Part shown: piece by piece, positions 1 to 64,000 of the stretch
Position numbering within the stretch: the first letter of the stretch is position 1
How the letters are laid out: every line of letters starts with the position of its first letter
Assembly: GCA_900315705.1 (NCBI GenBank)
Contig: ONAB01000009.1
Coordinates: forward strand, 1-64,000
DNA: 64,000 nucleotides
Reading direction: 5' to 3'
From: an uncultured Bacteroidales bacterium
Lineage (GTDB): Bacteria; Bacteroidota; Bacteroidia; Bacteroidales; WCHB1-69
Notes under the pieces: generated by a model
The model's database searches: none
Told to the model about the DNA's origin: nothing
Seen by the model: the letters and a program-made list of their open reading frames with translations, nothing else
Program-made: the position numbers and the translations under genes

Positions 1-2
1 CG

Positions 3-329
3 GAAATTCCGGAGATGTTCCGCCACCTTCTTGATTCCATCACGGCTGACAACGATACTTCTGTCAGAAGACTTCAGGCAGACACAGTCATCCCAATAGT
101 AGCCAAGCCCTATCTCGCCCCCAACCCCGCCCGTGATGAAGTGACGGTAATGGGCCTCGCGCCCGAGGAAGTGACTGAAATCACTGTCCTTACAATGCAG
201 GGCAGACAAGTCGCCGAATACCGCGACACCCACCGCTTCAGCGTCAGCCGACTGGCAAAAGCAACCTATATCGTCCGTGTGTTCACTACAGACAAGCGGG
301 TGTATTATCTGAAATTAGTGAAGCAGTAG
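3..329 (+). CDS. T9SS type A sorting-domain protein, C-terminal fragment
   Basis: This is the 3' end of a gene that starts before the window: the frame is open from base 3 and no start context is visible. The last 75 or so residues read as a type IX secretion C-terminal sorting domain: a YLAPNPARDEVTV entry motif, a central LTMQGRQV strand (the usual 'vyd..Gk.v' position), then SRLAKATYIVRVFT and a short basic end KLVKQ. Such domains guide the protein through the T9SS and are normally removed on export. The passenger lies outside the window, so its activity is unknown. It shares the strand with the efflux genes that follow 23 bp later. The PorPKLMN machinery that would export it is encoded at 44-50 kb. 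Confidence 0.8.
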   Translation, partial: EIPEMFRHLLDSITADNDTSVRRLQADTVIPIVAKPYLAPNPARDEVTVMGLAPEEVTEITVLTMQGRQVAEYRDTHRFSVSRLAKATYIVRVFTTDKRVYYLKLVKQ

Positions 330-352
330 TCAATAATTAACAAACCGCAAAT

Positions 353-1369
353 ATGAAAAAACTAACGTATGTAACAATTCTTTTGGCCGTGGGTGTGATG
401 ACGCTCTGCGGTTGCAAAAAGAAAGAAGCCGTCACAGCCGGCGACCAGAAAATGACCATCCGCACGCAACAGGTGCATTCCGAAGATGTGGACCAGACCT
501 ACGAGTACACCGCTATCGTGGAGGCCAATGCCGTCAACAACATCGCCCCGCTCACCGGCGGCCGCATCGACAAGATCTATGTTGAGGTCGGCGACCGCGT
601 GGCCAAGGGCAAGGTGCTTGTGCAGATGAACGAGAACAGCCTCAAACAGTCCAAGTCGCAACTCGACAACCTCAAGGCCAGCTTCCAGCGCATCGATGAA
701 CTCTACAAGGTGGGCGGATGCTCCAAGTCGGACTGGGATGCTATGAAGACCCAGCTGGATGTGGCGCAGACCACCTACGACAATCTGTTGGAAAACACCC
801 GTCTCATCAGCCCCATCTCCGGCGTGGTGACGCAGCGCAACTACGACAGCGGCGACCTCTTCGGCGGTCTGCCCGTGGTGCAGGTGCAGCAGATCACCCC
901 CGTGAAGATGAACATCAACATCTCGGAGACCCTCTTCAAAAAGGTGAAGGTGGGCACGCCGGTGAGCATCCAGGTGGACGCCTACGGCGATGAGGTCTTC
1001 AATGGCCGCATCAGCCTGATCTATCCGACAATGGACGGCGCCACGCACACCTTCCCTGTGGAAGTGACCCTTGCCAACACCGACAGCCGCGTGCGCCCGG
1101 GTATGTACGCCCGCGTGACCATCAACTTCGGCACCCAGAAGCACGTGGTGGTCCCCGATGAGGCCATCTTCCGCCAACAGGGCTCCGGCAACCGCTATGT
1201 CTATGTCTATAAGGATGGTAAGGTCTCCTTCAGCCAGGTCGAAATCGGCCGCCACCTCGGCAAATCCTACGAACTCCTCTCCGGCAATGTCCAGGACGGC
1301 GACCTCGTGGCCACCACTGGCCTGGCACGTCTGAAAGACGGGTTGGAGGTGAATGTGGAAGGAAAATAA
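353..1369 (+). CDS. RND efflux periplasmic adaptor (membrane fusion protein), lipoprotein
   Basis: A 338-residue HlyD/AcrA-type adaptor that would link the inner-membrane pump encoded next to an outer-membrane channel. The N-terminus is a lipoprotein signal ending in LCGC (lipidation probably at Cys21). A lipoyl/barrel-sandwich half follows (NIAPLTGGRIDKIYVEVGDRV, about residues 64-84), then a short alpha hairpin (about 95-145), the second lipoyl half (LISPISGVV) and a beta-barrel/membrane-proximal domain with RPGMYARVTI near residue 250. Length is normal for the family. It precedes the pump gene by 112 bp, and that gap carries a structured repeat. The gene order matches the adaptor-pump-PG0541 arrangement known from Porphyromonas. 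No TolC-type gene is adjacent here, unlike in that arrangement. Confidence 0.93.
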   Translation: MKKLTYVTILLAVGVMTLCGCKKKEAVTAGDQKMTIRTQQVHSEDVDQTYEYTAIVEANAVNNIAPLTGGRIDKIYVEVGDRVAKGKVLVQMNENSLKQSKSQLDNLKASFQRIDELYKVGGCSKSDWDAMKTQLDVAQTTYDNLLENTRLISPISGVVTQRNYDSGDLFGGLPVVQVQQITPVKMNINISETLFKKVKVGTPVSIQVDAYGDEVFNGRISLIYPTMDGATHTFPVEVTLANTDSRVRPGMYARVTINFGTQKHVVVPDEAIFRQQGSGNRYVYVYKDGKVSFSQVEIGRHLGKSYELLSGNVQDGDLVATTGLARLKDGLEVNVEGK

Positions 1370-1370
1370 T

Positions 1371-1448
1371 TCCTTAAGCAGTCTCGAAGAGACAAAACGC
1401 ACGAAGTGCAAGTAACCCCATACAAGGCGAAGCCGCAGTGTGGGGTGC
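1371..1448 (+). repeat. Intergenic GAA-loop hairpin element, short copy
   Basis: Three consecutive mini-hairpins share a GAA loop: GTCTC-GAA-GAGAC (1381-1393), GCAC-GAA-GTGC (1399-1409) and GGC-GAA-GCC (1426-1434). The last is enclosed by CCCC (1416-1419) and GGGG (1442-1445). The same lead-in (TCCTTRAGCAGTCYCGAAGRGACAAAA in degenerate form) recurs at 14851. It lies inside the adaptor-pump operon, so it would be transcribed between two co-expressed genes. Confidence 0.75.
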
Positions 1449-1451
1449 CAA

Positions 1452-1478
1452 TAGTCAAAAGTCAACAGTCAAAATCAA
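1452..1478 (+). repeat. Short tandem AGTCAAAA-type intergenic repeat
   Basis: Imperfect tandem copies of AGTCAAA/AGTCAAC lie between the hairpin element and the pump start. Comparable low-complexity strings of other 7-12-mers occur at 4617-4693, 14831-14848, 53289-53330 and 56866-56895. Confidence 0.6.
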
Positions 1479-1481
1479 AAT

Positions 1482-4400
1482 ATGAGTTTATATCAGAAAT
1501 CAGTTGCAAGACCCATTATGACGGGCTTGATCTACATCGCCGTCATCATCATCGGCATCTTCTCCCTGACCAAATTGCCGGTGGACCTTTTCCCGCATAT
1601 GGACAGCAACACCATTATGGTGCTCACCGTCTATGGCGGCGCGAGCGCGGAAGATATCGAGGACAACGTGTCCAAGCCCATCGAAAACGTGCTCAACACC
1701 TTGAGTGACCTCAAGCACATCACCTCCAACTCCAAGGAAAACTACTCCATCGTCTATCTGGAGTTTGAGTATGGTGTGGATATAGAACAGAAAACCAACG
1801 ATGTGCGCGACAAGCTGGATATGGTGAAGTCGGCGCTGCCCGACGGCGCCAACCAGCCCTACCTGTTCAAGTTCAGCGCCGACGATATGCCGATTATGAT
1901 GCTGTCGGTGCAGTCGGGACAGAGCACGCAAGCACTGTACAAGATCCTGGACGACAAGGTCGCCTCCCCGCTGTCGCGTGTCAGCGGTGTGGGTGCAGTC
2001 TCCATTGCCGGCGCTCCGCAGCGTGAAATCCAGGTCTATTGCGACCCCTACAAACTGGAAAGCTATAACCTCACCATCGAGACCATTGCCCAGATCCTCG
2101 GCGCCGAGAACAGAAACGTCTCCCTCGGTATTATGGACGTGGGCTCCAAGACCTACTCTATGCGTGTGGATGGCGAGTTCAACAGCGCGGACGAGATGGA
2201 GAACGTGGTGGTCGGCAGTTATGCCAACAAGAATGTGTTCCTGAAGGATGTGGCTACCGTGAAGGATACCCTCCAGGAACGTATGCAGGAGTCTTACACC
2301 GATGGAGAACGCGGCGCTATGGTCATCATCCAGAAGCAGACCGGCGCCAACACGGTGCAGATCTGTAAGAAGGTCTTGAAGGAACTGCCCGACATCCAGC
2401 GCTCGCTGCCCGCCGACGTGAAGCTGAACGTGCTGGTCGATAACTCCGACAACATCACCAACACCATCGACAGCTTGGAGGAGACTATCCTCATCATCCT
2501 CTTGTTGGTGGTCATTGTCGTGCTCTTCTTCTTGGGCAGATGGCGCGCCACCGTCATCATTGCCATTGTGGTGCCCGTCTCCTTGATTGCGGCATTTATC
2601 TATTTGCTGGCAACGGGCAATACCCTGAACATCATCTCTTTGTCATCCATCTCCATTGCCATCGGTTTGGTGGTCGATGACTCTATTGTGGTGTTGGAGA
2701 ACATCACCACGCATATCGAGCGCGGCTCAAAGCCCAAGGCGGCAGCCGTGTTCGCCACCAGCGAGGTCTCCCTTTCCATTATCGCTTCCACCTTGGTGAT
2801 TATCGCCGTGTTCCTGCCGCTGACCTTCCTGACGGGTATGGCCGGCGTGCTCTTCAAACAGCTGGGCTGGATTGTCACCATCGTGATCGCCGTCTCTCTG
2901 GCGGCTGCTATGACGCTGACCCCGATGCTTTGTTCTCTCTTGCTGAAGAAGAATCCGAAAAAGAGCAAGTGGTTCGCTGCTGTTTACGGTCCTATTGAGA
3001 GATTCCTCATTCGTTTGGACGAAGGCTATGCCAAGTTGCTCCGCTGGTGTGTCAATCACCGCAAGACGGTGGTGGGCGTCGCCACTGGCGTCTTCCTTGG
3101 CAGCCTTTCCTTGCTGATGGTGATTCCTACCGAGTTCTTCCCGACCCAGGACAATGCCCGTCTGAGCGTCACCGTGAAGTTGCCGCAGGGCACCCGCGTG
3201 GAGACCACCAAGGCGTTGGGCGACCAGATTGTGAATGAGATTCGGGAAAAATATCCTAACGAGATCAAATCCATCAACTATTCTGTGGGTATGCCTGATG
3301 AGGACAATACGTGGAGTTTGATGCGCGATAACGGCACGCACCTGCTCTCCTTCAACATCCGTCTGGTGAAGAAGACCGAGCGTGACAAGTTCATCACCGA
3401 GATTTCCGACGGCATCCGCGCGCTGTTGCGGCAGCATATCGAGATAGTCTCTTCGACGGTTTCCACCGGCCAGGGCAATATGGGTGGACAATCCACCGTC
3501 GATATTGAGCTTTACTGCTATGACTTTAACACTACCGACCAGTTTGCCGCCGACCTCGCTGCGCGTATGCGGCAGGTGGAGGGCTGCTCCGAGGTGGTGA
3601 TCAGCCGTGACGAATATACTCCCGAGTTGGAGGTGGTCTTCGACCGCCAGAAGTTGGCCGAGAACGGACTCAACTCCACGACGGCGGCCGGCTACGTGCG
3701 CAACCGCTTCAATGGTTACACGGCATCGCAGTTCCGTGAGGACGGTGACGAGTACAACATCCGCGTGCGTTACGCGCCCGAGTTCCGTGATGACATACAC
3801 GCCATCGAGAACATCCTGATGTACAACAATATGGGCAAGGGCATCCGCGTGGGCGATGTGGCCCAGGTGGTGGAAACCTTCACCCCACCGACCATCGTCC
3901 GTAAGGACCGTGAGCGTATGGTCAAGGTCTCCTGTGTGGTTGCCAAGGGCGCTGTGTTGAGTGAACTGGTGGCGTCCGCGCAAAAGGAACTCGACCAGAT
4001 GGACATTCCCGCCACTCTTGACTACAAGATCGGCGGTACGTGGGAAGACCAGCAGGATGCCTTCGGCGATATGTTCGTGTTGATGGCTCTCATCGTGATG
4101 TTGGTTTATGTGGTGATGGCGGCCCAGTTCGAGTCGTTCAGCTATCCGTTGGTCATTATGGGATCTATTCTCTTCGCCCTCACGGGCGTGTTGATCGGCC
4201 TGGCCGTCACGCGCACCGCCCTGGGCATTATGGCCCTCATCGGGGTGATGATGCTGATCGGTATTGTGGTGAAGAACGGTATCGTGCTGATTGACTACAC
4301 CAGTTTGTGTGTTGAGCGCGGTATGAGCATCAAGGATGCAGTCGTCGCCGGCGGCCGTTCCCGTCTGCGCCCGATCCTGATGACCACCTTGACCACGGTG

Positions 4401-4619
4401 CTCGGTATGATCCCGTTGGCTGTTGACAAGGGCGAAGGTGCCGAGATGTGGAACTCGATGGGTATGGTCGTGGCCTGGGGTCTCTCCTTCTCCACGTTGG
4501 TAACCTTGATCCTCATCCCGATCCTGTTCAGCAAGTTCGCTGAGTGGAACGCCAAGGGTGTCGCCCGCCGCCGCGAACGCCGCGAACGGAACAAAGCCCT
4601 GGGGGTCAATGAAGTATAG
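1482..4619 (+). CDS. RND multidrug efflux pump (HAE1/AcrB family)
   Basis: A 1,045-residue inner-membrane proton/drug antiporter of typical AcrB length. It has the two-fold RND layout: TM1 near residues 12-30, a large periplasmic loop, TM2-6 (about 335-500), TM7 near 520, a second periplasmic loop and TM8-12 (about 860-1020). The proton-relay residues are present: two adjacent aspartates in TM4 (GLVVDDSIVV, Asp399/Asp400) and a lysine in TM10 (GIVVKNGIVL, Lys931). PTEFFPTQDNARL opens the second periplasmic half as in other HAE1 pumps. It follows the adaptor gene and precedes a PG0541-family gene. The substrate cannot be read from sequence. Confidence 0.95.
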   Translation: MSLYQKSVARPIMTGLIYIAVIIIGIFSLTKLPVDLFPHMDSNTIMVLTVYGGASAEDIEDNVSKPIENVLNTLSDLKHITSNSKENYSIVYLEFEYGVDIEQKTNDVRDKLDMVKSALPDGANQPYLFKFSADDMPIMMLSVQSGQSTQALYKILDDKVASPLSRVSGVGAVSIAGAPQREIQVYCDPYKLESYNLTIETIAQILGAENRNVSLGIMDVGSKTYSMRVDGEFNSADEMENVVVGSYANKNVFLKDVATVKDTLQERMQESYTDGERGAMVIIQKQTGANTVQICKKVLKELPDIQRSLPADVKLNVLVDNSDNITNTIDSLEETILIILLLVVIVVLFFLGRWRATVIIAIVVPVSLIAAFIYLLATGNTLNIISLSSISIAIGLVVDDSIVVLENITTHIERGSKPKAAAVFATSEVSLSIIASTLVIIAVFLPLTFLTGMAGVLFKQLGWIVTIVIAVSLAAAMTLTPMLCSLLLKKNPKKSKWFAAVYGPIERFLIRLDEGYAKLLRWCVNHRKTVVGVATGVFLGSLSLLMVIPTEFFPTQDNARLSVTVKLPQGTRVETTKALGDQIVNEIREKYPNEIKSINYSVGMPDEDNTWSLMRDNGTHLLSFNIRLVKKTERDKFITEISDGIRALLRQHIEIVSSTVSTGQGNMGGQSTVDIELYCYDFNTTDQFAADLAARMRQVEGCSEVVISRDEYTPELEVVFDRQKLAENGLNSTTAAGYVRNRFNGYTASQFREDGDEYNIRVRYAPEFRDDIHAIENILMYNNMGKGIRVGDVAQVVETFTPPTIVRKDRERMVKVSCVVAKGAVLSELVASAQKELDQMDIPATLDYKIGGTWEDQQDAFGDMFVLMALIVMLVYVVMAAQFESFSYPLVIMGSILFALTGVLIGLAVTRTALGIMALIGVMMLIGIVVKNGIVLIDYTSLCVERGMSIKDAVVAGGRSRLRPILMTTLTTVLGMIPLAVDKGEGAEMWNSMGMVVAWGLSFSTLVTLILIPILFSKFAEWNAKGVARRRERRERNKALGVNEV

Positions 4620-4693
4620 TGAACAGTGAATAGTGACCAGTGAACAGAAAAGAGGAAACAGATCACTGATCACTGTTCACTGATCACTGATAA
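4617..4693 (+). repeat. Intergenic AGTGAACAGTGA / TCACTGATCACT inverted repeat
   Basis: Just after the pump stop codon, tandem AGTGAACAGTGAATAGTGACC is followed about 25 bp later by its complement. CAGTGAACAG (4638-4647) pairs exactly with CTGTTCACTG (4673-4682), flanked by more TGATCACTGA units. A transcript could fold into a long hairpin, but there is no U-run, so this looks like a dispersed repeat rather than a terminator. Confidence 0.65.
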
Positions 4694-4732
4694 TCAAATC
4701 AACAAATCAATAAATTAACGATTCAACATACA

Positions 4733-5038
4733 ATGAAAGCAGTCTTCATATCGCTATACCAAGCCTTCTATGATGAGGTGATGGAAATTTTGGACAAGAA
4801 CGAGATCCGCGGGTTCACCTTCTGGAACGAGGTGCAGGGCCGCGGCAGTGACAACGGCGAGCCCCACTACGGCACGCACGCCTGGCCGACGCTGAACTCC
4901 GCCGTGCTGGCCTTTGTGCCCGACGAGAAGGTGAAGCCGTTGTTGCACGACATTCACGAGCTTGACCTCTCCGCTGAGCAGCAAGGCCTTCGCGCCTTCG
5001 TGCTCAATGCCGAGGAGGTGACCGACAAGGATTTGTAG
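4733..5038 (+). CDS. PG0541 family transporter-associated protein
   Basis: A small soluble protein of 101 residues with no signal peptide or membrane segment. Its start (MKAVFISLYQAFYDEVMEIL) and the FTFWNEVQGRGS and THAWPTLNSAVLAFV stretches match the PG0541-type proteins that follow RND pumps in Porphyromonas and related bacteria. The length and alternating strand-helix pattern suggest a PII-like ferredoxin fold, but this is inference. Its place after the adaptor and pump supports a role in regulating or assisting the transporter. Its stop is 4 bp before the next gene, so the YjbR protein is probably co-translated with it. Confidence 0.82.
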   Translation: MKAVFISLYQAFYDEVMEILDKNEIRGFTFWNEVQGRGSDNGEPHYGTHAWPTLNSAVLAFVPDEKVKPLLHDIHELDLSAEQQGLRAFVLNAEEVTDKDL

Positions 5039-5042
5039 GATT

Positions 5043-5393
5043 ATGATGAATATTGAAGAATTCCGGGAGTTCTGCCTCTCCTTAGGCGAGGTAGAGGAGA
5101 AAATGCCCTTCGCGAAGATGCCTGGCGGCGACTCCTTGTTGGTGTTTTACGTCAGCGGCCACACCTTTTGCTACTGCGACCTCAATGACCTCAGAGTGGT
5201 GGTGAAGTGCCAGACAGAGCGCATCCCGGAGCTGCTCGCCACCGCCGGGGGCGTGACACCCCCCGACAGCCACTTCAGCGTCAAATACTGGATCGGCATC
5301 GACCTGCAAACCATTGACACAGAACTGCTCAAGGAACTGACCCGGAACTCGTTTGAGATTGTGAAGGGGAAGTATGAGAGGAAGAGGAAATAA
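5043..5393 (+). CDS. MmcQ/YjbR family protein, copy 1
   Basis: A 116-residue MmcQ/YjbR-type protein (CyaY-like fold; some members are annotated as DNA-binding, but the function is unproven). Family features seen are the start MNIEEFREFCLSLG, the conserved PFAKMPGG turn, VVVKCQTER, and the YWIGIDLQT / LTRNSFEIV end. It is nearly identical to the gene at 8194-8544 (97 of 116 residues the same), and a relic of a third copy lies at 7031-7110. It may start at either of two adjacent ATG codons. It is probably translated with the PG0541-family gene 4 bp upstream. Confidence 0.88.
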   Translation: MMNIEEFREFCLSLGEVEEKMPFAKMPGGDSLLVFYVSGHTFCYCDLNDLRVVVKCQTERIPELLATAGGVTPPDSHFSVKYWIGIDLQTIDTELLKELTRNSFEIVKGKYERKRK

Positions 5394-5404
5394 TCTTCGC
5401 AAAA

Positions 5405-5436
5405 TTGAGAAGATATTGAAATTTATTGTACTTTTG
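5405..5436 (+). promoter_or_regulatory. Bacteroidota-type promoter of the higBA remnant
   Basis: TTG at 5405-5407, 21 bp, then TACTTTTG at 5429-5436, matching the TTTG-N17-23-TAnnTTTG pattern. It lies only 8 bp before the ATG at 5445, so the transcript would be almost leaderless for that start. Confidence 0.6.
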
Positions 5437-5444
5437 CCGCCGTT

Positions 5445-5849
5445 ATGTTTGTGACGTTTGAAAAAGAATATCTACAGGAGCTCTATGCATTATCAATAAC
5501 GAATATGATACACATTCCTGGAGTTAAAGACAATATGATCGCCAACAATCTCACCCCTTATATTCCCACCCATCCTGGCGAAGTGATTAAAGACGAGATT
5601 GAAGCGCGTGGCATAACCCAACGGCAATTGTCGGAGGTGACAGGCATCGCCTATTCTGTAGTAAACGAAGTATTAAACTGCAAACGGCCTGTCACCGTGG
5701 AATATGCATTGCTGATAGCCAAGGCTCTTGACCTTGAAGCTGGCACTTTTCTACGTTTGCAGGCAGAATATGACTTGCAAATCACCAAGCGCGACCGTTC
5801 TTTCCTCCGCCGCCTCTCCGCCGTCCGCAAAATTGCCTCGGTGCTGTAG
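5445..5849 (+). CDS. HigA-type XRE antitoxin fused in frame to a HigB toxin stump
   Basis: The last 114 residues (from Met at 5505, MIHIPGVKDNMIANN) are a HigA antitoxin: YIPTHPGEVIKDEIEARG leads into an XRE helix-turn-helix (TQRQLSEVTGIAYSVVNEVL) and a C-terminal helical end. The first 14 residues, MFVTFEKEYLQELY, look like the start of Bacteroidota HigB/RelE toxins, which normally sit just upstream of such antitoxins. The rest of the toxin is missing and the frame runs straight into the antitoxin. The simplest reading is a deletion of most of higB that left promoter and start codon in place. Translation may begin at 5445 (fusion) or 5505 (intact antitoxin). It would be an orphan antitoxin with possible DNA-binding activity. 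Confidence 0.8.
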   Translation: MFVTFEKEYLQELYALSITNMIHIPGVKDNMIANNLTPYIPTHPGEVIKDEIEARGITQRQLSEVTGIAYSVVNEVLNCKRPVTVEYALLIAKALDLEAGTFLRLQAEYDLQITKRDRSFLRRLSAVRKIASVL

Positions 5850-5867
5850 CATTGAGAGCCTCTCATT

Positions 5868-7028
5868 ATGAAAAAGATTATCATCATATCCACACTGCTA
5901 CTGCTGACCATGGGGAATTCTTTCTCTCAGGAATTGGAACACTTGCGGCCGATTCCCGTAACGGGAATCTCTTTGGTAACACATGACACCTCGAGTTACA
6001 AGAGCCCCGTAGCCAAACAACTGTGCTCCTACATCGACACAAGCATCACATTTTATGATTGTCGTAATGACAAGGGTACGATTGGATATGTATTAGACTA
6101 TCACAAGCCCCGGCTTTTCAAAAGCTACTTATCTTCATGGGGCGATGAAGAAGAAAATGCTATTACTTCAGAGGGATATTCCATATTCGTTGAGCTAAAG
6201 GAGGTGCGGCGTGCTGAGATTTTGCTGGCCAAAGAATTAGACCTTAAAGCCGATTCATCGCAAATAATTCAACGCGCCCTCACTGCACCTCGGTTTTACC
6301 AATATGTTCGGCAATATTCTTTTTATCGAACAATGGATGGCGACACTTGTGTGAAAATCAACTTTGCAATACCCGATATATACAACTGTCTTGACAGTTA
6401 TTATAAGGACCCTTCTGATGGAGGCGATTCATTTTGGCGGGCAACACTCAATTTGTCCAAAAAAAGGATTCTCGGGTACTACGTCAACGGTCCGGAAATC
6501 ATCACAGTGAAGGGGCGTAGCAAAGAGCCGCAAGGATTACACCGTAACTGCATTTTCAGGAATGGAACCCTGTACCGGGAAAAGGTCATACCATACAACC
6601 AGTTGCCCCAAAAAGTGCAGGCTAAAGTCGAAAGCCCTCGCGATACCACGAATGTTTACATTAAGGTAAACCATAAAGGTGAACTCTACTACATTGTATT
6701 TACCGACAGCATTCAAAAAGGATATCGGCAAGATGGAACATGGCTGTTCACAGGAGCGGAAAACCTGTTTTCCGGAGATCTTCCGGCAGAAAAGCTACAG
6801 AAAGTACCTCATATCCACAAGATGTTGTCTTATATCCACGAAGACATGTCCCGCCGCGGCAGGGACTTCGGGAAATTCGGCAGACTGATTTCCATAGAGA
6901 CTGTGAGCAACCACTACGTCATACACATCTGGTATTATCCTGACATCGACTACTACAAGATGTGGGCCGCCTACACTTTCGACCACAAGGGCGATTTCGT
7001 CGGCATTGACATTGACGGATTGCATTAA
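5868..7028 (+). CDS. Secreted protein of unknown function (386 aa)
   Basis: I do not recognise a family. The protein begins with a clear signal peptide (MKKIIIISTLLLLTMGNSFSQ), so it is exported to the periplasm or cell surface. The rest is polar, rich in Tyr and Lys, with no membrane segments, no T9SS sorting domain and no obvious catalytic motif. Its C-terminal half (about residues 260-386) holds repeated strand-like segments such as VYIKVNHKGELYYIVF and YTFDHKGDFVGIDIDG. The signal-peptide DNA resembles that of the secreted gene at 7297, which suggests the two export signals share ancestry although the mature parts do not clearly align. Codon use is AT-richer than in the surrounding housekeeping genes. 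Confidence 0.75.
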   Translation: MKKIIIISTLLLLTMGNSFSQELEHLRPIPVTGISLVTHDTSSYKSPVAKQLCSYIDTSITFYDCRNDKGTIGYVLDYHKPRLFKSYLSSWGDEEENAITSEGYSIFVELKEVRRAEILLAKELDLKADSSQIIQRALTAPRFYQYVRQYSFYRTMDGDTCVKINFAIPDIYNCLDSYYKDPSDGGDSFWRATLNLSKKRILGYYVNGPEIITVKGRSKEPQGLHRNCIFRNGTLYREKVIPYNQLPQKVQAKVESPRDTTNVYIKVNHKGELYYIVFTDSIQKGYRQDGTWLFTGAENLFSGDLPAEKLQKVPHIHKMLSYIHEDMSRRGRDFGKFGRLISIETVSNHYVIHIWYYPDIDYYKMWAAYTFDHKGDFVGIDIDGLH

Positions 7029-7030
7029 GG

Positions 7031-7110
7031 GTTGTCACAGAGTTGCTCAAGGAACGGACGCGAAACTCGTATGAGACTGTGAAAGAAAAGTATTCAAAGA
7101 AGAGGAACAC
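7031..7110 (+). pseudogene. Relic of a third MmcQ/YjbR gene (3' end only)
   Basis: Immediately after the stop of the secreted-protein gene, about 75 bp read TELLKERTRNSYETVKEKY and then SKKRN. This matches the last 25 codons of the intact YjbR genes (TELLKELTRNSYEIVKGKY then SKKRK at 8194-8544). The upstream three-quarters of the gene and the stop codon are missing. It marks an old duplication and deletion between the two intact copies. Confidence 0.8.
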
Positions 7111-7114
7111 ATTT

Positions 7115-7228
7115 TTGCCGCTATCGGCAATTATTTAGTATCTTTGTCGCAATTTTCGTTAGAATCTTGCCGATAGTATGGAAGACCAATACAAGGCATT
7201 GTTAGGGTATTTCAAAATCAAATATTAA
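7115..7228 (+). promoter_or_regulatory. Promoter flanked by inverted repeat, with a 16-codon truncated ORF
   Basis: CTATCGGCAA (7121-7130) and its exact complement TTGCCGATAG (7167-7176) flank a TATCTTTG -7 box (7139-7146). A further CGGCAA-type dyad sits at 7115-7130. This looks like an autoregulated promoter with paired operators. Downstream, ATG at 7178 opens a 16-codon frame (MEDQYKALLGYFKIKY) that ends at 7228, perhaps the stump of a deleted regulator gene. The next gene starts 68 bp later. Confidence 0.5.
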
Positions 7229-7296
7229 CTTTGAATCGGTCACATCAAAACCAATTCTGTAATTTTTCTATTTTTACCGATTGAATTCACATTCCT

Positions 7297-8154
7297 ATGA
7301 AAAAATTCATCATTGCAACCATACTGTTACTGCTGACCGTGGGGAAGAGTTCCGCCCAAAGCCCTAAAGACACCATCATTTTCCGAAAAGGGGAAACAAA
7401 ACTCGTGTTCCTGCCAGACAGCACCTACCAATATTTCGTGGATCCCTGCGACATTTGTCCACAGCGTACCCCCAACAACCTTCAAAGTTTTGGCCAATAT
7501 TACCCATACAAGGACGAAACCTACTATCTTTTTTCGGATCCCTTGCTTGCAACACAACAGACGTGCAACATTGTGGAATCTCATGAGGACAACGACAATT
7601 TCACGTTCCGTTTCCACACCCCAAGCCCGAACTTCAAGGAGCACTTGATACGTAACTGGCTGATATTCAACATAACAATCTATCTCATGCCTGATTCTTT
7701 GGAATGGGAATTGCTCCGCAACACATATATTCCAAATGACACTAATATCAAAGCTTTTTATACCACCGATACTCTTTTGGTTATCCCGAAGCCTGCAAAA
7801 TCCGTCTGGTATTACAAAGTGAAAGTTTTCTCCAACAGCGAATTCGCCAACATTGCCCAATTCTCACTTCCAAGAGACAATCGAATAAGTTCCGACAACA
7901 ACGTTTTCGACATCTACATGCCGATGATCACACCTGATTTTTTCCTATACGAACGGTTTTATGGCGATCCCGTGACCATCATAGACAAGGATGCCGTGTT
8001 GTTTCACAACAGAGTTTTACTTCGGGAAGGGGCATTCAAGCCCGTACAATATACTGATTACGATTCTATTCCTGAAAAATACTGGAAATATGTGAACGGC
8101 TATATTGACGCGTTTCGATGGCACATTGAATCAATAGATAATGAGGAGGAATAA
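7297..8154 (+). CDS. Secreted protein of unknown function (285 aa)
   Basis: A signal peptide (MKKFIIATILLLLTVGKSSAQ) is followed by a polar, tyrosine- and aspartate-rich mature chain without membrane segments or sorting domain. A CDICP pair of cysteines near residue 50 could form a disulfide after export. I cannot place it in a family. Its signal peptide resembles that of the protein encoded at 5868. It is followed 39 bp later by the second YjbR gene, giving a repeated layout in which a secreted-protein gene precedes a YjbR gene or YjbR relic. Confidence 0.75.
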   Translation: MKKFIIATILLLLTVGKSSAQSPKDTIIFRKGETKLVFLPDSTYQYFVDPCDICPQRTPNNLQSFGQYYPYKDETYYLFSDPLLATQQTCNIVESHEDNDNFTFRFHTPSPNFKEHLIRNWLIFNITIYLMPDSLEWELLRNTYIPNDTNIKAFYTTDTLLVIPKPAKSVWYYKVKVFSNSEFANIAQFSLPRDNRISSDNNVFDIYMPMITPDFFLYERFYGDPVTIIDKDAVLFHNRVLLREGAFKPVQYTDYDSIPEKYWKYVNGYIDAFRWHIESIDNEEE

Positions 8155-8193
8155 TATACCTGACGGCACAAATATCCACGAAAAACAACCATT

Positions 8194-8544
8194 ATGATGA
8201 ATATTGAAGAATTCCGGGAGTTTTGTCTCTCGTTAGGCGAGGTGGAGGAGAAGCTGCCCTTCGCGAAGATGCCCGGCGGCGACACCTTGTTGGTGTTTTA
8301 CGTCTGCGGCCACACTTTCTGCTACTGCGACCTCCACGAGTTCACCGTGGTGGTGAAGTGCCAGACAGAACGCATCACAGAACTGCTCAGCTCCGCCGAT
8401 GGTGTGGAGCCCCCCGACAACCACTTCAACCCCAAATACTGGATCGGAATCAACCTGCAAACCATTGACACAGAGCTGCTCAAAGAACTGACGCGGAACT
8501 CGTATGAGATTGTAAAGGGGAAGTATTCCAAGAAGAGAAAATAG
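8194..8544 (+). CDS. MmcQ/YjbR family protein, copy 2
   Basis: A 116-residue YjbR-type protein differing from the copy at 5043-5393 at about 19 positions. Most differences fall in the middle (residues 48-90), for example HEFTVVVK against NDLRVVVK, while both ends are almost unchanged. DNA identity begins at the ATGATG start and continues through the stop into about 10 bp of 3' flank (AATAGTCTTCG against AATAATCTTCG), so the duplicated unit is little more than the gene. PFAKMPGG, VVVKCQTER and YWIGI are present. Function is as uncertain as for copy 1. Confidence 0.87.
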   Translation: MMNIEEFREFCLSLGEVEEKLPFAKMPGGDTLLVFYVCGHTFCYCDLHEFTVVVKCQTERITELLSSADGVEPPDNHFNPKYWIGINLQTIDTELLKELTRNSYEIVKGKYSKKRK

Positions 8545-8759
8545 TCTTCGACTTTTCGATTTGAAACACGCTTCTAAAACATAATGCCCCAAAAATACAG
8601 CAAAGAGAATAGGATATCACAAAATGTGACGACCTATGGAATTATGTCAATACGCTTTATGGAGCCCTTGTTAATTGCCGATTGAGAAAAATTTCACATA
8701 TATGTTAAACGTCTCAATAAAAAGATTATCTTTGCCACGTTTTCAAAAAAGACTAAAAG
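8545..8759 (+). promoter_or_regulatory. Intergenic region with promoter for the toxin-antitoxin-like pair
   Basis: A 215-bp AT-rich gap. A TATCTTTG -7 box at 8727-8734 lies 26 bp before the start at 8760; I see no good -33 element. A 34-codon open frame at 8584-8688 has no recognisable product and is probably chance or a gene relic. No terminator hairpin is visible after the YjbR stop. Confidence 0.5.
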
Positions 8760-9239
8760 ATGAAAAGAGTAACTCTCAAGACACTGGAACAAACAGACAA
8801 CGTCAGCCTATACTCTATCTGCTTTGATGGCAATGCCATTAGCGAATATGAGGCTTTTGTGGAGAAGTTCAAAAACGATGCCACTCTTAATAATGATTAC
8901 AAAAAAATCATATTAGCATTAGAAAAAATCGTTGCGGTTGGAGCGTTCGAACGCTTTTTCCGTCCAGAAGGCAAAATGAGCGACAGAGTGACGGCTCTAT
9001 CTATCGATTCTCGTAAACTAAGATTATATTGTCTTCGTATATCCGACCAAATTCTTATAGTTGGCAACGGAGGAATAAAAAGCACTCGCACTTACGAGGA
9101 AAGCACTGAATTAAGCGGTTATGTGATGGATTTGCAAGAATTCGACAAATTACTTGCTGAAGCACAGAAGGATGGCACCATAACTATCGAAAAAAATGTA
9201 ATTACAGGTATTGAAGGAAAAGTATTTCAGTTATCATAA
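8760..9239 (+). CDS. Putative toxin of a RelE/HigB-like toxin-antitoxin pair
   Basis: A 159-residue soluble protein with no signal peptide. The centre (about residues 78-112) has the strand-turn pattern of RelE/HigB-type mRNA interferases: basic residues in RVTALSIDSRKLRLYCLR, then SDQILIVGNGGIKSTRTYEE. In those toxins the equivalent strands read 'lRlyC.r..d.i.il..g.kKt'. The N-terminal 75 residues and the C-terminal 35 are extra relative to classical RelE. The gene is followed 8 bp later by a small XRE regulator, the toxin-first order typical of higBA. The pairing is stronger evidence than the sequence itself; it could also be an uncharacterised family of non-toxic partner proteins. Confidence 0.55.
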   Translation: MKRVTLKTLEQTDNVSLYSICFDGNAISEYEAFVEKFKNDATLNNDYKKIILALEKIVAVGAFERFFRPEGKMSDRVTALSIDSRKLRLYCLRISDQILIVGNGGIKSTRTYEESTELSGYVMDLQEFDKLLAEAQKDGTITIEKNVITGIEGKVFQLS

Positions 9240-9247
9240 CAATTGAT

Positions 9248-9523
9248 ATGAACACAAGGATATTTTCACCCATTCTACAAGAAGCACACGACTCTATAAC
9301 GCCACAAGAGCGCGCCGCTTTTGACTTGAATTTCAGCATTTCTGAGAAGATATATCAAATTCTGCAAGCAAAAGGCATGACCAAACGTGATTTAGCAAAA
9401 CTGACCGGCAAAAAAGAATCTGAGGTATCAAGATGGTTCTCTTTTGGTCACAATTTCACTTGCAAGACAGTCGCTTTGATTCAACAAGCACTTGGTGTAC
9501 CTATTATTGAGATTGCCAAGTGA
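9248..9523 (+). CDS. XRE-family antitoxin-like regulator
   Basis: A 91-residue protein with a helix-turn-helix in its second half: SISEKIYQILQAKGMTKRDL, then AKLTGKKESEVSRWFSFGHN with FTCKTVALIQQALGVPIIEI after it. The first 30 residues carry a PQERAAFDLNFSIS segment like those that contact toxins in other HigA proteins. It starts 8 bp after the upstream gene, so the two are translated together. Expected to neutralise the upstream product and repress the shared promoter at 8727. Confidence 0.75.
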   Translation: MNTRIFSPILQEAHDSITPQERAAFDLNFSISEKIYQILQAKGMTKRDLAKLTGKKESEVSRWFSFGHNFTCKTVALIQQALGVPIIEIAK

Positions 9524-9546
9524 CGAATATTTCAATACATTTGTAA

Positions 9547-9762
9547 ATGAAACGGCGCAAAATCATTATTATTTCTTTATTCTTAGTTTTGCTCTTAGCG
9601 GTATTAGCAGAACTTATGATTTATTTATCGGCTATGCTTGATGGTAAATACGCTTTAACTGAAGCAACTTACTATGCACACCTTAACAGAATGGCCGTTG
9701 CACTCGTCATAAGCAATCTTGCCATTTTAGGTCTTTTGATATGGGTTGTCAATAAAAAGTAA
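9547..9762 (+). CDS. Small two-helix membrane protein
   Basis: 71 residues: a basic start (MKRRK), a first hydrophobic helix (about 6-28, IIIISLFLVLLLAVLAELMI), a short loop with charged residues, a second helix (about 48-68, AVALVISNLAILGLLIWVV) and the end NKK. It is probably an inner-membrane protein with both ends in the cytoplasm. I recognise no family. It lies 23 bp after the XRE gene and 9 bp before the S41 peptidase gene, so it could belong to either unit. Confidence 0.65.
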   Translation: MKRRKIIIISLFLVLLLAVLAELMIYLSAMLDGKYALTEATYYAHLNRMAVALVISNLAILGLLIWVVNKK

Positions 9763-9771
9763 TTTCCTTAT

Positions 9772-11487
9772 ATGAAAAAACACATCTTCTTCACCATCTT
9801 CCTCCTGTTCTGTGCAGCCCTCTCTTTTGCACAAACGCCATCCAACAAGTCTGGTGCGGTTCAAGACACGGCGTATGACCACGGTTCCAACATAGTTTTT
9901 CCCGAGATGACGCCGCAACTGGTGGACAACCTTGACCTTTTGGGGCGCGTTTGGGCATTCCTGAAGTATCACCACCCAACTATTTCCAGAGGTGCGTACA
10001 ACTGGGATTACGAGCTTTTCCGGATGCTGCCCGGTTATCTGCAGGTGTCCGACAACAAGCAGCGTGACGCCTATTTGGCCAAATGGATTCTTCATTATGG
10101 TAAAATTCCCGTCAATAAAGATGTCAAACCTGTTGACACCAATGCCTTCTTAAAACCGGATTTGGCGTGGATCAATCCGGTCAAACTGTCCCCAAAGCTC
10201 TACAAAACACTGATGGATGTCTATCAGAACCGCAATAACGGCTACTACTACGTGACCTATTCATCCCTCTGGGTGAAGAATGCGCAGTTCAACAATGAGA
10301 ATCCTTATGCAGAGATGGAGTGCCCCGATGCCGGGTTCAGGTTGCTGGCCCTGTATCGTTACTGGAATATGGTGAATTATTTCTTCCCGTGTCGGTATTT
10401 GATGGACACAGACTGGAACACGGCGCTGAAGAATCATATTCCTTCTTTCATTCTGGCAGAAGACAAAAAAAGCTATTGGAGCACTGTCAGGCATCTGATT
10501 GCCCGGATAGACGACACACACGGGGCGGTTTGGTCTTCAAAACCGTCAAAATCGTCGGACGTGTATTATCCTCCGTTCAGGGTGGAATTCTTGCAAAATG
10601 ACACAATGGTGGTCACCTCCTATTGGAACCCGGACAGGATCGACAGTGCCGGGCCGCATATTGGGGATGTCATCACGCATCTTGACGGGAAACCTGTCTC
10701 CTGGTGGGTTGACAGCTTGTCGCCCTATTATGCTGCATCCAACCACCGTGCCAAGCTCCGTCAACTGACTTGGCATATTTGTAACGGTCCTGAACCGACG
10801 GTCAACATCACCTTCGTATCGGATGGCATTCAGAAAAACACTACTGTTCCGCGATATGACTATGAAGAATTCGGTTTCGAATTCAAGACGGATAGTATTT
10901 GCTATAAAGATTTGGGCGACAGCATTGGATATGTTTCTATGGATGACATCTCCGGAGAATGGGTGGGACGCATAGCGGACACCCTGCACACCACAAAGGG
11001 GCTGATTCTGGATTTAAGGGAGTATCCGAACGAGACCGTCAACTACAGATTATACAGTGTCTTGTCCGACAAATCGAGACCCTTTTTCAAGGCTACCTAT
11101 CCAGATTTAAACAATCCTGGTGCTTTTAACTGGTTAAAACCCAGTTACACTGGAAAAGGGAAGCACGCCTATACAGGCAAAATTGTCATTCTCATCAGTG
11201 AGCGGTCGCAAAGCCACGCGGAGTTTTGCACGATGATGTACCGCACGCTCCCGAACAGCATCGTTATCGGCAACACCACATCGGGCGCGGATGGCGATGT
11301 GGTGGGAATCCGGCTTCCGGGCAGGGTGTGTTCCTACTTCTCCGGAATCGGCATCTATTATCCTGACGGCACGGAGACACAGCGTGTGGGCATCATCCCC
11401 GACATCTACGTCTGGCCCACCGTCCAGGGCATCCGTGAGGGACGCGACGAGTTGCTGGAGAAGGCGTTGGAATGGCTGAAGCAATAG
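9772..11487 (+). CDS. S41-family (tail-specific/C-terminal processing) peptidase-like protein, secreted
   Basis: 571 residues with a signal peptide (MKKHIFFTIFLLFCAALSFA). After an alpha-helical N-terminal region comes a PDZ-like segment (about 265-345, including IGDVITHLDGKPVSWWVDSL) and then the S41 catalytic fold: GYVSMDDISGEWVGRI, TTKGLILDLREYPN, GKIVILISERSQSHAEF and a final GIIPDIYVWPT. The serine-bearing turn, normally 'tASAsE', reads SQSHAEF here, with Ser481 as the likely nucleophile and Glu484 following. A general-base lysine is not obvious, so activity may be altered. It is likely periplasmic or surface-exposed. Distinct in sequence from the classic Prc/CtpA proteins. Confidence 0.8.
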   Translation: MKKHIFFTIFLLFCAALSFAQTPSNKSGAVQDTAYDHGSNIVFPEMTPQLVDNLDLLGRVWAFLKYHHPTISRGAYNWDYELFRMLPGYLQVSDNKQRDAYLAKWILHYGKIPVNKDVKPVDTNAFLKPDLAWINPVKLSPKLYKTLMDVYQNRNNGYYYVTYSSLWVKNAQFNNENPYAEMECPDAGFRLLALYRYWNMVNYFFPCRYLMDTDWNTALKNHIPSFILAEDKKSYWSTVRHLIARIDDTHGAVWSSKPSKSSDVYYPPFRVEFLQNDTMVVTSYWNPDRIDSAGPHIGDVITHLDGKPVSWWVDSLSPYYAASNHRAKLRQLTWHICNGPEPTVNITFVSDGIQKNTTVPRYDYEEFGFEFKTDSICYKDLGDSIGYVSMDDISGEWVGRIADTLHTTKGLILDLREYPNETVNYRLYSVLSDKSRPFFKATYPDLNNPGAFNWLKPSYTGKGKHAYTGKIVILISERSQSHAEFCTMMYRTLPNSIVIGNTTSGADGDVVGIRLPGRVCSYFSGIGIYYPDGTETQRVGIIPDIYVWPTVQGIREGRDELLEKALEWLKQ

Positions 11488-11526
11488 GGGAGAAGCCTGT
11501 TTGTTGGAATAGTTTTCTTATAATTC

Positions 11527-11555
11527 TTGAAATCTGTGGAAAAAAGTTATCTTTG
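11527..11555 (+). promoter_or_regulatory. Promoter of the esterase gene
   Basis: TTG (11527-11529), 18 bp, TATCTTTG (11548-11555). It decides the start of the next gene: the frame is open upstream, but transcription begins about here, so ATG at 11571 or 11574 is used. Confidence 0.7.
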
Positions 11556-11570
11556 TCGCCAAAATCCTTA

Positions 11571-12689
11571 ATGATGAAAAAGATTCTCACCTTCACTATC
11601 TTAATGACGATTGTCCTGTTCGGGAACCTCTCCGCCCAAGTCCAGCACTTCACCTGGCAGGGTACGGAGCGCGAATACCTCGTGCGCACCCCGGCCAACC
11701 ATAACGGTACACTTCCTGTGCTGTTTTTCCTGCACGGTCTGGGTGGCAACGTCTCCAATTACGACCAAGAATTCAATTTTGCCCAGATTGCCGAGGAGTA
11801 TGACTGGATGATTGTGTTGCCGCAGGCCCTTGACCAAGGCATAGGCCCTATGTGGAACGCCGGTCTGGCCCCCAGCAGCATTGATGACTCCGGTTTCCTG
11901 ATGGCCCTCCTCGACTCGCTGACGGTGCAGTATCAGCTCGACACCGACAGCGTTTTCTTTTCGGGCATATCTATGGGCGGCTTTATGACGCATCGTATGG
12001 CCATCGAGCATGGTGACCGAATCGACGCGTGCGTGGCGGTCAGCGGACTGATAACCAGCGCGGATGCCGCCCAGACGCCCGTCGCGCCAGTCCGTATGCT
12101 CCACATCCACGGCACCAACGACAACGTGGTGGGTTACAACGGTTACTCCACTGCGTTCAGTATGAACCTCGGCCTCGGGGTGGATGCTATAATGGACTAT
12201 TGGCAGAATGCCAACGGTTGCACGGGCGAACCTGCTATAGACACGCTTCCCGACCTCAAGGACGACGGACTGCGTTTCATCCGTTATACCTACAACTGCG
12301 GCACGGACCTGCAACTGCTTAAGGTGGTGAACGGCGTGCACGACTGGTATCATAGTTCCGCCCAATATGATGTTGGCTACAAGGAGGCTCTCTACGAGTT
12401 CTGCTCGGGACGCAGCCTTCCGTCAAGTGTTGCCGTCCGCGAGATGGAGCAATTACGGGTGTGGCCGAACCCCACGAACGGCGTCCTCAACATACAATTT
12501 ACCCATCAAAATTCATCCGTCCCCGAAATTAAGGTTTACGATGTGTATGGGAAAGTGGTGGATGTGGTAGAGACGCAGCGCGCCGCGTCTCTGCAGACCG
12601 TGCAGATCAATTTGTCCCGTTACCCAGACGGTGTCTATTTTGTGCAAGCGGGCAACAGCGCAGTAACGAAGGTTGTGGTGGCGCGTTAA
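11571..12689 (+). CDS. Secreted esterase (PHB depolymerase/LpqC-like) with T9SS sorting domain
   Basis: 372 residues: signal peptide (MMKKILTFTILMTIVLFGNL...), an alpha/beta-hydrolase domain and a T9SS C-terminal sorting domain (from about 285, VWPNPTNGVLNIQFT, with VYDVYGKVV and YPDGVYFVQAG). Catalytic triad candidates are Ser134 in GISMGG, Asp184 in HGTNDNVV and His257 in NGVHDW; the oxyanion loop is FFLHGLGGN. The fold and motifs match feruloyl-esterase/polyhydroxybutyrate-depolymerase relatives; the actual ester is unknown. The sorting domain has an in-frame insertion, residues 333-342 (VETQRAASLQ), encoded exactly by a GTAGAGACG palindrome (12567-12596). The insert falls between two strands, so export may survive. 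Confidence 0.87.
   Translation: MMKKILTFTILMTIVLFGNLSAQVQHFTWQGTEREYLVRTPANHNGTLPVLFFLHGLGGNVSNYDQEFNFAQIAEEYDWMIVLPQALDQGIGPMWNAGLAPSSIDDSGFLMALLDSLTVQYQLDTDSVFFSGISMGGFMTHRMAIEHGDRIDACVAVSGLITSADAAQTPVAPVRMLHIHGTNDNVVGYNGYSTAFSMNLGLGVDAIMDYWQNANGCTGEPAIDTLPDLKDDGLRFIRYTYNCGTDLQLLKVVNGVHDWYHSSAQYDVGYKEALYEFCSGRSLPSSVAVREMEQLRVWPNPTNGVLNIQFTHQNSSVPEIKVYDVYGKVVDVVETQRAASLQTVQINLSRYPDGVYFVQAGNSAVTKVVVAR
12567..12596 (+). repeat. GTAGAGACG palindromic element, copy A (inside the esterase gene)
   Basis: GTAGAGACGC pairs with GCGTCTCTGC across a short GC-rich centre (10 bp with one G-T wobble). It is read in frame as VETQRAASLQ. Confidence 0.75.
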
Positions 12690-12694
12690 TATTT

Positions 12695-12756
12695 TCCCGC
12701 AGATTTCGCAGATTAGCGCAGAAAAAAATCTGCGTCAGTCTGCGAGTTCTGCGGGA
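12695..12756. repeat. CGCAGATT long inverted repeat between convergent genes
   Basis: A near-perfect hairpin of about 28-bp arms starts TCCCGCAGATTTCGCAGATT on the left and ends TCTGCGAGTTCTGCGGGA on the right, with an A-rich loop. Each arm holds three degenerate CGCAGA units. It sits between the convergent esterase gene and the gene at 12773 and may act as a two-way transcription block as well as being a dispersed repeat. Confidence 0.75.
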
Positions 12757-12772
12757 GATATCCAATAGACTT

Positions 12773-13516
12773 TTATATCATCATCTTTTCCAATCTTGTC
12801 CAGTCGATTTTCGGATGAGGTTTGAAGAAACGGTCGTGCCTTTCGGAACGATACAACATGGCATCTTCGGGGTTGATGTTCCATTGCGTCTCGTCTTCGG
12901 TGATGGCGACCAGCAGATCCTCCGCCCCGTAACAGAGATACAGCCATTCTCCGATGTGCTTTTTGAACAGCTCCGGCTTGCACCAGACCTGCACCGTACA
13001 GGAGCAAAAGCATCCGATATCGTCCACCAGGTCGCAAAGTACCTGGCGTGATACGCCGCACGGGAAGGTGATGGCATAACTGCCTTCGCCGCGTTTCCAG
13101 AGCAGCGGCAGATTTTCAAGTGTACCCTCGTCCTCCGCCATATTGTCCAGAATCAGTGTCTCCAGATGCTCGTAGTCGGTCACGTTGTCCAGCAGGATGA
13201 GGGTGGTGGTGTCTATGGGATTGCGAAAACGTTCCTCTTGAATGGCGGCAAGTTGTCTGAGCTGTTCTTTTTTGAGCATTTCATCTTCCAATGCCCTCTT
13301 GCGCATAATTCGATTATAAAACAAAGCGGCATAGAGGAAATACAGGGAGCCTCCGACCATCATCAGTATGGCCAGATAGGCAAAGAAACCGGGCGACCAG
13401 GAGGGGGCAGACAGGAGCTCCTTTATGAAGAGAAACGGCACCAAAGCGAAAATCAATGCTGTAAGGAAGCATGTCAGTCTGCCTATTATATTTCCAATTT
13501 TATCCAGAAACTGCAT
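12773..13516 (-). CDS. Membrane-anchored protein of unknown function (247 aa)
   Basis: Two N-terminal hydrophobic helices (LTCFLTALIFALVPFLFIKE near residues 14-33 and FFAYLAILMMVGGSLYFLYA near 42-65) are followed by a charged coiled segment (MRKRALEDEMLKKEQLRQLA) and a soluble domain of about 150 residues with several cysteines (CGVSRQVLCDLVDDIGCFCSC). I do not recognise the domain. An in-frame ATG lies upstream at 13537, but the -7 box of this gene overlaps it (13535-13542), so MQFLDKIG at 13516 is the better start. It is divergent from the TonB_C/OmpA-like gene. Confidence 0.7.
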   Translation of the reverse strand: MQFLDKIGNIIGRLTCFLTALIFALVPFLFIKELLSAPSWSPGFFAYLAILMMVGGSLYFLYAALFYNRIMRKRALEDEMLKKEQLRQLAAIQEERFRNPIDTTTLILLDNVTDYEHLETLILDNMAEDEGTLENLPLLWKRGEGSYAITFPCGVSRQVLCDLVDDIGCFCSCTVQVWCKPELFKKHIGEWLYLCYGAEDLLVAITEDETQWNINPEDAMLYRSERHDRFFKPHPKIDWTRLEKMMI

Positions 13517-13534
13517 TTCAATATTATTTCGATG

Positions 13535-13542
13535 CAAAAATA
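13535..13542 (-). promoter_or_regulatory. -7 box for the membrane-protein gene
   Basis: TATTTTTG on the minus strand, 18 bp before the ATG at 13516. It overlaps the longer candidate start and so rules it out. Confidence 0.6.
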
Positions 13543-13577
13543 TTCTTTTTTTCTTTTTGTAACTTTTTTTATTTTCA

Positions 13578-13606
13578 TTTGTAGAAACAAAAAAATTGTA
13601 TATTTG
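13578..13606 (+). promoter_or_regulatory. Promoter of the TonB_C/OmpA-like gene
   Basis: TTTG (13578-13581), 17 bp, TATATTTG (13599-13606), 31 bp before the start codon. One of the best consensus promoters in the window. Confidence 0.75.
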
Positions 13607-13637
13607 CAGCCTCGAAAAAAATTAAAATTATTAATAT

Positions 13638-14720
13638 ATGAAAAGAGTGTACAATTTTATCGTCTTAGTCTTGGTGCTTGCCTTATCTGGTGCAGTATCA
13701 ACGACTTATGCACAGTGTAACAACGATGTGATGCTCTATGGCGGCAAGGCTTCCGGATCTTGCAAGAAGGGCATTGCCGTGGCATATGGCCAGCACGAAA
13801 CGCCGACAGCCGCTCTTAGCCTGCCTCATTTCAAGGGTGGCAACAGAGCAATGTGCCGTTACATCAACAAAACGAAAGTCTATCCGATCAACCTGAAGAG
13901 CCAGCGCGCCGAGGGTACCGCCGTGGTCCAAGCCAAGGTTTTGGCCGACAGCACCATCACGGATGTCGAGCTGGTTACCAGCTCCGGTTACAAGGAGATG
14001 GATGACGAAGCCATCCGCGTGGTCAAGTCCTTCCCGAAGATGTGTCCGGCTACCCAAAGCTGCACCGCTCAGGATATGATTATCCAAATCCCCATCAAGT
14101 TCTCTATGGAAGAGGAAGAGGCCAAGGAGAAACTGGCAGAGCAGAAGAAACTCGTCAGAAACATTGGACCTATCACCCTCTATTTCGAGAACGACCGTCC
14201 GGATCCCAGAACCAAGAACGACTACACCAGCACGGAGTACAAGGGCCTGTATGATGCCTATATGGATAAGCAGAACACCTATGTTACCGAGGCAGGTAAA
14301 GGTCTTGCTGGCAACGCTAAGTCCCAGGCCGAGAATGAGGTCAGAACCTTCTTCAACGACTCCATCGCCACGGGTTACGACCGCCTCCAGAAGCTGACCA
14401 ACACGATTGTTGACCTGCTCGAAAGCGGCAGCGACGTCTCCTTCACCATCAGCGGTTTCGCCAGCCCGCTCAGCAACAATGACTACAATATGCACCTCTC
14501 CTCCCGTCGTATCGAAAGCGTGCTCAACTATATGAAGCAAGCCAATGGCGGCAAACTTGCCCCGTACATCACCGGTGAGAAGTCCGGTCTTACGATCACC
14601 AAGAACCCCAACGGTGAGGTTAAACGTACTGAATCCTCCCAGGCACAACGCGTTACCGTTTATGGTCTCGACGCCGCCAAGGACAGAAGAATCGTCATCC
14701 ACGACCTTATCGTTTACTAA
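13638..14720 (+). CDS. Envelope protein combining a TonB C-terminal-like and an OmpA-like domain
   Basis: 360 residues. A signal peptide (cleaved after about AQ at residue 26) leads to a TonB_C-type domain (about 70-158: PINLKSQRAEGTAVVQAKVL, DVELVTSSGYKEMDDEAIRV, FPKMCPA, IPIKF). A coiled link with EEEEAKEKLAEQKK follows, then an OmpA-like peptidoglycan-binding region (TLYFENDRPDP near 176; FTISGFASPLSNNDYNMHLS then SSRRIESVLNYMK at about 270-305). TonB_C domains normally contact outer-membrane receptors and OmpA domains bind the cell wall, so the protein may bridge the two. There is no N-terminal TonB membrane anchor. It has its own promoter and terminator, so it is monocistronic. Confidence 0.78.
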   Translation: MKRVYNFIVLVLVLALSGAVSTTYAQCNNDVMLYGGKASGSCKKGIAVAYGQHETPTAALSLPHFKGGNRAMCRYINKTKVYPINLKSQRAEGTAVVQAKVLADSTITDVELVTSSGYKEMDDEAIRVVKSFPKMCPATQSCTAQDMIIQIPIKFSMEEEEAKEKLAEQKKLVRNIGPITLYFENDRPDPRTKNDYTSTEYKGLYDAYMDKQNTYVTEAGKGLAGNAKSQAENEVRTFFNDSIATGYDRLQKLTNTIVDLLESGSDVSFTISGFASPLSNNDYNMHLSSRRIESVLNYMKQANGGKLAPYITGEKSGLTITKNPNGEVKRTESSQAQRVTVYGLDAAKDRRIVIHDLIVY

Positions 14721-14744
14721 AGAGTTGCATTTTGAGATATACCG

Positions 14745-14777
14745 AAAGGGACCTTCGTCAGAAGGTTCCTTTTTTTT
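14745..14777 (+). terminator. Rho-independent terminator
   Basis: AAAGGGACCTTC, loop GTCA, GAAGGTTCCTTT and a T-run, 25 bp after the preceding stop. Confidence 0.85.
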
Positions 14778-14830
14778 GCTGTCTGGAAAAAGCAAAGCGC
14801 GTGTGTCTCGGGGTTTTGATGTGGGATTTT

Positions 14831-15074
14831 AGACTTAAGACTTAAGACTTTCCTTGAGCAGTCCCGAAGGGACAAAATTCTAGTAACCCCGCACAAGCGA
14901 CGAAGGAGCGCAGTGTGGGGCGTGTCGCACAAGGCGAAGCCGCAGTGTGGGGCGTGTCGCACAAGCGACCGAAGGGAGCGCAGTGTGGGGCGTGTCGCAC
15001 AAAGCGAAGCCGCAGTCTGGGGTGTGTCGCACAAGCGGGTGCTCGGATGTGTCGCACAGGCGATAGGGGAGTGC
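14831..15074 (+). repeat. Expanded GAA-loop hairpin repeat array
   Basis: Tandem GACTTAA units (14831-14848) precede a lead-in like that at 1371 and the hairpin GTCCC-GAA-GGGAC (14861-14873). Six contiguous units then each begin GCACAAG/GCACAA and mostly end GTGTGGGGCGTGTC: 14891-14926, 14927-14958, 14959-14996, 14997-15028, 15029-15053 and 15054-15074 (lengths 36, 32, 38, 32, 25, 21). Most fold by pairing CACA with TGTG around a GC-GAA-GC core. There are no spacers between units. I see no protein-coding potential on either strand. The array lies between a terminator and the tRNA terminator. Confidence 0.8.
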
Positions 15075-15084
15075 GGCAATAGAC

Positions 15085-15116
15085 AAAAAAAACGGGGAGC
15101 AGTGCTCTCCGTTTTT
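15085..15116 (-). terminator. Terminator of tRNA-Met
   Basis: AACGGGGAGCA / loop / CTCTCCGTT with A- and T-runs on both sides. It directly follows the tRNA on the minus strand. Confidence 0.75.
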
Positions 15117-15117
15117 G

Positions 15118-15191
15118 TGGTCCCACAAGGGCTCGAACCTTGGACCCTCTGATTATGAGTCAGATGCTCTAACCAACTGAGCTATGGGACC
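15118..15191 (-). tRNA. tRNA-Met (anticodon CAT)
   Basis: A full cloverleaf on the minus strand: acceptor GGTCCCA/TGGGACC, D-arm GCTC..GAGC, anticodon stem TCTGA/TCAGA with loop CTCATAA, T-arm CAAGG-TTCGAGC-CCTTG and discriminator A. CCA is not encoded. A CAT anticodon can also belong to lysidine-modified tRNA-Ile2; the arms look like elongator tRNA-Met. A TATTTTTG box at 15221-15228 is its likely promoter. Confidence 0.9.
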
Positions 15192-15220
15192 CGTTTGCAA
15201 CGCAAACTTTTATGAGGCGG

Positions 15221-15228
15221 CAAAAATA
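15221..15228 (-). promoter_or_regulatory. -7 box for tRNA-Met
   Basis: TATTTTTG on the minus strand, about 30 bp upstream of the tRNA 5' end. Confidence 0.6.
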
Positions 15229-15257
15229 CGAAATTTTCGTTTATTTGCCCAGTGTTT

Positions 15258-17126
15258 TTACTCTATAGTTTTCTTTTTCTTGACGGGCTTCAAAGGCTCG
15301 TTACCAAAGGAGTAACTGACACCCACTAAGGCGTTGATGCCAAAGTTGTTGAAGTTGTAATAGGTGGAGGCGTATTGGCAACCTACATTGTTGACTTCAA
15401 AGAAGGCTGTCAGCTGCTTGGTGATCAGGTACTCGAAACCGAGGCCGAAGTTGAGGATGGGCTTCATCAAACGTTTGCCCTGCGAATCCTTTTGGAGGTC
15501 GTTGATTGCCTCGTAGGTGCGTATGTAGGTGTTACCCAACGAATCCACGGCAGTGACGGGCGACATAGCCCAGCGACCGAAGGCGATGTTGGCGTTGAGG
15601 TTGAAGATGAACTTCTCCTTGAGGATGTACTTGCCGTCGAAGCCGATGCCCCAACTGGGCTTGTACCACGGGTGCTCAATGTTTGTGAAATAGTAGCCCC
15701 AATAATTGGCGTTGAGGTTCAGATACAGGTGGTTGATGGCCTCCCAACTCAGGTTGGCGCACACGTTCAGGGTGCTCCCCTTGTCGGCGTACATTACGTC
15801 GAACTGGTTCTTGAGCAGACTGCGCGTGTCGAGTACATAGAAGGGGTAGTCCTTCACGTACGCGTAACGCGCGGAGATGTGGTAGTTGAGTTTCTTGACG
15901 AGGTTGCCCTTCACACCGCCGTAAATGCTGATCTGGGAGCGGGTGAACTTGAGACTGTCGAGCTGTGGCTTGACGTACGGGTTCTCGTAGAGCAGGTTCT
16001 TCAGGGAGTTGTATTCCGACTTGCCGTCCACGCCCACATAGACGCTCAGGATGCCGCGGATGAGACCCATCTGGAGTTCTGCGATAGGGTAAACGGGACA
16101 TTTGGCCTTGTTTTGGGCCACAATGACCGGCACGCCCACACCCACCAGCAAATGGTACTCCTTGATGGTGAAGTTCATCGTGGGACGGAATTCCACTTTA
16201 TAGCTGTTGTCGAGACGCGGCACCAAACGGCGCTCGCGACTGCCGATAAGCACAGAGTCGCCCCAATGGTTGTGGTAGAAGTCGAAATCAATGTCCAACT
16301 GATAGTGCTGGTAGCCGGAAATCTTCAGGAAGCGGTCGTCGTATGCCATTATGGCGCGCAGACCGACGTTATGCTCCATATCTTTCCAGTAAGTGTGGAT
16401 GAAGTCGTATTTCAACTTCACATCTTCCTTGAACTTCTTGTCCTCGGTAGTGTAGTTGGAGCGGATGCCCACTTCAGCCTTCAGGTGGTGGAAACTGTTG
16501 CGGATGCTATCGCGGTACTCTTTCTCATAGTAGTATTGAGGGATGCCCCAGTTGCGGTTGTAGCCGTACAGGTTGGCCAGCTCGTGGTTGTAGCCGACCG
16601 AAGAGTAGAGAGTCTGGGTCCTGAAGAAACGGTTGAGGAAGAGGAGCAGGCGCGTGTCGCTCGTGGGGGCGTAGGCGTACTGTTTCTGCACTTTCCCGAT
16701 GGGGGCGGCCCAGGAGGAGAAGTGGTGGAAATTCAGCCCGTACGAATATTTCGTGTTCTGGCAGTTGTGCATTGCCAACTCCGCCAACGGGGTGATAGGG
16801 TAGCCGAACCCCACCTTGATGTAGTTGCGGTAAAGCACCTCCTTCACCTCGGGGTCCAGTTTGCTGACCTTGATCTCGGACGGGTTGAAAGTGATCTCCG
16901 GTTTCTGCGGACTGATTTCGTAGGAGTAGGTCACGTGCTCCTGCAGGGTGTCGATGATGACGGCCTGGTCGTTGATCTTGGTGGCATTGCTCAGTTTGGG
17001 CACATATTGGATGAGCAAGTGAGCGGAATCCACTACCTGTGCCTGCAACGCGAGGGAACAGAAAAGGATGCAAGCGACTGCGACAATACGTTTGATGCTA
17101 TACATATTATTATTTGTTGTATTCAT
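15258..17126 (-). CDS. Outer-membrane beta-barrel protein linked to the TPR gene
   Basis: 622 residues with a signal sequence after a polar leader (MNTTNNNMYSIKRIVAVACI...). A 100-residue periplasmic part is followed by many amphipathic strands rich in Tyr, Phe and Asn (for example YSYGLNFHHFSSWAA, YKVEFRPTMNFTIKEYHLLV, FGINALVGVSYSFGN), the pattern of a large outer-membrane barrel. There is no plug or TonB box that I can see. It begins 12 bp after the stop of the 1,000-residue TPR gene, so both form one operon. Exact function unknown; a barrel with a periplasmic TPR partner suggests transport or assembly across the outer membrane. Confidence 0.72.
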   Translation of the reverse strand: MNTTNNNMYSIKRIVAVACILFCSLALQAQVVDSAHLLIQYVPKLSNATKINDQAVIIDTLQEHVTYSYEISPQKPEITFNPSEIKVSKLDPEVKEVLYRNYIKVGFGYPITPLAELAMHNCQNTKYSYGLNFHHFSSWAAPIGKVQKQYAYAPTSDTRLLLFLNRFFRTQTLYSSVGYNHELANLYGYNRNWGIPQYYYEKEYRDSIRNSFHHLKAEVGIRSNYTTEDKKFKEDVKLKYDFIHTYWKDMEHNVGLRAIMAYDDRFLKISGYQHYQLDIDFDFYHNHWGDSVLIGSRERRLVPRLDNSYKVEFRPTMNFTIKEYHLLVGVGVPVIVAQNKAKCPVYPIAELQMGLIRGILSVYVGVDGKSEYNSLKNLLYENPYVKPQLDSLKFTRSQISIYGGVKGNLVKKLNYHISARYAYVKDYPFYVLDTRSLLKNQFDVMYADKGSTLNVCANLSWEAINHLYLNLNANYWGYYFTNIEHPWYKPSWGIGFDGKYILKEKFIFNLNANIAFGRWAMSPVTAVDSLGNTYIRTYEAINDLQKDSQGKRLMKPILNFGLGFEYLITKQLTAFFEVNNVGCQYASTYYNFNNFGINALVGVSYSFGNEPLKPVKKKKTIE

Positions 17127-17138
17127 ATCTCTGTCGTG

Positions 17139-20100
17139 TTATTCGTTTTTGGAATTTTCGGCGGCTTCGAGAGCTTCTACCTCTGCAATCTTTTCTTGGG
17201 CCATCTTCACGAGGTCTTGGCCGTCGTAGTTGTCCACGATGCTCTGGTAGGTGTGCTTGGCCTGGAAATAGTTGCCCTTGGCCTTGTAGAGGTCGCCATA
17301 GAGGATGAAGGTGCGGGCGTACCAATATTCGGAGGAGTAGTTGCTGCCGAGGATGCTCTGGATTTGGTTTTCACAATCCTTGAGTTCGTGATCATAGTTC
17401 AGCGCGATGTCAGCGAGCTGGTAGGCGGCCTCTGCGCAGAGGTCATTGGTGCCCTTGTTGGCCAGGCGGCCGTAGTAACGTTTGGCCTCGCTGATCTGGT
17501 TGAGTTCCTTGGCGGAGTTGCCGGCGATGAGCAGAGCCTCGCTGAGCAGTTCGCCATCGGTCGGGTTGGCCTCGATGATGTTGACAGAGGCGGTGAGCGC
17601 ATTCTGGTACTCTTTCAGGAAGTAGGCGCTGCGCATAGCCCCGTTGTTGGCGTAGAGCACCTCGTCGTCATCGGTGGTGCTTTCGGCCAGCTTGTTGAAA
17701 TAGCGCAGGGCCTTGGCGTACTCTTTCTTGTTGTAGAGAATTGAGGAGGCCTTGTGCAAGGCGGTGATGTTGTAGTCCGTCTTGTAACTCTTGATGATGG
17801 CTTCGTAATCGACGAGTGCGTCGTCATACTGCCGTTGGCCGTATTGGCATTCGGCCTTGTAGAAATGCGCTTTCGCGACAAATGAGCCGTTGGGGAATTG
17901 ACGGAGGTAGTCCTGGCAGGCGCGCACAGCCCCGTCGCAGTCGCCGCGGTTGTATTTGGTCTCGGCGGCCCGGAAGGAGATGGAATCCTGACGGTCGGCG
18001 GAGATGTTCATATTCTTGGTCCGGATATAGTCGAAGAACTCACTGGTGTTGCCCTCTTCGGTGTAGATGGTCTCCAGGTTGGTGAGGGCGTCCTTGGCCT
18101 CTTGCGATCCGGGATAGGTCTCCACCACGTATTTGTAGGTGGAGATGGCCATCGCGGTGTTGCCGCTGTTCATATAGGCCTGTGCCAGACGGGTGTGAGC
18201 TTGGCGCACGTGCTGGCTCTTCGGGTGCTGCTGGATGAAGGCCTTGTAGGCGTAGATGGCCTGGTCGAAATTGTTCTGGGTGTGGTAGGTGACCGCCAGG
18301 TCATAATCGGCATCGTCGCGGTAGGTGGATCTGGGGTAGTTGCTGTTGAGGCGTTCCAGCGCGGCCACCTTCTTGCTGTTGTTCTTCTGATAACCGTAGC
18401 ATTTAGCTAACTGATAGATGGCGTAGTCGGCGTTGGCCTCGCCGAGGTTTTCACACTGGCTGTAATATTTGATGGCGTTCGTAAGATCTTGCTGCATAAA
18501 GTAGCAGTCGCCGAGACGGGCCGTGGCGTCGGCCTGCTTGGCTTTGTCTTCGTTTTTGCCATATTTGGAGATGTAGTTCTTGAAATAGTTGGTGGCGTCG
18601 CGGTAGCGCTTGATTTTCAAGGCTGCATAGCCGAGGGTGTATTGCGAGTTGACGTAGTTCTCGTTGTAGGTGGCGTTGTTCGTCTTCTGGTAGGTCTGCA
18701 GCGTGTAGTAGGCGTCCTGGTACTTCTCGTTCCGGTACTGCGTTTCGCCTTTCCAATAGAGCGCGTTGAGATGAATGTCCTTGTCGATGGGAGCACTCAG
18801 GGTCTTGTCAAGAGTCTGCAGGGCCTCCTTGTAATTGCGGTTGTTGATGAGCTCCAAAGAACGGTAGTAGGTGCAGCGCTGGTAGGCCTTGAGGATGCTC
18901 GGCGACTTGCTGCTCAGCTTCTCGATGGAGTTGATGGCGGCCTGGTAATTCTTGGTGGAAAGATAGAGCTTGGAGAGGTAGGAGGAGACCTCTTCGCTGC
19001 GGGAGGAGTGCGGGTAACGGTTGCTGTACTCCTGCAACGCTTCGATGCCGTTGTTGAACGGACTGGTAGAGGTCTGGCACTGGAGTTTGGCGTAGTTGTA
19101 GAGAGCGTCCTCCTGGATGTCGGCGTTGAAGTCGAGCTTGGATGCCTCCTTGAAGGCCTGGATGGCCAGGTTCTCCTGCTTGTTGCGACGGTAGCAGTCG
19201 CCGATGAGATAGTAGCTGTTCTGGGTCATCGCGTCGGGACGCTTGTCATTGACGCACTTGGAGAAGCAGTTGACGGCATCTTCGTAGCGGGCGTTGCGGT
19301 AGTAGGTGAAGCCGGCGGCGAAATAGTCGTTCCGGTCGAGGAAGATCTTGTCGGAGCCGATGATCTTGTCGAAGTTGTTGGCAGCCACCTCGTACTGGTT
19401 GAGGGCGTATTGGGAAGCGGCCACGCAACGCACCACCTGCAGTTGTGCGGGGTCGTTGTAGTTAGTGACCTTCGGGGCCACCTTCAGCACATTCTCGTAC
19501 TCGCCCTGCTTGAAGTAAATCTGTGTCAGGAAGGCCGGCACCTCTTTACTGTAGTCGGGTTCGTCCTTCAGCAGGAGGAAATCCTCCAGCGCGGCCTCAT
19601 ACTGCCCGTCCTGGTAGGCCATATAGGCCAGATAATAGATGGAACGCAGTTTGTAGGGGCCTGACGACTCGCGGGCCTGCTTGAACAGCGCCTTGGCCTT
19701 GTCGAATTCGTTGATCATAAAGTAGGAGTAGCCCTTCTTGAACTGATACTCGGCCACGTTCTCGGGCTGTATCTCGTTCTCATAGATGAGCTCGTATTGC
19801 GCAAGCACCTTCTTCCACTGCTTGCGACTGAAGTAGTGGCGACCTAAGTAGTAGCGGGCCTCCGGCACGTATGAGTGTACGGGGTATCGGTCGATGAACC
19901 CTTGCAGGAGGTAGGCTGCGTCGGGGTTGTCAAGCTTCTCGGCACAAACACCCTGGTAGAAATAGGAGTTCGTCCTCAAATCCTGCTGCATATCCGTGGT
20001 GTGCTCAAAGACGTATTTGAAATACTGCTGCGCGGAACCATATTTCTCGTTGGAGAAAAGGTCCATTGCCGTCTTGAACTCGTACTGCGGGGATTTGAAA

Positions 20101-20183
20101 TTTTCGGTGCGTTGCGCCTGGATACGGGGAATGAAAATCGTTAAAAGCAAAACTGCCAACAAGCAGGATTTCAATATCTTCAT
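17139..20183 (-). CDS. Large periplasmic TPR-repeat protein
   Basis: 1,014 residues from MKILKSCLLAVLLLTIFIPR (signal peptide), made almost entirely of tetratricopeptide repeats. The A-helix/B-helix pattern recurs throughout, for example SAQQYFKYVFEHTTD, YYLGRHYFSRKQWKKVLAQY, AINSIEKLSSKSP, AISTYKYVVETYPGSQEA and the last copy AKGNYFQAKHTYQSIVDNYD. The repeats resemble TPR_6/BamD-YbgF types used in outer-membrane assembly and in the SprE gliding factor of Bacteroidota. An in-frame ATG further upstream (20225) lies at the promoter (-7 box 20223-20230), so the start at 20183 is preferred. It is first in an operon with the barrel gene at 15258. Confidence 0.82.
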   Translation of the reverse strand: MKILKSCLLAVLLLTIFIPRIQAQRTENFKSPQYEFKTAMDLFSNEKYGSAQQYFKYVFEHTTDMQQDLRTNSYFYQGVCAEKLDNPDAAYLLQGFIDRYPVHSYVPEARYYLGRHYFSRKQWKKVLAQYELIYENEIQPENVAEYQFKKGYSYFMINEFDKAKALFKQARESSGPYKLRSIYYLAYMAYQDGQYEAALEDFLLLKDEPDYSKEVPAFLTQIYFKQGEYENVLKVAPKVTNYNDPAQLQVVRCVAASQYALNQYEVAANNFDKIIGSDKIFLDRNDYFAAGFTYYRNARYEDAVNCFSKCVNDKRPDAMTQNSYYLIGDCYRRNKQENLAIQAFKEASKLDFNADIQEDALYNYAKLQCQTSTSPFNNGIEALQEYSNRYPHSSRSEEVSSYLSKLYLSTKNYQAAINSIEKLSSKSPSILKAYQRCTYYRSLELINNRNYKEALQTLDKTLSAPIDKDIHLNALYWKGETQYRNEKYQDAYYTLQTYQKTNNATYNENYVNSQYTLGYAALKIKRYRDATNYFKNYISKYGKNEDKAKQADATARLGDCYFMQQDLTNAIKYYSQCENLGEANADYAIYQLAKCYGYQKNNSKKVAALERLNSNYPRSTYRDDADYDLAVTYHTQNNFDQAIYAYKAFIQQHPKSQHVRQAHTRLAQAYMNSGNTAMAISTYKYVVETYPGSQEAKDALTNLETIYTEEGNTSEFFDYIRTKNMNISADRQDSISFRAAETKYNRGDCDGAVRACQDYLRQFPNGSFVAKAHFYKAECQYGQRQYDDALVDYEAIIKSYKTDYNITALHKASSILYNKKEYAKALRYFNKLAESTTDDDEVLYANNGAMRSAYFLKEYQNALTASVNIIEANPTDGELLSEALLIAGNSAKELNQISEAKRYYGRLANKGTNDLCAEAAYQLADIALNYDHELKDCENQIQSILGSNYSSEYWYARTFILYGDLYKAKGNYFQAKHTYQSIVDNYDGQDLVKMAQEKIAEVEALEAAENSKNE

Positions 20184-20222
20184 ATAAAAAGCTTTTTTTA
20201 TTCGCAATGGGTAATAAACGGA

Positions 20223-20230
20223 CAAAAATA
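20223..20230 (-). promoter_or_regulatory. -7 box for the TPR-barrel operon
   Basis: TATTTTTG on the minus strand, about 40 bp before the ATG at 20183 and overlapping the longer candidate start. Confidence 0.6.
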
Positions 20231-20322
20231 GAAAAAAATTATGCTTTTATTTTTTCTTCTTCTTTTATTTGTAAACAAGGCAGTTTTAATAAAAAAAGAG
20301 ACTTTTATATGGTTTTTCCGTG

Positions 20323-20350
20323 TTTGAAAAAAGTAAAAACTGTATCTTTG
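20323..20350 (+). promoter_or_regulatory. Promoter of glmS
   Basis: TTTG (20323-20326), 16 bp, TATCTTTG (20343-20350), 54 bp before the start. Confidence 0.7.
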
Positions 20351-20404
20351 CCGCCTCTATGCCGCGTTGATGCGGCAATGTTTTTTTAAGAAAATGATAG
20401 CAAT

Positions 20405-22249
20405 ATGTGTGGAATAGTAGGATACATAGGTCACCGGCAGGCTTCGCCGATACTGCTCAAGGGGCTTACCCGTCTTGAATACCGCGGCTACGACAGCGCC
20501 GGCCTTGCCCTTGTGAACGACAACGGGCAACTCTCCATCTATAAGACCAAGGGCAAGGTCCGGGACCTTGAGGCTCTGGTAGCCGACAAGGACACTTCCG
20601 GCACTGTCGGCATTGCCCATACCCGCTGGGCCACCCACGGCGAGCCCAACGATCGCAACGCCCACCCCCATTGGTCGGAGTCACGCAACCTGGCTCTTAT
20701 CCATAACGGCATCATTGAAAACTACCAGTCTCTCAAGACACAACTGCTTGCGATGGGCTATCATTTCCAGAGTGACACCGACACTGAGGTCATTGTGCAG
20801 CTTATACAATATATTATGGACTCCCACAAGATGTCGGTGGAAGAGGCTGTGCCCCAGGCCCTGAACACGGTCACGGGGGCGTATGCCATCGTTATCATCG
20901 ACAAGGAGCATCCCGATAGGATGATCGCCGCCCGCAAGGGCAGCCCGCTCATCATCGGGGTGGGGAAGGGCGAGTTCCTCGTGGGCTCCGACGCCACCCC
21001 CATCGTGGAGTACACCGACAAGGTGGTCTATCTCGACGAGGAGCAGATTGCCTTTATGCAGCGCGGACAGGATCTGCGCATCGTCAATCTGCGCAATGTG
21101 GAGCAGACCCCTGTGGTGCAGCGCCTGCAAATGGACCTGAGCCAGATTGAGAAGGGCGGCTTCCCGCATTTTATGCTCAAGGAAATCTATGAGCAGCCGC
21201 AGACTCTCCGCACCTCTATGCAGGGTCGGTTGCATCCCGAGACCGGCGAGGTGAAGCTCTCCGGTTTCATCGACCACCGCGACCGGCTGCTCAACGCCCG
21301 CCGCATCATCATCTGCGCCTGCGGCACCTCGTGGCACGCCGGCCTCATTGGCAAGTACATCATCGAGGAGCTCGCCCGCGTCCCCGTGGAGGTGGAGTAC
21401 TCCTCCGAGTTCCGCTACCGCAAGCCCGTGCTCTATCCCGACGATGTGGTAATCCCCATCTCGCAGTCTGGCGAGACTGCCGACACGCTCGCGGCCATTC
21501 AGCTGTCGCGCAGCTCCGGTGCCCTGCTCTTCGGCATCTGCAATGTGGTGGGCTCCTCCATCCCACGCGCCACCCACACCGGCTGCTACACCCACGCTGG
21601 CCCGGAAATCGGCGTGGCCTCCACAAAGGCCTTTACCGCCCAGGTCTCCACCCTCTTCCTCCTCGCCCTCAGCATCGCCCAGGCCAAAGGTACGCTGACC
21701 AGCGAGCAGATGGCGGTTCTGGTGCGTGAATTGCAGCACATCCCCGACAAAATCGCCCGCATCCTGGAACAGGACAAGAAAATCTCCGAAATCGCCAAGG
21801 TCTTCACCTATGCCCGTAACTTCATCTACCTCGGTCGCGGCTACAACTACCCCGTGGCCCTCGAAGGCGCTTTGAAACTCAAGGAGATATCCTACATCCA
21901 CGCGGAAGGCTATCCCGCCGCCGAGATGAAACACGGTCCCATCGCCCTCATTGACGAGGAGATGCCCGTGGTGGTCATCGCCCCCAAGCGCGGCCATTAT
22001 GAGAAAATCCTCAGCAATGTCCAGGAAATCAAGGCGCGCAAGGGACGCATCATCAGCGTCGTCACCGAAGGCGACACCGAGGTGAGCTCCATATCCGACT
22101 ATACTTTCGAGATTCCCGACACCGAGGAGTGCTTCGTGCCCCTGCTGTCGGTCATCCCGCTGCAGCTGCTGGCCTACCACATCGCCATCGCCAAGGGTCG
22201 CGACGTGGACCAGCCTCGCAATCTCGCCAAATCGGTGACCGTCGAATAA
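20405..22249 (+). CDS. glmS: Glutamine--fructose-6-phosphate aminotransferase
   Basis: 614 residues, the usual length. It makes glucosamine-6-phosphate from fructose-6-phosphate and glutamine, the first step to UDP-GlcNAc for peptidoglycan and lipid A. The chain starts MCGIVGYIG, exposing catalytic Cys2 of the N-terminal glutaminase after Met removal. LEYRGYDSAGLAL and HTRWATHGEPNDRNAHPH are typical glutaminase motifs. Two SIS sugar-isomerase domains follow (ICACGTSWHAGLIGKYIIEE near 300 and the FIYLGRGYNYPVALEGALK region near 475). It ends LAKSVTVE as in most GlmS. I see no glmS ribozyme-like leader: the 5' untranslated region is short. Confidence 0.97.
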   Translation: MCGIVGYIGHRQASPILLKGLTRLEYRGYDSAGLALVNDNGQLSIYKTKGKVRDLEALVADKDTSGTVGIAHTRWATHGEPNDRNAHPHWSESRNLALIHNGIIENYQSLKTQLLAMGYHFQSDTDTEVIVQLIQYIMDSHKMSVEEAVPQALNTVTGAYAIVIIDKEHPDRMIAARKGSPLIIGVGKGEFLVGSDATPIVEYTDKVVYLDEEQIAFMQRGQDLRIVNLRNVEQTPVVQRLQMDLSQIEKGGFPHFMLKEIYEQPQTLRTSMQGRLHPETGEVKLSGFIDHRDRLLNARRIIICACGTSWHAGLIGKYIIEELARVPVEVEYSSEFRYRKPVLYPDDVVIPISQSGETADTLAAIQLSRSSGALLFGICNVVGSSIPRATHTGCYTHAGPEIGVASTKAFTAQVSTLFLLALSIAQAKGTLTSEQMAVLVRELQHIPDKIARILEQDKKISEIAKVFTYARNFIYLGRGYNYPVALEGALKLKEISYIHAEGYPAAEMKHGPIALIDEEMPVVVIAPKRGHYEKILSNVQEIKARKGRIISVVTEGDTEVSSISDYTFEIPDTEECFVPLLSVIPLQLLAYHIAIAKGRDVDQPRNLAKSVTVE

Positions 22250-22252
22250 CTC

Positions 22253-22356
22253 TTTTTTACTGGAAAAAAAATAACGATGTCAGGTCATTATCCCCATTTT
22301 TGGGGATAGTGCACGTTATTCTTTTTTTGTTTTTTTGCACGTTCTTCAGTAAAAAA
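22253..22356. repeat. Nested inverted repeat between glmS and feoAB
   Basis: Three nested dyads: TTTTTTACTG (22253-22262) with CAGTAAAAAA (22347-22356); AAAAAAAATAACG (22264-22276) with CGTTATT(C)TTTTTTT (22314-22328); and TATCCCCA (22289-22296) with TGGGGATA (22301-22308). The whole 104 bp can fold as one stepped hairpin. It could be a glmS terminator with processing site, a leader for feoAB, or the remnant of a small inverted-repeat element. Confidence 0.6.
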
Positions 22357-22377
22357 ACGAAGCGAGTTATCTAATCT

Positions 22378-24852
22378 ATGGAAAATCAGAAAGTTACATT
22401 ATCCGAGATGCCCACAGGAAGCAACTGCGTCATCGTCAGGCTCAGTGGTCACGGCGGTTTTCGCCACCGGCTGATGGAATTGGGTTTCGTTAGAGGCGAA
22501 AAAGTGCGTGTGGTGAAGAACGCCCCCTTGCTCGACCCCATAGAGTATGAGATTATGCAGGGACACGTTTCCCTCCGCCGCATTGAGGCGCAGCATATTG
22601 AGGTAGTACCTGTGACTGAGGAGGTTGCGCAAAACTACACCTTCAATGGCACGCTCACCGAAGAGGTGACCCGCATTATGGGCGAGAAGGCCAAAACCAT
22701 CACCGTGGCGCTGGTCGGCAACCCCAACTGCGGCAAGACATCCTTCTTCAACCACGCCACCGGTATGCGCGAGAAGGTGGGCAACTACAGCGGCGTCACC
22801 GTCGATTCCAAACTCGGTGTGTTCAAACATCGTGACTATACCTTCAACTTCGTTGATCTCCCCGGCACCTATTCGCTGACCGAATATTCCCCCGAGGAGC
22901 TGTATGTGCGCAAATATATCTTCGAGAACCACCCCGATGTGGTGCTCAACATCGTGGATGCTTCCAATCTGGAGCGGAATCTCTTCCTCACCACCCAACT
23001 TATCGATATGAACGTGCCGATGGTGATGGGGCTCAATATGTATGACGAGCTGGAAAAAAACGGCGACCAACTGGATATCCAGGCCCTCAGCACAATGTTC
23101 GGATTCCCGATTATCCCCACGGTCTCTTCCAAGGGCAAGGGCATCGACAAAGTGCTCGACAGCATTATCAATGTCTATGAGAACCTCGATGGCGTAACCA
23201 AGCACATCCACATCAACTACGGTGCCGACATCGAGAAGAGCATCGACCTGGTCAAGAACGAGGTGAAGAAAGACAATGTCCTCAGCAGCGAGTTCCCGGC
23301 CCGCTATGTGGCCATCAAGCTGCTGGAGAACGACAAGGTGACCATTGAGGAGGTCTCCAAGTTGCAGAACACCGACAACATCAGGAAAGTCGCGAAGGAG
23401 CAATGCGCCGAGTTGGAACGCACCTACAAGGAGGATGCGGCCACTGTCATTTCGGGGGCCAAGTACGGTTTCATCCGCGGTGCTTTGCAAGAGACCTATA
23501 CAATTGGCAAAGACCGCAGTAAGCAGCGCGCCTATACGGTGGATAATTTGCTGACCAACAGATGGCTGGGATTTCCTATCCTCATCTTCTTCCTCTGGCT
23601 GATGTTCCAGATGACCTTCACCTTGGGGGCTTATCCCCAGCAATGGCTGGAGATGTTCTTCGGCTGGCTGGGAGGAATGTGCGAAATGGTTCTCCCCGAC
23701 GGGATTATCAAGGCTTTGCTGGTGGATGGAGTCATCGCCGGTGTGGGGAGCGTCTTTTCCTTCTTGCCCAACATCTTGATACTCTTTTTCTTTATATCCA
23801 TTTTGGAGGATACGGGCTATATGGCCCGGGCGGCCTTCCTGATGGACAAACTGATGCACAAGATGGGCTTGCACGGCAAGTCGTTCATCCCCTATATCAT
23901 CGGGTTCGGCTGCAGCGTGCCCGCCATTATGGCCACCCGCACGCTGGAAAACCGCAAGGACCGCATCCTGACCATCATCACGGTGCCCTTTATGTCCTGC
24001 TCCGCCCGCATTCCGGTGTATATGCTCCTTATTTCCGCCTTCTTCACCAAGTATAAAGGACTGGTGCTGATGAGCATTTATTTGCTGGGTGTGGTGGCGG
24101 CCATCATCACCTCGTTGATTGTCAAAAAGATATCGTTCAAAAACCAGAGCGACCAGTTCGTGATGGAATTGCCCCCGTATCGTATTCCGACCCTCCGCAA
24201 CGCCCTTGTCCATATGTGGGACAAGAGTGTGCAGTATGTCAAGAAGATGGGTACGGTCATCCTGTTGGCCACGGTCATCATCTGGGTGCTGGAATATTTC
24301 CCGCAGCATAGTGCGCAACTTGACAGCTACACAGCCCGGATGGAGCAGGTGGAGGCCGATCCGACCCTCACTCCTGCCGAGAAGGAGGCCCAGTTGAAGA
24401 CGCTGGAGTTCGACCGCACGGTTTGTCAGAGCGAGAACTCCTATATCGCAAAAATAGGCAAGTTCGTGGCCCCGGTGTTCCGTCCGCTGGGCTTTGACTG
24501 GAAGATGAGCGTTTCGCTGCTCACCGGTGTGGCGGCCAAGGAGATTGTGGTCTCCTCGATGGGCGTACTCTACCACGCTGATCTCAATGCGGACGAGAAC
24601 TCCTCCACGTTGCAAAGCAGTCTGAAAGCGCAGAAATGGACGGAAGGGAAGGAAAAGGGACAGCCGGTGTTCACCCCGCTGGTGGCATACGGCTATATGA
24701 TTTTCATATTGTTGTATTTCCCCTGTGTGGCGGCCCTGTCGGCGGTGTTTCGCGAAGGCGGTCGCAAATGGGGCCTCTTCTCCATCCTTTACAACACTAG
24801 TGTGGCCTGGCTGGCTGCCTTCCTGATACACACAATCGGGATGCTACTTTAA
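22378..24852 (+). CDS. feoB: Fused FeoA-FeoB ferrous iron transporter
   Basis: 824 residues. Residues 1-80 form a FeoA-type SH3-like domain (VTLSEMPTGSNCVIVRLSGH; LMELGFVRGEKVRVVKNAP). A FeoB GTPase follows: G1 GNPNCGKTS at 114-122, the switch-I stretch VGNYSGVTVDSK, G3 DLPGTYSLTEYSPEE and G4-like MGLNMYDE. The membrane part begins near residue 390 with Gate motifs (FIPYIIGFGCSVPAIMATRT; FMSCSARIPVYMLLISAFF; GVAAKEIVVSSMGVLY). It imports Fe(II) across the inner membrane under low oxygen. The FeoA-FeoB fusion is common in Bacteroidota. It has its own terminator at 24898. Confidence 0.96.
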   Translation: MENQKVTLSEMPTGSNCVIVRLSGHGGFRHRLMELGFVRGEKVRVVKNAPLLDPIEYEIMQGHVSLRRIEAQHIEVVPVTEEVAQNYTFNGTLTEEVTRIMGEKAKTITVALVGNPNCGKTSFFNHATGMREKVGNYSGVTVDSKLGVFKHRDYTFNFVDLPGTYSLTEYSPEELYVRKYIFENHPDVVLNIVDASNLERNLFLTTQLIDMNVPMVMGLNMYDELEKNGDQLDIQALSTMFGFPIIPTVSSKGKGIDKVLDSIINVYENLDGVTKHIHINYGADIEKSIDLVKNEVKKDNVLSSEFPARYVAIKLLENDKVTIEEVSKLQNTDNIRKVAKEQCAELERTYKEDAATVISGAKYGFIRGALQETYTIGKDRSKQRAYTVDNLLTNRWLGFPILIFFLWLMFQMTFTLGAYPQQWLEMFFGWLGGMCEMVLPDGIIKALLVDGVIAGVGSVFSFLPNILILFFFISILEDTGYMARAAFLMDKLMHKMGLHGKSFIPYIIGFGCSVPAIMATRTLENRKDRILTIITVPFMSCSARIPVYMLLISAFFTKYKGLVLMSIYLLGVVAAIITSLIVKKISFKNQSDQFVMELPPYRIPTLRNALVHMWDKSVQYVKKMGTVILLATVIIWVLEYFPQHSAQLDSYTARMEQVEADPTLTPAEKEAQLKTLEFDRTVCQSENSYIAKIGKFVAPVFRPLGFDWKMSVSLLTGVAAKEIVVSSMGVLYHADLNADENSSTLQSSLKAQKWTEGKEKGQPVFTPLVAYGYMIFILLYFPCVAALSAVFREGGRKWGLFSILYNTSVAWLAAFLIHTIGMLL

Positions 24853-24897
24853 TATTATGTTGTTGTTTTATATTATATTTTTTCAAGTTTTGGTTGT

Positions 24898-24925
24898 GGG
24901 GCGTCATTTCTGACGCCCCTTTTTT
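24898..24925 (+). terminator. Terminator of feoAB
   Basis: GGGGCGTCA, loop TTTC, TGACGCCCC, six T. Confidence 0.9.
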
Positions 24926-24951
24926 GCTGCCTCTCCAATCCGTAATTTTTT

Positions 24952-24959
24952 TATTTTTG
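24952..24959 (+). promoter_or_regulatory. -7 box for the small barrel gene
   Basis: TATTTTTG, 29 bp before the ATG at 24989. A TTTG sits 25 bp upstream, slightly far for a -33 element. Confidence 0.55.
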
Positions 24960-24988
24960 CCGCCATTATTAACCTAAACTATTTTGTT

Positions 24989-25534
24989 ATGAAAAGAATG
25001 AAGAAAAATGCTATTTTGTTCTTGCTCTTGATGGGAATGATGGGTGGTGCGTTTGCCCAAGCCCCCTACAAACACAGTATTGGCGGTACCGTGGGAAGCC
25101 TTAACGCCTTTTCTTACAAGACATTCCTGATGAATCACCTTGCCCTGCAAGTGGATTTGGGATATAAATACACGCTCGGAGCCACCCGCTACGGCAATCT
25201 GAATGTCAGCTCCTTCGAAGTGAACCCCAACCTGATGTATGAAGGCCATTTCACCAAGGGTCTCTATGGATTCATCGGCGGTGGCGTCAGTCTGGGTTAT
25301 TCTTGGATGTGGGGCGCCTATGACCTCTATTGGGGCCCCGTGAATTATCACTATCGCTACGATTACGGCAAATTCGGTGCGAATGGCATCCTCGGCCTGG
25401 AGTACAAGTTCAGCATCCCGCTGACACTGCAGTTTGATTTCCGTCCCGGTTACGGAATGCTTTTCGACGATAATGTTGATTTTGATTATTTCGACTGGGG
25501 TGTGAATATCGGAGTCCGCTACACCTTCAGATAG
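24989..25534 (+). CDS. Small outer-membrane beta-barrel protein
   Basis: 181 residues with a signal peptide (ending GGAFAQ near residue 25). The mature chain shows eight or so amphipathic strands with Gly/Tyr turns (YKHSIGGTVGSLNAFSY, LALQVDLGYKYTL, GLYGFIGGGVSLGYSWMWGA, LTLQFDFRPGYGMLF) and ends GVNIGVRYTFR, with a phenylalanine near the C-terminus as barrel proteins have. It resembles eight-stranded OmpA/OmpW-like barrels of the 'outer membrane beta-barrel' group. Function unknown. It is monocistronic, with a promoter upstream and a strong terminator downstream. Confidence 0.75.
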   Translation: MKRMKKNAILFLLLMGMMGGAFAQAPYKHSIGGTVGSLNAFSYKTFLMNHLALQVDLGYKYTLGATRYGNLNVSSFEVNPNLMYEGHFTKGLYGFIGGGVSLGYSWMWGAYDLYWGPVNYHYRYDYGKFGANGILGLEYKFSIPLTLQFDFRPGYGMLFDDNVDFDYFDWGVNIGVRYTFR

Positions 25535-25600
25535 GATTGTCTGTTATCGATGATAACTCGTCTGCCGTATGTTGTTAATGACGGTGGACAGCAACTTCTC

Positions 25601-25644
25601 ATCAGCCTCTTCGTTTGGGTAAACGGAGGGGCTGATTTTTTTTT
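25601..25644 (+). terminator. Terminator of the small barrel gene
   Basis: ATCAGCCTCTTCGTTT, loop GGGT, AAACGGAGGGGCTGAT and a long T-run. Confidence 0.9.
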
Positions 25645-25656
25645 GGCCCCTTTTTG

Positions 25657-25664
25657 TATTTTTG
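25657..25664 (+). promoter_or_regulatory. -7 box for the sigma-WG fusion gene
   Basis: TATTTTTG, 23 bp before the ATG at 25688. Confidence 0.6.
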
Positions 25665-25687
25665 CGTCATCATTTTAAAAAAAGAGG

Positions 25688-27043
25688 ATGCGCTCACAGA
25701 CCTTTTGGGAAAAGACATATCACAAGAACATCGCCAAGATGATTGGCGTCAACCTCCGTTATGTGGGCGACCGCGCGGTGGCAGAGGACCTTGCGCACGA
25801 CGCGATTCTCAAAGCCATCGAGAAATCGGGCAGCTACCGCCACCTCGGCAGTTTCGAGGGATGGCTGATGCGGCTCAACCTGAACAACACGCTGGACTAT
25901 CTGCGCCGTCAACCGCAATTTTTGTCCATTGACAACGCTCCTCATCCCGTTATGAACGAGACGTGCCACGACGAGCCCCCGCAACCCGACGAGTTCACCG
26001 AATCGGAAATTCTCGATGCCATTTGCGCCCTGCCCGAACGCCAACGGGTGGTTTTCAATCTCTACGTCTTTGAAAAACAAACCCATAAGACAATCGCCGA
26101 CAAACTGCAGATTGGCATACGGAGTTCAAAACGATATTTGTCGGAAGCACGAACACAACTTCAGCAATTTCTGAAAGATAAACAAACAACCAAAAAATCA
26201 GGCATTATGATTATACTGATGATGATTACGCGTCGAAGTCACGCCGTTGATCGTCTTTGTCTTGCCAAACTGAGCAAGTTGGCAGTGGCCCCTGTCACAC
26301 CCTCCCCATTGGCATCGCTGGATTGGGCTGCCGTTCCGAAGTCCTCCCTATGGCTCACGCTCTCTGCCGCCAAAGCCCCCGCCATCGCCACGGGTGTGGT
26401 TGCCACTGTTGTGGCTGGATCCGCCATTGCATATCAGGCCCGACCTGACAATCCTGCAGCCGTGCCACAAGAACCTGATCCTGTAGAGACGGGGCACGCC
26501 CCGTCTCTACAGGCCGACACAATTCCTGTTGTAGTTGCTTCTCCACAGGCCGGCACAATTCCCGTTGTAGTTGTGTCTTCACCGAATGATACAATTCCTG
26601 TTCCTGCTGTAGAGACGCGCCGTGGCGCGTCTTCGCAATACGCTGACCAGCAAGTCAAAGGAACCGAATCATCTGTTTCACCATTGCCCGAAACGCCCGT
26701 CGCGACCTCTTCCCATCATAGCCTGAAGAAGTTCGAGCGCAACGGCTACTACGGTCTCCAAGATGAAAAAGGATACATTGTGGTATATCCGAAATATTCG
26801 GACATAAAGCCGTTCGACGAATACCGGAGCGGGTGGGCAATGGTGGAGATATTCGGGTTCAAGGGTTTTGTGGACTCCTCCGGCAAAGATGTGGTCCCCG
26901 CACAATACGACGAGGTCGGCAGATTCGGCTTCTATCACGATGGCTGGGCATTGGTGCGCAAGGGCAACTTCTATGGTTTTATCGACTTGTCAGGGAAAGA
27001 AGTCGTGCCTGTGACACACAAAAAGCGCGACCTTATCCCGTAG
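25688..27043 (+). CDS. ECF sigma factor fused to a transmembrane segment and WG repeats
   Basis: 451 residues in one uninterrupted frame. Residues 1-76 are sigma region 2 (VAEDLAHDAILKAIEKSGSY; SFEGWLMRLNLNNTLDYLRR). Residues 101-165 are region 4 (ILDAICALPERQRVVFNLYV; THKTIADKLQIGIRSSKRYL). A single hydrophobic helix lies near 229-250 (KAPAIATGVVATVVAGSAIA). Then comes a Pro/Val-rich linker (250-345) with three 12-residue repeats and two GTAGAGACG palindromes read in frame. Residues 352-445 hold WG-type repeats (YYGLQDEKGYIVVYPKYSDI; GFVDSSGKDVVPAQYDEV; YGFIDLSGKEVVP). The layout predicts a cytoplasmic sigma domain tethered to the membrane with a periplasmic sensor. No anti-sigma gene is adjacent. 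Confidence 0.85.
   Translation: MRSQTFWEKTYHKNIAKMIGVNLRYVGDRAVAEDLAHDAILKAIEKSGSYRHLGSFEGWLMRLNLNNTLDYLRRQPQFLSIDNAPHPVMNETCHDEPPQPDEFTESEILDAICALPERQRVVFNLYVFEKQTHKTIADKLQIGIRSSKRYLSEARTQLQQFLKDKQTTKKSGIMIILMMITRRSHAVDRLCLAKLSKLAVAPVTPSPLASLDWAAVPKSSLWLTLSAAKAPAIATGVVATVVAGSAIAYQARPDNPAAVPQEPDPVETGHAPSLQADTIPVVVASPQAGTIPVVVVSSPNDTIPVPAVETRRGASSQYADQQVKGTESSVSPLPETPVATSSHHSLKKFERNGYYGLQDEKGYIVVYPKYSDIKPFDEYRSGWAMVEIFGFKGFVDSSGKDVVPAQYDEVGRFGFYHDGWALVRKGNFYGFIDLSGKEVVPVTHKKRDLIP
26481..26512 (+). repeat. GTAGAGACG palindromic element, copy B (inside the sigma-WG gene)
   Basis: Perfect 15-bp arms CTGTAGAGACGGGGC and GCCCCGTCTCTACAG around AC. Read in frame as PVETGHAPSLQ, residues 265-275. 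Confidence 0.85.
26513..26608 (+). repeat. 36-bp tandem repeat in the sigma-WG linker
   Basis: Two and a half units with a 36-bp period (the AATTCC core recurs at 26521, 26557 and 26593) encode DTIPVVVASPQA, GTIPVVVVSSPN, DTIPVPAVE. It lies exactly between palindromes B and C. Confidence 0.75.
26608..26637 (+). repeat. GTAGAGACG palindromic element, copy C (decayed)
   Basis: AGACGCGCC and GGCGCGTCT form the core arms around GT. The outer right arm has drifted (CTTCGC instead of CTCTAC). Read as AVETRRGASS in the same gene. Confidence 0.65.
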
Positions 27044-27082
27044 TCTTACGTCTCAAGTCTAATGTCATCAATAATCGTTTCA

Positions 27083-28009
27083 ATGAAAAGAGCAGTTTTA
27101 ATCATCTCAATTTTATTATCAATCAATGTGTTAACAGCACAATCCCTCAACTATTACAATTTGGAGCCTTTTACCGTTGTGGACATAAACTTCGTTGGGG
27201 AGGTGGTCATAAAACAATGCGCCATAAGTAATGAAGTGACCATTGAGTCCAATGATTACAAATTTATTGAGCACACTCACGTTGTGGTTTCTGACGGAAA
27301 ACTTTCCATCTATATGGACAAGAATTCGTCTCTTGAAAAAAAAGACTATATCCAGATGGAGATACATTTGCCCCGTTTGGAGAAATTGACCTTGCTTGGC
27401 GCAGGCAATGTGAAGGTGGAAAAGAGAAACGAGCCGAATCTGATGGTCATCAACTCGGGCGTGGGCGAATGCACCCTCCAATGCCTGAAAATCGAAGGAA
27501 CATTGGAACTGCACAACAAGGGTGCAGGCGGCATCAAGGTCTCATCTCCCGATCCCATTCGGCAACAGACCCTGCTCATCAACAATTCCGGCGCAGGTGA
27601 TGTGTCCATTCTTGGAAGCCACGTCAGCAATTCATTAATCGTCAATAATATGGGAGCTGGCGACGTTTCGGTGAACCTGATGAGCATCCCCACCGATGAA
27701 TTGATTCTCCAGAACAAAAGCGTGGGAGACATCATAATTCAAAATGTTTTGGCAAAAAGGTTGGAATTGCGCATCCTGAGTACGGGCAATTTGAAGATGA
27801 TGAACGGCAAAGCGGATGAGATGACTTTGGAGAGTGTCGGTGTCGGAAACGTCCACCTGCTGTTGAAAGTCGCTACCGCGCACATCACGCACGGCGGCGT
27901 GGGCAATATCATAGCCACCGTGACGGGAACCGCCTACCTCACCGAAAAATCCGGGCTGGGGAAGGTCACCATTCACGGCGGTGGAAAAATCGTAAAGGAA
28001 AAGCCTTGA
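27083..28009 (+). CDS. DUF2807 (GIN-domain) exported protein
   Basis: 308 residues from MKRAVLIISILLSINVLTAQ (signal peptide; an in-frame ATG 21 bp upstream would spoil it). The mature part has repeated right-handed beta-helix-like strands with Gly-Asn/Asp-Val turns: LTLLGAGNVKVEKRN, INSGVGECTLQCL, INNSGAGDVSILGS, NNMGAGDVSVNLM, QNKSVGDIIIQNV, STGNLKMMNGKADEM, GGVGNIIATVTGT. This repeated pattern is that of DUF2807, called the auto-transporter adhesin head GIN domain, a common exported family in Bacteroidota of unknown role. It follows the sigma-WG fusion gene by 39 bp and could be co-transcribed with it. Confidence 0.82.
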   Translation: MKRAVLIISILLSINVLTAQSLNYYNLEPFTVVDINFVGEVVIKQCAISNEVTIESNDYKFIEHTHVVVSDGKLSIYMDKNSSLEKKDYIQMEIHLPRLEKLTLLGAGNVKVEKRNEPNLMVINSGVGECTLQCLKIEGTLELHNKGAGGIKVSSPDPIRQQTLLINNSGAGDVSILGSHVSNSLIVNNMGAGDVSVNLMSIPTDELILQNKSVGDIIIQNVLAKRLELRILSTGNLKMMNGKADEMTLESVGVGNVHLLLKVATAHITHGGVGNIIATVTGTAYLTEKSGLGKVTIHGGGKIVKEKP

Positions 28010-28058
28010 ATCCGGCAGATAAAGTAAGTTCACAATTTTGTGGTCCACGAGATGGTGA

Positions 28059-32012
<3,954 letters not shown>

Positions 32013-32069
32013 TGGCTAGCTGTAGAGTGTCAATATAAATATTCAGGTGCAAGGTTGCATAAAAAATCG

Positions 32070-32077
32070 TATTTTTG
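32070..32077 (+). promoter_or_regulatory. -7 box for the 32,098 operon
   Basis: TATTTTTG, 20 bp before the ATG at 32098. It argues against the longer frame that opens at 32047. Confidence 0.55.
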
Positions 32078-32097
32078 CAGTTCCAATAAATTATCTG

Positions 32098-32355
32098 ATG
32101 AAAGCATTCTACCGATATACAGATGGCGAAGCCGAAGAGATTCCCGAAGGCGGATTGGAGGCTTTGCTGGAACGGAACCGTGGTTACCTTCGCAACTACG
32201 AGGAACTTGAATGCGACTTGGATGACCCTGCCTACGTGGCGCGTGGCAATGGCTTCTGTGATGCGAAATTCAGCGAGGATTTTGTCGAAGGACAGATTGC
32301 CAAATATAGGGCGCGTGTAAATGACATTTTGCAATCTTTGAAGAATCGGGAATGA
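32098..32355 (+). CDS. Small conserved-looking cytoplasmic protein (85 aa)
   Basis: An acidic protein of 85 residues, MKAFYRYTDGEAEEIPEGG at the start and a helical ARVNDILQSLKNRE end, with no signal peptide. I do not recognise a family. Its stop overlaps the start of the next gene by four bases (ATGA), so translation of the two is coupled. The promoter 20 bp upstream fixes the start at 32098. Confidence 0.65.
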   Translation: MKAFYRYTDGEAEEIPEGGLEALLERNRGYLRNYEELECDLDDPAYVARGNGFCDAKFSEDFVEGQIAKYRARVNDILQSLKNRE

Positions 32356-32957
32356 AGAAATACAGTAAAATCTTGTTGTTGTGGTTTTTGACGCTATTCT
32401 CTCCGTGTGCCTTGCGGGCGCAGAAAGAGAATGCCGAGCAGAAGGTGCGCAAAAACGACATCAAGATTACGCTGCTCTCCATCGGCAGCGGTTCCACGCG
32501 ACTCACCTACGAGCGGGCGTTTACCCCGCGTACCAGCGCCGAGCTGACCGTTGGAATCATCGGGCTGGGAGTGGATTGGATACACCACACGAAGTCTCGC
32601 GGCTATTTGCTCAAACTCGCCTACAAATGGAATGTGGTGCCGATGGTAAAAGCCAACTCACCGTTGGCTGGCTTCTATTTGAAACCTGAATTGGTGATTG
32701 CCGATTTCCGTTACGCTCTGAAAAGTGTTGTCTTGAGTGAGGCCAATCCTTATTATGCCCGCACATTGCAAGGGGCACTGTTGGGCGAGTTCGGTTACCA
32801 ACTCCTGCTCAAGTGGTTTGTCTTCGATGTCTATGCCGGACTGGGACCCACTTGGGGCAACGGCAATGAGATGAACTATTACCACGGATTTATGCGCTTC
32901 CCCAAGGACGGATGGCTCAGTTTTACTTCAGGATTCCGCTTGGGCGTGGCTTTTTAA
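32352..32957 (+). CDS. Exported barrel-like protein (201 aa)
   Basis: A signal peptide (MKKYSKILLLWFLTLFSPCA, cut near LRAQ) is followed by a chain of amphipathic strands: IKITLLSIGSGSTRLTYERA, AELTVGIIGLGVDWI, YLLKLAYKWNVVPM, GFYLKPELVIADFRYAL, FVFDVYAGLGPTWG, ending FTSGFRLGVAF. The final phenylalanine and the strand pattern suggest a small outer-membrane barrel of about eight strands. No clear family; DUF3575-type barrels look similar in layout. Coupled by ATGA overlap to the 85-residue gene and followed 26 bp later by a patatin gene. Confidence 0.7.
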   Translation: MKKYSKILLLWFLTLFSPCALRAQKENAEQKVRKNDIKITLLSIGSGSTRLTYERAFTPRTSAELTVGIIGLGVDWIHHTKSRGYLLKLAYKWNVVPMVKANSPLAGFYLKPELVIADFRYALKSVVLSEANPYYARTLQGALLGEFGYQLLLKWFVFDVYAGLGPTWGNGNEMNYYHGFMRFPKDGWLSFTSGFRLGVAF

Positions 32958-32983
32958 ATAGACTGATGTAATTTTATTGGAAA

Positions 32984-33856
32984 ATGTCGGATTTGATTAC
33001 AAACAAGAAGGTGGCGCTGGTGCTCTCCAGTGGCGCGGCGCGTGGTTATGCGCATATCGGCGCCATAGAGGAACTGCTGTCGCGTGGGTACACCATTACC
33101 TCCGTGGCCGGTACCTCAATGGGCGCGCTTATCGGCGGTATGTTCGCGGCCGGCGGTCTCGAATCTGTCAAGGAATGGATGTTCCAGATCAAAAAAAGGG
33201 AAGTCTTCTCCTTGACGGATATCACCATCGCGTTGAGTGGTTTTGTAAAGGGCGAGAAGGTGATGGAACGGATGCAAAACATCGTGCCCGACGTCAACAT
33301 TGAGGATTTGCCCATTCCATTTTGTGCAGTGGCCACCAATCTTCTCAATGGATCGGAGGTGGTTTTCAAGGAGGGAAGTCTTTACGAGGCTATCCGCGCC
33401 TCCATTTCGGTGCCCTCATTCTTCCGTCCGGTGGAGAAGAACGATGCGGTTTTGGTGGACGGGGGCCTGGTGAATCCGCTGCCCCTGAACCGGGTGGCGC
33501 GTTCTGGCGACGATATTTTGGTGGCGATGAATGTCAGCGCATACGACGATGAGGATTTGATGCAGCGGAAAAAGTCCATTGAGGAGTATAAAAAACAGAG
33601 CCCGCTGATGAAGAAGATAAAACCCTTCTTGTCGGAGGTGGACAATAACGTCGTTTCGTTGTTGTCGCGCTCGTTCTCGGTGATGATCCAGCAGAATTGC
33701 CGGTTGAGTGCGCAGCTGACGCCTCCGGATGTCATCGCCAATATGTCCAGCAACCGTTATGGCGGGTTTGATTACGACAAGGCGGAGAAAATTGCGCAGC
33801 ACGGGCGTCTGCTGATGCGCCGCAGCCTGGACCGATACGAGCGAGGAAAGAAGTAA
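32984..33856 (+). CDS. Patatin-like phospholipase (RssA-type)
   Basis: 290 residues, no signal peptide. Patatin hallmarks: the oxyanion loop SSGAARGYAHIG (residues 15-26), nucleophile elbow GTSMG with Ser45, and the catalytic Asp159 in VDGGLVNPLP. The chain PFCAVATNLLNGSEVVF and ASISVPSFFRPVE also match bacterial patatins. The Ser-Asp dyad would hydrolyse acyl esters of lipids. It is closest in length and layout to RssA/YchK cytoplasmic patatins rather than the long T9SS or type V patatins. Last gene of its unit, with a terminator 28 bp after the stop. Confidence 0.92.
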   Translation: MSDLITNKKVALVLSSGAARGYAHIGAIEELLSRGYTITSVAGTSMGALIGGMFAAGGLESVKEWMFQIKKREVFSLTDITIALSGFVKGEKVMERMQNIVPDVNIEDLPIPFCAVATNLLNGSEVVFKEGSLYEAIRASISVPSFFRPVEKNDAVLVDGGLVNPLPLNRVARSGDDILVAMNVSAYDDEDLMQRKKSIEEYKKQSPLMKKIKPFLSEVDNNVVSLLSRSFSVMIQQNCRLSAQLTPPDVIANMSSNRYGGFDYDKAEKIAQHGRLLMRRSLDRYERGKK

Positions 33857-33883
33857 GTGTCAGTATGACAATGATATAAAATG

Positions 33884-33911
33884 AAAAAGCCGCTACAGTG
33901 TAGCGGCTTTT
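33884..33911 (+). terminator. Terminator of the patatin operon
   Basis: AAAAGCCGCTACA, loop GTG, TAGCGGCTTTT. It is convergent with tRNA-Ala, so it may stop transcription from both sides. Confidence 0.85.
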
Positions 33912-33924
33912 CTGTTTTGGGGGG

Positions 33925-33998
33925 TGGAGCGTATGAGAATCGAACTCACGACCTCTTGACTGCCAGTCAAACGCTCTAGCCAACTGAGCTAACGCCCC
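33925..33998 (-). tRNA. tRNA-Ala (anticodon GGC)
   Basis: Minus-strand cloverleaf: acceptor GGGGCGT/ACGCTCC with one G-U pair, D-arm GCTC..GAGC, anticodon stem TTTGA/TCAAG with loop CTGGCAG, T-arm GTGAG-TTCGATT-CTCAT and discriminator A. CCA is not encoded. It lies directly downstream of the str operon terminator. Confidence 0.88.
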
Positions 33999-34007
33999 TG
34001 ATTTTGT

Positions 34008-34028
34008 AAAAACGTATGCTTATACGTT
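34008..34028 (-). terminator. Terminator after rpsJ
   Basis: On the minus strand AACGTATA, loop, TACGTTTTT forms a stem with a short T-run, 27 bp after the rpsJ stop. It separates the ribosomal operon from tRNA-Ala. Confidence 0.6.
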
Positions 34029-34054
34029 CCTACAAAAAAAAAGTTACATTTTCA

Positions 34055-34369
34055 TCACACTTTTATTTCAACGTCCACGCCGCTCGGCAATTCGAGCTTC
34101 ATCAGGGCGTCGATGGTTTTGGTGGTGGTGCCGTAAATGTCCAATAATCTTTTGTATGTAGAAAGCTGGAATTGCTCTCTGGATTTCTTGTTTACAAAAG
34201 TGGAACGGTTCACGGTGAAAATCTTCGTGTGTGTTGGCAAGGGGATCGGGCCTACCAAAACAACTTTGTCGTCCTTGACACCATTGACCGTCTTCACGAT
34301 CTTTTCGGCTGACTTGTCAACCAAGGTGTGGTCGAATGATTTCAATTTGATTCTGATTCTGTGACTCAC
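34055..34369 (-). CDS. rpsJ: 30S ribosomal protein S10
   Basis: 104 residues, full length. [20 protein letters not shown], the loop [20 protein letters not shown] and [20 protein letters not shown] are classic S10 motifs; it ends [12 protein letters not shown]10 sits in the 30S head and also serves as NusE in antitermination. It is the last gene of a rpsL-rpsG-fusA-rpsJ operon. In most Bacteroidota rplC and the rest of the S10 operon would follow; here a terminator and tRNA-Ala follow instead. Confidence 0.98.
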
Positions 34370-34414
34370 TTTTTTCTAATTTTAGTTGTTATATAACGTT
34401 ATTAACTTTGTTTC

Positions 34415-36508
34415 TTACAATATAAATCTTCCAACATTCATAATATATTCCTTGACATCTGCCGGTACCTCCGCGTATTTGAGAAACTCCATACTGAAGG
34501 TGGCACGTCCTTGGCTGATAGAGCGTAGCGTGGTGACGTATCCGAACATCTCGGCCAACGGCACCTGCGTGTGAATGACCTGAAAGCCCACCTTGGCGTC
34601 GATCTGCTCCAGCACGGACCGGCGGCGGTTGAGGTCGCCCGTCACATTGCCGATGTATTCGTCGGGGGTGGTGATCTCCACGTGCATTATCGGCTCCAGT
34701 ATCGCGGTGTCGGTCTCCTTCAGCGCGTCGCGGAAGCCCACTTTCGCGCAAATCTCGAACGCCATCGCGTCGGAATCCGACGGGTGGGTCTCCCCATCGG
34801 TGACGGTGACGGCCATCGACAACACGGGAAATCCGTACTTGCCGTTCGACATCGCCATCTTGAAACCCTTTTCCGCACCGGCGAGATACTCTTTCGGTAT
34901 CGCACCACCCTTGACACGGCTCTCGAACTGAAGGCCCTTCTTGTCGTAGGGCAGCGGCGACATCTCGAAATCCATTACGGCAAAAGAACCCTTGCCTCCC
35001 GTCTGGCGCTTGTATGCCGAGTGGTAGGCGATGGGGGAGAGGAGTGCCTCTTTGTAGGCCACTCTCGGTTTGCCGTGGTTGCAGTCCACGCTGAACTCGC
35101 GTTTCAGGCGGTCCAGCAGGATCTCCAAGTGCAGCTCGCCCATTCCGCTGATGAGCACTTGCCCGGAATCGGTGTCGGTCTTGACCACAAAGGTCGGATC
35201 CTCTTCGGCCAGCTTGTCGAGGGCGTTCATCATCCGATCCTCATCGTCTTTGGTCTTGGCCTCGATGGCGATTTGTATCACCGGCTCGGGGAAGACGATG
35301 TTCTCAAGGATGATGGGATGCCGGTCGTCGGTCAGACTGTCGCCGGTGTGAATCTCCTTCATACCCACGAGAGCCACGATGTTACCTGCGGTGACGCTGT
35401 CCAGTGGCTGTTGCTTGTTGGAGTGCATCTGCAGGATTTTGGAGACTCTCTCTCTCTTGCCAGTGACGGCGTTGAAGACCGTCTCGCCGCTCTTCAGTTC
35501 GCCGGAATAGACCTTGATGAAGGTCAGTTTCCCGACGTAGGGGTCGGTGGCGATTTTGAAGGCCAGGGCCGAGAAGGGGGCGTTAACGTCCATCGGCCGT
35601 TGCTCCGTCTCCTCGTTCTTGGGGTTCACGCCCGTGATGGCGGGCATATCCAGAGGGGAGGGGAGGTAGTCGATGATGGCGTCGAGCAGCTTTTGCACAC
35701 CCTTGTTCTTGAAGGAGGACCCGCACAAGACGGGTTGAACCTTGCGTTCGAGGGTGGCTTTCCTGATGGCGGCGACCAGCTCCTCGCGGGTGATGCTGTC
35801 GCTGTCGGCGAAATATTTCTCCATCAGGGTCTCGTCCATTTCAGCCACGGTTTCCAGAAGGTTGGTACGGTAGGTTTCGACCTCGTCGGCCATCTCTTCG
35901 GGGATGGGAATCTCCTCATAGGTGTTGCCTTGGTCTTCCTCGTTCCATTGGTAGGCCTTCATTTCCAGCAGGTCAACGAGTCCGATGAACGAATCCTCGG
36001 CTCCGATGGGGAGTTGGAGGGGCAGGGGGTTGGCTTTCAGCTTCTCGCGGATCTGGTCCACGACGGCGAGGAAGTTGGCCCCTGAGCGGTCCATCTTGTT
36101 GACGTAGCAGATGCGTGCCACGTCGTACTTGTTGGCCTGGCGCCATACGGTTTCCGATTGGGCTTCCACGCCTCCAACGGCGCAGAATATGGCTACGGCT
36201 CCATCCAGTATTCTCAAAGAACGTTCTACTTCGACCGTAAAATCGACGTGACCTGGGGTGTCGATGATGTTGATCTTGTAGTCATTTGACTGGTGTTTCC
36301 ACATCACTGTGGTGGCGGCGCTGGTAATCGTGATGCCTCTCTCCTGCTCCTGCACCATCCAGTCCATGGTGGCAGTTCCCTCGTCAACTTCGCCTATTTT
36401 ATAATTTTTCCCGGTATAGTAAAGGATGCGTTCGGTCGTGGTCGTCTTTCCGGCGTCAATATGGGCCATAATGCCTATATTGCGGATTTTCTGCAGGTCT
36501 TCAGCCAT
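34415..36508 (-). CDS. fusA: Translation elongation factor G
   Basis: 697 residues, normal length for the canonical EF-G1. GTPase motifs: [12 protein letters not shown] (15-26, P-loop), the switch-[17 protein letters not shown], and [10 protein letters not shown]. The domains IV-V signatures [19 protein letters not shown] and [20 protein letters not shown] follow. It moves tRNA and mRNA through the ribosome after peptide-bond formation. Located between rpsG (48 bp upstream) and rpsJ (45 bp downstream) in the str operon. A full-length acidic copy with an intact switch region; no sign of the alternative FusA2 type. Confidence 0.98.
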
Positions 36509-36556
36509 CGTCCAGCTTCCTTTGTCTCCGAAAATATGATGAATGTCAGAAGGGTA

Positions 36557-37024
36557 TTAGGAACGCATATGGGCGAATGCCTTGTTGGCTTCGGCCATTC
36601 TGTGGATTTCCTCTTTCTTCTTGAAGGCGGCGCCTTCAGACTTGTAAGCGGCCATAATTTCCTGGGCGAGCTTGTCGGCCATCGTTTGTTCGTGGCGTTT
36701 GCGGGCGAAGGAGATAAGGCTCTTCATACCGATAGATTGTTTTCTGCCCGGCTTGATCTCTTCAGGGACGGGCAGGGTGGTACCACCGACGCGCTTGCTC
36801 TTGACCTCAACGCTGGGGGTGACGTTTTCCAACGCTTTTTTCCAAACCTCGATGCCATTTTCCTTGGTCTTCTCCTCTACGATGTCGATGGCCTTATAGA
36901 AAATCTCAAAAGCGAGATTCTTTTTGCCTTTCAACATAATGTTATTGACGAATTTGGTTACGAGTTCGTCATTGAATTTTGGATCCGGAAGAATGATCCT
37001 TTTTTTTGCGTGTGAATTTCTCAT
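36557..37024 (-). CDS. rpsG: 30S ribosomal protein S7
   Basis: 155 residues, full length. [20 protein letters not shown] at the start replaces the usual MPRKG/MRKAKPKKR variants; [20 protein letters not shown] and [20 protein letters not shown] are typical S7. It nucleates assembly of the 30S head and contacts E- and P-site tRNA. Second gene of the str operon, 83 bp after rpsL and 48 bp before fusA. Confidence 0.98.
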
Positions 37025-37107
37025 TTTCTTGTATCTTCAATAATGAATATTTACTCTTGATGCGCCAATCACGGCGGTCAATTTACTGTTTTTTGGATTG
37101 AATTAAA

Positions 37108-37491
37108 CTACTTCGCAGCTTTTTTCGGTCTCTTGGCACCGTATTTGGAACGTCCTTGGAGACGGCCGTCCACGCCAGCGGAGTCGAGCGCGCCGCGCAC
37201 GATGTGATATCTCACACCGGGGAGGTCCTTGACACGACCGCCACGCACCAGCACGATGGAGTGCTCCTGGAGGTTGTGGCCTTCACCGGGGATGTAGGCG
37301 TTCACTTCCTTGCCGTTGGTCATTCTTACTCTCGCCACCTTACGCATAGCGGAATTCGGTTTCTTCGGAGTCGTCGTGTAGACTCTCAAACATACGCCGC
37401 GTCTTTGCGGACAGGCATCCAATGCCCTTGACTTGCTCTGAGAAGTCAGTTTCTTTCTTCCTTTTCTTACTAATTGTTGAATTGTAGGCAT
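37108..37491 (-). CDS. rpsL: 30S ribosomal protein S12
   Basis: 127 residues, full length. [20 protein letters not shown], then [20 protein letters not shown] and [20 protein letters not shown]. The lysine in TPKKPNS that streptomycin resistance mutations alter is the wild-type residue, as is [11 protein letters not shown]12 sets decoding accuracy. First gene of the str operon, with a -7 box at 37552. Confidence 0.98.
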
Positions 37492-37551
37492 ACAATCTGT
37501 TGTGTTAAACTTTTAATTTTTAATATCTTTCTACCCTTTTTTAAGGGGCTG

Positions 37552-37559
37552 CAAAAATA
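37552..37559 (-). promoter_or_regulatory. -7 box of the str operon
   Basis: TATTTTTG on the minus strand, 60 bp before the rpsL start. Confidence 0.65.
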
Positions 37560-37611
37560 CACTTTTTTTTAATACTCCTGTTTTTCAAACACTTTTTTTT
37601 ATCAACAAAAG

Positions 37612-37637
37612 AAAAGGCCGCTCAATGCGGCCTCTTT
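37612..37637 (-). terminator. Terminator of the transketolase-sigma operon
   Basis: On the minus strand AGAGGCCGC, loop ATTGA, GCGGCCTTTT and a T-rich tail, 7 bp after the stop of the cysteine-rich gene. It insulates the str operon promoter. Confidence 0.85.
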
Positions 37638-37643
37638 GTCTCT

Positions 37644-38168
37644 TTATCTCTTGGCTTTGTGAGGTGTGCCCTGCGGCTCTTTCGTGGCTGCGGGGGCTGC
37701 CTTCTTGTTGCTGGTTGCCAAGTTCCGTTTGAATTTTTCGTCTTTTTTGTAGAACTCCTGCAGGTTCTTGGCTGTCAGGATGGTCTTGATTTTCTTGTAG
37801 AAGGTGGTCTCCAGGGTCAGCAGGCTTTTGCGAAGCTCGAACTTCTGGTCGAACAGGTAGGTGATCTGCTCGTCGGTGAGCTCTTCGCACGACTTGTTCT
37901 CGTCGCAGTTGGGACAGTTGGGACAGTTGGCTTTGATGCCCTTCTTCTCGATATTCTTGCGGTAGGTCTCGTGCAGCTTTATCTCGTTACGGAGGAATTG
38001 CTCGTAGGCGGGCCAGAAGGCCTTGCTCTCGGCGGCCGAGAGTTTCAGCGCGCCCTTCATATAAGAGACCCGGTTCTGGATCATTTTGTTGGCGTCAAGT
38101 TTTTCTTGGGCGAAAGCTGCGACAACACCAAAGGTGAGCAGGGCAGCTATGATGAATATCCGTTTCAT
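37644..38168 (-). CDS. Periplasmic cysteine-rich helical protein (Spy/CpxP-like layout)
   Basis: 174 residues: signal peptide (MKRIFIIAALLTFGVVAAFA), then a nearly all-helical chain with YMKGALKLSAAESKAFWPAY and LRNEIKLHETYRKN. A NCPNCPNCDENKSC cluster (about residues 83-96) follows, then EELTDEQITYLFDQKFELRK and a basic Lys/Ala-rich tail. The helix pattern and an LT-E-Q segment recall Spy/CpxP/ZraP periplasmic chaperone-sensors. The three-fold Cys-x-x-Cys ladder could bind a metal or sense redox state. It ends an operon with an ECF sigma factor and a one-helix membrane protein, a context in which such proteins often act as sensors or targets of the sigma factor. Confidence 0.65.
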   Translation of the reverse strand: MKRIFIIAALLTFGVVAAFAQEKLDANKMIQNRVSYMKGALKLSAAESKAFWPAYEQFLRNEIKLHETYRKNIEKKGIKANCPNCPNCDENKSCEELTDEQITYLFDQKFELRKSLLTLETTFYKKIKTILTAKNLQEFYKKDEKFKRNLATSNKKAAPAATKEPQGTPHKAKR

Positions 38169-38183
38169 TGTCTTTTTTTGTTT

Positions 38184-38498
38184 TTAAAAGTTATAATAAT
38201 CCATTTGGGCCAGTTCGGTGTCGTAGTACTCGATCATCTGTTCTTGGATTTCCGCATTCGACGCCTTTTCCTCGATGGCAATCTGCGCCTTGTTCTCCTG
38301 CTCGTCTTTCTTGAAGTTGAAGAACAGGGTGCTGGCCACGGCGAGGAGCACCACGGCGGCGGCAGCGGCGGCGAAGATGTTGCGCCGTGTCGTCTTCTCC
38401 TTCTTGATGGCGGCCATCACCTGGCTGGGCAACTGGTCGAAATACCCTTCGGGCACTTCGTAATGTTCGTTTCTGTCAAGTTTTTCTATATCTATCAT
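38184..38498 (-). CDS. One-helix membrane protein, likely anti-sigma factor
   Basis: 104 residues. The N-terminal 38 residues are cytoplasmic-looking and charged (MIDIEKLDRNEHYEVPEGYF, then DQLPSQVMAAIKKEKTTRRN), the middle is one hydrophobic helix (about 40-61, IFAAAAAAVVLLAVASTLFF), and the acidic end (EIQEQMIEYYDTELAQMDYY) would be periplasmic. 'YEVPEGYFDxLP' starts are common in short Bacteroidota proteins that follow ECF sigma genes. It lies 52 bp after the sigma gene and 15 bp before the cysteine-rich protein gene. The anti-sigma role is inferred from topology and position only; there is no zinc-binding HxxxCxxC motif. Confidence 0.65.
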   Translation of the reverse strand: MIDIEKLDRNEHYEVPEGYFDQLPSQVMAAIKKEKTTRRNIFAAAAAAVVLLAVASTLFFNFKKDEQENKAQIAIEEKASNAEIQEQMIEYYDTELAQMDYYNF

Positions 38499-38550
38499 TG
38501 TTCCGAAATCTAAAAAACAGAATAGGCAGACGGCCCGTGCGACGGAAAGT

Positions 38551-39099
38551 TTAATGCTCCGTCAACTTTTTTTTGATTTTTTCCATAGCGAAATGGTAAG
38601 AGGCCTTCAGGGCGCTTTCGGAGGTGTCGAAAATCTTGGACATCTCGGCGTAAGGCGTCTCGTCATAATAACGCATTGTGAAGACGGCACGCTGCTTGGG
38701 GGGCAGGTGCAGGATGGCGTCCTGCAGCAGACGCTCGATCTCGTTGGGCGAGTAGTAGTTGGTCTCCGGATGCGTCACCACCAGGAAGTCCGTGTAGCTG
38801 TCGTCCGTCAGGTTGAGCATCTTCTTCTTCTTCTCGATGAAGGTGAGCGCCTCGTTGACACTGATCTTGGTGATCCAGGTCTTCAGACTGGACTCTCCCC
38901 GGAACTTGTCGAGATGCCGCCAGATCTTGATGCAGGCATTTTGTGTCACGTCGTTGGCGTCCTCGTGGACAGTCACGATACGGCGGACATTATAGTAGAT
39001 GGTCTTCTGGTATTTTTTCAGCAGAAGCTCAAATGCCTGTTCTTTGGTTTTGCTGTTGGCAAAGAGGGCGAGGATGTATTCGTCGGTGAGTTCGGGCAT
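38551..39099 (-). CDS. ECF RNA polymerase sigma factor
   Basis: 182 residues, usual ECF length. Region 2: AFELLLKKYQKTIYYNVRRI, VHEDANDVTQNACIKIWRHL, KFRGESSLKTWITKISVNEA. Region 4: LLQDAILHLPPKQRAVFTMR, YYDETPYAEMSKIFDTSESA, LKASYHFAMEKIKKKL. It would redirect RNA polymerase to a small set of promoters. It starts 8 bp after the transketolase-half stop, so it shares that transcript; no separate -7 box is visible. The next gene codes for a likely membrane anti-sigma. Confidence 0.93.
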   Translation of the reverse strand: MPELTDEYILALFANSKTKEQAFELLLKKYQKTIYYNVRRIVTVHEDANDVTQNACIKIWRHLDKFRGESSLKTWITKISVNEALTFIEKKKKMLNLTDDSYTDFLVVTHPETNYYSPNEIERLLQDAILHLPPKQRAVFTMRYYDETPYAEMSKIFDTSESALKASYHFAMEKIKKKLTEH

Positions 39100-39107
39100 A
39101 GGACTCG

Positions 39108-40058
39108 TTATTTGCGGGCGATGGCTTTCTTGCAGGCGTCCATAATATGTTCCATATCAAGACCATATTCGACCATAAGCTCTTCGGAGGTGCCGCTTTC
39201 GCCGAATTTGTCGTTGACGGCGACCATTTCCACAGGGGCGGGCATCTTGCGGGCCAGCAGCTGGCAGATGGAGTCGCCCAGTCCGCCGTTCATCAGGTGC
39301 TCCTCGGCGGTCACCGCGCATTTGGTCTTGGCGACGCTTTGCAGGACGGCCTCCTCGTCGAGGGGCTTGATGGTGGCGATGTTGATGACCTCCACGGAGA
39401 ATCCCTGCTCGGCCAGCACGTAGGCCGACTGCACGGCGGGATACACCAGGTGGCCCGTGGCGAAGATGGTGACGTCGCTGCCTTCGTTCAGCTTGATGGC
39501 CTTGCCGATCACGAAGGGCTCCTCCGGCATAAAGTTGGGCACGGCGGGACGGCCGAAGCGCAGATAGACGGGACCGTTGTATGCGGCGGCGGCCAACGTG
39601 GCCATCTTGGTCTGGTTGTAGTCGCACGGGTTGATGACCACCATATTGGGCAGCATCTTCATCAGCCCGAGGTCCTCCATCATCTCGTGGGTGGCACCGT
39701 CCTCTCCGACTGTCAGGCCGGCGTGGGAGGCGCAAATCTTCACGTTGAGGTTCGAATAGGCGACCGTCATACGGATCTGGTCATACACACGACCTGAGAT
39801 GAACCCCGCGAAGGCGGCGCAAAACGGCACTTTGCCACTCAACGCCAAACCGGCGGAAATGCCGATCATATTGGCCTCGGCAATGCCCACCTGGATGAAA
39901 CGGTCGGGAAATGCGGACTTGAAATCCCCCATCTTGACGCTGCCGGTGACATCTCCTGTCAAGGCGAAGACGTTGGGGTTGTTTTGTCCTGCTTCCAGCA
40001 AACCTGCTCCGAATCCGGAACGGGTGTCTTTTAAAATGGTACTCTCTATTCTTTCCAT
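39108..40058 (-). CDS. Transketolase C-terminal half (pyrimidine-binding + C domains)
   Basis: 316 residues from MERIESTILKDTRSGFG; the frame opens earlier, but the -7 box at 40078-40085 and the lack of homology upstream favour 40058. It contains the thiamine-pyrophosphate pyrimidine-binding domain with catalytic Glu61 (QVGIAEANMIGISAGLA), GLTVGEDGATHEMMEDLGLM, and the C-terminal domain (VTIFATGHLVYPAVQSAY; AVTAEEHLMNGGLGDSI). Split transketolases pair this with an N-terminal, pyrophosphate-binding subunit. That partner is not beside it: the upstream neighbour is divergent and unrelated. It is first in a transcript that continues into an ECF sigma operon. Confidence 0.9.
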   Translation of the reverse strand: MERIESTILKDTRSGFGAGLLEAGQNNPNVFALTGDVTGSVKMGDFKSAFPDRFIQVGIAEANMIGISAGLALSGKVPFCAAFAGFISGRVYDQIRMTVAYSNLNVKICASHAGLTVGEDGATHEMMEDLGLMKMLPNMVVINPCDYNQTKMATLAAAAYNGPVYLRFGRPAVPNFMPEEPFVIGKAIKLNEGSDVTIFATGHLVYPAVQSAYVLAEQGFSVEVINIATIKPLDEEAVLQSVAKTKCAVTAEEHLMNGGLGDSICQLLARKMPAPVEMVAVNDKFGESGTSEELMVEYGLDMEHIMDACKKAIARK

Positions 40059-40077
40059 AGTGTAAAAATTTTGCGTG

Positions 40078-40085
40078 CAAAGATA
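40078..40085 (-). promoter_or_regulatory. -7 box of the transketolase-sigma operon
   Basis: TATCTTTG on the minus strand, 19 bp before the ATG at 40058. It lies inside the longer open frame and so supports the shorter start. Confidence 0.65.
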
Positions 40086-40149
40086 CGAAATTTGCCAAAA
40101 GTCAGTTATTAAAAAATCCATTTTCTTTTAAATGTCGATTTGATAGCGG

Positions 40150-43100
40150 ATGATACGACGGCTACTGCGAACCATATTGTTTATAACAATCTTGCTCTCA
40201 GCGCATAAGGCGTTTTCCCAGGCTGCAGGCGAGCCTCGGCTCACTACCTGTTCCGTGGATTCGCTCATCATCCGCATCGACACCCTCTCCATTGTGCCCG
40301 GCACTTTCGTCATCCCTGGCACGCAGCCGGAACAGTATCGCCTCGACCCCATCGCTTCCAAACTCTATATCTTGGACTCCGCTCTGCTCGGGCGCGTGCT
40401 GGTGTGCCATTACCAGGTTTTCAACTTCGATTACGCAAAGCCTATCCTGCACCGGCCCCTTTCGCAAATCGAACCTGCCACGCGTCGGAGCGAGCCCGTC
40501 ACCTACGGCTGGCACGCTGACGAGGAGTTGTACGATGACTCCAAGCTTCTGACCTCCGGGTTTGTGTCGCGCGGTGTCACCGTGGGCAACAACCAGGACC
40601 CTGTGCTCAACTCGGCCCTCAACCTGCAACTTTCCGGCAACCTGACCGATGACATCCGCATTGCCGCCTCCATCTCCGACAAGAACATTCCCATACAACC
40701 AGAAGGTAATACCCAGTATCTTTCCAATATCAATAATATATTTATAACATTATATTATAAAGATATGGCTACGGTCGATGCTGGCGACATTGCCATCCAG
40801 TCGCCCGAATCCCATTTCCTGTCGCTGTCGCGCAACTTGTTGGGCATTGACGGCTCCGTGCGCTATAAGGCAAGCGAAGGGGTGGGCGGCGCTCACGCGC
40901 TGGGCGGCGGCGTGGCCAAGGGCAGTTTCGTGCGCCAGAAACTGGCGGTCCAGAACGGCGTGCAGGGCCCTTACAAGCTCTATGGCGCGAACAATGAGGT
41001 GGGCATCGTGATTGTGGCCGGCTCCGAGCGGGTCTATGTGGACGGCGTCCTGCTGACTCGCGGCCAGGAAAACGACTATGTGATGGACTATAATGCCGCT
41101 GAAATCACTTTCACCCCCGCACAGATGATGTCAGCGGAAAAACGCGTGTTTGTGGAGTTCGAATATACCGATCGCCACTATACGCGCATCGGCCTTTTCT
41201 CTTATAATGAACTGCTTCTCGGCAAAAAACAGCAACTCAAGCTGAACGTCAACTACTATGAGGAGCGTGACCTGAAGAACCAGTCGATACAACCCGAATT
41301 GGGCAACGAACACAAACGCTTTCTCTCCCTGTTGGGCGATGATCTCCGGAATGCCTATTACCCGTATGCGGATTCGGCGGAATATACGGCTGGCCGTTTG
41401 CTGTATTGCAAGAAAGACACAGTGGTGAATGGCATTGTGTATCAGGATATTTATGAGTATTCAACGGATGAGCAACGGCAGCTCTATAGTGTGGGATTCA
41501 CCTATATGGGGCCGGGGCAGGGCTCGTATGTGCTGTTGCGCAATGCTGCCAACGGCCGTGTTTTCGGCTGGGTGGCGCCACAGAACGGTGAATTGCAGGG
41601 CGACTATGCCCCGGTGCTCTTGCTCAGCGCACCGCAAAGCGCCCGTATGGCCACCATCCAGGCCAGTTACCGCATAAGACCCTCCACGCTTCTGCAGGGC
41701 GAGTTGGCCCTTTCGCACTACGACCGGAACCTTTTCTCCAAAAGTGACGATGGCGACAATGTCGGTTTTGCCAGCACGCTGCTGTTCGACCACCGACAAT
41801 CCCTGAAAAGAAAGGGACAACCCGGCCCGTGGGAGTTCCTGGGGCACGTGGACTGGCAGTTTGTACACCGCAATTTCCACGCCATCGAAAGCTTCCGCGA
41901 GGTGGAGTTTGCCCGCAACTACAATCTTGAGAATGATTACTCGTCCCTCCATTCCGAGCAGATGCTGCACGCGATCGCCGGTTTCACCAAGCGCGATGTC
42001 AGCACGATGCGTTACGAGGTCAACTGGTTTACCCGGATTGGCAACTCGTCGGCTCTGCGGCAGGAACTTGCCTCGCGGAATCGCTTGGGACGGTTGGTGC
42101 TGGACGCCCGCGCATCCTTCTTGACCACCTCCGACACCATTCAGAAAAGCCGTTTCCTGACGGCAGACGCCAAGGTGGCCTATCGGTTCCGGAAGATCGA
42201 GGTGGGTGCTGCCGACCAGATGGAGCTCAATCTGTTTCGTGACAACCGGCTGGATTCCTTGAGGATAAACAGTTATGCCTTCAACGAGGCGCTGTTCTAT
42301 CTTAAGAATGGGGACTCTTCTTTATATAAATACAATATTTCTTATAAGAACAGGATTGAGTATGCGCCGGATTCGGGTGTGCTGCGTCTGAAGCAGACCA
42401 TACAGGAGGCGAGTGCGCTTTTCCAGTTCGATCGGATAAAGAACCAGCGCTTCTCTACACAGGCCACCTACCGCACCCAGCGGTTGAACACGCCTGTTGA
42501 CCTGTCTGGCCGTGAGCACTATTTCGTGGGGAAGGTTGAATATACGGGCCGTTTTTTTCGCGACGCCCTATTGTGGAACACTTATTACGAGGTGGGCAGT
42601 TGTATGGAGCAGAAGCGGACCTATACCTTTCTGAAGGTCGCCACCGGCAAGGGCACGCACGTTTGGCGCGATTACAACGGCAACGGCGTGGAGGAGATGG
42701 ATGAGTTCGAGGTGGCTGCCTTCCAGGACGAGGCCGACTATGTGAAGGTGTGGATCACGGGCACGGAGTATGTCAATGCCTACCAGAACGGCTTCACGCA
42801 GAGCGTGCAGTTGCGCCCTGTCGCCGTGTGGGGCAACAAGGCCGGTTTCCGCCGTTTCCTCGCCCGCTTCTCGGATGTGGCTCTCTTCCGCACCCAACTG
42901 AAACACACTAACCCCATTTTCAACCCCTTCTATGCCAATGTGACGGATACGAATCTGGTGGGGCGCACGATGAACGTGAGCAACACCTTCTCCTTCAACA
43001 ACAGTTCCTCCAAGTTTGCATTCGATTTTATAGTGCAGAAATCGCAGAACAAGGCGCTGTTGTATTATGGTTTTGAGCAGGCAGAGAATGATTTGCAGCA

Positions 43101-43605
43101 GGTGGTACTCAAGAGCAGCCTGGCGGGGAAGGTCCGGCTGGAGGCCAGCTACACCCATTCGGTGAGCGGAAGCCAGTCCGACTATTTGTCGTCACGTGAC
43201 TATGAGGTGGAGCGCCACGCGGTCGGTGGCAAGGTGCGCCTGCAGTTCCAGGACAAGTACATCGGGGAACTCTCGTACGGGTATGGCGACAAGACCGGCA
43301 GGGTAGGGGGCGGTCATTTGCGGCTGCACGACGCGAATGCCTCGTTCGACTACAAGTTGGTGCGCCGCGGTGTGTTGTCGGTGGCGTTGCGCTATGTGGC
43401 TATCCAGGGCGAACTGCCGGCAAACGCTGCCGCTTCGTACCAGATGCTGGAGGGTCTGGCGGTTGGGAACAATGCCGTCTGGACGCTCAATGGTCAGCTG
43501 GCCGTGAGCGAATACCTGCAGGTCTCCCTCCAATATGAGGGGCGGGCCTCGCAGGGGCACAAGGTTGTGCACACGGGCGGGCTAACCCTGCGGGCGCAAT
43601 TCTGA
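40150..43605 (+). CDS. Giant outer-membrane barrel-like protein next to the T9SS genes
   Basis: 1,151 residues. Signal peptide MIRRLLRTILFITILLSAHK..., then a periplasmic start. A striking motif run follows near 130-180: SRGVTVGNNQDPVLNSALNL, QLSGNLTDDIRIAASISDKN, IPIQPEGNTQYL. The rest is mostly amphipathic beta strands (YNELLLGKKQQLKLNVNYYE; FTYMGPGQGSYVLLRN), ending GGLTLRAQF with the C-terminal Phe typical of outer-membrane barrels. The motif run recalls the repeated domains of the T9SS translocon protein SprA, but this protein is half its length and I cannot prove homology. It lies 376 bp upstream of porP on the same strand. Confidence 0.72.
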   Translation: MIRRLLRTILFITILLSAHKAFSQAAGEPRLTTCSVDSLIIRIDTLSIVPGTFVIPGTQPEQYRLDPIASKLYILDSALLGRVLVCHYQVFNFDYAKPILHRPLSQIEPATRRSEPVTYGWHADEELYDDSKLLTSGFVSRGVTVGNNQDPVLNSALNLQLSGNLTDDIRIAASISDKNIPIQPEGNTQYLSNINNIFITLYYKDMATVDAGDIAIQSPESHFLSLSRNLLGIDGSVRYKASEGVGGAHALGGGVAKGSFVRQKLAVQNGVQGPYKLYGANNEVGIVIVAGSERVYVDGVLLTRGQENDYVMDYNAAEITFTPAQMMSAEKRVFVEFEYTDRHYTRIGLFSYNELLLGKKQQLKLNVNYYEERDLKNQSIQPELGNEHKRFLSLLGDDLRNAYYPYADSAEYTAGRLLYCKKDTVVNGIVYQDIYEYSTDEQRQLYSVGFTYMGPGQGSYVLLRNAANGRVFGWVAPQNGELQGDYAPVLLLSAPQSARMATIQASYRIRPSTLLQGELALSHYDRNLFSKSDDGDNVGFASTLLFDHRQSLKRKGQPGPWEFLGHVDWQFVHRNFHAIESFREVEFARNYNLENDYSSLHSEQMLHAIAGFTKRDVSTMRYEVNWFTRIGNSSALRQELASRNRLGRLVLDARASFLTTSDTIQKSRFLTADAKVAYRFRKIEVGAADQMELNLFRDNRLDSLRINSYAFNEALFYLKNGDSSLYKYNISYKNRIEYAPDSGVLRLKQTIQEASALFQFDRIKNQRFSTQATYRTQRLNTPVDLSGREHYFVGKVEYTGRFFRDALLWNTYYEVGSCMEQKRTYTFLKVATGKGTHVWRDYNGNGVEEMDEFEVAAFQDEADYVKVWITGTEYVNAYQNGFTQSVQLRPVAVWGNKAGFRRFLARFSDVALFRTQLKHTNPIFNPFYANVTDTNLVGRTMNVSNTFSFNNSSSKFAFDFIVQKSQNKALLYYGFEQAENDLQQVVLKSSLAGKVRLEASYTHSVSGSQSDYLSSRDYEVERHAVGGKVRLQFQDKYIGELSYGYGDKTGRVGGGHLRLHDANASFDYKLVRRGVLSVALRYVAIQGELPANAAASYQMLEGLAVGNNAVWTLNGQLAVSEYLQVSLQYEGRASQGHKVVHTGGLTLRAQF

Positions 43606-43981
43606 CTTATGAACAATTTGTTGTGAAGATACCCTGCGGAGGGGCTGGTCTTCCTTTTTTCAGTCCAGCCTGATGAATATTCTTTCCATATTTTTGATAA
43701 TAAGCGTGTTATGTTTATTTTAGCAAAAAATCAGGATGGTGTCTTTTATAGAAATCCCTCATTGTTACAGGGCGTGTGATTTTTTTTTGAACAAAGTAGT
43801 TTTTCATAAAAAAATAATCGTATTTTTGTCGCTTGAAAAAATAAAAGGTTTAATGCGCATTGTAACTTTTTTTAGGATATGGTGTAAAAACATATTTGCA
43901 ACCCATAAAGTCTAACCCGAAGAAAAGTGCTAACGTATTAAACCACAACTTATTACTGTTAAACTAAACCCCCTTGGTGCG
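43606..43981 (+). promoter_or_regulatory. Long AT-rich leader with promoter of the porPKLMN operon
   Basis: 376 bp with no gene. A TATTTTTG -7 box at 43822-43829 would give an untranslated leader of about 145 bp before porP. A weaker CATATTTG at 43889-43896 is a second candidate. No convincing terminator hairpin follows the preceding gene, so read-through is possible. The leader has no obvious riboswitch fold that I can see. Confidence 0.55.
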
Positions 43982-45025
43982 ATGACAATTCGTATGAAAA
44001 AGATAGGTTTTATACTGTTTCTGGCAATGGCATTCTGCTTGAAAGGAAATGCACAGGATGATGCGCAATTTACGCTATTTCCGTGGGCAACTTCCTATTA
44101 TAATGCAGGTGGCATTGGCGAGCAGAGTAATACATTGTGTTTTACTTTGATGTATGACAACAAGTATGTGGGTTGGCACGACTCCTATGGCACCCGGATG
44201 GATACCGTTGGCGGCAAGACTGGCCCGCAGGATTTTTTCCTGTCAATAGAGTCCTATCACAAGAAACTTCACGGCGCCATAGGTTTGACTTTCATCAGTG
44301 ACCAGATCGGATTCTACCAAAACATCGGTGTCAAGTTGGGTTATGCATACAAGCTCCGTATCGGCGGTGGTCATTTGGGCATCGGCGTTCAGGCCTCGCT
44401 TTTCAATCAGACCATCAATAAAGATGGTTTCGACCCCCTTCAGGATGGAGACCCTGTCTTGGCTCAACTTTCCGAGAGCACTATGGACCTGGATTTCAGT
44501 CTGGGTCTTATGTACAAGTGTGACCAGTGGTATGCTGGTGTGGGTGTCACGCAGCTGGTGTCTGCATTTGACAAGAACCAGGCGCTTCGTTTGAGCGGCG
44601 AGCACGGCAGCACGCGCACCCCACAGATGTATTTCCACGGCGGCTACACCTGGATTGTTCCGGCCAACCCCAACTGGGAACTCCTCCCCCAAGCGTTGGT
44701 CAAAACGGATTTCCACACGGCTACGTGGGAGGTTATGGCATTGGCCCGTTACAATGGCGTCTATTGGGGCGGTCTCGGCTATCGTTTCCAAGATGCAGTG
44801 TCGCTGCTTTTTGGCGCACGTCCCTTCTACAACTCCTCCAATGTCTATCTTAAGGGTCTGGAGGCCGGCCTTTCCTACGGCATCACCGCCAACAAGTTGG
44901 GATATCGCGTACACCGCAGCTTCGGTGACGTGGAGGTGATGGTCCGCTACTGCTTCGACATCTACAAGCCTGAGGTGTTCTCCGGCTATGGATCCAGTCG
45001 TTCCATCTATAAAAATTGGTACTAA
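43982..45025 (+). CDS. porP: Type IX secretion system membrane protein PorP/SprF
   Basis: 347 residues. A signal peptide runs from the second Met (MKKIGFILFLAMAFCLKGNA), so translation may start at 43982 or 43994. The family start QDDAQFTLFPWATSYYNAGG is followed by barrel strands (LHGAIGLTFISDQIGFYQNI; GGGHLGIGVQASLFNQTINK; GLMYKCDQWYAGVGVTQL) and YGITANKLGYRVHRSFGDVE near the end. PorP is an outer-membrane barrel of the T9SS that anchors the PorE/PorK-N assembly. It is the first gene of porP-K-L-M-N in the same order as in Porphyromonas gingivalis. Confidence 0.93.
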   Translation: MTIRMKKIGFILFLAMAFCLKGNAQDDAQFTLFPWATSYYNAGGIGEQSNTLCFTLMYDNKYVGWHDSYGTRMDTVGGKTGPQDFFLSIESYHKKLHGAIGLTFISDQIGFYQNIGVKLGYAYKLRIGGGHLGIGVQASLFNQTINKDGFDPLQDGDPVLAQLSESTMDLDFSLGLMYKCDQWYAGVGVTQLVSAFDKNQALRLSGEHGSTRTPQMYFHGGYTWIVPANPNWELLPQALVKTDFHTATWEVMALARYNGVYWGGLGYRFQDAVSLLFGARPFYNSSNVYLKGLEAGLSYGITANKLGYRVHRSFGDVEVMVRYCFDIYKPEVFSGYGSSRSIYKNWY

Positions 45026-45075
45026 AAAATAAAATAGAGATTTCTCCGTTAGATAAAATCATAAATTCTATAAAA

Positions 45076-46506
45076 ATGAAAAGGGTAATTATTCTTATCG
45101 CAGTGACACTTGTCGTTTTTGTGTCCTGTAAAAACGGCGGCGACGGCCAATTGGTCGGCGTCAAGGACCGCCCCGATGTTCTGGAACTTGAACCCTACGG
45201 AATGGTGTATGTCCCCAGCGCCCACTATGTGATGGGCGGCGGTGACCAGGATGTGCCATTCGCTCAGACTCAGCAGTCCAAGAACGTCACACTCGACGCT
45301 TTCTGGATGGACGAGACTGAAATAACCAACAACGAGTACCGCCAATTCGTGAATTGGGTGCGCGACTCCCTCGCCCACGTGCTTCTCGGCGACGCTGAAA
45401 TCACGGACGAGGAGAAATACGGTCACTACCTCAAATACACGAAGGGTGAGAACGAAGGTGAAATCATCGAGCCCAAGCTCATCAACTGGAAAGAGAAGAT
45501 TCCTTGGGATTCCGACAATGAGGAGGTGCAATCCGCTCTCTCCCCGCTGTACAACAAGGTGAACACCCGTTTCTATCACTATCGTCCCAACAGAACGAAT
45601 ACCGCTATGTTCAATTATGAATACTGGTGGTACGACTATCGTAACTGGAGAGATCCGGACGATCCTGACAACTTCGGTGCTGCCACCAAGGAGTTCGACA
45701 AGGAGGGCTTCGAGCCCGGCGGTCTGTATGCCAACCGTCCCAGCAGCCTGGGCACTGGCTATCAGCGCTTCATCCGCCACGAGGTCGTGAACATCTACCC
45801 GGATACCCTTTGCTGGGCACACGACTTTGTCTATTCCTACAATGAGCAGATGATCCTCAACTATTTCTCCCATCCCCAGTATGACAACTATCCTGTGGTG
45901 GGCATCAGCTGGAAACAGGCCAAGGCCTTCTCTTACTGGAGAACCCAACTCCGTATGGCTTGGCTGGCTTCCAAGGAGTATGCCAACGAGCAGGAGTTCA
46001 GACTTCCCACGGAAGCGCAATGGGAGTGGGCCGCTCGCGGTGGCAATGAACTGGCCTCCTATCCTTGGGGCGACTACTACACCACCAACCGCAACGGTTG
46101 TTTCCTGAGCAACTTCAAACCCCAACGTGGTAACTATATGGCCGATGACAATATGTACCCGAGCATCGTCGCCCACTACCATCCCAACGACTGGGGTCTG
46201 TTTGATATGGCCGGCAACGTGGCCGAATGGTGCGAGGATGCTTACGACAAGTCCTCCTACAACTTCACCCACGATATGAACCCCGTCTATGTCTATTATG
46301 CAAAGAAGGACGACTCTCCCGCCAAGAAGCGCAAAGTCATCCGTGGCGGTTCCTGGAAGGACATCAGCTACTACACCACCGTGGCTGCAAGATGTTTCGA
46401 ATACCAGGATACCTGTAAGTCTTACGTGGGCTTCCGTAACGTGCAGTCCTATATGGGCCGTGCAAGAGGTGACAATTCCAGCCGCAGCGCTTCTCACGTG
46501 TACTAG
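45076..46506 (+). CDS. porK: T9SS lipoprotein PorK/GldK
   Basis: 476 residues from MKRVIILIAVTLVVFVSCKN; the open frame reaches back over the end of porP, but this start gives a proper lipobox with Cys18. The body is an FGE-sulfatase-like fold: VYVPSAHYVMGGGDQDVPF, FWMDETEITNNEYRQFVNWV, NYPVVGISWKQAKAFSYWRT, FRLPTEAQWEWAARGGNELA, GLFDMAGNVAEWCEDAY, VIRGGSWKD. In T9SS it has no sulfatase activity; it forms with PorN the periplasmic ring under the outer membrane. Between porP (50-bp gap) and porL. Confidence 0.95.
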   Translation: MKRVIILIAVTLVVFVSCKNGGDGQLVGVKDRPDVLELEPYGMVYVPSAHYVMGGGDQDVPFAQTQQSKNVTLDAFWMDETEITNNEYRQFVNWVRDSLAHVLLGDAEITDEEKYGHYLKYTKGENEGEIIEPKLINWKEKIPWDSDNEEVQSALSPLYNKVNTRFYHYRPNRTNTAMFNYEYWWYDYRNWRDPDDPDNFGAATKEFDKEGFEPGGLYANRPSSLGTGYQRFIRHEVVNIYPDTLCWAHDFVYSYNEQMILNYFSHPQYDNYPVVGISWKQAKAFSYWRTQLRMAWLASKEYANEQEFRLPTEAQWEWAARGGNELASYPWGDYYTTNRNGCFLSNFKPQRGNYMADDNMYPSIVAHYHPNDWGLFDMAGNVAEWCEDAYDKSSYNFTHDMNPVYVYYAKKDDSPAKKRKVIRGGSWKDISYYTTVAARCFEYQDTCKSYVGFRNVQSYMGRARGDNSSRSASHVY

Positions 46507-46573
46507 ACAAAACCTATAGAAAAGAAAAAAGAATAAGTAACAATATAAATCATTAACTAAAAAACTCAAAAAG

Positions 46574-47293
46574 ATGAATTTCATTGACAGATTAGTAAGA
46601 TCAAACACGTACAAAAACATTATGGCCAAGTTGTATGGCTGGGGTGCCGCCGTCGTCATTTTCGGTGCTTTGTTCAAAATCTTGCACCTTCCCGGCGCTA
46701 ACATTATGCTTATCATCGGTATGGGTACGGAGGTCGCCATCTTCTTCTTCTCCGCCTTCGAACCCCTGCACGTGGAGTACAACTGGGCTTTGGTGTATCC
46801 GGAACTTGCTATTGCTGACGAAAACGCAGAGCCTACCCGCAAGGAAAGAAAGAAAGAGGTGAAGGGCGCTACGCCTACCCAACAGCTTGACAAAATGCTG
46901 GAAGAGGCCAAGATCGGTCCCGAACTTATCGAGAGCCTTGCCGTGGGTATGAAGAACCTCGGTGACAACGCCAAGAAACTGGCTGGCGTGTCTGACGCCG
47001 CTGTCGCTACCGACGCTTTCGTGGGCAATATGACCAAAGCCGCCGAGTCTGTGCGTAATCTGTCTCTCAAATACGACAAGGTGGCCTCCACCCTCGAAGC
47101 CGACGGCAACGCCTCTATGGCTTACTCCGAAAGCTTGAAGAGAGCTACCACCGCCATCAACCAGATGGCCAATGCATACGAACATACCGCCACCTACAAG
47201 ACTGAAATGGACAAGCTGACCAACAACATCGCTGCCCTCAGCAAGGTGTATGGCAATATGTTGGCCGCAATGGGCGTGAACGCCAACAAATAA
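46574..47293 (+). CDS. porL: T9SS motor protein PorL/GldL
   Basis: 239 residues. Two transmembrane helices near the N-terminus (LYGWGAAVVIFGALFKILHL, 20-39, and IMLIIGMGTEVAIFFFSAFE, 44-63) followed by a cytoplasmic domain with coiled-coil character (LIESLAVGMKNLGDNAKKLA; SMAYSESLKRATTAINQMAN). The membrane-embedded Glu53 in GTEVAIF corresponds to the proton-channel glutamate of GldL. With PorM it makes the proton-driven motor that powers secretion. Confidence 0.96.
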   Translation: MNFIDRLVRSNTYKNIMAKLYGWGAAVVIFGALFKILHLPGANIMLIIGMGTEVAIFFFSAFEPLHVEYNWALVYPELAIADENAEPTRKERKKEVKGATPTQQLDKMLEEAKIGPELIESLAVGMKNLGDNAKKLAGVSDAAVATDAFVGNMTKAAESVRNLSLKYDKVASTLEADGNASMAYSESLKRATTAINQMANAYEHTATYKTEMDKLTNNIAALSKVYGNMLAAMGVNANK

Positions 47294-47344
47294 TTCATCG
47301 GAATCAACTCCATATTCACTAATCTAAAAAAAACGTATTAGAAA

Positions 47345-48940
47345 ATGGGTGCAACAAATTGTCCGGAGACCCCGAGACAGAAAATGATTCAGATGATGTA
47401 CTTGGTGTACACCGCAATGTTGGCTTTGAACGTTTCCGCGGAAATCCTCAACGCCTTCGTTGTGGTGGATGACACCCTGGTGACCTCCACTACTAACGCT
47501 ATGCGTCAGAATTACAATGACTACAACTGGTTTGAAGCCCAGAAGACTATTCTCGGCGAGGCAAAAATCCACGATGCATACGTCAATGCCAAGAAACTGA
47601 GAACCGAAACCAACGAGATGGTGAAGTTCATTGAGCAGATGCGCCGTGACCTTATCTATGCCGTTGACAAGGATTCCTTGGACGAGAAGGGTAATCCCAA
47701 AACTGTGGCTACTATTAAGAAGAAGGACAACTTCGACACTCCTACGGATTTTATGATCAATAACGGCAATGCCAAGAAACTCAAGGAAAGAATTAAACAA
47801 TATAAGACCAATATCCTTAAGTTGGTGAAAGAATCCGACAGAAAGGGTATGGAGACTGCCATCGGTTTGGACGTTGACAGCAAGTTCAAGAGCGAAGATG
47901 GCGGTGAACTTTCTTGGGAAGACCACAACTTTGACCATATCATCGCCGCGGCTTCCGTGACGCTGCTCAACAAACTGACGGGCGAGGTTCGCAATGCCGA
48001 GTCCACGATGCTTACCTACCTCAAGTCCTCCATCAGTGCCGACGACTTCAAGTTCGACCACGTGGAAGGCCGTGCCATCCCGAAATCGCAGGTGGTGTTT
48101 ACTGGCGACAGCTACGAGGCCGACATCATTGTGGCTGCCTACGACACCAAGGTCAACCCTGAGGTCTATTACAAGATGGGTGCTGACACCCTGACTCAGG
48201 ACGGTATTGGCGGTGCCACCAAGTTGGAAGGCGAAAACGGTGTGGTGAAACTCAAATTGGGTGCCGGCGGTGTCGGCGACCAGAAGTTCGCTGGCTTGAT
48301 CAAGGTCATCGGACCTGACGGTACTCCCAAATATTATGGCTTCAAGGACAAATTCACGGTCTTGAAACCTTCTGCCACCATTGCTGCTGACAAGATGAAC
48401 GTGCTCTATGCTGGTATCAACAACCCGATTTCCGTGTCAGGTGTCGGCGCCGGTAAGATTAGCGTCTCTTTCCCTGGTTGTAACTTGTCTTCCACGGGTA
48501 CCAACACCTATAATGTCACGGTTCCGGCCTCCCAGATTGGCAAGACGGTTACCGCTTCCGTCTCTTCCGACGGTAAGAATATGGGTAGCACCACCTTCCG
48601 TGTGAAGAAGGTTCCCGATCCTCGTGCCGTGCTGGGTGCCAACATCCGCGGCGGCAAGCGCGCCAAGGCCGAGATTCTGGCCAACCCGATGATTCGTGCG
48701 GTTATGGGCGAGGATTTCGTTTATGACCTCAAGTGGAATGTCAACTCCTTCCGCGTTGTGTTCGTCAGCAAGAATATGGAAGAGCCCCCGATGGCTTGCC
48801 AAGGCGGTTCTCTCTCTGAACAGGTCAAGGCCAAGATCCAGAAGTCCTCTTCCGGTACGGTTATCTACTTTGAGGATATCAAAGTCTCCTCTGAAGCCGG
48901 CTCCCGTACTCTTGACGGTATTTCTGTTCGTATAAGATAA
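47345..48940 (+). CDS. porM: T9SS motor protein PorM/GldM
   Basis: 531 residues, normal length. The N-terminus has the GldM signature CPETPRQKMIQMMYLVYTAM plus a single transmembrane helix (about 17-37), then four periplasmic domains: a helical D1 (KKLRTETNEMVKFIEQMRRD...) and three beta domains. PKSQVVFTGDSYEADIIVAA, SVSGVGAGKISVSFPGCNLS and the last domain with RAVLGANIRGGKRAKAEILA are typical. It transmits energy from PorL across the periplasm to PorK-PorN. It sits 51 bp after porL and 20 bp before porN. Confidence 0.96.
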   Translation: MGATNCPETPRQKMIQMMYLVYTAMLALNVSAEILNAFVVVDDTLVTSTTNAMRQNYNDYNWFEAQKTILGEAKIHDAYVNAKKLRTETNEMVKFIEQMRRDLIYAVDKDSLDEKGNPKTVATIKKKDNFDTPTDFMINNGNAKKLKERIKQYKTNILKLVKESDRKGMETAIGLDVDSKFKSEDGGELSWEDHNFDHIIAAASVTLLNKLTGEVRNAESTMLTYLKSSISADDFKFDHVEGRAIPKSQVVFTGDSYEADIIVAAYDTKVNPEVYYKMGADTLTQDGIGGATKLEGENGVVKLKLGAGGVGDQKFAGLIKVIGPDGTPKYYGFKDKFTVLKPSATIAADKMNVLYAGINNPISVSGVGAGKISVSFPGCNLSSTGTNTYNVTVPASQIGKTVTASVSSDGKNMGSTTFRVKKVPDPRAVLGANIRGGKRAKAEILANPMIRAVMGEDFVYDLKWNVNSFRVVFVSKNMEEPPMACQGGSLSEQVKAKIQKSSSGTVIYFEDIKVSSEAGSRTLDGISVRIR

Positions 48941-48960
48941 CTTTTAAACCCCATAAAATT

Positions 48961-49902
48961 ATGAAAAAGTTCGGATTATTATTATTCGCGGTTTGCGCCT
49001 TCTCCTTTGCTTTCGCGCAGGAAGACGAGGACGGCAGCACAATGAACCAGCCCATCGACCGCGCTCCGGCCGAGTATCCTTGGAAACAGGTGGAGGTGAA
49101 TGAGCTCTCCGACCCCATCCCGTATGCTCCTATCCGTCAGGCTGACGTGATGGCATACTACACCATCTGGAGAACCATCGACCTGAGAGAGAAGGTCAAC
49201 CACCCCTTGTACTTCCCCACGGAAGTGAGAGGCACGTGGCGCAGTCTCGCCCAGACCATCCTCGACGCCATTGATATGGATAACGAAGAGGCCACCGAAG
49301 GCACCCTGCCTTTGTATTCTGACGATATGTGCACGATGCCCTATTCGAGAGACGATATCAAGGGCATTATGTCATACTCCTACGAGATGGCTCAAATCGA
49401 TCCTGAGACGATGGAGGAGACTGGTACACAGACTATCACCATCAACTTTGACGCCAAGGAGATCACTTGTTACAATATCAAGGAAATCTGGTATTTCGAC
49501 AAGCAGGAGTCCCGCTTCAAATATCAGATTATGACCATCCAGCCCATCTTTGAGTATGAGCGTCCCAACACCTCATCAGGTTACGATGAAGAGTCGAATG
49601 ATGATGAGGAGGCTGTGTCGAACCCCTTGACGAAGAGAATGCTGGGCTACATCTACTATGATGAGCTTCGTCCGTTCCTCGCCAAGCAGGAGGTCTTCAA
49701 CGTGAAAAATGACGCACAGCGTCTTTCTTTCGACGATTTGTTGACTTGGAAGCGCTATTTCTCTTCCTTGATCTACAAGGAATCGAACACCTACGATCGT
49801 GAGATTCAGGATTATATTGCCAATGCGCGCGACCAGCGCATCGAATCCGAGAAGATTACTGAAAGACTGCGCACTTTCGAGAGCGATCTCTGGGAATTTT
49901 AG
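48961..49902 (+). CDS. porN: T9SS periplasmic ring protein PorN/GldN
   Basis: 313 residues with a signal peptide (MKKFGLLLFAVCAFSFAFAQ). GldN signatures: MNQPIDRAPAEYPWKQVEVN, ADVMAYYTIWRTIDLREKVN, HPLYFPTEVRGTWRSL, and EITCYNIKEIWYFDKQESRF. It builds the ring with PorK and contacts the D4 domain of PorM. Last gene of the operon; a terminator follows 29 bp later. Confidence 0.95.
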   Translation: MKKFGLLLFAVCAFSFAFAQEDEDGSTMNQPIDRAPAEYPWKQVEVNELSDPIPYAPIRQADVMAYYTIWRTIDLREKVNHPLYFPTEVRGTWRSLAQTILDAIDMDNEEATEGTLPLYSDDMCTMPYSRDDIKGIMSYSYEMAQIDPETMEETGTQTITINFDAKEITCYNIKEIWYFDKQESRFKYQIMTIQPIFEYERPNTSSGYDEESNDDEEAVSNPLTKRMLGYIYYDELRPFLAKQEVFNVKNDAQRLSFDDLLTWKRYFSSLIYKESNTYDREIQDYIANARDQRIESEKITERLRTFESDLWEF

Positions 49903-49930
49903 CATCAAAAAAACTTTTTCATAATTGTCC

Positions 49931-49960
49931 AAAAACGGGTGCCATTGGTACCCGTTTTTT
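49931..49960 (+). terminator. Terminator of the porPKLMN operon
   Basis: AAAAACGGGTGCC, loop ATT, GGTACCCGTTTTT with one G-T pair and a T-run. Confidence 0.88.
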
Positions 49961-49962
49961 TT

Positions 49963-49970
49963 TACTTTTG
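49963..49970 (+). promoter_or_regulatory. -7 box of the heptose epimerase gene
   Basis: TACTTTTG, 17 bp before the ATG at 49988, with a TTG 15 bp upstream inside the terminator loop. It excludes the longer open frame that begins at 49925. Confidence 0.6.
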
Positions 49971-49987
49971 CAGAAAAAATATTTGCT

Positions 49988-50953
49988 ATGATTGTAGTCA
50001 CCGGAGCAGCCGGATTTATCGGCAGTTGTATGGCCGCCAAATTGAACGAGATGGGTCGTGACGACCTGATACTTGTGGATGATTTTTCCAAGGAGGCCAA
50101 GCGCCGCAATTGGGAGGGGAAGCGTTATGTGGACAAGATTCACCGCAACGATTTTTTCCAATGGGCGGAGAAGCATTATGAGGATATAGACTTCATCATC
50201 CATCTCGGGGCCCGTACCGATACGACGGAGTTTGACTATTCGGTGTTTGAGGAACTCAACGTCTCTTACACGCAGCGGATGTGGACCTTTGCGGCACGGC
50301 ACGGCATTCCGCTTGTGTATGCCTCTTCCGCCGCCACTTACGGCGCCGGCGAGCTGGGCTATGTGGACAGTCACACGCTGCCGTACCAGTTCCAGCCCCT
50401 GAACCCGTATGGTAAGTCGAAGAACGAGATTGACAAATGGGTGCTCAAGCAGCAACAGCAGCCGCCTTGCTGGTACGCTTTCAAGTTCTTCAACGTGTAT
50501 GGCCCCAACGAGTACCACAAAGGGCGGATGGCTTCCGTCATCCTGCACGCCTTCCAGGAGATACAGGAGACCGGCAAGGTGCGCCTTTTCCGCTCGCACC
50601 GCCCCGACTTTGCCGACGGTGAGCAGCTGCGAGATTTTGTCTATGTGAAGGATGTGGTGCGCGTCATCTACTGGTTTATGCGTCACCTGCCCTCCAGCGG
50701 CATCTACAATCTTGGCACCGGACGGGCCGAATCTTTCCTGACGCTGGCCACCTCCACTTTCAAAGCCCTCCACCTCGAGCCTTCCATCGAGTTTGTGGAT
50801 ATCCCGGAGGATATACGCGACAAATACCAGTATTTTACACAGGCTGAGATGAAGAAGATGCGCTCTGCCGGCTATGGACGCCCATTCTATAATCTGGAGA
50901 AGGGAACCCACTCCTATGTGACCCGTTATCTGGCCAAAGATATTGTTTATTAA
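49988..50953 (+). CDS. rfaD: ADP-glyceromanno-heptose 6-epimerase
   Basis: 321 residues. An extended short-chain dehydrogenase with the NADP-binding GAAGFIG (6-12), and the Tyr141-x-x-x-Lys145 catalytic pair in NPYGKSK. WAEKHYEDIDFIIHLGARTD, WYAFKFFNVYGPNEYHKGRM and HRPDFADGEQLRDFVYVKDV are signatures of RfaD/HldD. It converts ADP-D-glycero- to ADP-L-glycero-beta-D-manno-heptose for the lipopolysaccharide inner core. Monocistronic, between the por operon terminator and recQ. Confidence 0.96.
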   Translation: MIVVTGAAGFIGSCMAAKLNEMGRDDLILVDDFSKEAKRRNWEGKRYVDKIHRNDFFQWAEKHYEDIDFIIHLGARTDTTEFDYSVFEELNVSYTQRMWTFAARHGIPLVYASSAATYGAGELGYVDSHTLPYQFQPLNPYGKSKNEIDKWVLKQQQQPPCWYAFKFFNVYGPNEYHKGRMASVILHAFQEIQETGKVRLFRSHRPDFADGEQLRDFVYVKDVVRVIYWFMRHLPSSGIYNLGTGRAESFLTLATSTFKALHLEPSIEFVDIPEDIRDKYQYFTQAEMKKMRSAGYGRPFYNLEKGTHSYVTRYLAKDIVY

Positions 50954-51002
50954 TATGGTGATAAATATTTTGTTTTAGTGACCAAGGGAACGAAAAAATT
51001 TA

Positions 51003-51010
51003 TACTTTTG
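51003..51010 (+). promoter_or_regulatory. -7 box of recQ
   Basis: TACTTTTG, 71 bp before the recQ start. Confidence 0.5.
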
Positions 51011-51081
51011 TATTCCTAAAAAACGAATTCAAAATAGCGAGCCTTTATTTGAAGGATTCCAATAAACTGCACTGACTATTT

Positions 51082-53295
51082 ATGAAAATGAAAAGTTTTA
51101 CGGATAAAGAAATTCATCAGACGCTAAAAACCTTCTTCGGTTTTGATAAATTTAAGGGAAACCAACTTAAAATCATCAAGTCGTTGTTGAAGGGCAAGGA
51201 CTGCTTTGTGATTATGCCCACGGGCGGCGGCAAGTCGTTGTGCTATCAACTGCCGGCCTTGATGAAAGAGGGGACAGCCATCATCATCTCCCCGCTCATC
51301 GCCTTGATGAAGAATCAGGTGGATGCCATCCGGAACTTCGGTACAGAGATGGGAATTGCCCATTTCCTGAATTCCTCCCTGACCAAGATGGAAATCAACG
51401 AGGTGAAAAACGATCTCCTGGCCGGAAAGACAAAACTGCTCTATGTGGCTCCCGAATCCCTGACCAAGGAGGAGAATGTGAAATTCTTCCAGGATGTGAA
51501 CATCTCCTTCTATGCCATCGATGAGGCACACTGTATTTCCGAATGGGGGCACGACTTCCGTCCGGAATACCGGAGAATCCGCGCCATTATCGACAAAATC
51601 GGCAAGAAAGTGCCTGTTATTGCCTTGACGGCCACTGCCACTCCGAAAGTGCAGAGCGACATCCAGAAGAATCTGGGTATGGACAAGGCTGACGTGTATA
51701 TCTCATCCTTCAACCGTCCGAACCTGTATTACGAGATTCGGGAGAAGACGAAGGATATCGACAAAGAGATTGTCAAGTTCATCAAAAACCACCCGGGCAA
51801 GTCGGGCATTATCTATTGCCTGAGCCGTAAGAAGGTGGAGGAGTTGGCCGAGTTCCTCTGCGCCAACAACATCCGCGCCCTCCCTTACCACGCAGGGCTT
51901 GATTCACGCACGCGCGTGCAGAACCAGGATGACTTCCTGATGGAGAAGGCCGACATCATCGTGGCCACCATCGCCTTCGGTATGGGTATCGACAAACCCG
52001 ACGTGCGCTTTGTCATCCACTACGATATGCCCAAGAGTCTGGAAGGCTACTATCAGGAAACTGGCCGTGCCGGCCGTGACGACGGCGAGGGCTTGTGCAT
52101 CGCCTTCTATGACTATAAGGACCTGCACAAACTGGAGAAATTCTCTACCAAAAAATCCGTGGCCGAGCAAGAGATAGTGAAACAACTGCTGGCGGAGACG
52201 GCCTCTTATGCCGAGTCCACGAGCTGCCGCCGCAAGCACCTCCTCCACTATTTCGGGGAGGACTACTCGGAGGAAAACTGCCACAATTGCGACAACTGTA
52301 ACCATCCCAAGCCCAAAATGAATGCCTCTGACCAGATTACCCTGGCGCTTGAGGTCATTCAGACCGTGAAGCAACAGTTCAAGGATGACCAGATTATCGA
52401 TATCCTGACCGGCAACAAGACCACCTCCATCGTCAAGTTCAAGCACGACAAGCTGAAACAGTTCGGCGAGGGTGGGGATTACGACGCCAAATTCTGGTCG
52501 AACATCATCCGCCTGGCCATATTCGAGAACCTGATTTTCAAAGATGTGGAGAATTACGGGTTGCTGAAACTCACGGAAAAGGGCACCAAATACCTGACGA
52601 ATCCCTACACCATTATGGCTATCAAGCCCGATGGGGTGGAGTCTGAGGAGGACGAGGAGGATGTGGTGGACAACGTCTCCGGGATGGCTGTCGAGGAGGC
52701 GTTTGACTCCACGCTGTACAGTATGCTCAAAGAGCTGCGCAAGAACATCTCCAAGGAGGAGAACTTGCCGCCGTTTGTCATCTTCCAGGATCCTTCGCTG
52801 GAGGATATGTGCATCCAGTACCCCACCACGATGGAGGAGATGACGCATATCGCCGGCGTGGGCGTGGGCAAAGCCCAGAAGTATGGCAAACGCTTCATTG
52901 AGCTGATCCGCGATTATGTGGAAGAAAACGAAATTGAACGCCCGCAGGACTTCGTGGTGAAATCCGTGGTGAAGAAATCCGCCATCAAGGTGTTCATCAT
53001 CCAAAGCATTGACCGTAAGGTGGGCTTTGAGGATATTGCCCGTGCCAAAGGTTTGGATATTAATGAATTGCTTACTGAGATTGAAAAGATTGTCGCCTCC
53101 GGTACCAAAATCGACATCGGCTACTATATTGATGAGGAGATTGAGGACTACCATCAGGAGGAGATTCTCGACTATTTCGCCAATGCCGAATCCGACTCCG
53201 CCGAATTGGCCTTGCAGGAGCTGGGCGACGATGAATACACATTGGACGAGATTCGTATAATGAGAATCAAATATCTGTCGGATGTAGGCAATTAG
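51082..53295 (+). CDS. recQ: ATP-dependent DNA helicase RecQ
   Basis: 737 residues; a second ATG two codons in is an equal start. Helicase motifs: Walker [13 protein letters not shown] (47-58), DEAH box 147-150 in [20 protein letters not shown], motif [23 protein letters not shown] and [16 protein letters not shown]. The RQC zinc cluster has cysteines near 382, 401, 404 and 407 (NCHNCDNC). A HRDC domain (about 550-630) and a further C-terminal helical domain complete the longer RecQ type common in Bacteroidota. It unwinds DNA 3' to 5' in recombination repair. The stop codon runs into an AATTGAGAATT repeat. Confidence 0.97.
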
Positions 53296-53330
53296 AATTG
53301 AGAATTAAGAATTGAGAATTGAGAATTAAT
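53289..53330 (+). repeat. AATTGAGAATT short tandem repeat after recQ
   Basis: Four to five imperfect copies of GAATTGAGAATT/GAATTAAGAATT beginning within the recQ stop region. The reverse-complement unit recurs at 56866-56895. Confidence 0.7.
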
Positions 53331-53354
53331 AAAAATGATGTTATTTATATTTAT

Positions 53355-54152
53355 ATGGAAGAAATAAGAGAAAACAAAGAGTCAATGGAGAACACGATCC
53401 AAGGGGAAGTGATACCGGGCGTGATCACGGCAGAGAATCAGCGGAAAAAGGATGTTGAAATTGCTGACAGCGAGCAACCCACTCCAAAGACAGAAACAGA
53501 CATCCCTTCTGCGGAGGATGACAAGGCGTGTGCCTGCAAAAAGAAGAAAAGATGTTTCCGCATTGCGCAGATAATATTCGACGTGTTGGTTGCGGCGGGT
53601 TTGATTACCCTGTTCATCCTGCATTTCTGTTGCGGGAAATCGAATGTCGCGCCCGTCGCCGTTGATCCTTCACAAGCCGGGAATGGCGACATCCTCTATG
53701 TCAACATAGATACCATTAACGCGAACTACGAGATGGTTTCCCTGCTGACGGACAGCATTGACGTGGAGCGTCAGAAGCAGACTGTGTTGTTCCAGAACCG
53801 TCAGAAGGCGCTCGAGAACAAACTGGCCAACTATCAGCGCAATATGCAGAGCGGCCAGTTGACAGCCCAACAGGCGCAATATGCTGAGCAGTCGCTACAG
53901 CAGGAGAGTGCGCAGTTGCAGAACGACTATTCGGTGGCGCTGGAATCTCTGGAGGCACGCTATACGGCGGCCCTGAACCAGATTGCTGACTCACTGAAAG
54001 CTGCTGTTGTGAGAGCCAACGCACGCCATAATGCCTCCTTCGTGATCAGTTACGGTGCTGGTGGTCAGGTGATTGTCGCCGACCCGACCAAGGACATCAC
54101 GCAAGAGGTGCTGGACGATTTGAACAAACCCTTTAAAAAGAAGAAGAAATGA
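53355..54152 (+). CDS. Membrane-anchored OmpH/Skp-like protein
   Basis: 265 residues. A cytoplasmic acidic tail of about 70 residues with a KKKKR stop-transfer start, one transmembrane helix (about 79-99, QIIFDVLVAAGLITLFILHF), then a periplasmic Skp/OmpH-type part. That part contains DILYVNIDTINANYEMVSLL, a long coiled-coil arm with QNRQKALENKLANYQRNMQS and QAQYAEQSLQQESAQLQNDY, and a closing SFVISYGAGGQVIVADPTKD. Ordinary Skp is a soluble periplasmic chaperone with a signal peptide; here it is tethered by an uncleaved helix and a cytoplasmic domain. It overlaps the next gene by four bases. Confidence 0.8.
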   Translation: MEEIRENKESMENTIQGEVIPGVITAENQRKKDVEIADSEQPTPKTETDIPSAEDDKACACKKKKRCFRIAQIIFDVLVAAGLITLFILHFCCGKSNVAPVAVDPSQAGNGDILYVNIDTINANYEMVSLLTDSIDVERQKQTVLFQNRQKALENKLANYQRNMQSGQLTAQQAQYAEQSLQQESAQLQNDYSVALESLEARYTAALNQIADSLKAAVVRANARHNASFVISYGAGGQVIVADPTKDITQEVLDDLNKPFKKKKK

Positions 54153-54751
54153 GCCGCATAACGAAGGAAGGGACCCGTGAGGACAAGGGCATCCGGTCTT
54201 GTTGGACTGTGGTGCTGTTGTGCGTCGTGCTCGCCTTGATAGGGGTGGCGATTGCGATAGGGATCGTGCGGTATAAACGCAATCCGCAGACTGTTGTGGA
54301 GAAGCCGCGTTCCGCACTTCTCGACTCCTTGCACGTGTTTCCGCCCCTTGAGTTTGCGGACTCGCTCTATCAGTCACGGGTGTTGATGTCCTATGATGAC
54401 GAATCGCCCCGCGATGTGTATTACTATGAAATTGACAGCGTGGGCAATACCACACAGAATGTGGTCCACGAGAAACACTTTTATCCGAGTCATCAGGAGT
54501 ATTTTGAAGGAAATGTCCACAATGGTAAACGCGAGGGTTTGTGGTACGCCTATCATCCCAACGGCAATGTGCAGACGATGGCCTATTATGTGAACGGATT
54601 GGAGGAGGGCCGCTACACGGTCTATCACCCCAATGGTGCTGTCTATTATACCGGAGAATACCATCAGGGCAAGTGTGTGGGCAAGTGGCTGTTTTACGAT
54701 GAGAATGAACAGCTTGTGAGTGAGAAAAACTATGACGAGCTGAATGACTAG
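54149..54751 (+). CDS. Membrane-anchored MORN-repeat protein
   Basis: 200 residues: a short N-terminal cytoplasmic part, one transmembrane helix (about 16-37, TVVLLCVVLALIGVAIAIGI), a linker with cysteine-free charged stretch, and three MORN-type repeats at the C-terminal end. The repeats read YFEGNVHNGKREGLWYAYHP, NGNVQTMAYYVNGLEEGRYT, and VYYTGEYHQGKCVGKWLFYD. Such repeats (also called YwqK-type) are common in secreted Bacteroidota proteins; their role is unknown. It starts inside the last codons of the OmpH-like gene (ATGA overlap), so the two products are made together and may form one envelope complex. Confidence 0.8.
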   Translation: MSRITKEGTREDKGIRSCWTVVLLCVVLALIGVAIAIGIVRYKRNPQTVVEKPRSALLDSLHVFPPLEFADSLYQSRVLMSYDDESPRDVYYYEIDSVGNTTQNVVHEKHFYPSHQEYFEGNVHNGKREGLWYAYHPNGNVQTMAYYVNGLEEGRYTVYHPNGAVYYTGEYHQGKCVGKWLFYDENEQLVSEKNYDELND

Positions 54752-54790
54752 AAACAATTAATTATTAACTAAAAACAAAAACAAGAAAAT

Positions 54791-56167
54791 ATGGAATTAC
54801 CTTTTGCAGAAGCGTGGAAAATCAAGATGATCGAACCCATCAAGAAATCCACCAGAGAAGAAAGAGAAAAATGGCTTGAAGAAGCCCACCAGAACATTTT
54901 TATGTTGAAGAGCGATTATGTGTATATCGACCTCTTGACGGACTCCGGCACCGGCGCAATGAGCGACCGCCAGTGGAGTGCGATGATGATGGGCGATGAG
55001 AGCTACGGCGGCGCCCGCTCGTTTTTCAATATGAAGAACACCATTACGGAACTTACCGGTTTCAAATTCGTCATCCCCACCCACCAGGGCCGTGCTGCTG
55101 AGAACGTGCTGTTCAGCTATCTGGTGAAACCGGGTATGGTGGTGCCGGGCAATGCCCACTTCGACACCACGAAGGGCCACATTGAGAGCCGCAAGGCTTT
55201 CGCCATCGACGTGACCGTTCCTGAGGCATATGACACCCAGCTTGAAGTCCCGTTCAAGGGTAATGTCAGCCTGGAGAAACTGGAGAAAGTGCTCATCGAG
55301 AACAAGGGCAACGTGCCCTTTATGGTGCTGACTGTTACCAACAACACCGTGGGTGGCCAGCCCGTCAGTATGAAGAATATCCGCGAGACTTGTGAGCTTT
55401 GCCACAAGTACGGCGTGCCCGTCAATATTGACAGCGCCCGTTTCATCGAGAATGCTTACTTCATCAAGACCCGCGAAGAGGGCTATGCCGACAAGAGCCT
55501 CCGCGAGATCGCCTTGGAGATGTTCAGCTATGCCGACAGTATGACGATGAGCGCCAAGAAGGACGGCCTTGTCAATATGGGCGGTTTCATCGCCACTAAT
55601 AAAGAGGACTGGTACGAAGGTGCCAAGCTCTTCTGCATCCCCTTCGAGGGCTTCCTGACTTACGGCGGTATGAACGGCCGTGATATGGACGCTTTGGCCG
55701 TTGGCCTGAAGGAGAACATCGAGTTCGATATGGTGGAAACCCGTATCAAACAGGTCCAATATCTGGCCGACAAACTCGACGAGTACGGCATTCCTTATCA
55801 GCGTCCTGCCGGTGGCCACGCCATCTTCGTGGATGCCGACAAGGTTCTGACCAACATCCCGAAGGAGGAGTTCCCGGCCCAGACGCTCACGTGCGAGCTC
55901 TATCTCGAAGCCGGCATCCGCGCCTGCGAAATCGGCTATGTGCTGGCCGACCGCGACCCGGTGACGCGCGAGAACCGCTTCGGTGGCAACGACTTCGTGC
56001 GCCTCTGCATCCCGCGCCGCGTCTATACCAACAACCATATGGACGTGATTGCCGCTGCCCTCAAGAATGTCTATGACCGTCGCGATACCATCAAGCGCGG
56101 TCTGGAAATCACTTGGGAGGCCGAGCTGATGCGCCACTTCACCTGCCAGTTCAAGAGACTGAAATAA
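54791..56167 (+). CDS. tnaA: Tryptophanase
   Basis: 458 residues of the beta-eliminating PLP family shared by tryptophanase and tyrosine phenol-lyase. The PLP lysine is Lys257 in MSAKKDGLVNMGG. Two positions that separate the enzymes favour tryptophanase: Asp125 in NAHFDTTKGH (Thr in tyrosine phenol-lyase) and His449 in LMRHFT (Phe there). VNIDSARFIENAYFIKTREE and FPAQTLTCELYLEAGIRACE are shared motifs. It breaks tryptophan into indole, pyruvate and ammonia. There is no visible tnaC-type leader peptide or permease gene beside it. Ends at a strong terminator. Confidence 0.9.
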   Translation: MELPFAEAWKIKMIEPIKKSTREEREKWLEEAHQNIFMLKSDYVYIDLLTDSGTGAMSDRQWSAMMMGDESYGGARSFFNMKNTITELTGFKFVIPTHQGRAAENVLFSYLVKPGMVVPGNAHFDTTKGHIESRKAFAIDVTVPEAYDTQLEVPFKGNVSLEKLEKVLIENKGNVPFMVLTVTNNTVGGQPVSMKNIRETCELCHKYGVPVNIDSARFIENAYFIKTREEGYADKSLREIALEMFSYADSMTMSAKKDGLVNMGGFIATNKEDWYEGAKLFCIPFEGFLTYGGMNGRDMDALAVGLKENIEFDMVETRIKQVQYLADKLDEYGIPYQRPAGGHAIFVDADKVLTNIPKEEFPAQTLTCELYLEAGIRACEIGYVLADRDPVTRENRFGGNDFVRLCIPRRVYTNNHMDVIAAALKNVYDRRDTIKRGLEITWEAELMRHFTCQFKRLK

Positions 56168-56191
56168 TACTATACCCGCCCGTTTGGGCAG

Positions 56192-56224
56192 AACGGCTTG
56201 CCGAACCGCGGCAAGCCGTTTTTT
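56192..56224 (+). terminator. Terminator of tnaA
   Basis: AACGGCTTGCCG, loop AACCG, CGGCAAGCCGTT and a T-run. Confidence 0.92.
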
Positions 56225-56253
56225 AATTTGTAAAATTTAAAAACAAAGCGATA

Positions 56254-56841
56254 ATGCTGATAGTGGATGATGTGTTGGTTTCCGATGAGTTGATAGACAA
56301 ATGCTTTTGCTGCGATTTGGCCGCCTGCAAAGGAATGTGCTGTGTGGAGGGCGACGCGGGGGCGCCGCTGCGTCCCGAAGAGGTGGGCGATCTGAGCGAA
56401 TACTATCCTGTTTTCCGGAAGTATATGTCCGACGAGGGCATCGCGGTGGTGGAAGCCGCCGACGAGCCGGTGGTGCTCAACGGCTGGGGCGAGTTCGAGA
56501 CGCCGCTACTCGGGAATGGAAAAGATTGTGTGTTCGTCTGTCGCGAGGGCGATATGGCAATGTGCGCCATCGAGAAGGCTTTCCTCAATGGGGAAATCCC
56601 CTTCCGGAAGCCCATATCCTGCTATCTGTATCCCATCCGGGCCAGCAAGGTGGGCAAGTACACGGCCCTGAATTTCCATCATTGGGATATTTGCCAGTGC
56701 GCCCGCACAAAAGGGGAGGAGCTGAAACTGCCCGCCTACCGTTTTCTGAAGGAGCCGTTGGAGCGTGCCTTCGGCCACGAATGGTACGAGAAACTGTGCG
56801 ATCTTGTGGAGAACGAAGCCCCACAACACCCTGGTTGTTGA
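56254..56841 (+). CDS. DUF3109 family cysteine-rich protein
   Basis: 195 residues without signal peptide. The N-terminal CFCCDLAACKGMCCVEGDAG, the central CVFVCREGDMAMCAIEKAFL, then PISCYLYPIRASKVGKYTAL and HHWDICQCAR make up the spaced cysteines of DUF3109, a relative of YkgJ-type zinc- or iron-sulfur-binding proteins. Its function is unknown. About nine cysteines are placed to hold one or two metal clusters. It stands alone between the tnaA terminator and the convergent TonB-type gene. Confidence 0.88.
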   Translation: MLIVDDVLVSDELIDKCFCCDLAACKGMCCVEGDAGAPLRPEEVGDLSEYYPVFRKYMSDEGIAVVEAADEPVVLNGWGEFETPLLGNGKDCVFVCREGDMAMCAIEKAFLNGEIPFRKPISCYLYPIRASKVGKYTALNFHHWDICQCARTKGEELKLPAYRFLKEPLERAFGHEWYEKLCDLVENEAPQHPGC

Positions 56842-56865
56842 TTTCTAAGACGCACGCCCGTGCCT

Positions 56866-56895
56866 CTCAATTCTCAATTCTCAATTCTCAATTCC
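56866..56895. repeat. GAATTGA short tandem repeat at the 3' end of the TonB-type gene
   Basis: Three to four copies of TCTCAAT (plus strand). On the minus strand the repeat supplies the last two codons and the stop of the gene at 56881 (GGA ATT GAG AAT TGA). Confidence 0.75.
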
Positions 56896-59334
56896 TTGTC
56901 CGCCGCCTTGGGCTTGCGCCTGGGCGCCTTCCAACTCCATCTTGCCGAATTTGAAGGTGATGCCGGCACGGATGCTGCGGCCCATCCAGCTGCTCCGCGT
57001 GGTGCTGCTGAGCGTATAGTACGGATTGTTGACGTCAGTGCCCATCTTGTTCCAGTTGAAGATGTCGTGCACATCCAGATGCACGGAGATGCGGCGTTTC
57101 CAGAACTCGGCGCGCAGGCCTGCATCGATGCTGTAGCGCGGACGCGTGATTGTGAACATACTCACGCTCTTGGAGCTGTAATTGGCCGAGGCGTTCACCT
57201 CCAACACCTTCCACAATTTGGCCCAGAAGTTCAACCGGAAGCTGTAACCTAAATTGTCCACCGTATAGGGCGTTTCCTCTTTACGGAACTGGAACGAGGA
57301 CTTCATATAGTACATATTGGCATAGAAACGGATGTTCATAAAGGCTTTGAGCCGGTACATCACGTTGAGTTCGGCGCCCGTGTTGAGCGATTTGCCCGCA
57401 TTGACCGGCATCGTAAACGTAACGATGCGCCCGAAGAAGGGGCTGTAGGCTACATCCGATTGCCGGCTGAACTCGTCCTTGCTGTTCTTGAACCAGGCGT
57501 TGATGCCAATGTTGCCGAACTTGTTGATGTATTTGCTCCAGCCCGCCTCTATGGAGTTGGTGAATGTCTGCCGCAAATCGGGGTTGCCGGTGGCGTACCC
57601 ATCCTCGCCGTAACTGATACGGGTGCTCAAGTCATCGCCGTCCGGATTGTTTACACGGCGGGTGTAGCTGAGCTTGAAGTTGTGCATATTCTTGGTGCGG
57701 TAACTCAGGTGCAGGGAGGGATAGAACCCCAAGTATCCTTTGTGTACATCGTATTGAGGGTCGTTGAGAATAAGGAGATTGTAGATCTCGTACTCGGTGC
57801 GCAGACCGCCTTTAAGCGTGAAGCCGCCGAAGCGGTGCTGCAACGTGGCGTAGGCGTCCACACTGCCGTCGCGGACACGCACATCCTTGGAACGGATCTC
57901 ATCCATTACATAGTCGCCGGTAGAGAACACCAACGTGTCGTACCGTTCATAATTCAAGCCTGGATCATATCCGCCCGACACGCCCAATTCTATTTCCCCG
58001 TTTTTATGATAAGGGATGGTATAGTCCACGGAGGCACTCAATCCCAACGAACGGTAGTGGTTCTCCAGCTTCTGCTTTTTGTCTAGATTGTCCAGAAAAA
58101 GGTAATCACGGAAGGCATCACCTTTTTGCTTTCTGCCCCACGTCCAAAAACTCACATCAGCGCTGATCTTGTGGCCCTTGCTGTTGAACTTGTGCTCGTA
58201 CCACATTCCACCATAGCCGCCGCCACCGACCGTGCTTTGTGCCTGGTCATTGAAGAAGGAGCGGTCGCTGGGATTGTAGATGTATTCCCTGTAATAGGTG
58301 GAATCCAAATAAGTGTAGCCGCCAAAACTGGGATAGGTGCCGGCCCAGAAGTAGATGCTGTTCATCGAGTCGGGCGTGTAGGAGCCGTTGATGTAAAGGC
58401 CGAAACTGTGATCCGGTTGTTGGACTTGGTTGATACTGTGAAAAGTGGAAGAGGTGTCCCCTCCGTCGGTCAGTATCGTGGAGAACGACTCGCTGTTGTT
58501 CTTGTTGATGCTGTACGAGTAGTTGAGGTAGGTGCTGATGGAGAACTTCTCGTTGGCATAGACATAAGAAAGGAAAGGCGTGACGCTGGGTGTGGAGGAA
58601 CCGCGCACGCCGAAGCTGATGAAACTGTTCTTCTTGATTTTGGAGGTGGTGATGATGTTGATGATGCCGCCGCTGCCTTGGGCGCTGTAGCGGGCCGACG
58701 GGTTGGTGATGACCTCGATCTTCTCGATGCTGCCGGCGGGCATCTGCTGGATGAACTGCTTGAGCGCCTCGGCGTTCATATTGGAGGGCTTGTTGTTGAT
58801 CCAAATCTCCACGGAAGAGACGCCGCGCAGGGTGACGTTGCCCTCCACGTCCACCTCCACGCCGGGGGCGTTCTGCAAGGCATCCGCCGCCGAGCCCGAC
58901 TGTATGGTGGGGTCCTCGGCCACGTTGTAGAGCGTCTTCTCGCCATCCACCATATAGACGGGTTTCTCCCCAATAATCTGCACCTCCTGCAGGTCGGTGC
59001 TGTTCTTGTGCATCGGGATGTCGCCTAAATCGATGGTCTTGGAATTGCCGCCGACAGTGACCGGGATGATCAACCGCTCATAGCCGACCAGTGTGGCTAC
59101 AAACTGGTATTCGCCGTCCAGAACGTTCGATATCTGGAACTTGCCTTGCGCGTCGGACAGGGATTTGCCGACCATCTGCGCGGTGGAGTCCGGGGTCAGC
59201 AGCATTATGGTGGCAAACTGCACCCTCTCATTGTTGAGGGAATCCACCATTGTGCCTGTAAGGTTGTAACGACTCTGAGCGGAAAGAAGATTTGCCAGCG
59301 TGATCAGTAGGAGAGAGTAGAACAGTTTCTTCAT
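56881..59334 (-). CDS. TonB-dependent receptor-like outer-membrane barrel with CarboxypepD_reg domain
   Basis: 817 residues. Signal peptide (MKKLFYSLLLITLANLLSAQ), a carboxypeptidase-regulatory-like beta-sandwich (about 24-110, GTMVDSLNNERVQFATIMLL; DGEYQFVATLVGYERLIIPV), a plug domain (about 115-235, MVDGEKTLYNVAEDPTIQSG; NAPGVEVDVEGNVTLRGVSS; SARYSAQGSGGIINIITTS) and a 22-strand-type barrel. This is the 'outer membrane beta-barrel family protein' group (OMP_b-brl_3), smaller than SusC. The C-terminal end GQGIEN is read from a short tandem repeat, so the usual final aromatic residue is missing. No SusD-type gene is adjacent. Substrate unknown. Confidence 0.9.
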   Translation of the reverse strand: MKKLFYSLLLITLANLLSAQSRYNLTGTMVDSLNNERVQFATIMLLTPDSTAQMVGKSLSDAQGKFQISNVLDGEYQFVATLVGYERLIIPVTVGGNSKTIDLGDIPMHKNSTDLQEVQIIGEKPVYMVDGEKTLYNVAEDPTIQSGSAADALQNAPGVEVDVEGNVTLRGVSSVEIWINNKPSNMNAEALKQFIQQMPAGSIEKIEVITNPSARYSAQGSGGIINIITTSKIKKNSFISFGVRGSSTPSVTPFLSYVYANEKFSISTYLNYSYSINKNNSESFSTILTDGGDTSSTFHSINQVQQPDHSFGLYINGSYTPDSMNSIYFWAGTYPSFGGYTYLDSTYYREYIYNPSDRSFFNDQAQSTVGGGGYGGMWYEHKFNSKGHKISADVSFWTWGRKQKGDAFRDYLFLDNLDKKQKLENHYRSLGLSASVDYTIPYHKNGEIELGVSGGYDPGLNYERYDTLVFSTGDYVMDEIRSKDVRVRDGSVDAYATLQHRFGGFTLKGGLRTEYEIYNLLILNDPQYDVHKGYLGFYPSLHLSYRTKNMHNFKLSYTRRVNNPDGDDLSTRISYGEDGYATGNPDLRQTFTNSIEAGWSKYINKFGNIGINAWFKNSKDEFSRQSDVAYSPFFGRIVTFTMPVNAGKSLNTGAELNVMYRLKAFMNIRFYANMYYMKSSFQFRKEETPYTVDNLGYSFRLNFWAKLWKVLEVNASANYSSKSVSMFTITRPRYSIDAGLRAEFWKRRISVHLDVHDIFNWNKMGTDVNNPYYTLSSTTRSSWMGRSIRAGITFKFGKMELEGAQAQAQGGGQGIEN

Positions 59335-59564
59335 AAAAAACGCGTTTTATAGCAATGCTTGTTATTAACGTATATATGACGATTTAATTGTAAAAGGTGC
59401 CAATATTTGTGTTATAGTGTATTTATTTGTAAATAAAGGCGTTGTGTTAATTTTTCATAAAAAAACATTCCTAATAAACTTTTTTGTATTTTTGCAATCA
59501 GTTACAGACGTTTTTTTCTGTAAAACCTTTTGATGAATATAGTACTAATTTAAAATCTTTAGAA
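59335..59564. promoter_or_regulatory. Divergent AT-rich intergenic region
   Basis: 230 bp between the TonB-type gene (minus) and the 59565 gene (plus). A TATTTTTG box at 59487-59494 faces the plus-strand gene and gives a leader of about 65 bp. I find no clear -7 box for the minus-strand gene. Confidence 0.5.
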
Positions 59565-60125
59565 ATGAAAAAATTATTTTTGACACTTGCACTTGGCTTG
59601 CTCTGTATGGCAGGATTCTCCCAATTCACCTATGAAGACGGGACCTACACTTATCAGGATGAGTACACTACTGAAAATGCGCATCGTAAGGTGGTCAATC
59701 TCTTGAACACTTTCAACAATTCAACGCAATCTGCCAAAATCACGACCAATACGGATACCCTTGTCAAAGCTGAGGTTGTTATGAATGTGAAGGCTTCCTA
59801 CAATCCGTTTGCCGGTAGTTTTATCGAAAATTTCCAAATGGACGTCACCTTTAAGATTGATGGCGAACACGTGACCGTTTTGGGAGACAATTTCTACACC
59901 ATCAATGTTTACAGCGGTTATGGTTCCAACAAAGAGGTGAAATCTTATGATGAGAGAAAAGAGGAGTACGATAACGCCTCCCGCAAACTCAACAGCGGTA
60001 CCTTGAAGGGCAAGGACAAAAAGGACGCCAAGGAGATTGTGGAGGATTGGGAAGAGTCTTCCGCAGCTATCGATAAAGAGTTCAAGGCAAGATTCGTGAA
60101 CGCTCTGAAGAAGAAACTCCAATAA
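59565..60125 (+). CDS. Exported DUF4468-like protein
   Basis: 186 residues from MKKLFLTLALGLLCMAGFSQ (signal peptide); an earlier in-frame ATG at 59484 lies at the promoter and is unlikely. The mature chain has AHRKVVNLLNTFNNSTQSAK, TLVKAEVVMNVKASYNPFAG and a strand FQMDVTFKIDGEHVTVLGDN followed by a charged helical end. The pattern resembles DUF4468-type proteins (a TBP-like fold with 'a..w', 'v.g.g...' strands), but the match is only suggestive. Single gene ending in the palindromic terminator at 60167. Confidence 0.6.
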   Translation: MKKLFLTLALGLLCMAGFSQFTYEDGTYTYQDEYTTENAHRKVVNLLNTFNNSTQSAKITTNTDTLVKAEVVMNVKASYNPFAGSFIENFQMDVTFKIDGEHVTVLGDNFYTINVYSGYGSNKEVKSYDERKEEYDNASRKLNSGTLKGKDKKDAKEIVEDWEESSAAIDKEFKARFVNALKKKLQ

Positions 60126-60166
60126 GAAGGGGAAATCGGTCGTAACGACCTTACAACCTTATTGAT

Positions 60167-60209
60167 AAAAAAAGTAGAGACGTCACATTGTGGCGTCTCT
60201 ACTTTTTTT
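60167..60209. repeat. GTAGAGACG palindromic element, copy F, acting as a two-way terminator
   Basis: A 13-bp stem GTAGAGACGTCAC / GTGGCGTCTCTAC (60174-60186 with 60190-60202, one G-T pair, loop ATT), flanked by seven A and seven T. It is the only intergenic copy of the family in the window. It sits between convergent genes and has the form of a bidirectional Rho-independent terminator. A small GGTCG-TAA-CGACC hairpin precedes it. Confidence 0.82.
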
Positions 60210-60228
60210 GTAACCTTAATAACAAACG

Positions 60229-62301
60229 TTATTTTTGGATTCGGATTCTGGCGTCCACGGCGGTCACGTAACGCGGGTTGCCGAGCAACGGGTTGAGGTC
60301 CATCTCCACGATTTCGGGAGCGGCCTGTACCAGCGCGCTCACGCGGGCCACTTGGTCGGCGTAGAGGTCGATGTTGACGGGCTCCTGGCCACGCACGCCT
60401 TGCAGAATCTTGTAACCACGCAGCTTGGTGAGCATCTGCTTGGCCTCGTCGGCGGTGATGGGGGCGAGTGCGGACTGCACATCTTTCAGCACCTCGATGA
60501 AGATGCCGCCCAGGCCGAAGAAGATCTGATGGCCGAACTTGTCGTCGCGGATGGCGCCGATATAGACGTCGGTGCCGTCCAGCATCGGGTACATCTCCAC
60601 TGCGTAGGTGTCCTTGATAGCCATCAGGCGGTCGAACTCCTTGCTGACGGTGTCGAGGTCTTTCACGTTGAGGGTGACGCCGCCCACATCGGACTTGTGG
60701 AGCGGTCCCACGACCTTCATCACCAACGGTGTGTCCTTGCCGCAGTTCACCTCCTTGGCAAAAGCGAGGGCGTCCTCTTTCTTGTCCACCTCCACGGATT
60801 TCTTGCGGGAAATGCCGGCGGCGTCCAGAAGTTCGTTGTAGTCGGCGATTTCCAGATAACCGCTCTCGCACTTGTCAATGGTTTTGCGGATGCGGGCCAC
60901 ATCGACTTGCGGCAGTTCCACCACTTCGGGTTGCGGCTTCGGGGTGTTCCACACCTTGACGAGGGCGTTGCCCAGCACGCACTCTTCGGGGAAGTTGATG
61001 CGTCCCTTGGCGATAAAGTCCTCAATCTCCTGTTTCACATTGATGATGGAGGGCAGCACCGGGAAGATGGGTTTCTTGCAGGTCTTCATCTTCTCATCGA
61101 GCAGGTCATAGACCTCCTTGTTGGAGAAGAGGCCTGGGGAGCCGAAAATGACCACGGAGAAGTCGATGTCGGTGTAGTCGTTCTCGACGGCGTCGATGAT
61201 ATAGCCGAGTTGTTCGGCGGTGCCGGTGGCGAGGAAATCGATGGGATTGCCCACGGAGGAGCCGGCGTAGAGCTTCGAGAGCAGGGCAGGGCTGGCGGGG
61301 TGGTCCTTCAACGGGGGCACCTCCATTCCGCCGTTGCTGAGCACGTCGGTGAGCATCACGGCCGGGCCGCCGGCGTGGGTGATGACGGCGCAGCGTTTGC
61401 CCTTTATTTCAGGGTGCATAAAGACGGCGCAGACGGTGGTGAGCTCCTGGCGGTTGTGGCAGCGCACAATGCCGGCCTTTTGGAACAGGGCGTCCACGGC
61501 GGCGTCGTTGGTGGCTAAAGCGCCGGTGTGCGACGAAGCAGCGCGCGAGCCGGCAGCGGAGCCGCCCGACTTGATGGCCGCGATCTTGCAGCCCTTGTTG
61601 ATGAGGTTGCGGCTGTGCTTCAGCAAGCGCTGAGGGTCGCCAATCTTCTCCATATAAAGCATAATGACGTGACTGGACTTTTCAGGGTCGAAAGTCTCGT
61701 CCAGATGTTCCAGCACATCTTCGATGCCGAGCTGGGCGCTGTTGCCCACAGCCCATACACTATTGAACTTCAAGCCGTTGCTCATACCGTACTCCTTGAT
61801 GAACACGGCGGTGGCGCCGCTGCCCGTGATGAAGTCCACACCCTTGGGGTCAAGTTTCGGGATGGGCGTGTCGAAGCAGCCGCTATAGTTGGTGTTGAGG
61901 AATCCTGTGCAGTTGGGACCGATGAGCGAGCCGCCCACGGCGTTGATGGCGTCCACGATGTGCTTCTCGATGGCAGCACCTTCGGCGTTCTCCTCCGAGA
62001 ATCCTGCGCTGACAATGATGAAGCCTTGGGTGCCCTTCTGCTGCGTAAGCACGTCCACCGTGTGGGCGCAGAACTTGGCCGCGATGCAGAGGATGGCGCA
62101 ATCCACCTGCGGGAGGTCTTCCACCTGCTTGTAGCACTTGATGCCTTGCACCTCGTCCTCTTTGGGGTTCACGGCGTAGATTTCGCCTTTGAAGGCGCTC
62201 TCCAACAAGTTTTTCAGGGCTTTGCCGCCCGGTTTGTGAATGTCACTGGATGCACCGCAAATCACGATGCTTTTGGGATTAATCAGTTTAGGGTTTATCA
62301 T
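60229..62301 (-). CDS. ADP-forming acetate/acyl-CoA ligase, alpha and beta parts fused
   Basis: 690 residues. CoA-binding domain with GASSDIHKPGGKAL (16-29); succinyl-CoA-synthetase-like domain with PNCTGFLNTNYSGCF and catalytic His258 (SRAASSHTGALAT); a third flavodoxin-like domain (RCAVITHAGGPAVMLTDVLS); and from about residue 480 an ATP-grasp domain (VNCGKDTPLVMKVVGPLHKS; DRLMAIKDTYAVEMYPMLDG; IRDDKFGHQIFFGLGGIFIE). It interconverts acyl-CoA, ADP and phosphate with the acid, CoA and ATP, letting fermenters gain ATP from acetyl- or other acyl-CoA. The fused alpha-beta layout is common in anaerobes. It lies 32 bp after the phosphohexomutase gene on the same strand. Confidence 0.92.
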   Translation of the reverse strand: MINPKLINPKSIVICGASSDIHKPGGKALKNLLESAFKGEIYAVNPKEDEVQGIKCYKQVEDLPQVDCAILCIAAKFCAHTVDVLTQQKGTQGFIIVSAGFSEENAEGAAIEKHIVDAINAVGGSLIGPNCTGFLNTNYSGCFDTPIPKLDPKGVDFITGSGATAVFIKEYGMSNGLKFNSVWAVGNSAQLGIEDVLEHLDETFDPEKSSHVIMLYMEKIGDPQRLLKHSRNLINKGCKIAAIKSGGSAAGSRAASSHTGALATNDAAVDALFQKAGIVRCHNRQELTTVCAVFMHPEIKGKRCAVITHAGGPAVMLTDVLSNGGMEVPPLKDHPASPALLSKLYAGSSVGNPIDFLATGTAEQLGYIIDAVENDYTDIDFSVVIFGSPGLFSNKEVYDLLDEKMKTCKKPIFPVLPSIINVKQEIEDFIAKGRINFPEECVLGNALVKVWNTPKPQPEVVELPQVDVARIRKTIDKCESGYLEIADYNELLDAAGISRKKSVEVDKKEDALAFAKEVNCGKDTPLVMKVVGPLHKSDVGGVTLNVKDLDTVSKEFDRLMAIKDTYAVEMYPMLDGTDVYIGAIRDDKFGHQIFFGLGGIFIEVLKDVQSALAPITADEAKQMLTKLRGYKILQGVRGQEPVNIDLYADQVARVSALVQAAPEIVEMDLNPLLGNPRYVTAVDARIRIQK

Positions 62302-62333
62302 ATATTATAGATTATTATTAATGTTGCTGTACA

Positions 62334-64000
62334 TTACTGCACCATCTCCTTCTTCAGGAGGTCGATTTTCTCGTTCAGCTTGGCCTCTTCATCCGTGATC
62401 TTGGCACGTTTGCGGATAGGGGCGACCACGCTGAAATAGAACTTGATCTTAGGCTCCGTGCCGGAGGGTCTCACCGTGACCTTGCTGCCGTCGGCCGTGA
62501 AGAACTGCAGCACATTGGAGGTGGGCAGGTCGATGACGGTGTTGGTGTTGTTGACGAAGTCGAAGGATTTGGACACGGCGTAGTCCTTCATCATTGTGAC
62601 AGGCTGGCCGCCCAGTTCCTTGGGCGGGTTGTTGCGGTAGTTGGCCATCATCTGCTGGATTTCCTCCACGCCGGCCTTGCCGGTCTTGGTGATGGAGAGG
62701 AGGTCCTCCTTGTAGTAGCCGTGTTTCTTGTAGATGTCTTCCAGCACCTGGGCGAGGAGCTTGTGGTTAGGGGCTCCGGTGGCGAGGTGGTAGGCCGCCA
62801 TCTCGGCGATGAGGCAGCAGGCGGAGACGGCGTCCTTGTCGCGCACGAAGTCGCCCACGAGGTAGCCGTAGCTCTCTTCACCGCCCACCACGTACTGTTT
62901 CTGGCCTTCGCTCTTGAGGATGGCCTCGGCGATGTACTTGAAGCCGGTGAGCACCTCTTTGCACTCCACGTTGAAGTCGGTGGCGATGGTTTGGATGAGG
63001 TCGGTGGTGACGATGGTCTTGACCACGAACTGGTCGCCGTTGAGTTTGCCGTTGGCCTGCCATTGCGACAAGACGTAGTGGAACAGCAGGGTGCCGGTCT
63101 GGTTGCCGTTGAGCAGTTTCATCTTGCCTTCGCTGTCGCGGATGGCGATGCCCACGCGGTCGGCGTCCGGGTCGGTGGCAAGGATGAGGTCGGCCTCCAC
63201 CTCGTCGGCCTTCTTGAGGGCCAGCTCAAGGGCGCTCTTCTCCTCAGGGTTGGGCGACTTGACGGTGGGGAAGTTGCCGTCGGGCACGGCCTGCTCGTCC
63301 ACGAGATAGACGTTCTGGAAGCCGTACATCTCCAGTGCCTTGGGCACCATCGTGATGCCGGTGCCGTGCAGCGGGGTATAGACAATCTTCAGCCCTTTGG
63401 CCTTTTTGGCGGCGGAGGGGTTGAGCGAGAGCGCGGCGATCTTGTCAAGGTAGGCCTTGTCCACCTCCTCGCCAATGATATGGACGAGCTTGTCGTTGCG
63501 GGTCCACTTCACCTGGCTGAGCGAGGTGATCTTGTTCACCTCCTCGATGACGTTCTTGTCGTGGGGCGGCACAAGCTGCCCGCCGTCCTGCCAATAGACC
63601 TTGTAGCCGTTGTACTCCCGCGGGTTGTGGGAGGCGGTGACCATAATGCCGGCGTGGCATTTGAGATGACGGACGGCAAAGGAGAGTTCCGGCGTCGGAC
63701 GCAGGTCTTTGAACAGGAAGGCTTCTATCTTGTTGGCCGACAGAATGGAGGCGGTGATTTCAGCGAACTCGCGGCTATGAAGTCGCGAATCGTGCGAAAT
63801 GGCCACCTTGATGTGCTGGTGCTTGAAACATTTGACCAGATAGTTGGCCAAACCTTGTGTGGCGAACCCCACGGTGTACTTGTTCATACGGTTGGTGCCC
63901 ACGCCCATAATGCCGCGCAGGCCGCCGGTGCCGAATTCCAAAGTCCTGTAAAAGGACTCCTCCAACTCTTGCGGGTTCTCTTTTTGAAGCTTGCGGATTT
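62334..64000 (-). CDS. Phospho-sugar mutase (phosphoglucomutase/phosphomannomutase), 5' end outside the window
   Basis: At least 554 residues; the frame is open to the window edge (IRKLQKENPQELEESF lies upstream of the first usable TTG), so the start is missing. Motifs: FGTGGLRGIMGVGTNRMN, the active-site phosphoserine loop VTASHNPREYNGYKVY, metal-binding DPDADRVGIAI, sugar-binding GGEESYGYLVGDFVRDKDAV and phosphate-binding RPSGTEPKIKFYF. It shifts phosphate between C1 and C6 of hexoses, linking glycogen or sugar-nucleotide metabolism with glycolysis. It is of the long (about 580-residue) type common in Bacteroidota. Just upstream of the acyl-CoA ligase in transcription order. Confidence 0.95.
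   Translation of the reverse strand, partial: IRKLQKENPQELEESFYRTLEFGTGGLRGIMGVGTNRMNKYTVGFATQGLANYLVKCFKHQHIKVAISHDSRLHSREFAEITASILSANKIEAFLFKDLRPTPELSFAVRHLKCHAGIMVTASHNPREYNGYKVYWQDGGQLVPPHDKNVIEEVNKITSLSQVKWTRNDKLVHIIGEEVDKAYLDKIAALSLNPSAAKKAKGLKIVYTPLHGTGITMVPKALEMYGFQNVYLVDEQAVPDGNFPTVKSPNPEEKSALELALKKADEVEADLILATDPDADRVGIAIRDSEGKMKLLNGNQTGTLLFHYVLSQWQANGKLNGDQFVVKTIVTTDLIQTIATDFNVECKEVLTGFKYIAEAILKSEGQKQYVVGGEESYGYLVGDFVRDKDAVSACCLIAEMAAYHLATGAPNHKLLAQVLEDIYKKHGYYKEDLLSITKTGKAGVEEIQQMMANYRNNPPKELGGQPVTMMKDYAVSKSFDFVNNTNTVIDLPTSNVLQFFTADGSKVTVRPSGTEPKIKFYFSVVAPIRKRAKITDEEAKLNEKIDLLKKEMVQ

Follow-up and report, generated by a model that had tools for sequence, protein, structure and literature searches.

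What kind of element is the short palindrome that recurs in this Bacteroidales DNA, most of whose local copies are translated as part of unrelated proteins, and is there a transposase that serves it? Within the window, by which we mean the whole stretch of 64,000 nucleotides that was analysed, six copies fit the consensus GTAGAGACG-N10/11-CGTCTCTAC, and five of these are intragenic. We found that the palindrome belongs to a dispersed family accompanied by a cognate transposase gene, and we assign it, with high confidence, to a known class of repetitive extragenic palindromes (REPs).

Structure of the palindrome and its copies in the window

The first-pass annotation had placed six copies in the window, five of them inside genes and in frame; all six were located at those positions, and the in-frame residence of the five was borne out for the window. 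For GTAGAGACG, 0.24 occurrences would be expected by chance in the window, and eight were counted. The core of the element is 28 bp long (N10), with one window copy of 29 bp (N11), and its ends are GTAG on one side and CTAC on the other. When perfect 28-mers were folded as single-stranded DNA, the GTAG was paired with the CTAC. The inner bases vary but pair, at 84-97% for the five positions among 93 28-mers.

The first copy (12567..12594; inner stem CAGCGCGCCG; one arm mismatch to GTAGAGACG/CGTCTCTAC) is read in frame as VETQRAASLQ and falls in the T9SS sorting tail, residues 330-402, of an esterase-like alpha/beta hydrolase gene (11472..12689, + strand). Two copies occupy the linker of a sigma-70 type protein in which Pfam finds Sigma70 regions 2 and 4 together with a WG repeat (25688..27043, + strand): 26483..26510, with inner stem GGGCACGCCC and perfect arms, is read as VETGHAPSLQ, and 26609..26636, with inner stem CGCCGTGGCG and three mismatches in keeping with a decayed right arm, as VETRRGASSQ. 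Two more are in frame in a GH2 beta-galactosidase gene (28089..32012, + strand), one at 28252..28279 (inner stem CGATGCATCG, two arm mismatches) and one in a loop of the enzyme at 29896..29923 (inner stem GGGCGCGCCC, perfect arms). The sixth copy, of 29 bp (60174..60202; inner stem TCACATTGTGG; no arm mismatch), is intergenic and is preceded by A7 and followed by T7, so that the whole spans 60167-60209. Pfam matches backed the host assignments made earlier, namely an esterase with a T9SS domain, a sigma factor and a beta-galactosidase, and the noted restriction to two frames free of stops, the third starting with TAG, also held.

Five of the six window copies folded clearly better as single-stranded DNA than their shuffles. 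The z-scores were -6.7, -5.1 and -10.1 for the perfect copies (the last including the A and T runs), -4.3 for copy 28252 and -2.7 for copy 26609, while copy 12567 showed no clear folding excess (z -1.43, with 19 of 200 shuffles equally good).

A dispersed family that avoids genes

The draft genome in which the window lies (contig 31) measures 3.0 Mb and is 97.6% complete. The expectation of further copies in this genome and its relatives was confirmed: the window genome has 27 perfect copies (spacers 8-20; none in a reversed control) and 62 28-mers at ≤3 mismatches (one in the control), and perfect copies number 0 to 244 across same-genus genomes, with 2 to 244 in 34 of 36 and none in the other two. 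Among other members of the order, 8 of 24 genomes carried 1 to 22 perfect copies, and the reversed control gave 0 in all 61 genomes surveyed. A scan of named genomes returned at least 117 stretches with the palindrome, and the matches listed came mostly from Bacteroidota and Nostocales, with single matches elsewhere; those in odd phyla carry little weight because, by our own estimate, about 15 chance matches are expected in that collection. The flanks of 126 public copies showed nothing beyond a T/A bias beside the element. Going by the title, Elhai et al. 2008 reportedly dealt with very small mobile repeats in cyanobacteria; the present repeats are likewise small and dispersed, and the present palindrome also occurs in cyanobacteria.

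Placement relative to genes was scored for 63 copies fetched from the listed positions of the window genome, of which 43 were scored intergenic, 10 across a gene edge and 10 intragenic. Adding three window copies that were scored intergenic but are known to be intragenic gives 13 of 63, which is a lower bound because the gene caller missed those three; a stricter pass called 11 of 63 intragenic. With 75.8% coding (0.758) by the same caller, a share of 13 of 63 indicates that genes are avoided. The proportion of five in six, correct for the window, therefore reflects window sampling and does not extend to the genome. The ten called intragenic copies use the two open frames eight and two times and the TAG frame never, and nine copies provide the TAG stop codon of a gene. 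Further intragenic hosts include Vsr, GH97, a flavodoxin-like protein and a TPR protein, and further T9SS tails carry the element at L320 and L348, with L351 slightly under the Pfam cut-off. In-frame residence looks like the remainder left by selection.

Among 50 copies outside genes, the 44 that could be placed were divided between convergent (20), unidirectional (20) and divergent (4) gaps, a preference with a chi-square p of 3e-5 against intergenic bases. Preference for convergent over divergent gaps is what might be seen if the element were mainly an RNA hairpin, a terminator or mRNA stabiliser maintained by selection with spread being secondary, and the A7 and T7 flanks of copy 60174 resemble a two-way terminator. 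However, only one of the seven 29-mers examined has A/T runs like those of copy 60174, copy number varies from 0 to 244 within one genus, and at least 13 of the 63 copies lie in genes, and we regard this explanation as very improbable.

A RAYT/TnpAREP gene accompanies the palindrome

The first-pass annotation had described mobility and mechanism as unknown. This no longer stands, as there is a cognate RAYT/TnpAREP gene that has the palindrome on its flanks and also within it. In a cluster of genome G045, a truncated gene that bears the motif MPNHIHGI has the palindrome at its end, and a gene of this RAYT type adjoins or surrounds the element in L033, L061, L090, L107 and L113, out of the 117 public loci listed, and in L230. 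Searched with a profile built from an alignment of four members from those public loci, 28 of the 41 genomes of the genus proved to carry the family. Thirty RAYT loci were fetched and 26 examined, four weak partial matches being left out. The element was inside the gene or within 400 bp at 19 of these 26 loci, compared with 3 of 33 control loci of IS200-type short Y1 genes with any copy (Fisher p 4e-7). It was inside the RAYT ORF at 13 of the 26 and on both sides at 8, and seven of the examined loci had no such element. According to the alignment, the in-ORF position is between the HuH and Y motifs, and four of the 13 genes with an internal element also have an in-frame stop. The HxH, WQ, Tyr, I and N positions were invariant across 13 stop-free RAYTs. 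The best match to a solved structure was TnpArep 4er8 (E 3.4e-8), over 41 profile positions, and scores against NCBIfam REP_Tyr_transpos were 56-58 bits, below the cut-off of 80.

The window genome's own RAYT-family gene contains an in-frame TAA, and its flanking repeats have GTAGAGCCG arms, not GTAGAGACG; an intact cognate RAYT gene was not found in this 97.6% complete assembly. RAYT presence showed no relation to copy number (21 genomes with and 16 without; p 0.33), and G003, G026 and G014, with 146, 100 and 98 copies respectively, gave no RAYT match at E ≤0.001.

The palindrome probably belongs to a published class of REPs

Quentin et al. 2018 (PMC6006769) report TnpAREP subclass 2.4 from Cyanobacteria, Bacteroidetes and further phyla; its REPs are double-foot and also occur in frame within tnpAREP itself. 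The present system agrees with that description in that a GTAG foot stands at one end and its complement at the other, that REPs lie around tnpAREP and also in frame within it between the HuH and Y motifs, that the transposase has the HuH, WQ and YIxNN motifs, and that Bacteroidetes and Cyanobacteria are represented. Compared by description, it differs in that many copies of the element are also in frame in unrelated genes, that the arms are common across phyla with variable inner stems, and that at one and the same site these stems vary from species to species. The testable sequence features of subclass 2.4 are found here, and we therefore assign the element to the known class and not to a new kind. 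We conclude that the palindromes are very probably double-foot REPs of the GTAG type, palindromic over their full length and non-autonomous, and that the transposase serving them is a RAYT/TnpAREP HuH-tyrosine enzyme of subclass 2.4 (RAYT group 4). This reading is supported by the dispersed family, its varying copy number, the cognate gene that has the repeat on its flanks as well as in its frame, the hairpins formed by most of the window copies, presence and absence between species, the avoidance of genes and the use of two frames. Weighing against it are the lack of relation between RAYT presence and copy number, the interrupted RAYT-family gene of the window genome with its differing repeats, the seven RAYT loci that lack the element, the NCBIfam scores below the cut-off, the imperfect match of inner stem to RAYT type and the negative result of the search for a clean empty site or target duplication. 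The novelty implied by the first-pass annotation is not upheld, as the arrangement matches a class already published in PMC6006769, as described there. Among the papers listed by a text search for the element sequence, none dealt with repeats; the search covered running text, and a consensus printed in a figure or supplement may have escaped it.

The GTAG REPs covered by Di Nocera et al. 2013 (PMC3733652) are also similar. As reported there, they are short GTAG-ended hairpins with RAYT partners, and they have intragenic copies, TAG stops and a 3' or convergent placement. Their GTAG is described as an unpaired tag at one end, unlike the paired GTAG here, and Bacteroidetes appear there under CGTC repeats, not GTAG. 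The pairing of GTAG with CTAC in perfect 28-mers does not fit a canonical one-ended GTAG REP.

A resemblance to the palindromic elements of Rickettsia had been noted earlier, and it is valid as far as in-frame palindromes in unrelated proteins are concerned. It fails at the end tag: the palindromes of Rickettsia conorii bear CGTC at one end (PMC3733652), and ours have GTAG at both. Those elements also have another sequence and, in the account given by that study, no transposase. Because it has GTAG at both ends and not CGTC, the present element is closer to GTAG REPs than to the Rickettsia elements. One could still propose a Bacteroidota counterpart of the Rickettsia elements, that is, CGTC REPs lacking a dedicated transposase, given that in-frame copies in unrelated genes occur in Rickettsia as well and that CGTC repeats are reported from Bacteroidetes (PMC3733652). 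The two GTAG ends and a cognate RAYT that is flanked by and contains the element argue against this proposal, as does the statement in the same source that no transposase was found with CGTC repeats, and we consider it very improbable.

The window genome has five Y1_Tnp matches, comprising four short Y1 genes (two were scanned, both IS200-type) and one RAYT with another repeat, and none of the five has the element nearby. That the palindrome is the end hairpin or a MITE belonging to an ordinary IS200/IS605 element and mobilised by the genome's short Y1 transposases is also very improbable: these five matches and a correlation between Y1 number and copy number (rho 0.63, 37 genomes) speak for it, but genome size correlates as well with copy number (rho 0.71), only 3 of 33 short-Y1 loci have any copy, and half-sites near Y1 genes are not enriched (30 versus 35 in the reversed control), so that short IS200-type Y1 genes are rejected as the mobiliser. 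A phmmer search with three short-Y1-type queries against the 117 listed public loci gave no transposase match; the RAYTs among them emerged from a motif search.

If the element is a subclass 2.4 REP, the transposase would bind the single-stranded hairpin by its GTAG foot, as other RAYT groups do in vitro, and by the same analogy it would cut beside the hairpin and strand-transfer the REP elsewhere. For other RAYT groups, cleavage at CT and strand transfer have been shown, as set out in PMC8266576. Copies landing in genes would survive within loops or linkers, read in either stop-free frame and altering the gene's length by a multiple of three; if read in the third, the GTAG foot would terminate the protein with TAG.

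Orthologous sites and variation of the inner stem

At site 29896 the element is absent from all 29 aligned orthologues, which have a short KDAQGR-like loop there instead, and the window gene has a net +6 codons (+18 nt) relative to them. The earlier estimate of about 10 residues added per copy thus describes the element's own coding length and not the net gain; comparison with orthologues lacking the insert bore out the absence but gave +6 codons, not ~10. Site 28252 carries the element in 3 of the 24 aligned orthologues, and in G015, one of the three, the inner stem is another one; no fixed length gain was found for this copy, since the loop of some orthologues is just as long without the element. 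Copies with differing inner stems are found in many orthologues of the sigma linker, and some are without a copy that others have. Empty sites differing by exactly the element had been anticipated, but neither a clean empty site nor a target duplication was found by BLAST with 89 elements and their flanks and with the separate flanks of 106. The differences seen were indel-like, namely +18 nt, about +24 and +36 nt (hand count), and 13-nt half-elements.

Inner stems were compared at 22 orthologous sites, in 89 pairs with flanks identical at ≥42 of 50 positions. The difference was 0-2 of 10 bases in 69 pairs and 4-8 in 20 pairs, and it was never 3. Inner differences of at least 4 of 10 bases under conserved flanks were seen at five of the 22 sites, one of which resembles decay, and the remaining 17 were without them. 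A change of the inner stem at orthologous sites under conserved flanks is possibly a new observation, and among the papers listed by literature searches none was seen to treat the exchange of inner stems at such sites.

Inner stems appear, from sequence comparison, to follow RAYT types in part. Five loci with CAAAATTTTG, the type of L256, have RAYTs that are 80-97% identical, and those of L266 and L267, both with CGCCATGGCA, are 98% identical. For L061, which comes from a distant genome, the closest RAYTs are those of L253 and L255, all three loci having CACGGCCGTG (50 and 46%, versus ≤35% to others); L258 has TTTCATGAAA. Two exceptions were noted. L259 and L260 both have GTGCATGCAC, yet L260 is 58% identical to L266 and 57% to L259, and L107 has CGCCATGGCA like L266 and L267 with a RAYT identity of just 32%. 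The values for RAYT identity within and between inner types (0.745 and 0.36; permutation p 0.0002) are inflated by relatedness, include L033 in a wrong frame and are descriptive only.

We tentatively raise the possibility, which we think rather unlikely, that REP sites act as exchange ports, at which TnpAREP or REP-to-REP strand transfer swaps the 10-bp core of an older copy for that of another subtype while flanks and arms are kept, the inner stems being tags recognised by distinct RAYT lineages that compete for the same sites, also in genes. Independent insertions at one and the same base, or rapid paired substitution, may instead account for the changes. The window copy at 28252 and several partner copies have an inner type that did not recur in the part of the genome sampled, and exchange is therefore not favoured.

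Implications

The claim of a new class of in-frame elements is withdrawn, and the element joins the known REP/RAYT class. The analysis provides numbers on REPs in coding DNA, where they use two frames, reside in loops and linkers and otherwise supply TAG stops. For annotators, inserts of the form VETxxxxSLQ or RDxxxxxVST are likely REP-coded peptides. A genus with 0 to 244 copies, and with several inner-stem types that have their own RAYTs, offers a system for the spread of REPs, the specificity of RAYTs and rewriting in place.

Copies within and between genes

In four proteins, the GTAG/CTAC palindrome occupies the same loop of the T9SS sorting tail, past the 'DvyGk.V' strand (window position 12567; L320, 4393; L348, 2001; L351, 2145). 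At the gene for the sigma-70 type protein with a WG repeat, we compared loci L207, L208, L215, L281 and L288 and found 13-nt half-elements, GTAGAGACGCTTC or GTAGAGACGTTTC, in genomes G010, G013 and G017, where G014 and G027 carry a full copy of the palindrome. The intergenic 29-mer (N11 form) is flanked by A7 and T7 (60167-60209 of the window with these runs) and lies about 20 bp beyond the stop codon of the gene at 60229-62301 (-), and it looks like a two-way terminator; these paired A/T runs are absent from the six other 29-mers listed.

The palindrome is also found in clusters, spaced by about 50 bp in the window genome (L350, 1953/2001/2051; L322, 2001/2050) and by about 80 bp in G045 (L230, 1471/1551, 2423/2503 and 2891/2969). 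Clusters at either step resemble REP doublets.

Other repeats in and around RAYT genes

A sister repeat with different arms, GTAGAGCCG, surrounds related RAYTs at L261 (window genome, contig 16), L263-L265, L268 and L269, and five of these six RAYTs have an in-frame stop. The window genome encodes a second RAYT on contig 34 (L140, 1444-2205, -), whose frame contains a different palindromic repeat (around GGAGC.GACGCTTCCAGCGTC), translated as GADASSV, with two copies near the start and one at the end. RAYT relatives at L251, L257, L279 and L270-L273 lack the GTAG/CTAC palindrome and carry other in-frame repeats; these encode HTPQS, RGVCDT and NADAIN and have the appearance of additional REP families.
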